From contig NW_003142672.1 of the NCBI RefSeq assembly GCF_000003605.2, positions 1 through 20,925 on the forward strand: a stretch of DNA of 20,925 bases. Reading direction: 5' to 3'. Source of the DNA: Saccoglossus kowalevskii. Taxonomy: Eukaryota > Hemichordata > Enteropneusta > Harrimaniidae. Below are positions 1 to 20,925 of this stretch, one piece after another; positions within the stretch are counted from its first letter, which is position 1, and each line of letters begins with the position of its first letter. The position numbers were made by a program, and so were the translations under genes. The notes below the pieces were generated by a model. It did not search any database. It was not told where the DNA came from and worked only from the letters and a program-made list of their open reading frames with translations.

Positions 1-132
1 AAGGAGGCGGCTTGCATTGCAAATTGAGTCATATCAATGCGCCTGTCTTGATAAGTTTGAGTTACACACTCATTACACATAAACATGCAACATTGACTGG
101 TTTGTCAAACATTAAAAATGACCTCTAGTGGA
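1..132. repeat. Partial repeat unit at the left edge
   Basis: The first bases are the end of a C-type tRNA relic (the aaggaggcggcttgc motif), followed by the usual flank leading to the first tRNA. The flank has the rarer variant tttgtcaaacattaaaaatgac, also present near 18922-18943, where other units have tatgtcaaac and aattctc. Nothing else is present. Confidence 0.9.
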
Positions 133-205
133 AGCCCCCTATGGGATTCGAACTAATGACCCCTGATTTACAAGACCAGTGCTCTAACCACTGAGCTAAG
201 GAGGC
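133..205 (-). tRNA. tRNA-Thr(UGU), T-stem decayed
   Basis: It is 73 nt, with anticodon TGT in the loop CTTGTAA. The acceptor GCCTCCT pairs with AGGGGGC as in the consensus. The 3' part of the anticodon stem is ATCAG, giving a G30-U40 wobble. The T-stem reads ATTAG against CCCAT, so two of five pairs are lost. The A box is intact, and a T5 run lies downstream on the minus strand. It is probably transcribed, but folding is doubtful. Confidence 0.75.
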
Positions 206-248
206 TAGTTGGACTCTTCAACATTCGTACGAAATTAAAATGAGTCAC

Positions 249-268
249 ATTAATATAAGCTTATTAAT
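249..268. repeat. AT-rich inverted repeat that marks the long (595-bp) unit form
   Basis: Arms ATTAATA and TATTAAT flank TAAGCT, and an inner ATAAGCTTAT palindrome lies at 255-264. Short units have only taatatgcttgtattgag here. The same insertion, intact or mutated, follows the tRNAs starting at 133, 728, 2474, 3648, 4487, 5663, 8003 and 18955, and it accounts for the 13-14 bp difference in period. Whether it was gained or lost is not decidable from this window. Confidence 0.85.
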
Positions 269-458
269 ACAAGCGTATAGAGTGGTTTCAGTGGTTTTCA
301 GACCGCAATTAACTATAGGAGTTGCCTCAATGAAAGTGAGAAATTGAGTTGAGTCAAAAAATTCGCTTGTCTTGATTGGTTTCAGTAACTCACTCATCGC
401 CCATAAACATACAACATTGGCTGGTTTGTTCATCCAAGATGGGAAATTAGCTGTAGGA

Positions 459-515
459 GTTGCCCTTATGAAATTCGAACTAATGGCCCCGCTATAACCA
501 CGGAGCTAAGGAGGC
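459..515 (-). pseudogene. Module B: tRNA-Thr relic without anticodon arm (representative; 35 copies)
   Basis: On the minus strand this begins GCCTCCTTAGCTC like the full tRNA, keeps an A box (TAGCTCCGTGG) and a T-loop/B box TTCGAAT, but lacks about 17 nt covering the anticodon arm. The 3' acceptor strand (AAGGGCA) no longer pairs well. Copies start at 459, 1054, 1628, 2204, 2798, 3379, 4223, 4813, 5395, 5989, 6571, 7151, 7735, 8322, 8903, 9459, 10040, 10621, 11184, 11764, 12345, 12908, 13471, 14053, 14628, 15207, 15781, 16360, 16941, 17523, 18105, 18686, 19281, 19862 and 20444. It cannot act as a tRNA. Whether its A and B boxes still attract TFIIIC is unknown. Confidence 0.85.
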
Positions 516-727
516 GGCTTGCAGCCTTGAAGATACCGTGTAGGAGTTGCCCCTAAGAAATTCGAAGTAATGGCTTCTGTCTTAACCACAGAGCTAAGGA
601 GGCGGCTTGCATTGCAAATTGAGTCATATCAATGCGCCTGTCTTGATAAGTTTGAGTTACACACTCATTACACATAAACATGCAACATTGACTGGTATGT
701 CAAACATTAAAAATTTTCTCTAGTGGT

Positions 728-800
728 AGCCCACTATGAGATTCGAACAAATGACCCCTGGTTTACAAGACCAGTGCTCTAACCACTGAGCTAAGGAGGC
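728..800 (-). tRNA. tRNA-Thr(UGU), weakened acceptor and T-stem
   Basis: It is 73 nt, with anticodon TGT and an intact anticodon arm. The 3' acceptor strand reads AGTGGGC, giving a 5-68 mismatch. The T-stem ATTTG against CTCAT has two mismatches. The same changes occur in the copy at 3067, so the two share ancestry. A T5 run is present downstream. Confidence 0.72.
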
Positions 801-1322
801 TAGTTGGACTCTTCAACATTCGTACGAAATTAAAATGAGTCACATTAATATAAGCTTATTAATACAAGCGTATAGAGTGGATTCAGTGGTTTTCAGACCG
901 CAATTAACTGTAGGAGTTGCCTCAATGAAAGTGAGAAATTGAGTTGAGTCAAAAAATTCGCTTGTCTTGATTGGTTTCAGTAACTCACTCATCGCCCATA
1001 AACATACAACATTGACTGGTTTGTTCATCCAAGATGGAAAATTAGCTGTAGGAGTTGCCCTTATGAAATTCGAACTAATGGCCCCGCTATAACCACGGAG
1101 CTAAGGAGGCGGCTTGCAGCCTTGAAGATACCGTGTAGGAGTTGCCCCTAAGAAATTCGAAGTAATGGCTTTTGTCTGAACCACAGAGCTAAGGAGGCGG
1201 CTTGCATTGCAAATTGACTCATATCAATGCGCCTGTCTTGATAAGTTTGAGTTACACACTCATTACACATAAACATGCAACATTGACTGGTATGTCAAAC
1301 ATTAAAAATTCTCTCTAGTGGA

Positions 1323-1395
1323 AGCCCCCTATGAGATTCGAACTCATGACCCCTGGTTTACAAGACCAGTGGTCTAACCACTGAGCTAAGGAGGC
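1323..1395 (-). tRNA. tRNA-Thr(UGU), D-stem mismatch
   Basis: It is 73 nt and matches the array consensus except that the D-stem reads GCTC against GACC, a C11-C24 mismatch. The acceptor, anticodon and T arms all pair. The downstream minus-strand T5 run is intact. This is the first unit of a block that recurs 13,000 bp away at 14323. Confidence 0.85.
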
Positions 1396-1896
1396 TAGTT
1401 GGACTCTTCAACATTCGTACGAAATTAAAATGAGTCACATTAATATGCTTGTATTGAGTGGTTTCAGTGGTTTTTAGACCGCAATTAACTGTAGGAGTTG
1501 CCCCAATGAAATTGAGTTGAGTCAAAAAATTCGCTTGTCTTGATTGGTTTCAGTAACTCATTCATCGCCCATAAACATACAACATTGACTGGTTTGTTCA
1601 TCCAAGATGGGGAAATTATCTGTAGTAGTTGCCCTTATGAAATTCGAACTCATGGCCCCACTATAACCACGGAGCTAAGGAGGCGGCTTGCAGCCTTCAA
1701 GCTACCGTGTAAGAGTTGCCCCTAAGAAATTCGAAGTAATGTCTTCTGTCTTAACCACAGAGCTAAGGAGGCGGCTTGCATTGCAAATTGACTCATATCA
1801 ATGCGCCTGTCTTGATAAGTTTGAGTTACTCACTCATTACACATAAACATGCAACATTGACTGGTATGTCAAACATTAGAAATTCTCTCTAGTGGA

Positions 1897-1969
1897 AGCT
1901 CCCTATGAGATTCGAACTCATGACCCCTGGTTTACAAGACCAGTGCTCTAACCACTGAGCTAAGGAGGC
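1897..1969 (-). tRNA. tRNA-Thr(UGU), C3-A70 mismatch, no terminator
   Basis: It is 73 nt and consensus except that the 3' acceptor strand is AGGGAGC, so pair 3-70 becomes C-A. The anticodon, D and T arms are intact. Downstream on the minus strand the usual TTTTT is broken to TTTCT, leaving no run of four T close by. Siblings at 14897 and 16050 share both changes. Confidence 0.8.
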
Positions 1970-2473
1970 TATTTGGACTCTAATATTCGTACGAAATTAA
2001 AATGAGTCACATTAATATGCTTGTATTGAGTGGTTTCAGTGGTTTTCAGACCGCAATTAACTGGAGTTGCCTCAATGAAAGTGAGAAATTGAGTTGAGTC
2101 AAAAAATTCGCTTGTCTTGATTGGTTTCAGTAACTCACTCATAGCCCATAAACATACAACATTGACTGGTTTGTTCATCCAAGATGGAAAATTAGCTGTA
2201 GGAGTTGCCCTTATGAAATTCGAACTCATGGCCCCCCGCTATAACCACGGAGCTAAGGAGGCGGCTTGTAGCCTTGATGATACCGTGTAGGAGTTGCCCC
2301 TGAGAAATTCGAAGTCATGGCTTCTATCTTAACCACAGAGCTAAAGAGGCGGCTTGCATTGCAAATTGAGTCATATCAATGCGCCTGTCTGGATAAGTTT
2401 GACTTACACACTCATAACACATAAACATGCAACATTGACTGGTATGTCAAACATTAAAATTTTCTCTAGTGGT

Positions 2474-2544
2474 AGCCCACTATGAGATCGACAAATGACC
2501 CATGGTTTACAAGACCAGTGCTCTAACCACTGAGCTAAGGAGGC
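2474..2544 (-). pseudogene. tRNA-Thr pseudogene, two bases lost in T-loop
   Basis: It is 71 nt. Two single-base losses in gagatcgaca destroy the T-loop and B box. It also carries the AGTGGGC acceptor mismatch and a change in the variable region. The neighbourhood has further single-base losses (only T4 in the terminator), so some damage may be read error rather than biology. Confidence 0.75.
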
Positions 2545-3066
2545 CTAGTGGGACTCTTCAACTTCGTACGAAATTAAAATGAGTCACATTAATATAAGCT
2601 TATTAATACAAGCGTATAGAGTGGATTCAGTGGTTTTCAGACCGCAATTAACTGTAGGAGTTGCCTCAATGAAAGTGAGAAATTGAGTTGAGTCAAAAAA
2701 TTCGCTTGTCTTGATTGGTTTCAGTAACTCACTCATCGCCCATAAACATACAACATTGACTGGTTTGTTCATCCAAGATGGAAAATTAGCTGTAGGAGTT
2801 GCCCTTATGAAATTCGAACTAATGGCCCCGCTATAACCACGGAGCTAAGGAGGCGGCTTGCAGCCTTGAAGATACCGTGTAGGAGTTGCCCCTAAGAAAT
2901 TCGAAGTAATGGCTTCTGTCTTAACCACAGAGCTAATGAGGCGGCTTGCATTGCAAATTGAGTCATATCAATGCGCCTGTCTTGATAAGTTTGAGTTACA
3001 CACTCATTACACATAAACATGCAACATTGACTGGTATGTCAAACATTAAAAATTCTCTCTAGTGGT

Positions 3067-3139
3067 AGCCCACTATGAGATTCGAACAAATGACCCCTGG
3101 TTTACAAGACCAGTGCTCTAACCACTGAGCTAAGGAGGC
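3067..3139 (-). tRNA. tRNA-Thr(UGU), weakened acceptor and T-stem
   Basis: It is 73 nt, with the same variant set as the copy at 728: 3' acceptor AGTGGGC with a 5-68 mismatch, and T-stem ATTTG against CTCAT. The anticodon arm and A box are consensus, and the T5 terminator is intact. Confidence 0.72.
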
Positions 3140-3647
3140 TAGTTGGACTCTTCAACATTCGTACGAAATTAAAATGAGTCACATTAATATGCTTGTATTG
3201 AGTGGTTTCAGTGGTTTTCAGACCGCAATTAACTGTAGGAGTTGCCTCAATGAAAGTGAGAAATTGAGTTGAGTCAAAAAATTCGCTTGTCTTGATTGGT
3301 TTCAGTAACTCACTCATCGCCCATAAACATACAACATTGACTGGTTTGTTCATCCAAGATGGAAAATTAGCTGTAGGAGTTGCCCTTATGAAATTCGAAC
3401 TCATGGCCCCGCTATAACCACGGAGCTAAGGAGACGGCTTGTAGCCTTGAAGATACCGTGTAGGAGTTGCCCCTAAGAAATTCGAAGTAATGGCTTCTGT
3501 CTTAACCACAGAGCTAAGGAGGCGGCTTGCATTGCAAATTGAGTCATATCAATGCGCCTGTCTTGATAAGTTTGAGTTACACACTCATTACACATAAACA
3601 TGCAACATTGACTGGTATGTCAAACATTAAAAATTCTTTCTGGTGGA

Positions 3648-3720
3648 AGCCCCCTACGAGATTCGAACTCATGACCCCTGGTTTACAAGACCAGTGCTCT
3701 AACCACTGAGCTAAGGATGC
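3648..3720 (-). tRNA. tRNA-Thr(UGU), A3-G70 mismatch
   Basis: It is 73 nt, with the 5' acceptor strand reading GCATCCT, so pair 3-70 is lost. The T-stem is kept through a T50-G64 wobble. The anticodon arm is consensus, and a T5 run lies downstream. It sits just left of the collapsed unit. Confidence 0.8.
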
Positions 3721-3910
3721 TGGTTGGACTCTTCAACATTCGCACGAAATTAAAATGAGTCATATTAATATAAGCATGTTAATACAAGCGTATTGAGTGG
3801 ATTCAGTGGTTTTCAGACCGCAATTAACTGTAGGAGTTGCCTCAATGAAAGTGAGAAATTGAGTTGAGTCAAAAAAAACGCTTGTCTTGATTGGTTTCAG
3901 TAACTCACTC

Positions 3911-3983
3911 ATCGCCCAATGCGATTCGAACTCATGACCCCTGGTTTACAAGACCAGTTTTCTAACCACAAGTCTAAGGAGGC
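3911..3983 (-). pseudogene. tRNA-Thr pseudogene at a deletion junction
   Basis: It has 73 nt of tRNA-like sequence with anticodon TGT, but the 3' acceptor strand is foreign flank (TGGGCGA) and leaves several unpaired positions. The D arm is altered (TAGACTTGTGG in place of TAGCTCAGTGG). The normal downstream terminator is absent because the left side derives from the middle of another unit. Confidence 0.8.
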
Positions 3984-4486
3984 TAGTTGGACTCTTCAAC
4001 ATTCGTACGAAATTAAAATGAGTCACATTAATATGCTTGTATTGAGTGGTTTCAGTGGTTTTCAGACCGCAATTAACTGTAGGAGTTGCCTCAATGAAAG
4101 TGAGAAATTGAGTTGAGTCAAAAAATTCGCTTGTCTTGATTGGTTTCAGTAACTCACTCATCGCCCATAAACATACAACATTGACTGGTTTGTTCATCCA
4201 AGATGGAAAATTAGCTGTAGGAGTTGCCCTTATGAAATTCGAACTCATGGCCCCGCTATAACCATGGAGCTAAGGAGACGGCTTGTAGTCTTGAAGATAC
4301 CGTGTAGGAGTCGCTCCTAAGAAATTCGAGTATGGCTTCTGTCTTACCACAGAGCTAAGGAGGCAGCTTGCATTGCAAATTGAGTCATATCAATGCGCCT
4401 GTCTTGATAAGTTTGAGTTACACACTCATTACACATAAACATGCAACATTGACTGGTATGTCAAACATTAAAAATTCTCTCCAGTA

Positions 4487-4559
4487 AGCCCCCTATGAGA
4501 TTCGAACTCATGACCCCTGGTTTACAAGAACAGTGCTCTACCCACTGAGCTAAGGAGGC
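4487..4559 (-). tRNA. tRNA-Thr(UGU), anticodon-stem mismatch
   Basis: It is 73 nt. The anticodon stem reads CTGTT against ACCAG, a T30-C40 mismatch. The D-loop carries GTGGGTAG. Acceptor and T arms are consensus, and the T5 run is intact. It heads a long-form unit. Confidence 0.78.
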
Positions 4560-5081
4560 TAGTTGGACTCTTTAACATTCGTACGAAATTAAAATGAGTC
4601 ACATTAATATAAGCATATTAATACAAGCGTATTGAATGGATTCAGTGGTTTTCAGACCGCAATTAACTGTAGGAGTTGCCTCAATGAAAGTGAGAAATTG
4701 AGTTGAGTCAAACAATTCGCTTGTCTTGATTGGTTTCAGTAACTCACTCATCGACCATAAACATACAACATTGACTGGTTTGTTCATCCAAGATGAAAAA
4801 TTAGCTGTAGGAGTTGCCCTTATGAAATTCGAACTCATGGCCCCGCTATAACCACAGAGCTACGGAGGTGGCTTGAAGCCTTGAAGATACCGTGTAGGAG
4901 TTGCCCCTAAGAAATTCGAAGTAATGGCTTCTGTCTTAACCACAGAGCTAAGGAGGCAGCTTGCATTGCAAATTGAGTCATATCAATGCGCCTGTCTTGA
5001 TAAGTTTGAGTTACACACTCATTACACATAAACATGCAACATTGACTGGTATGTCAAACATTAAAAATTCTCTCTAGTGGA

Positions 5082-5153
5082 AACCCCTATGAGATTCGAA
5101 CTCATGACCCCTGGTTTACAAGACCAGTGCTCTAACGACTGAGCTAAGGGGGC
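5082..5153 (-). pseudogene. tRNA-Thr(UGU) pseudogene, 72 nt, G18 lost
   Basis: One base is missing from the 3' acceptor strand and another is changed, so the acceptor cannot pair fully. The D-loop reads AGTCGTTA, replacing the invariant G18 that contacts position 55. The anticodon arm is intact. Copies at 6258 and 7421 share the G18 change. Confidence 0.7.
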
Positions 5154-5662
5154 TAGTTGGACTCTTCAACATTCGTACGAAATTAAAATGAGTCACATTA
5201 ATATGCTTGTATTGAGAGTGGTTTCAGTGGTTTTCAGACCGCAATTAACTGTAGGAGTTGCCTCAATGAAATTGAGAAATTGAGTTGAGTCAAAAAATTC
5301 GCTTGTCTTGATTGGTTTCCGTAACTCACTCATCGCCCATAAACATACAACATTGACTGGTTTGTTCATCCAAGATGGAAAATTAGCTGTAGGAGTTGCC
5401 CTTATGAAATTCGAACTCATGGCCCATCTATAACCACGGAGCTAAGGAGACGGCTTGTAGCCTTGAAAATACCGTGCAGAAGTTGCCCCTAAGAAATTCG
5501 AAGTAATGGATTCTGTTTTAACCACAGAGCTAAGGAGGCGACTTGATTGCAAATTGAGTCATATCAATGCGCCTGTCTTGATAAGTTTCAGTTACACACT
5601 CATTACACATAAACATGCAACATTGACTGGTATGTCAAACATTAAAAATTCTCTCTAGTGGT

Positions 5663-5735
5663 AGCCCCCTATGAGATTCGAACTCATGACCCCTGGTTTA
5701 CATGACCAGTGCACTAACCACTGAGCTAAGGAGGC
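5663..5735 (-). tRNA. tRNA-Thr(UGU), U33A and D-stem mismatch
   Basis: It is 73 nt, with anticodon loop CATGTAA, so the near-universal U33 is replaced by A next to an intact TGT anticodon. The D-stem 3' strand is GTGC, adding a mismatch. Acceptor and T arms pair. U33 is needed for the anticodon U-turn, so decoding is doubtful. Confidence 0.68.
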
Positions 5736-6257
5736 TACTTGGAATCTTCAACATTCGTACGAAATTAAAATGAGTCACATTAATATAAGCATATTAATAC
5801 AAGCGTATTGAGTGGATTCAGTGGTTTTCAGACCGCAATTAACTGTAGGAGTTGCCTCAATGAAAGTGAGAAATTGAGTTGAGTCAAAAAATTCGCTTGT
5901 CTTGATTGGTTTCCGTAACTCACTCATCGCCCATAAACATACAACATTGACTGGTTTGTTCATCCAAGATGGAAAATTGGCTGTAGGAGTTGCCCTTATG
6001 AAATTCGAACTCATGGCCCCGCTATAACCACGGAGCTAAGGAGGCGGCTTGTAGCCTTGAAGATACCGTGTAGGAGTTGCCCCTAAGAAATTCGAAGTAA
6101 TGGCTTCTGTCTTAACCACAGAGCTAAGGAGGCGGCTTGCATTGCAAATTGAGTCATATCAATGCGCCTGTCTTGATAAGTTTGAGTTACACACTCATTA
6201 CACATAAACATGCAACATTGACTGGTATGTCAAACATTAAAAATTCTCTCTAGTGGA

Positions 6258-6329
6258 AACCCCTATGAGATTCGAACTCATGACCCCTGGTTTACAAGAC
6301 CAGTGCTCTAACGACTGAGCTAAGGAGGG
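6258..6329 (-). pseudogene. tRNA-Thr(UGU) pseudogene, 72 nt
   Basis: It has the same one-base loss in the 3' acceptor and the same G18 change as the copy at 5082, and the first base of the tRNA is also changed. The anticodon arm and T arm look normal. A T5 run is present downstream. Confidence 0.7.
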
Positions 6330-6838
6330 TAGTTGGACTCTTCAACATTCGTACGAAATTAAAATGAGTCACATTAATATGCTTGTATTGAGAGTGGTTT
6401 CAGTGGTTTTCAGACCGCAATTAACTGTAGGAGTTGCCTCAATGAAAGTGAGAAATTGAGTTGAGTCAAGAAATTAGCTTGTCTTGATTGGTTTCAGTAA
6501 CGCACTCATCGCCCATAAACATACAACATTGACTGGTTTGTTCATCCAAGATGGAAAATTAGCTGTAGGAGTTGCCCTTATGAAATTCGAACAAATGGCC
6601 CCGCTACAACCACGGAGCTAAGGAGGCGGCTTGCAGCCTTGAAGATACCGTGTAGGAGTTGTCCCTAAGAAATTCGAAGTAATGGCTTCTGTCTTAACCA
6701 CAGAGCTAATGAGGCGGCTTGATTGCAAATTGAGTCATATCAATGCGCCTGTCTTGATAAGTTTCAGTTACACACTCATTACACATAAACATGCAACATT
6801 GACTGGTATGTCAAACATTAACAATTCTCTCTAGTGGC

Positions 6839-6911
6839 AGCCCCCTATGAGATTCGAACTCATGACTCCAGGTTTACAAGACCAGTGCTCTAACCACTGA
6901 GCTAAGGAGGC
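6839..6911 (-). tRNA. tRNA-Thr(UGU), anticodon-stem mismatch, no terminator
   Basis: It is 73 nt. The anticodon stem CTGGT against ACCTG has a T28-T42 mismatch, and the variable region is changed. Acceptor, D and T arms pair. The downstream T run is interrupted (attaacaattc on the plus strand), leaving no T4. Confidence 0.75.
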
Positions 6912-7420
6912 TAGTTGGATTCTTCAAAATTCGTACGAAATTAAAATGAGTCACATTAATATGCTTGTATTGAGTGGTTTCAGTGGTTTTCAGACCGCAA
7001 TTAACTGTAGGAGTTGCCTCAATGAAAGTGAGAAATTGAGTTGAGTCAAAAAATTCGCTTGTCTTGATTGGTTTCAGTAACTCACTCATCGCCCATAAAC
7101 ATACAACATTGACTGGTTTGTTCATCCAAGATGGGAAATTAGCTGTAGGAGTTGCCCTTTATGAAATTCGAACTCATGGCCCCGCTATAACCACAGAGCT
7201 AAGGAGGCAGCTTGTAGCCTTGAAGATACCCTGTAGGAGTTGCCCCTAAGAAATTCGAAGTAATGGCTTCTGTCTTAACCACAGAGCTAAGGAGGCGGCT
7301 TGCATTGCAAATTGAGTCATATCAATGCGCCTGTCTTGATAAGTTTGAGTTACACACTCATTACACATAAACATGCAACATTGACTGGTATGTCAAACAT
7401 TAAAAATTCTCTCTAGTGGT

Positions 7421-7493
7421 AGCCCCCTATGAGATTCGAACTCATGACCCCTGGTTTACAAGACCAGTGCTCTAACGACTGAACTAAGGAGGC
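7421..7493 (-). tRNA. tRNA-Thr(UGU), G18 lost
   Basis: It is 73 nt. The acceptor, anticodon and T arms are consensus. The D arm reads GTTC with loop AGTCGTTA, so pair 11-24 is a wobble and G18 is replaced by C, which also weakens the A box. The T5 run is intact. Confidence 0.75.
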
Positions 7494-8002
7494 TAGTTGG
7501 ACTCTTCAACATTCGTACGAAATTAAAATGAGTCACATTAATATGCTTGTATTGAGAGTGGTTTCAGTGGTTTTCAGACCGCAATTAACTGTAGGAGTTG
7601 CCGCAATGAAAGTGAGAAATTGAGTTGAGTCAAAAAATTCGCTTGTCTTGATTGGTTTCCGTAACTCACTCATCGCCCATAAACATACAACATTGACTGG
7701 TTTGTTCATCCAAGATGGAAAATTAGCTGTAGGAGTTGCCCTTATGAAATTCGAACTCATGGCCCATCTATAACCACGGAGCTAAGGAGACGGCTTGTAG
7801 CCTTGAAAATACCGTACAGGAGTTGCCCCTAAGAAATTCGAAGTAATGGATTCTGTTTTAACCACAGAGCTAAGGAGGCGACTTGATTGCAAATTGAGTC
7901 ATATCAATGCGCCTGTCTTGATAAGTTTCAGTTACACACTCATTACACATGAACATGCAACATTGACTGGTATGTCAAACATTAAAAATTCTCTCTAGTG
8001 GT

Positions 8003-8075
8003 AGGCCCCTATGAGATTCGAACTCATGACCCCTGGTTTACAAGACCAGTGCTCTAACCACTGAGCTAAGGAGGC
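8003..8075 (-). tRNA. tRNA-Thr(UGU), C2-C71 mismatch
   Basis: It is 73 nt and consensus except that the 3' acceptor strand is AGGGGCC, which loses pair 2-71. The terminator is intact. The leader to its right (8110-8240) has many single-base losses. Confidence 0.8.
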
Positions 8076-8590
8076 TATTTGGACTCTTCAACATTCGTAC
8101 GAAATTAAAATGAGTCACATTATTATAAGCATATTATACAGCGTATTGAGTGGATTCAGTGGTTTTCAGACAGCAATTAACTGTAGAGTGCTCAATGAAA
8201 GTGAGAAATTGAGTTGAGTCAAAAATTCGCTGTCTTGATTGGTTTCAGTAACTCACTCATCGCCCATAAACATACAACATTGACTGGTTTGTTCATCCAA
8301 GATGGAAAATTAGCTGTAGGAGTTGCCCTTATGAAATTCGAACTCATGGCCCCGCTATAACCACGGAGCTAAGGAGGCAGCTTGTAGCCTTGAAGATACC
8401 GTGTAGGAGTTGCACCTAAGAAATTCGAAGTAGTGGCTTCTGTCTTAACCAAAGAGCTAAGGAGGCGGCTTGCATTGCAAATTGAGTCATATCAATGCGC
8501 CTGTCTTGATAAGTTTGAGTTACACACTCATTACACATAAACATGCAACATTGACTGGTATGTCAAACATTAAAAATTCTCTCTAGCGGA

Positions 8591-8663
8591 AGCCCCTTAT
8601 GAGATTCGAACTCATGACCCCTGGTTTACAAGACCAGTGCTCTAACCACTGAGCTAAGGAGGC
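8591..8663 (-). tRNA. tRNA-Thr(UGU), C6-A67 mismatch
   Basis: It is 73 nt and consensus except that the 3' acceptor strand is AAGGGGC, losing pair 6-67. The D, anticodon and T arms, both boxes and the T5 run are intact. Confidence 0.83.
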
Positions 8664-9166
8664 TAGTTGGACTCTTCAACATTCGTACGAAATTAAAATG
8701 AGTCACATTAATATGCTTGTATTGAGTGGTTTCAGTGGTTTTCAGACCGCAATTAACTGTAGGAGTTGCCTCAATGAAAGTGAGAAATTGAGTTGAGTCA
8801 AAAAATTCGCTTGTCTTGATTGGTTTCAGTAACTCACTCATCGCCCATAAACATACAACATTGACTGGTTTGTTCATCCAAGATGGAAAATTAGCTGTAG
8901 GAGTTGCCCTTATGAAATTCGAACTCATGGCCCCGCTATAACCACGGAGCTAAAGAGGCGGCTTGTAGCCTTGAAGATACCGTGTAGAGTTGCCCCTAAG
9001 AAATTCGAAGTAGTGGCTTCTGTCTTAACCAAAGAGCTAAGAGCGGCTTGCATTGCAAATTGAGTCATATCATGCGCCTGTCTTGATAAGTTTGAGTTAC
9101 ACACTCATTACACATAAACATGCAACATTGACTGGTATGTCACACATTAAAATTCTCTCTAGTGAA

Positions 9167-9220
9167 AGCCCCTATGAGATTCGAACCCAGACCAGTGCTC
9201 TACCACTGAGCTAAGGAGGC
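9167..9220 (-). pseudogene. tRNA-Thr pseudogene lacking anticodon arm
   Basis: It is 54 nt. About 19 bases spanning the anticodon loop, variable region and part of the T-stem are gone (gaacccagaccagtg on the plus strand). The A-box region and acceptor are recognisable. It resembles the 55-nt copies at 10890, 12614 and 13177. Several single-base losses nearby suggest some read error. Confidence 0.85.
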
Positions 9221-9727
9221 TAGTTGGACTCTTCAACATTCGTACGAAATTAAAATGAGTCACATAATATGCTTGTATTGAGTGGTTTCAGTGGTTTTCA
9301 GACCGCAATTAACTGTTGGAGTTGCCTCAATGAAAGTGAGAAATTGTGTTGAGTCAAAAAATTCGCTTGTCTTGATTGGTTTCAGTAACTCACTCATCGC
9401 CCATAAACATACAACATTGACTGGTTTGTTCATCCAAGATGGAAAATTAGCTGCAGGAGTTGCCCTTATGAAATCCGAACTCATGGCCCCGCTATAACCA
9501 CTGAGCTAAGGAGGCAGCTTGTAGCCTTGAAGATACCGTGTAGGAGTTGCCCCTAAGAATTTCGAAGTAATGGCTTCTGTCTTAACCACAGAGCTAAGGA
9601 GGCGGCTTGCATTGCAAATTGAGTCATATCAATGCGCCTGTCTCGATAAGTTTGAGTTACACACTCATTACACATAAACATGCAACATTGACTGGTATGT
9701 CAAACATTAAAAATTCTCTCTAGTGGA

Positions 9728-9800
9728 AGCCCCCTCTGAGATTCGAACTCATGACCCCTGGTTTACAAGACCAGTGCTCTAACCACTGAGCTAAGGAGGC
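9728..9800 (-). tRNA. tRNA-Thr(UGU), A49-G65 mismatch
   Basis: It is 73 nt and consensus except that the T-stem 3' strand is CTCAG, which loses the outer pair 49-65. The acceptor, D and anticodon arms and the T5 terminator are intact. It is a good candidate for an active gene. Confidence 0.85.
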
Positions 9801-10308
9801 TAGTTGGACTCTTCAACATTCGTACGAAATTAAAATGGGTCACATTAATATGCTTGTATTGAGTGGTTTCAGTGGTTTTCAGACCGCAATTAACTGTAGG
9901 AGTTGCCTCAATGAAAGTGAGAAATTGAGTTGAGTCAAAAAATTCGCTTGTCTTGATTGGTTTCAGTAACTCACTCATCGCCCATAAACATACAACATTG
10001 ACTGGTTTGTTCATCCAAGATGGAAAATTAGCTGCAGGAGTTGCCCTTATGAAATCCGAACTCATGGCGCCGCTATAACCACGGAGCTAAGGAGGCGGCT
10101 TGTAGCCTTGAAGATATCATGTAGGAGTTGCCTCTAAGAAATTCGAAGTAATGGCTTCTGTCTTAACCACAGAGCTAATGAGGCGGCTTGCATTGCAAAT
10201 TGAGTCATATCAATGCGCCTGTCTTGATAAGTTTGAGTTACACACTCATTACACATAAACATGCAACATTGACTGGTATGTCAAATATTAAAAATTCTCT
10301 CTAGCGGA

Positions 10309-10381
10309 AACCCCCTATGAGATTCGAACTCATGACCCCTGGTTTACAACACCAGTGCTCTAACCACTGAGCTAAGGAGGC
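10309..10381 (-). tRNA. tRNA-Thr(UGU), C32G loop variant
   Basis: It is 73 nt, with anticodon loop GTTGTAA, so position 32 is G while U33 and anticodon TGT are kept. The outer acceptor pair becomes G1-U72. The T5 run is intact. The copy at 12033 is the same. Confidence 0.78.
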
Positions 10382-10889
10382 TAGTTGGAAACTTCAACAT
10401 TCGTACGAAATTAAAATGAGTCACATTAATATGCTTGTATTGAGTGGTTTCAGTGGTTTTCAGACTGCAATTAACTGTAGGAGTTGCATCAATGAAAGTG
10501 AGAAATTGAGTTGAGTCAAAAAATTCGCTTGTCTTCATTGGTTTCAGTAACTCACTCATCGCCCATAAACATACAACATTGACTGGTTTGTTCATCCAAG
10601 ATGGGAAATTAGCTGTAGGAGTTGCCCTTATGAAATTCGAACTCATGGCCCCGCTATAACCACAGAGCTAAGGAGGCGGCTTGTAGCCTTGAAGATACAG
10701 TGTAGGAGTTGCCCCTAATAAATTCGAAGTAATGGCTTCTGTCTTAACCACAGAGCTAAGGAGGCGGCTTGCATTGCAAATTGAGTCATATCAATGCGCC
10801 TGTCTTGATAAGTTTCAGTTACACACTCATTACACATAAACATGCAACATTGACTGGTATGTCAAACATTAAAAATTCTCTCTAGTGAA

Positions 10890-10944
10890 AGCCCCCTATG
10901 AGATTCGAACCAGACCAGTGCTCTAACCACTGAGCTAAGGAGGC
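10890..10944 (-). pseudogene. tRNA-Thr pseudogene lacking anticodon arm
   Basis: It is 55 nt. About 18 bases including the anticodon are deleted, giving gaaccagaccagtg on the plus strand. The acceptor strands, A box and part of the T arm remain. The terminator run is intact, so a short transcript is conceivable. Identical copies lie at 12614 and 13177. Confidence 0.88.
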
Positions 10945-11451
10945 TAGTTGGACTCTTCAACATTCGTACGAAATTAAAATGAGTCACATTAATATGCTTG
11001 TATTGAGTGGTTTCAGTGGTTTTCAGACCGCAATTAACTGTTGGAGTTGCCTCAATGAAAGTGAGAAATTGAGTTGAGTCAAAAAATTCGCTTGTCTTGA
11101 TTGGTTTCAGTAACTCACTCATCGCCCATAAACATACAACATTGACTGGTTTGTTCATCCAAGATGGGAAATTAGCTGTAGGAGTTGCCCTTATGAAATT
11201 CGAACTCATGGCCCCCGCTATAACCACAGAGCTACGGAGGCGGCTTGTAGCCTAGAAGATACCGTGTAGGAGTTGCCCCTAAGAAATTCGAAGTAATGGC
11301 TTCTGTCTTAACCACAGAGCTAAGGAGGCGGCTTGCATTGCAAATTGAGTCATATCAATGCGCCTGTCTTGATAAGTTTGAGTTACACACTCATTACATA
11401 AACATGCAAGATTGACTGGTATGTCAAACATTACAAATTCTCTCTAGTGGA

Positions 11452-11524
11452 AGCCCCCTATGAGATTCGAACTCATGACCCCTGGTTTACAAGACCAGTG
11501 CTCTAACCACTGAGCTAAGGAGGA
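11452..11524 (-). tRNA. tRNA-Thr(UGU), first base changed, no terminator
   Basis: It is 73 nt and consensus except that the 5' base is U in place of G, breaking pair 1-72. The downstream T run is broken (ttacaaattc on the plus strand), so no T4 terminator is nearby. The anticodon, D and T arms are intact. Confidence 0.78.
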
Positions 11525-12032
11525 TAGATGGACTCTTCAACATTCGTACGAAATTAAAATGAGTCACATTAATATGCTTGTATTGAGTGATTTCAGTGGT
11601 GTTCAGACCGCAATTAACTGTAGGAGTTGCATCAATGAAAGTGAGAAATTGAGTAGAGTCAAAAAATTCGCTTGTCTTGATTGGTTTCAGTAACTCACTC
11701 ATCACCCATAAACATACAACATTGACTGGTTTGTTCATCCAAGATGGAAAATTAGCTGTAGGAGTTGCCCTTATGAAATTCGAACTCATGGCGACGCTAT
11801 AACCACGGACCTTAGGTGGCGGCTTGTAGCCTTGAAGATATCATGTAGGAGTTGCCTCTAAGAAATTCGAAGTAATGGCTTCTGTCTTAACCACATAGCT
11901 AATGAGGCGGCTTGCATTGCAAATTGAGTCATATCAATGCGCCTGTCTTGATAAGTTTGAGTTACACACTCATTACACATAAACATGCAACATTGACTGG
12001 TATGTCAAATATTAAAAATTCTCTCTAGCGGA

Positions 12033-12105
12033 AACCCCCTATGAGATTCGAACTCATGACCCCTGGTTTACAACACCAGTGCTCTAACCACTGAGCTAAG
12101 GAGGC
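12033..12105 (-). tRNA. tRNA-Thr(UGU), C32G loop variant
   Basis: This is the same sequence variant as the copy at 10309, 1,724 bp away: loop GTTGTAA with anticodon TGT, and an outer G1-U72 pair. The terminator is intact. Confidence 0.78.
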
Positions 12106-12613
12106 TAGTTGGACTCTTCAACATTCGTACGAAATTAAAATGAGTCACATTAATATGCTTGTATTGAGTGGTTTCAGTGGTTTTCAGACTGCAATTAACT
12201 GTAGGAGTTGCATCAATGAAAGTGAGAAATTGAGTTGAGTCAAAAAATTCGCTTGTCTTGATTGGTTTCAGTAACACACTCATCGCCCATAAACATACAA
12301 CATTGACTGGTTTGTTCATCCAAGATGGGAAATTAGCTGTAGGAGTTGCTCTTATGAAATTCGAACTCATGGCCCCGCTATAACCACAGAGCTAAGGAGG
12401 CGGCTTGTAGCCTTGAAGATACAGTGTAGGAGTTGCCCCTAATAAATTCGAAGTAATGGCTTCTGTCTTAACCACAGAGCTAAGGAGGCGGCTTGCATTG
12501 CAAATTGAGTCATATCAATGCGCCTGTCTTGATAAGTTTCAGTTACACACTCATTACACATAAACATGCAACATTGACTGGTATGTCAAACATTAAAAAT
12601 TCTCTCTAGTGAA

Positions 12614-12668
12614 AGCCCCCTATGAGATTCGAACCAGACCAGTGCTCTAACCACTGAGCTAAGGAGGC
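12614..12668 (-). pseudogene. tRNA-Thr pseudogene lacking anticodon arm
   Basis: It is 55 nt, with the same 18-base loss of the anticodon arm as at 10890. It lies in the second copy of the three-unit block. Confidence 0.88.
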
Positions 12669-13176
12669 TAGTTGGACTCTTCAACATTCGTACGAAATTA
12701 AAATGAGTCACATTAATATGCTTGTATTGAGTGGTTTCAGTGGTTTTCAGACTGCAATTAACTGTAGGAGTTGCATCAATGAAAGTGAGAAATTGAGTTG
12801 AGTCAAAAAATTCGCTTGTCTTCATTGGTTTCAGTAACACACTCATCGCCCATAAACATACAACATTGACTGGTTTGTTCATCCAAGATGGGAAATTAGC
12901 TGTAGGAGTTGCTCTTATGAAATTCGAACTCATGGCCCCGCTATAACCACAGAGCTAAGGAGGCGGCTTGTAGCCTTGAAGATACAGTGTAGGAGTTGCC
13001 CCTAAGAAATTCGAAGTAATGGCTTCTGTCTTAACCACAGAGCTAAGGAGGCGGCTTGCATTGCAAATTGAGTCATATCAATGCGCCTGTCTTGATAAGT
13101 TTCAGTTACACACTCATTACACATAAACATGCAACATTGACTGGTATGTCAAACATTAAAAATTCTCTCTAGTGAA

Positions 13177-13231
13177 AGCCCCCTATGAGATTCGAACCAG
13201 ACCAGTGCTCTAACCACTGAGCTAAGGAGGC
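13177..13231 (-). pseudogene. tRNA-Thr pseudogene lacking anticodon arm
   Basis: It is 55 nt, with the same deletion as at 10890 and 12614, so two truncated units stand next to each other here. The terminator run remains. Confidence 0.88.
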
Positions 13232-13740
13232 TAGTTGGACTCTTCAACATTCGTACGAAATTAAAATGAGTCACATTAATATGCTTGTATTGAGTGGTTT
13301 CAGTGGTTTTCAGACCGCAATTAACTGTTGGAGTTGCCTCAATGAAAGTGAGAAATTGAGTTGAGTAAAAAAATTCGCTTGTCTTGATTGGTTTCAGTAA
13401 CTCACTCATCGCCCATAAACATACAACATTGACTGGTTTGTTCATCCAAGATGGGAAATTAGCTGCAGGAGTTGCCCTTATGAAATTCTAACTCATGGCC
13501 CCCGCTATAACCACAGAGCTACGGAGGCGTCTTGTAGCCTTGAAGATACCGTGTAGGAGTTGCCCCTAAAAAATTCGAAGTAATGGCTTCTGTCTTAACC
13601 ACAGAGCTAAGGAGGCGGCTTGCATTGCAAATTGAGTCACATCAATGCGCCTGTCTTGATAAGTTTGAGTTACACACTCATTACACATAAACATGCAACA
13701 TTGACTGGTATGTCAAACATTAAAAATTCCCTCTAGTGGA

Positions 13741-13813
13741 AGCCGCCCATGAGATTCGAACTCATGATCCCTGGTTTACAAGACCAGTGCTCTAACCACT
13801 GAGCTAAGGAGGC
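13741..13813 (-). tRNA. tRNA-Thr(UGU), acceptor mismatch 4-69
   Basis: It is 73 nt. The 3' acceptor strand is GGGCGGC, giving a T4-C69 mismatch and a T7-G66 wobble. The variable region has one change. Anticodon and T arms are intact, as is the T5 run. Confidence 0.8.
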
Positions 13814-14303
13814 TAGTTGGACTCTTCAACATTCGTACGAAATTAAAATGAGTCACATTAATATGCTTGTATTGAGTGGTTTCAGTGGTTTTCAGACCGC
13901 AATTAACTGTAGGAGTTGCCTCAATGAAAGTGAGAAATTGAGTTGAGTCAAAAAATTCGCTTGTCTTGATTGGTTTCAGTAACTCACTCATCGCCCATAA
14001 ACATACAACATTGACTGGTTTGTTCATCCAAGATGGAAAATTAGCTGTAGGAGTTGCCCTTATGAAATTCGAACTCATGGCCCCCGCTATAACCACAGAG
14101 CTACGGAGGCGGCTTGTAGCCTTGAAGATACCGTGTAGGAGTTGCCCCTAAGAAATTCGAAGTAATGTCTTGTGTCTTAACCACAGAGCTAAGGAGGCGG
14201 CTTGCATTGCAAATTGACTCATATCAATGCGCCTGTCTTGATAAGTTTGAGTTACTCACTCATTACACATAAACATGCAACATTGACTGGTATGTCAAAC
14301 ATT

Positions 14304-14308
14304 AAAAA
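14304..14308 (-). terminator. Pol III T5 terminator (representative)
   Basis: It is a TTTTT run on the minus strand, 14 nt beyond the 3' end of the consensus tRNA at 14323. The same attaaaaatt motif on the plus strand follows most tRNAs of the array. It is broken at the units starting at 1897, 6839, 11452, 14897 and 16050. Confidence 0.85.
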
Positions 14309-14322
14309 TTCTCTCTAGTGGA

Positions 14323-14395
14323 AGCCCCCTATGAGATTCGAACTCATGACCCCTGGTTTACAAGACCAGTGCTCTAACCACTGAGCTAAGGAGGC
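14323..14395 (-). tRNA. tRNA-Thr(UGU), intact consensus copy
   Basis: It is a complete 73-nt cloverleaf. Acceptor GCCTCCT pairs with AGGGGGC with one 4-69 U-G wobble. The D-stem is GCTC/GAGC with loop AGTGGTTA. The anticodon stem CTGGT/ACCAG carries loop CTTGTAA, with TGT at 14360-14362 on the complement. The variable loop is GGGTC, the T-stem ATGAG/CTCAT with loop TTCGAAT, and the discriminator is U73. A box TAGCTCAGTGG and B box GTTCGAATC fit the Pol III consensus. No intron and no encoded CCA are seen. It is one of two copies with no deviation, and it charges threonine for ACA codons (and ACN by wobble). Confidence 0.95.
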
Positions 14396-14413
14396 TAGTT
14401 GGACTCTTCAACA

Positions 14414-14423
14414 TTCGTACGAA
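14414..14423. promoter_or_regulatory. Conserved upstream palindrome TTCGTACGAA (representative)
   Basis: This perfect 10-bp palindrome lies at -28 to -19 relative to the tRNA 5' end. It is present at the same distance in nearly every unit, including those whose tRNA is broken; the unit at 3648 has one change (ttcgcacgaa). Its position overlaps where TFIIIB normally contacts DNA, so a role in initiation is possible, but conservation inside a homogenised repeat is weak evidence. Confidence 0.5.
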
Positions 14424-14627
14424 ATTAAAATGAGTCACATTAATATGCTTGTATTGAGTGGTTTCAGTGGTTTTTAGACCGCAATTAACTGTAGGAGTTG
14501 CCCCAATGAAATTGAGTTGAGTCAAAAAATTCGCTTGTCTTGATTGGTTTCAGTAACTCATTCATCGCCCATAAACATACAACATTGACTGGTTTGTTCA
14601 TCCAAGATGGGGAAATTATCTGTAGTA

Positions 14628-14684
14628 GTTGCCCTTATGAAATTCGAACTCATGGCCCCACTATAACCACGGAGCTAAGGAGGC
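14628..14684 (-). pseudogene. Module B relic in the consensus-tRNA repeat
   Basis: It is a 57-nt tRNA-Thr-derived relic without an anticodon arm, with the block-specific change of cccgctat to cccactat. It keeps the 5' acceptor strand and the TTCGAAT T-loop. Confidence 0.8.
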
Positions 14685-14714
14685 GGCTTGCAGCCTTCAA
14701 GCTACCGTGTAAGA

Positions 14715-14772
14715 GTTGCCCCTAAGAAATTCGAAGTAATGTCTTCTGTCTTAACCACAGAGCTAAGGAGGC
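14715..14772 (-). pseudogene. Module C: second tRNA-Thr relic without anticodon arm (representative)
   Basis: It is 58 nt. On the minus strand it starts GCCTCCTTAGCTCTGTGGTT, so the 5' acceptor, D-stem region and A box are clear, and it ends in TTCGAATTTCTTAGGGGC, a T-loop and 3' acceptor. The anticodon arm is missing by about 16 nt. A copy lies about 87 bp after each module B start listed above. Its acceptor pairs better (GCCTCCT with TAGGGGC) than that of module B. Confidence 0.82.
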
Positions 14773-14896
14773 GGCTTGCATTGCAAATTGACTCATATCA
14801 ATGCGCCTGTCTTGATAAGTTTGAGTTACTCACTCATTACACATAAACATGCAACATTGACTGGTATGTCAAACATTAGAAATTCTCTCTAGTGGA

Positions 14897-14969
14897 AGCT
14901 CCCTATGAGATTCGAACTCATGACCCCTGGTTTACAAGACCAGTGCTCTAACCACTGAGCTAAGGAGGC
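14897..14969 (-). tRNA. tRNA-Thr(UGU), C3-A70 mismatch, no terminator
   Basis: The tRNA is identical to the copy at 1897: acceptor 3' strand AGGGAGC and all other arms consensus. The downstream run is TTTCT, so termination would fall far downstream. Confidence 0.8.
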
Positions 14970-15475
14970 TATTTGGACTCTAATATTCGTACGAAATTAA
15001 AATGAGTCATATTAATATGCTTGTATTGAGTGGTTTCAGTGGTTTTCAGACCGCAATTAACTGTAGGAGTTGCCTCAATGAAAGTGAGAAATTGAGTTGA
15101 GTCAAAAAATTCGCTTGTCTTGATTGGTTTCAGTAACTCACTCATCGCCCATAAACATACAACATTGACTGGTTTGTTCATCCAAGATGGAAAATTAGCT
15201 GTAGGAGTTGCCCTTATGAAATTCGAACTCATGGCCCCGCTATAACCACGGAGCTAAGGAGGCAGCTTGTAGCCTTGAAGATACCGTGTAGGAGTTGCCC
15301 CTAAGAAATTCGAAGTAATGGCTTTTGTCTGAACCACAGAGCTAAGGAGGCGGCTTGCATTGCAAATTGACTCATATCAATGCGCCTGTCTTGATAAGTT
15401 TGAGTTACACACTCATTACACATAAACATGCAACATTGACTGGTATGTCAAACATTAAAAATTCTCTCTAGTGGA

Positions 15476-15548
15476 AGCCCCCTATGAGATTCGAACTCAT
15501 GAGCCCTGGTTTACAAGACCAGTGCTCTAACCACTGAGCTAAGGAAGC
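15476..15548 (-). tRNA. tRNA-Thr(UGU), U3-G70 wobble
   Basis: It is 73 nt, with 5' acceptor GCTTCCT, so pair 3-70 is a wobble, and one change in the variable loop. The anticodon, D and T arms are intact, with a T5 run downstream. It is likely foldable. Confidence 0.83.
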
Positions 15549-16049
15549 TAGTTGGACTCTTCAACATTCGTACGAAATTAAAATGAGTCACATTAATATG
15601 CTTGTATTGAGTGGTTTCAGTGGTTTTTAGACCGCAATTAACTGTAGGAGTTGCCCCAATGAAATTGAGTTGAGTCAAAAAATTCGCTTGTCTTGATTGG
15701 TTTCAGTAACTCATTCATCGCCCATAAACATACAACATTGACTGGTTTGTTCATCCAAGATGGGGAAATTATCTGTAGTAGTTGCCCTTATGAAATTCGA
15801 ACTCATGGCCCCACTATAACCACGGAGCTAAGGAGGCGGCTTGCAGCCTTCAAGCTACCGTGTAAGAGTTGCCCCTAAGAAATTCGAAGTAATGTCTTCT
15901 GTCTTAACCACAGAGCTAAGGAGGCGGCGTGCATTGCAAATTGACTCATATCAATGCGCCTGTCTTGATAAGTTTGAGTTACTCACTCATTACACATAAA
16001 CATGCAACATTGACTGGTATGTCAAACATTAGAAATTCTCTTTAGTGGA

Positions 16050-16122
16050 AGCTCCCTATGAGATTCGAACTCATGACCCCTGGTTTACAAGACCAGTGCT
16101 CTAACCACTGAGCTAAGGAGGC
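16050..16122 (-). tRNA. tRNA-Thr(UGU), C3-A70 mismatch, no terminator
   Basis: This is a third copy of the 1897/14897 type, with acceptor 3' strand AGGGAGC and the TTTCT change in the terminator. The anticodon, D and T arms are consensus. Confidence 0.8.
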
Positions 16123-16628
16123 TAGTTGGACTCTAATATTCGTACGAAATTAAAATGAGTCACTTTAATATGCTTGTATTGAGTGGTTTCAGTGGTTTTC
16201 AGACCGCAATTAACTGTAGGAGTTGCCTCAATGAAAGTGAGAAATTGAGTTGAGTCAAAAAATTCGCTTGTCTTGATTGGTTTCAGTAACTCACTCATCG
16301 CCCATAAACATACAACAGTGACTGGTTTGTTCATCCAAGATGGAAAATTAGCTGTAGGAGTTGCCCTTATGAAATTCGAACTCATGGCCCCGCTATAACC
16401 ACGGAGCTAAGGAGGCAGCTTGTAGCCTTGAAGATACCGTGTAGGAGTTGCACCTAAGAAATTCGAAGTAGTGGCTTCTGTCTTAACCAAAAAGCTAAGG
16501 AGGCGGCTTGCATTGCAAATTGAGTCATATCAATGCGCCTGTCTTGATAAGTTTGAGTTACACACTCATTACAGATAAACATGCAACATTGACTGGTATG
16601 TCAAACATTAAAAATTCTCTCTAGTGGA

Positions 16629-16701
16629 AGCACCCTATGAGATTCGAACTCATGACCCCTGGTTCACAAGATCAGTGCTCTAACCGCTGAGCTAAGGAGG
16701 C
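16629..16701 (-). tRNA. tRNA-Thr(UGU), A37G and stem mismatches
   Basis: It is 73 nt, with anticodon loop CTTGTGA: the TGT anticodon is kept but position 37 is G. The anticodon stem CTGAT against ACCAG has an A-C mismatch, and the acceptor 3' strand AGGGTGC loses pair 3-70. The D-loop has one change. It is probably not a functional adaptor. Confidence 0.68.
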
Positions 16702-17210
16702 TAGTTGGACTCTTCAACATTCGTACGAAATTAAAATGAGTCACATTAATATGCTTGTATTGAGTGGTTTCAGTGGTTTTCAGACCGCAATTAACTGTAG
16801 GAGTTGCCTCAATGAAAGTGAGAAATTGAGTTGAATCAAAAAATTCGCTTGTCTTGATTGGTTTCAGTAACTCACTCATCGCCCATAAACATACAACATT
16901 GACTGGTTTGTTCATCCAAGATGGGAAATTAGCTGTAGGAGTTGCCCTTATGAAATTCGAACTCATGGCCCCCGCTATAACCACAGAGCTACGGAGGCGG
17001 CTTGTAGCCTTGAAGATACCGTGTAGGAGTTGCCCCTAAGAAATTCGAAGTAATGGCTTCTGTCTTAACCACAGAGCTAAGGAGGCGGCTTGCATTGCAA
17101 ATTGACTCATATCAATGCGCCTGTCTTGATAAGTTTGAGTTACACACTCATTACACATAAACATGCAACATTGACTGGTATGTCAAACATTAAAAATTCT
17201 CTCTAGTGGA

Positions 17211-17283
17211 AGCACCCTATGAGATTCGAACTCATGACCCCTGGTTCACAAGACCAGTGCTCTAACCACTGAGCTAAGGAGGC
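17211..17283 (-). tRNA. tRNA-Thr(UGU), A37G variant
   Basis: It is 73 nt, with loop CTTGTGA and G37 (complement of 17247). The acceptor has a C3-U70 mismatch. All other stems are consensus, and the T5 run is intact. Confidence 0.75.
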
Positions 17284-17792
17284 TAGTTGGACTCTTCAAC
17301 ATTCGTACGAAATTAAAATGAGTCACATTAATATGCTTGTATTGAGTGGTTTCAGTGGTTTTCAGACCGCAATTAACTGTAGGAGTTGCCTCAATGAAAG
17401 TGAGAAATTGAGTTGAGTCAAAAAATTCGCTTGTCTTGATTGGTTTCAGTAACTCACTCATCGCTCATAAACATACAACATTGACTGGTTTGTTCATCCA
17501 AGATGGGAAATTAGCTGTAGGAGTTGCCCTTATGAAATTCGAACTCATGGCCCCCGCTATAACCACAGAGCTACGGAGGCGGCTTGTAGCCTTGAAGATA
17601 CCGTGTAGGAGTTGCCCCTAAGAAATTCGAAGTAATGGCTTCTGTCTTAACCACAGAGCTAAGGAGACGGCTTGCATTGCAAATTGAGTCATATCAATGC
17701 GCCTGTCTTGATAAGTTTGAGTTACACACTCATTACACATAAACATGCAACATTGACTGGTATGTCAAACATTAAAAATTCTCTCCAGTGGA

Positions 17793-17865
17793 AGCACCCT
17801 ATGAGATTCGAACTCATGACCCCTGGTTCACAAGACCAGTGCTCTAACCACTGAGCTAAGGAGGC
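17793..17865 (-). tRNA. tRNA-Thr(UGU), A37G variant
   Basis: It has the same tRNA sequence as the copy at 17211: G37 beside anticodon TGT and a C3-U70 mismatch. The terminator run is intact. Confidence 0.75.
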
Positions 17866-18374
17866 TAGTTGGACTCTTCAACATTCGTACGAAATTAAAA
17901 TGAGTCACATTAATATGCTTGTATTGAGTGGTTTCAGTGGTTTTCAGACCGCAATTAACTGTAGGAGTTGCCTCAATGAAAGTGAGAAATTGAGTTGAGT
18001 AAAAAAAAACGCTTGTCTTGATTGGTTTCAGTAACTCACTCATCGCCCATAAACATACAACATTGACGGGTTTGTTCATCCAAGATGGGAAATTAGCTGT
18101 AGGAGTTGCCCTTATGAAATTCGAACTCATGGCCCCCGCTATAACCACAGAGCTGCGGAGGCGGCTTGTAGCCTTGAAGATACCGTGTAGGAGTTGCCCC
18201 TAAGAAATTCGAAGTAATGGCTTCTGTCTTAACCACAGAGCTAAGGAGGCGGCTTGCATTGCAAATTGACTCATATCAATGCGCCTGTCTTGATAAGTTT
18301 GAGTTACACACTCATTACACATAAACATGCAACATTGACTGGTATGTCAAACTTTAAAAATTCTCTCTAGTGGA

Positions 18375-18447
18375 AGCCCCCTATGAGATTCGTACTCATG
18401 ACCCCTGGTTTACAAGACCAGTGCTCTAACCACTGAGCTAAGGAGGC
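18375..18447 (-). tRNA. tRNA-Thr(UGU), U55A T-loop change
   Basis: It is 73 nt and consensus except that the T-loop is TACGAAT, so U55 (normally pseudouridine, pairing with G18) is A and the B box is altered at an important position. All stems pair. The terminator is intact. Confidence 0.75.
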
Positions 18448-18954
18448 TAGTTGGACTCTTCAACATTCGTACGAAATTAAAATGAGTCACATTAATATGC
18501 TTGTATTGAGTGGTTTCAGTGGTTTTCAGACCGCAATTAACTATAGGAGTTGCCTCAATGAAAGTGAGAAATTGAGTTGAGTCAAAAAAACGCTTGTCTT
18601 GATTGGTTTCAGTAACTCACTCATCGCCCATAAACATACAACATTGACTGGTTTGTTCATCCAAGATGGAAAATTAGCTGTAGGAGTTGCCCTTATGAAA
18701 TTCGAACTCATGGCCGCGCTATAACCACGGAGTTAAGGAGGCGGCTTGTAGCCTTGAAGATACCGTGTAGGAGTTGCCCCTAAGAAATTCGAAGTAATGG
18801 CTTCTGTCTTAACCACAGAGCTAAGGAGGCGGCTTGCATTGCAAATTGAGTCATATCAATGCGCCTGTCTTGATAAGTTTGAGTTACACACTCATTACAC
18901 ATAAACATGCAACATTGACTGGTTTGTCAAACATTAAAAATGACCTCTAGTGGA

Positions 18955-19027
18955 AGCCCCCTATGAGATTCGAACTCATGACCCCTGATTTACAAGACCA
19001 GTGCTCTAACCACTGAGCTAAGGAGGC
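18955..19027 (-). tRNA. tRNA-Thr(UGU), near-intact
   Basis: It is 73 nt. The only change is C40 to U, giving a G30-U40 wobble in the anticodon stem, shared with the first copy at 133. The acceptor, D and T arms, A and B boxes and a T5 run are intact. It is likely functional. It heads a long-form unit. Confidence 0.9.
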
Positions 19028-19530
19028 TAGTTGGACTCTTCAACATTCGTACGAAATTAAAATGAGTCACATTAATATAAGCTTATTAATACAAGCGTAT
19101 AGAGTGGATTCAGTGGTTTTCAGACCGCAATTAACTGTAGGAGTTGCCTCAATGAAAGTGAAAAATTGAGTTGAGTCAAAAAATTCGCTTGTCTTGATTT
19201 TTTTCAGTAACTCACTCATCGCCCATAAACATACAACATTGACTGGTTTGTTCATCCAAGATGGAAAATTAGCTGTAGGAGTTGCCCTTATGAAATTCGA
19301 ACTCATGGCCCCGCTATAACCACGGAGCTAAGGAGGCGGCTTGTAGCCTTGAAGATACCGTGTAGGAGTTGCCCTTAAGAAATTCGAAGTAATGGCTTCT
19401 GTCTGAACCACAGAGCTAAGGAGGCGGCTTGCATTGCAAATTGACTCATATCAATGCGCCTGTCTTGATAAGTTTGAGTTACACACTCATTACACATAAA
19501 CATGCAACATTGACTGGTATGTCAAACATT

Positions 19531-19535
19531 AAAAA
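19531..19535 (-). terminator. Pol III T5 terminator of the second consensus tRNA
   Basis: It is a TTTTT run on the minus strand, 14 nt past the 3' end of the tRNA at 19550-19622. Confidence 0.85.
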
Positions 19536-19549
19536 TTCTCTCTAGTGAA

Positions 19550-19622
19550 AGCCCCCTATGAGATTCGAACTCATGACCCCTGGTTTACAAGACCAGTGCT
19601 CTAACCACTGAGCTAAGGAGGC
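19550..19622 (-). tRNA. tRNA-Thr(UGU), intact consensus copy
   Basis: The tRNA gene is identical to 14323-14395: all four stems pair, the loop is CTTGTAA with anticodon TGT, the T-loop is TTCGAAT, and the discriminator is U73. The T5 terminator is in place. With 14323 it is the best candidate for a working gene. Confidence 0.95.
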
Positions 19623-19861
19623 TAGTTGGCCTCTTCAACATTCGTACGAAATTAAAATGAGTCACATTAATATGCTTGTATTCAGTGGTTTCAGTGGTTT
19701 TCAGACCGCAATTAACTGTAGGAGTTGCCTCAATGAACGTGAGAAATTTAGTTGAGTCAAAAAATTCGCTTGTCTTGATTGGTTTCAGTAACTCACTCAT
19801 CGCCCATAAACATACAACATTGACTGGTTTGTTCATCCAAGATGGGAAATTAGCTGTAGGA

Positions 19862-19919
19862 GTTGCCCTTATGAAATTCGAACTCATGGCCCCCGCTATA
19901 ACCACAGAGCTACGGAGGC
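19862..19919 (-). pseudogene. Module B relic (representative, right end)
   Basis: It is 58 nt here because of one extra C in ggcccccgc. It keeps the TTCGAAT T-loop and the 5' acceptor region, with a change (tacggaggc) shared with several units from 11184 on. It has no anticodon arm. Confidence 0.8.
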
Positions 19920-19949
19920 GGCTTGTAGCCTTGAAGATACCGTGTAGGA

Positions 19950-20007
19950 GTTGCCCCTAAGAAATTCGAAGTAATGGCTTCTGTCTTAACCACAGAGCTA
20001 AGGAGGC
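19950..20007 (-). pseudogene. Module C relic (representative, right end)
   Basis: It is a 58-nt relic with A-box-like TAGCTCTGTGG and T-loop TTCGAAT but no anticodon arm. It sits 30 bp after module B, as in the other units. Confidence 0.8.
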
Positions 20008-20131
20008 GGCTTGCATTGCAAATTGAGTCATATCAATGCGCCTGTCTTGATAAGTTTGAGTTACACACTCATTACACATAAACATGCAACATTGACTGGT
20101 ATGTCAAACATTAAAAATTCTTTCTAGCGGA

Positions 20132-20204
20132 AGCCCCCTATGAGATTCGAACTCACGACCCCTGGTTTACAAGACCAGTGCTCTAACCACTGAGCTAAGG
20201 AGGC
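20132..20204 (-). tRNA. tRNA-Thr(UGU), near-intact
   Basis: It is 73 nt. The single change is A49 to G, which pairs with U65 as a wobble. Other stems, loops and both promoter boxes are consensus, and the T5 run is present. It is likely functional. Confidence 0.9.
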
Positions 20205-20712
20205 TAGTTGGACTCTTCAACATTCGTACGAAATTAAAATGAGTCACATTAATATGCTTGTATTGAGTGGTTTCAGTGGTTTTCAGACCGCAATTAACTG
20301 TAGGAGTTGCCTCAATGAAAGTGAGAAATTGAGTTGAGTCAAAAAATTCGCTTGTCTTGATTGGTTTCAGTAACTCACTCATCGCCCATAAACATACAAC
20401 ATTGACTGGTTTGTTCATCCAAGATGGAAAATTAGCTGTAGGAGTTTCCCTTATGAAATTCGAACTCATGGCCCCGCTATAACCACGGAGCTAAGGAGGC
20501 GGCTTGTAGCCTTGAAGATACCGTGTAGGAGTTGCCCCTAAGAAATTCGAAGTAATGGCTTCTGTCTGAACCACAGAGCTAAAGAGGCGGCTTGCATTGC
20601 AAATTGACTCATATCAATGCGCCTGTCTTGATAAGTTTGAGTTACACACTCATTACACATAAACATGCAACATTGACTGGTATGTCAAACATTAAAAATT
20701 CTCTCTAGTGGA

Positions 20713-20785
20713 AGCCCCCTATGAGATTCGAACTCATGACCCCTGGTTTACAAGACCGGTGCTCTAACCACTGAGCTAAGGAGGC
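20713..20785 (-). tRNA. tRNA-Thr(UGU), C28-A42 mismatch
   Basis: It is 73 nt. The anticodon stem reads CCGGT against ACCAG, losing pair 28-42. Everything else is consensus, with the terminator intact. The leader to its right shares ttggcctcttc and atgaacgtgag with the unit at 19550, so a two-unit (about 1,163 bp) repeat begins here. Confidence 0.85.
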
Positions 20786-20925
20786 TAGTTGGCCTCTTCA
20801 ACATTCGTACGAAATTAAAATGAGTCACATTAATATGCTTGTATTCAGTGGTTTCAGTGGTTTTCAGACCGCATTAACTGTAGAGTTGCCTCATGAACGT
20901 GAGAATTGAGTTGAGTCAAAAATTC
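20786..20925. repeat. Partial repeat unit at the right edge, with many one-base losses
   Basis: This is the leader of the next unit, cut by the window end before module B. From about 20870 on, doublets and homopolymers are each one base short relative to the other units (ccgcattaac, gtagagttg, ctcatgaac, gagaattg). This looks like low-quality sequence. Confidence 0.85.

Follow-up and report, generated by a model that had tools for sequence, protein, structure and literature searches.

The 20,925-bp stretch of Saccoglossus kowalevskii DNA that we analysed (contig NW_003142672.1; hereafter the window) is probably a satellite derived from tRNA-Thr(UGU) in a eukaryotic nuclear genome, homogenised by unequal exchange and with a minority of its copies structurally intact. 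We searched the window by BLAST with the consensus unit (threshold, E 1e-10). A unit of ~581 bp, repeated head to tail, accounted for 20,922 of the 20,925 bases; its matches lay only on the minus strand, with none on the plus strand across the whole window. A 73-nt tRNA query located 37 tRNA starts, whose 36 spacings had a median of 581 bp and ranged from 557 to 595 bp, with a single outlier of 263 bp. An earlier note on this DNA had described 37 repeats in a single orientation, with a period of about 580 bp and open at both ends; the counts, strand and spacing bear this out, and the unit runs past both window edges (Table 1).

We set aside a coding reading of the unit, since the longest open stretch in the tandem consensus is 107 codons. 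The window is thus a long head-to-tail array of a non-coding unit on one strand, as in satellite DNA, and its units are alike across the array, here within one array of one species. Tandem Repeats Finder, with 500 as the longest period allowed, returned no rows for the window. The array also has the form of a eukaryotic tandem tDNA cluster, which has been described as holding tRNA genes only, usually less than 1 kb apart and often of related tRNAs for one or two amino acids (PMC10701932); in our array, damaged copies in between push the spacing of callable tRNAs beyond 1 kb.

Table 1. Features of the array, with positions in the window.
Feature	Position	Strand	Remarks
Head-to-tail array of ~581-bp tRNA-Thr units	1..20925	-	37 tRNA starts; continues past both window ends
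Example unit u12	13814..14395	-	582 bp; tRNA identical to consensus
Intact tRNA-Thr(UGU) of u12	14323..14395	-	72.9 bits (Rfam)
T5 run, Pol III terminator-like	14304..14308	-	Unit 88-92, after 14 nt of 3′ flank; read from consensus
Body of monomer A	14205..14302	-	Unit 94-191; least variable unit segment
Monomer B	14117..14204	-	tRNA relic without anticodon arm; bodiless
Monomer C	13930..14116	-	tRNA relic without anticodon arm, plus body; 82% identity to A over 170 aligned bases only, 71.5% with gaps counted
Monomer D	13814..13929	-	Fragment; related both to the C and A bodies and to the final part of the C relic
u14 tRNA copy, anticodon arm missing	13177..13231	-	
u15 tRNA copy, anticodon arm missing	12614..12668	-	
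u18 tRNA copy, anticodon arm missing	10890..10944	-	
u21 tRNA copy, anticodon arm missing	9169..9220	-	Ends approximate
Hybrid unit (u30)	3721..3983	-	263 bp; A tRNA head (69 nt, 88%) fused to C tail and D (unit 398-579)

Each unit is itself a composite. Monomer A comprises a complete tRNA and a body, B and C are older tRNA relics without an anticodon arm, and D is a fragment. In the consensus, 18% of the 170 bases aligned between A and C are different, whereas units differ from one another by ~5%. This excess of divergence between monomers over that between units points to higher-order satellite layering, with diverged monomers inside near-identical units, although the layering is irregular and B and D are truncated. 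By part, A and C are 92% identical in the 5′ part of the tRNA and 87% in its 3′ part, 60% in the next 20 bp, and 79-86% in the body, depending on the segment. With tandem arrangement, one orientation, array-wide likeness and this layering, the earlier term "satellite-like" is well supported.

The consensus tRNA, which we take to be animal-like in look, is perfect: every stem is paired, and it scores 72.9 bits with Rfam. ARAGORN called 31 tRNA-Thr(TGT), all on the minus strand, and 32 of the 37 copies in the window exceeded the Rfam gathering score. Six copies lacked an ARAGORN call: u14, u15, u18 and u21, in which the anticodon arm is deleted; the hybrid u30, which carries 8 mismatches in 69 nt and lacks the tRNA 3′ end; and u33, which has small deletions (37.5 bits with Rfam). 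Because these six copies are damaged and missed by ARAGORN, 37 is the number of repeat units and 31-32 that of callable tRNAs. Of 36 aligned tRNA copies, a set that leaves out u30, 29 showed a defect, whether a lost base pair, an altered invariant base or a deletion. The earlier description "homogeneous single-tRNA" is to be amended, as every unit also holds two relics and a fragment and most aligned copies are damaged. One mismatch does not necessarily inactivate a tRNA, as the number of copies that still pass the gathering score illustrates. A run of at least four T residues (T4+) was found in 32 of 37 copies, and exact A-box and B-box strings together with such a run in 25 of 37. No Rfam family except tRNA reached its gathering threshold in the whole window, and a loose-threshold search, confined to window positions 14000-15200, found no second family above its own gathering score.

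The intact consensus, the passing scores and the Pol III signals would all suit a working supply locus, in which many copies are transcribed for tRNA-Thr(UGU), at least in some tissue. A comparison is the SYY cluster of Arabidopsis, for which transcription has been reported in root tips. We regard such a locus as unlikely here, since the copies carry structure-breaking changes without detectable constraint. Changes that break a pair or alter an invariant base made up 25 of 41 distinct tRNA substitutions, close to the null expectation of 23.8 (sd 2.7) and above the 16.8 expected if half of such changes had been removed (P = 0.0075). Some substitutions adjoining deletions depend on the alignment, and singleton substitutions may be sequencing errors. 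Of the 11 substitutions common to at least two copies, six were breaking (null 5.8), although in this smaller set the removal of half of the breaking changes is compatible with the data (P = 0.17). Nucleotide diversity was 0.047 in the tRNA versus 0.039 in the whole unit, with 0.045 and 0.051 in relics B and C. Purifying selection on the tRNA body, as would be seen in a functional tRNA gene family, was not detected between copies by these sequence measures, and dedicated tRNA supply appears disfavoured.

Over a longer span, the picture may differ. The better preservation of the tRNA parts than of the body in the comparison of A with C, which also speaks for a supply locus, is compatible with past selection on the gene. 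Since a perfect consensus tRNA stands beside old relics, A must have been kept intact in the longer term, either by selection or because an intact copy spread again and again.

We examined how variation is distributed along the unit in an alignment of 35 units that left out the short hybrid; its inclusion raises the value for the C tail (unit 341-480) from 0.027 to 0.043. Variation was above average in the tRNA and in the 3′ flank up to the terminator, and dropped beyond the terminator. This profile, together with the low A-C identity of the flank, could reflect transcription-associated mutagenesis, as reported for tRNA flanks in one study (PMC8113476), and would then favour supply. In the same study, however, tRNA gene bodies show very low variation despite mutable flanks (PMC8113476), whereas here the tRNA body is at least as variable as the unit mean and the 5′ flank shows no increase (0.029). 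Variation in both relics and in the B tail is also similar to or higher than that in the complete gene, and the pattern is therefore not special to that gene. Conversion of a B or C relic into the A tRNA and flank found no support as a source of variants, since the relic base was present in 5 of 13 variants, with 4.7 expected. CpG columns were more variable than others (0.078 versus 0.037; 28 columns), but the tRNA and the A body have one CpG each, and we rejected CpG decay as the cause of the differences between segments.

The A body (unit 94-191) was the least variable segment, with 14 of 98 columns variable, against 188 among the 581 of the whole unit (Fisher p = 1.6e-5 without correction for the nine segments compared, whose limits were set after the variation profile had been viewed), and 10 of 98 columns carrying singletons (p = 0.0019). 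This low variation would be expected of a chromatin element, such as a boundary, a centromere or another structural array, in which TFIIIC binding or the 98-bp body is selected and the tRNA product is irrelevant. A human tandem tDNA repeat has been implicated as a boundary (PMC4041453). Nevertheless, a search for a conserved box common to both bodies, A and C, gave no support for one (permutation P = 0.75 in the tail and 0.95 overall), the window is all array and lacks genomic context, and recent homogenisation may explain the low variation; we consider a chromatin element quite unlikely. In a narrower form of this reading, the tRNA would be a dispensable passenger and selection would act on the 98-bp body beyond the terminator, perhaps as a centromeric or boundary binding platform; we judge this very improbable.

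Mean pairwise identity among 36 units was 95.2% and nearly flat with distance (0.9525 at one unit and 0.9488 at nineteen). Units u11 and u34, 23 places apart, are exactly identical and lie inside the longest exact repeat (637 bp), with no longer block shared. Homogenisation across the array is imperfect: several of the pairs with the highest identity are adjacent units (u14-u15, u6-u7), and with increasing lag the maximum identity declines from 0.996 to about 0.98. When 48 informative sites were taken in pairs, all four combinations occurred in a share of 0.03 of pairs at <30 bp (123 pairs) and 0.33 at >250 bp (377 pairs), a rise with distance that we interpret as a trace of exchange within units. 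Identical distant units, mosaic variants and the lack of unique sequence in the window could also arise if reads from dispersed or smaller repeat clusters had been chained into one contig. We give such an assembly artefact very little credence: unit differences of ~5% should be separable by long reads, and variation is structured along the unit, although a mosaic built from short reads would be compatible with both observations.

Under the satellite reading, the array would have begun with duplication of a tRNA gene and its 3′ flank. Older copies would have lost the anticodon arm or been truncated, giving the A-B-C-D composite, which would then have been amplified head to tail. Unequal exchange and short conversion tracts, processes suggested by their traces, may have kept the units alike. 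The resulting satellite would retain predicted Pol III promoter and terminator signals, and a minority of copies could still yield normal tRNA. Among the three functions raised earlier, the absence of detectable constraint speaks against supply from every copy, a chromatin role fares as described above, and the best fit is a self-expanding satellite.

Other tandem satellites with a tRNA-type promoter are transcribed by Pol III, Xenopus satellite I among them, but are not known to contain a complete tRNA. A tRNA-derived SINE would consist of dispersed copies with target-site duplications and a LINE-like or A-rich tail; the window, which is all array, shows no dispersed copy. Among database records, two patterns searched for exactly, one of 44 bases from the tRNA and one of 24 bases from the body, had 0 matches in viral and genome contigs, a set from which records of this genome may have been excluded. 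Megablast of window positions 1-2000 against plasmids found nothing. In phages, a distant search with positions 1-3000 gave 65 matching records (60-90% identity); among the 20 of these listed, 14 matched at annotated tRNA genes and 6 where there is no annotation, and they covered at most 9%. Among the titles listed by a literature search, with poor coverage of subscription papers, none names a tRNA-Thr satellite.

The array had been called unusual, which holds in part, since Arabidopsis has tandem tDNA clusters of one or two isoacceptors that include damaged copies (PMC10701932; PMC12308677), and tandem tRNA arrays are also described from Entamoeba (PMC2652664) and from human (PMC4041453). The A. 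thaliana tRNA-Cys cluster on chromosome 5 likewise consists of tandem units (~420 bp) with one isoacceptor; its units are 84-94% identical, a pseudogene adjoins it, a significant number of repeats carry substitutions that can disturb the tRNA fold, and copy number varies by whole units. It has 4-6 units, in contrast to our 37 tRNA starts, and relics within units are not mentioned in the part of the account available (PMC10701932). The SYY (Ser-Tyr-Tyr) cluster has 27 tandem units and spans almost 40 kb (PMC10701932); no further genes are annotated within it. Each unit of this plant cluster holds one Ser and two Tyr genes, and tRNA-like RNAs come from 13 of 54 clustered Tyr genes, a share not directly comparable with ours because "tRNA-like" in that work and "broken" in ours are defined differently (PMC12308677). 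In E. histolytica, almost all tRNA genes lie in 25 distinct array units of up to five tRNA genes each; concerted evolution is believed to maintain the likeness of Entamoeba arrays, and the unit [H GTG] appears, like ours, to hold a single tRNA type. Unlike our array, those of E. histolytica and E. dispar have complex short tandem repeats between tRNA genes (PMC2652664). The human 1q23.3 tRNA VNTR is also a tRNA-bearing tandem repeat (9-43 units), but its 7.3-kb unit contains five tRNA genes, which make up <6% of it, and binds CTCF (PMC4041453).

tRNA gene counts are often taken as a measure of translational demand. Here 32 of 37 copies pass a tRNA model, yet no constraint was detected among them, a warning that such counts can reflect satellite copy number. 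Tandem tDNA clusters are already known; this array stands midway between such a cluster and a satellite, and the relics within each unit record how it formed.

The unit consensus covers 20,922 of the 20,925 bases of the window, on the minus strand only. Using the 73-nt tRNA as a query, we found 37 tRNA starts in the window, with a median start-to-start spacing of 581 bp (range 557–595) and a single exception of 263 bp. The tandem array is thus real in the sequence as given, and the earlier note was right about the number of units, their period, and their single orientation. The array is best explained as a tRNA-derived satellite. ARAGORN called 31 tRNAThr genes with anticodon TGT, which reads the threonine codon ACA, and Rfam returned 32 tRNA matches. 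Four of the 37 copies (u14, u15, u18, and u21, numbered along the array) lack the anticodon arm, u30 is a hybrid unit of 263 bp, and u33, which carries small deletions, scored 37.5 bits in Rfam and was missed by ARAGORN.

With unit positions numbered along the tRNA strand, the unit matches itself at 1–182 versus 286–452, 192–262 versus 280–349, 466–494 versus 328–356, and 509–556 versus 415–461. We read these self-matches as four monomers, A to D. Monomers A and C share 82% identity across 170 aligned bases; whole units have a mean identity of 95.2% (36 units, including the hybrid u30). Divergence is thus old within the unit and recent from unit to unit, which is how a higher-order satellite is layered, although some monomers are truncated here. 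The anticodon arm has been lost in the four present copies and in both old relics, B and C, and three of the four present cases (u14, u15, and u18) carry an identical deletion. Units of 594–595 bp differ from those of ~580 bp by an indel at unit position 521 that spans at most 14 alignment columns; all 14 columns are present in 6 of 35 units and 12 columns in u22, and the units with the insert are scattered across the array.

Coordinates of features in the repeat unit and in the window
Feature	Unit	Window	Strand	Remarks
Complete tRNA	1-73
T5 run	88-92			Begins after 14 nt of flank 3′ of the tRNA
Monomer A	1-191			Complete
Monomer B	192-279			tRNA relic without anticodon arm
Monomer C	280-465			tRNA relic with body, without anticodon arm
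Monomer D	466-581			Fragment
Hybrid unit u30		3721-3983
Present copies without anticodon arm		9169-9220, 10890-10944, 12614-12668, 13177-13231
ycf2 5′UTR family matches		14322-14395, 14896-14969	plus	28.6 and 26.8 bits; gathering threshold 65.7

We examined selection on the tRNA in 36 copies, consisting of the 35 full units and the tRNA of the partial u37, with u30 excluded. Two copies matched the consensus, and five more retained all stem pairs and the listed invariant positions, which come from general tRNA knowledge. At least one pair or invariant base was broken in 22 of the 36, and seven carried deletions. Among 41 distinct substitutions, a few of which adjoin deletions and are alignment-dependent, 25 were breaking, in that they upset a stem pair or invariant base. 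When these changes were placed at random, 23.8 were breaking (SD 2.7), and 16.8 would be expected if half of the breaking changes survived (P = 0.0075 for at least 25). Breaking changes made up 19 of 30 singleton substitutions (18.0 by chance) and 6 of 11 shared substitutions (5.8 by chance), the set least exposed to sequencing error. Taken alone, the shared set did not reject removal of half of the breaking changes (P = 0.17) but did weigh against the loss of three quarters of them (P = 0.018). By this substitution test, constraint on the tRNA was not detected among the 36 present copies. Diversity was 0.047 in the tRNA versus 0.039 in the unit and resembled that of relics B (0.045) and C (0.051). 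In an earlier alignment, variation in 246 of 436 other 73-column blocks did not exceed that of the tRNA.

The split between monomers A and C is much older than that between units, and across it the tRNA parts (5′, 92% identical; 3′, 87%) were kept better than the 20 bp beyond the tRNA (60%) or the body, the remainder past the terminator (79–86% by segment). Because of this better retention, and because the consensus tRNA is structurally perfect, there was probably past selection on the gene or repeated seeding of the array from intact copies. Signals for Pol III also persist: the exact A-box string is kept in 32 of 37 copies, the exact B-box string in 35, and a T4+ run in 32 (31 with a slightly narrower stretch). 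All three occur together in 25 copies, and in 16 they accompany the exact anticodon loop string. Since these signals are retained, many copies could recruit Pol III.

The segment p values given next are optimistic, since no correction was made for the nine segments compared and their boundaries were picked after viewing the profile. Variation in the unit is lowest in the 98 bp beyond the terminator-like T run (unit 94–191; window 14205–14302 in u12, an example unit), where it is below that of the tRNA: 14 of 98 columns are variable versus 188 of 581 overall (Fisher p = 1.6e-5), and singletons are also scarcer (10 of 98 columns, p = 0.0019). Variation is above average in the tRNA (33 of 73 columns, p = 0.016), the stretch up to the terminator (12 of 20, p = 0.013), and the B tail (14 of 24, p = 0.012). 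For the least variable 100-column window, column shuffling gave P = 0.0065. The drop from high to low variation at the terminator could be a sign of transcription-associated mutagenesis, a process reported for tRNA flanks (PMC8113476), although relics B and C have similar values and the 5′ flank shows no such increase (0.029).

Mean identity changed little with the distance between units, from 0.9525 for adjacent units to 0.9488 for units 19 places apart. Because several of the most similar pairs are near neighbors (u14-u15, u6-u7, and u9-u11) and maximum identity by lag drops from 0.996 to about 0.98, local duplication also acts. Units u11 and u34, 23 places apart, are identical and lie inside the longest exact repeat, which at 637 bp indicates that no longer block was copied unchanged. 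Among 48 informative sites, all four combinations occurred in 3% of site pairs <30 bp apart (n = 123), 13% at 30–100 bp (n = 222), 20% at 100–250 bp (n = 406), and 33% at >250 bp (n = 377). This rise with distance in the unit appears to reflect traces of exchange or conversion, a pattern that mosaic mis-assembly could leave instead.

Across the window, CpG is depleted (observed/expected 0.56) and TG and CA are in excess; CpG columns are twice as variable as other columns. Together, these features resemble those of CpG-methylated genomes. Two exact patterns from the unit had no match in viral or prokaryote sequence collections, and the tRNAThr sequence may point to an animal source. Rfam also gave sub-threshold matches to a plastid ycf2 5′UTR family opposite the tRNA, probably a chance likeness to the tRNA complement.

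The array offers a useful lesson on tRNA gene counts. Among the literature compared, as excerpted, the nearest described loci are Arabidopsis tDNA clusters. The tRNACys cluster has 4–6 units of ~420 bp plus a pseudogene and is apparently, though incompletely, silenced, and the SYY cluster has 27 units across almost 40 kb (PMC10701932). SYY gives rise to tRNA-like RNAs from 13 of 54 Tyr genes and is described as silent in most tissues, with reactivation in root tips (PMC12308677). Units hold up to five tRNA genes in Entamoeba arrays (PMC2652664) and five in the human 1q23.3 repeat (PMC4041453). The present array belongs with these tandem tDNA clusters in kind. It has relics inside its unit and no detectable constraint among its copies, and it is longer than the Arabidopsis tRNACys cluster.
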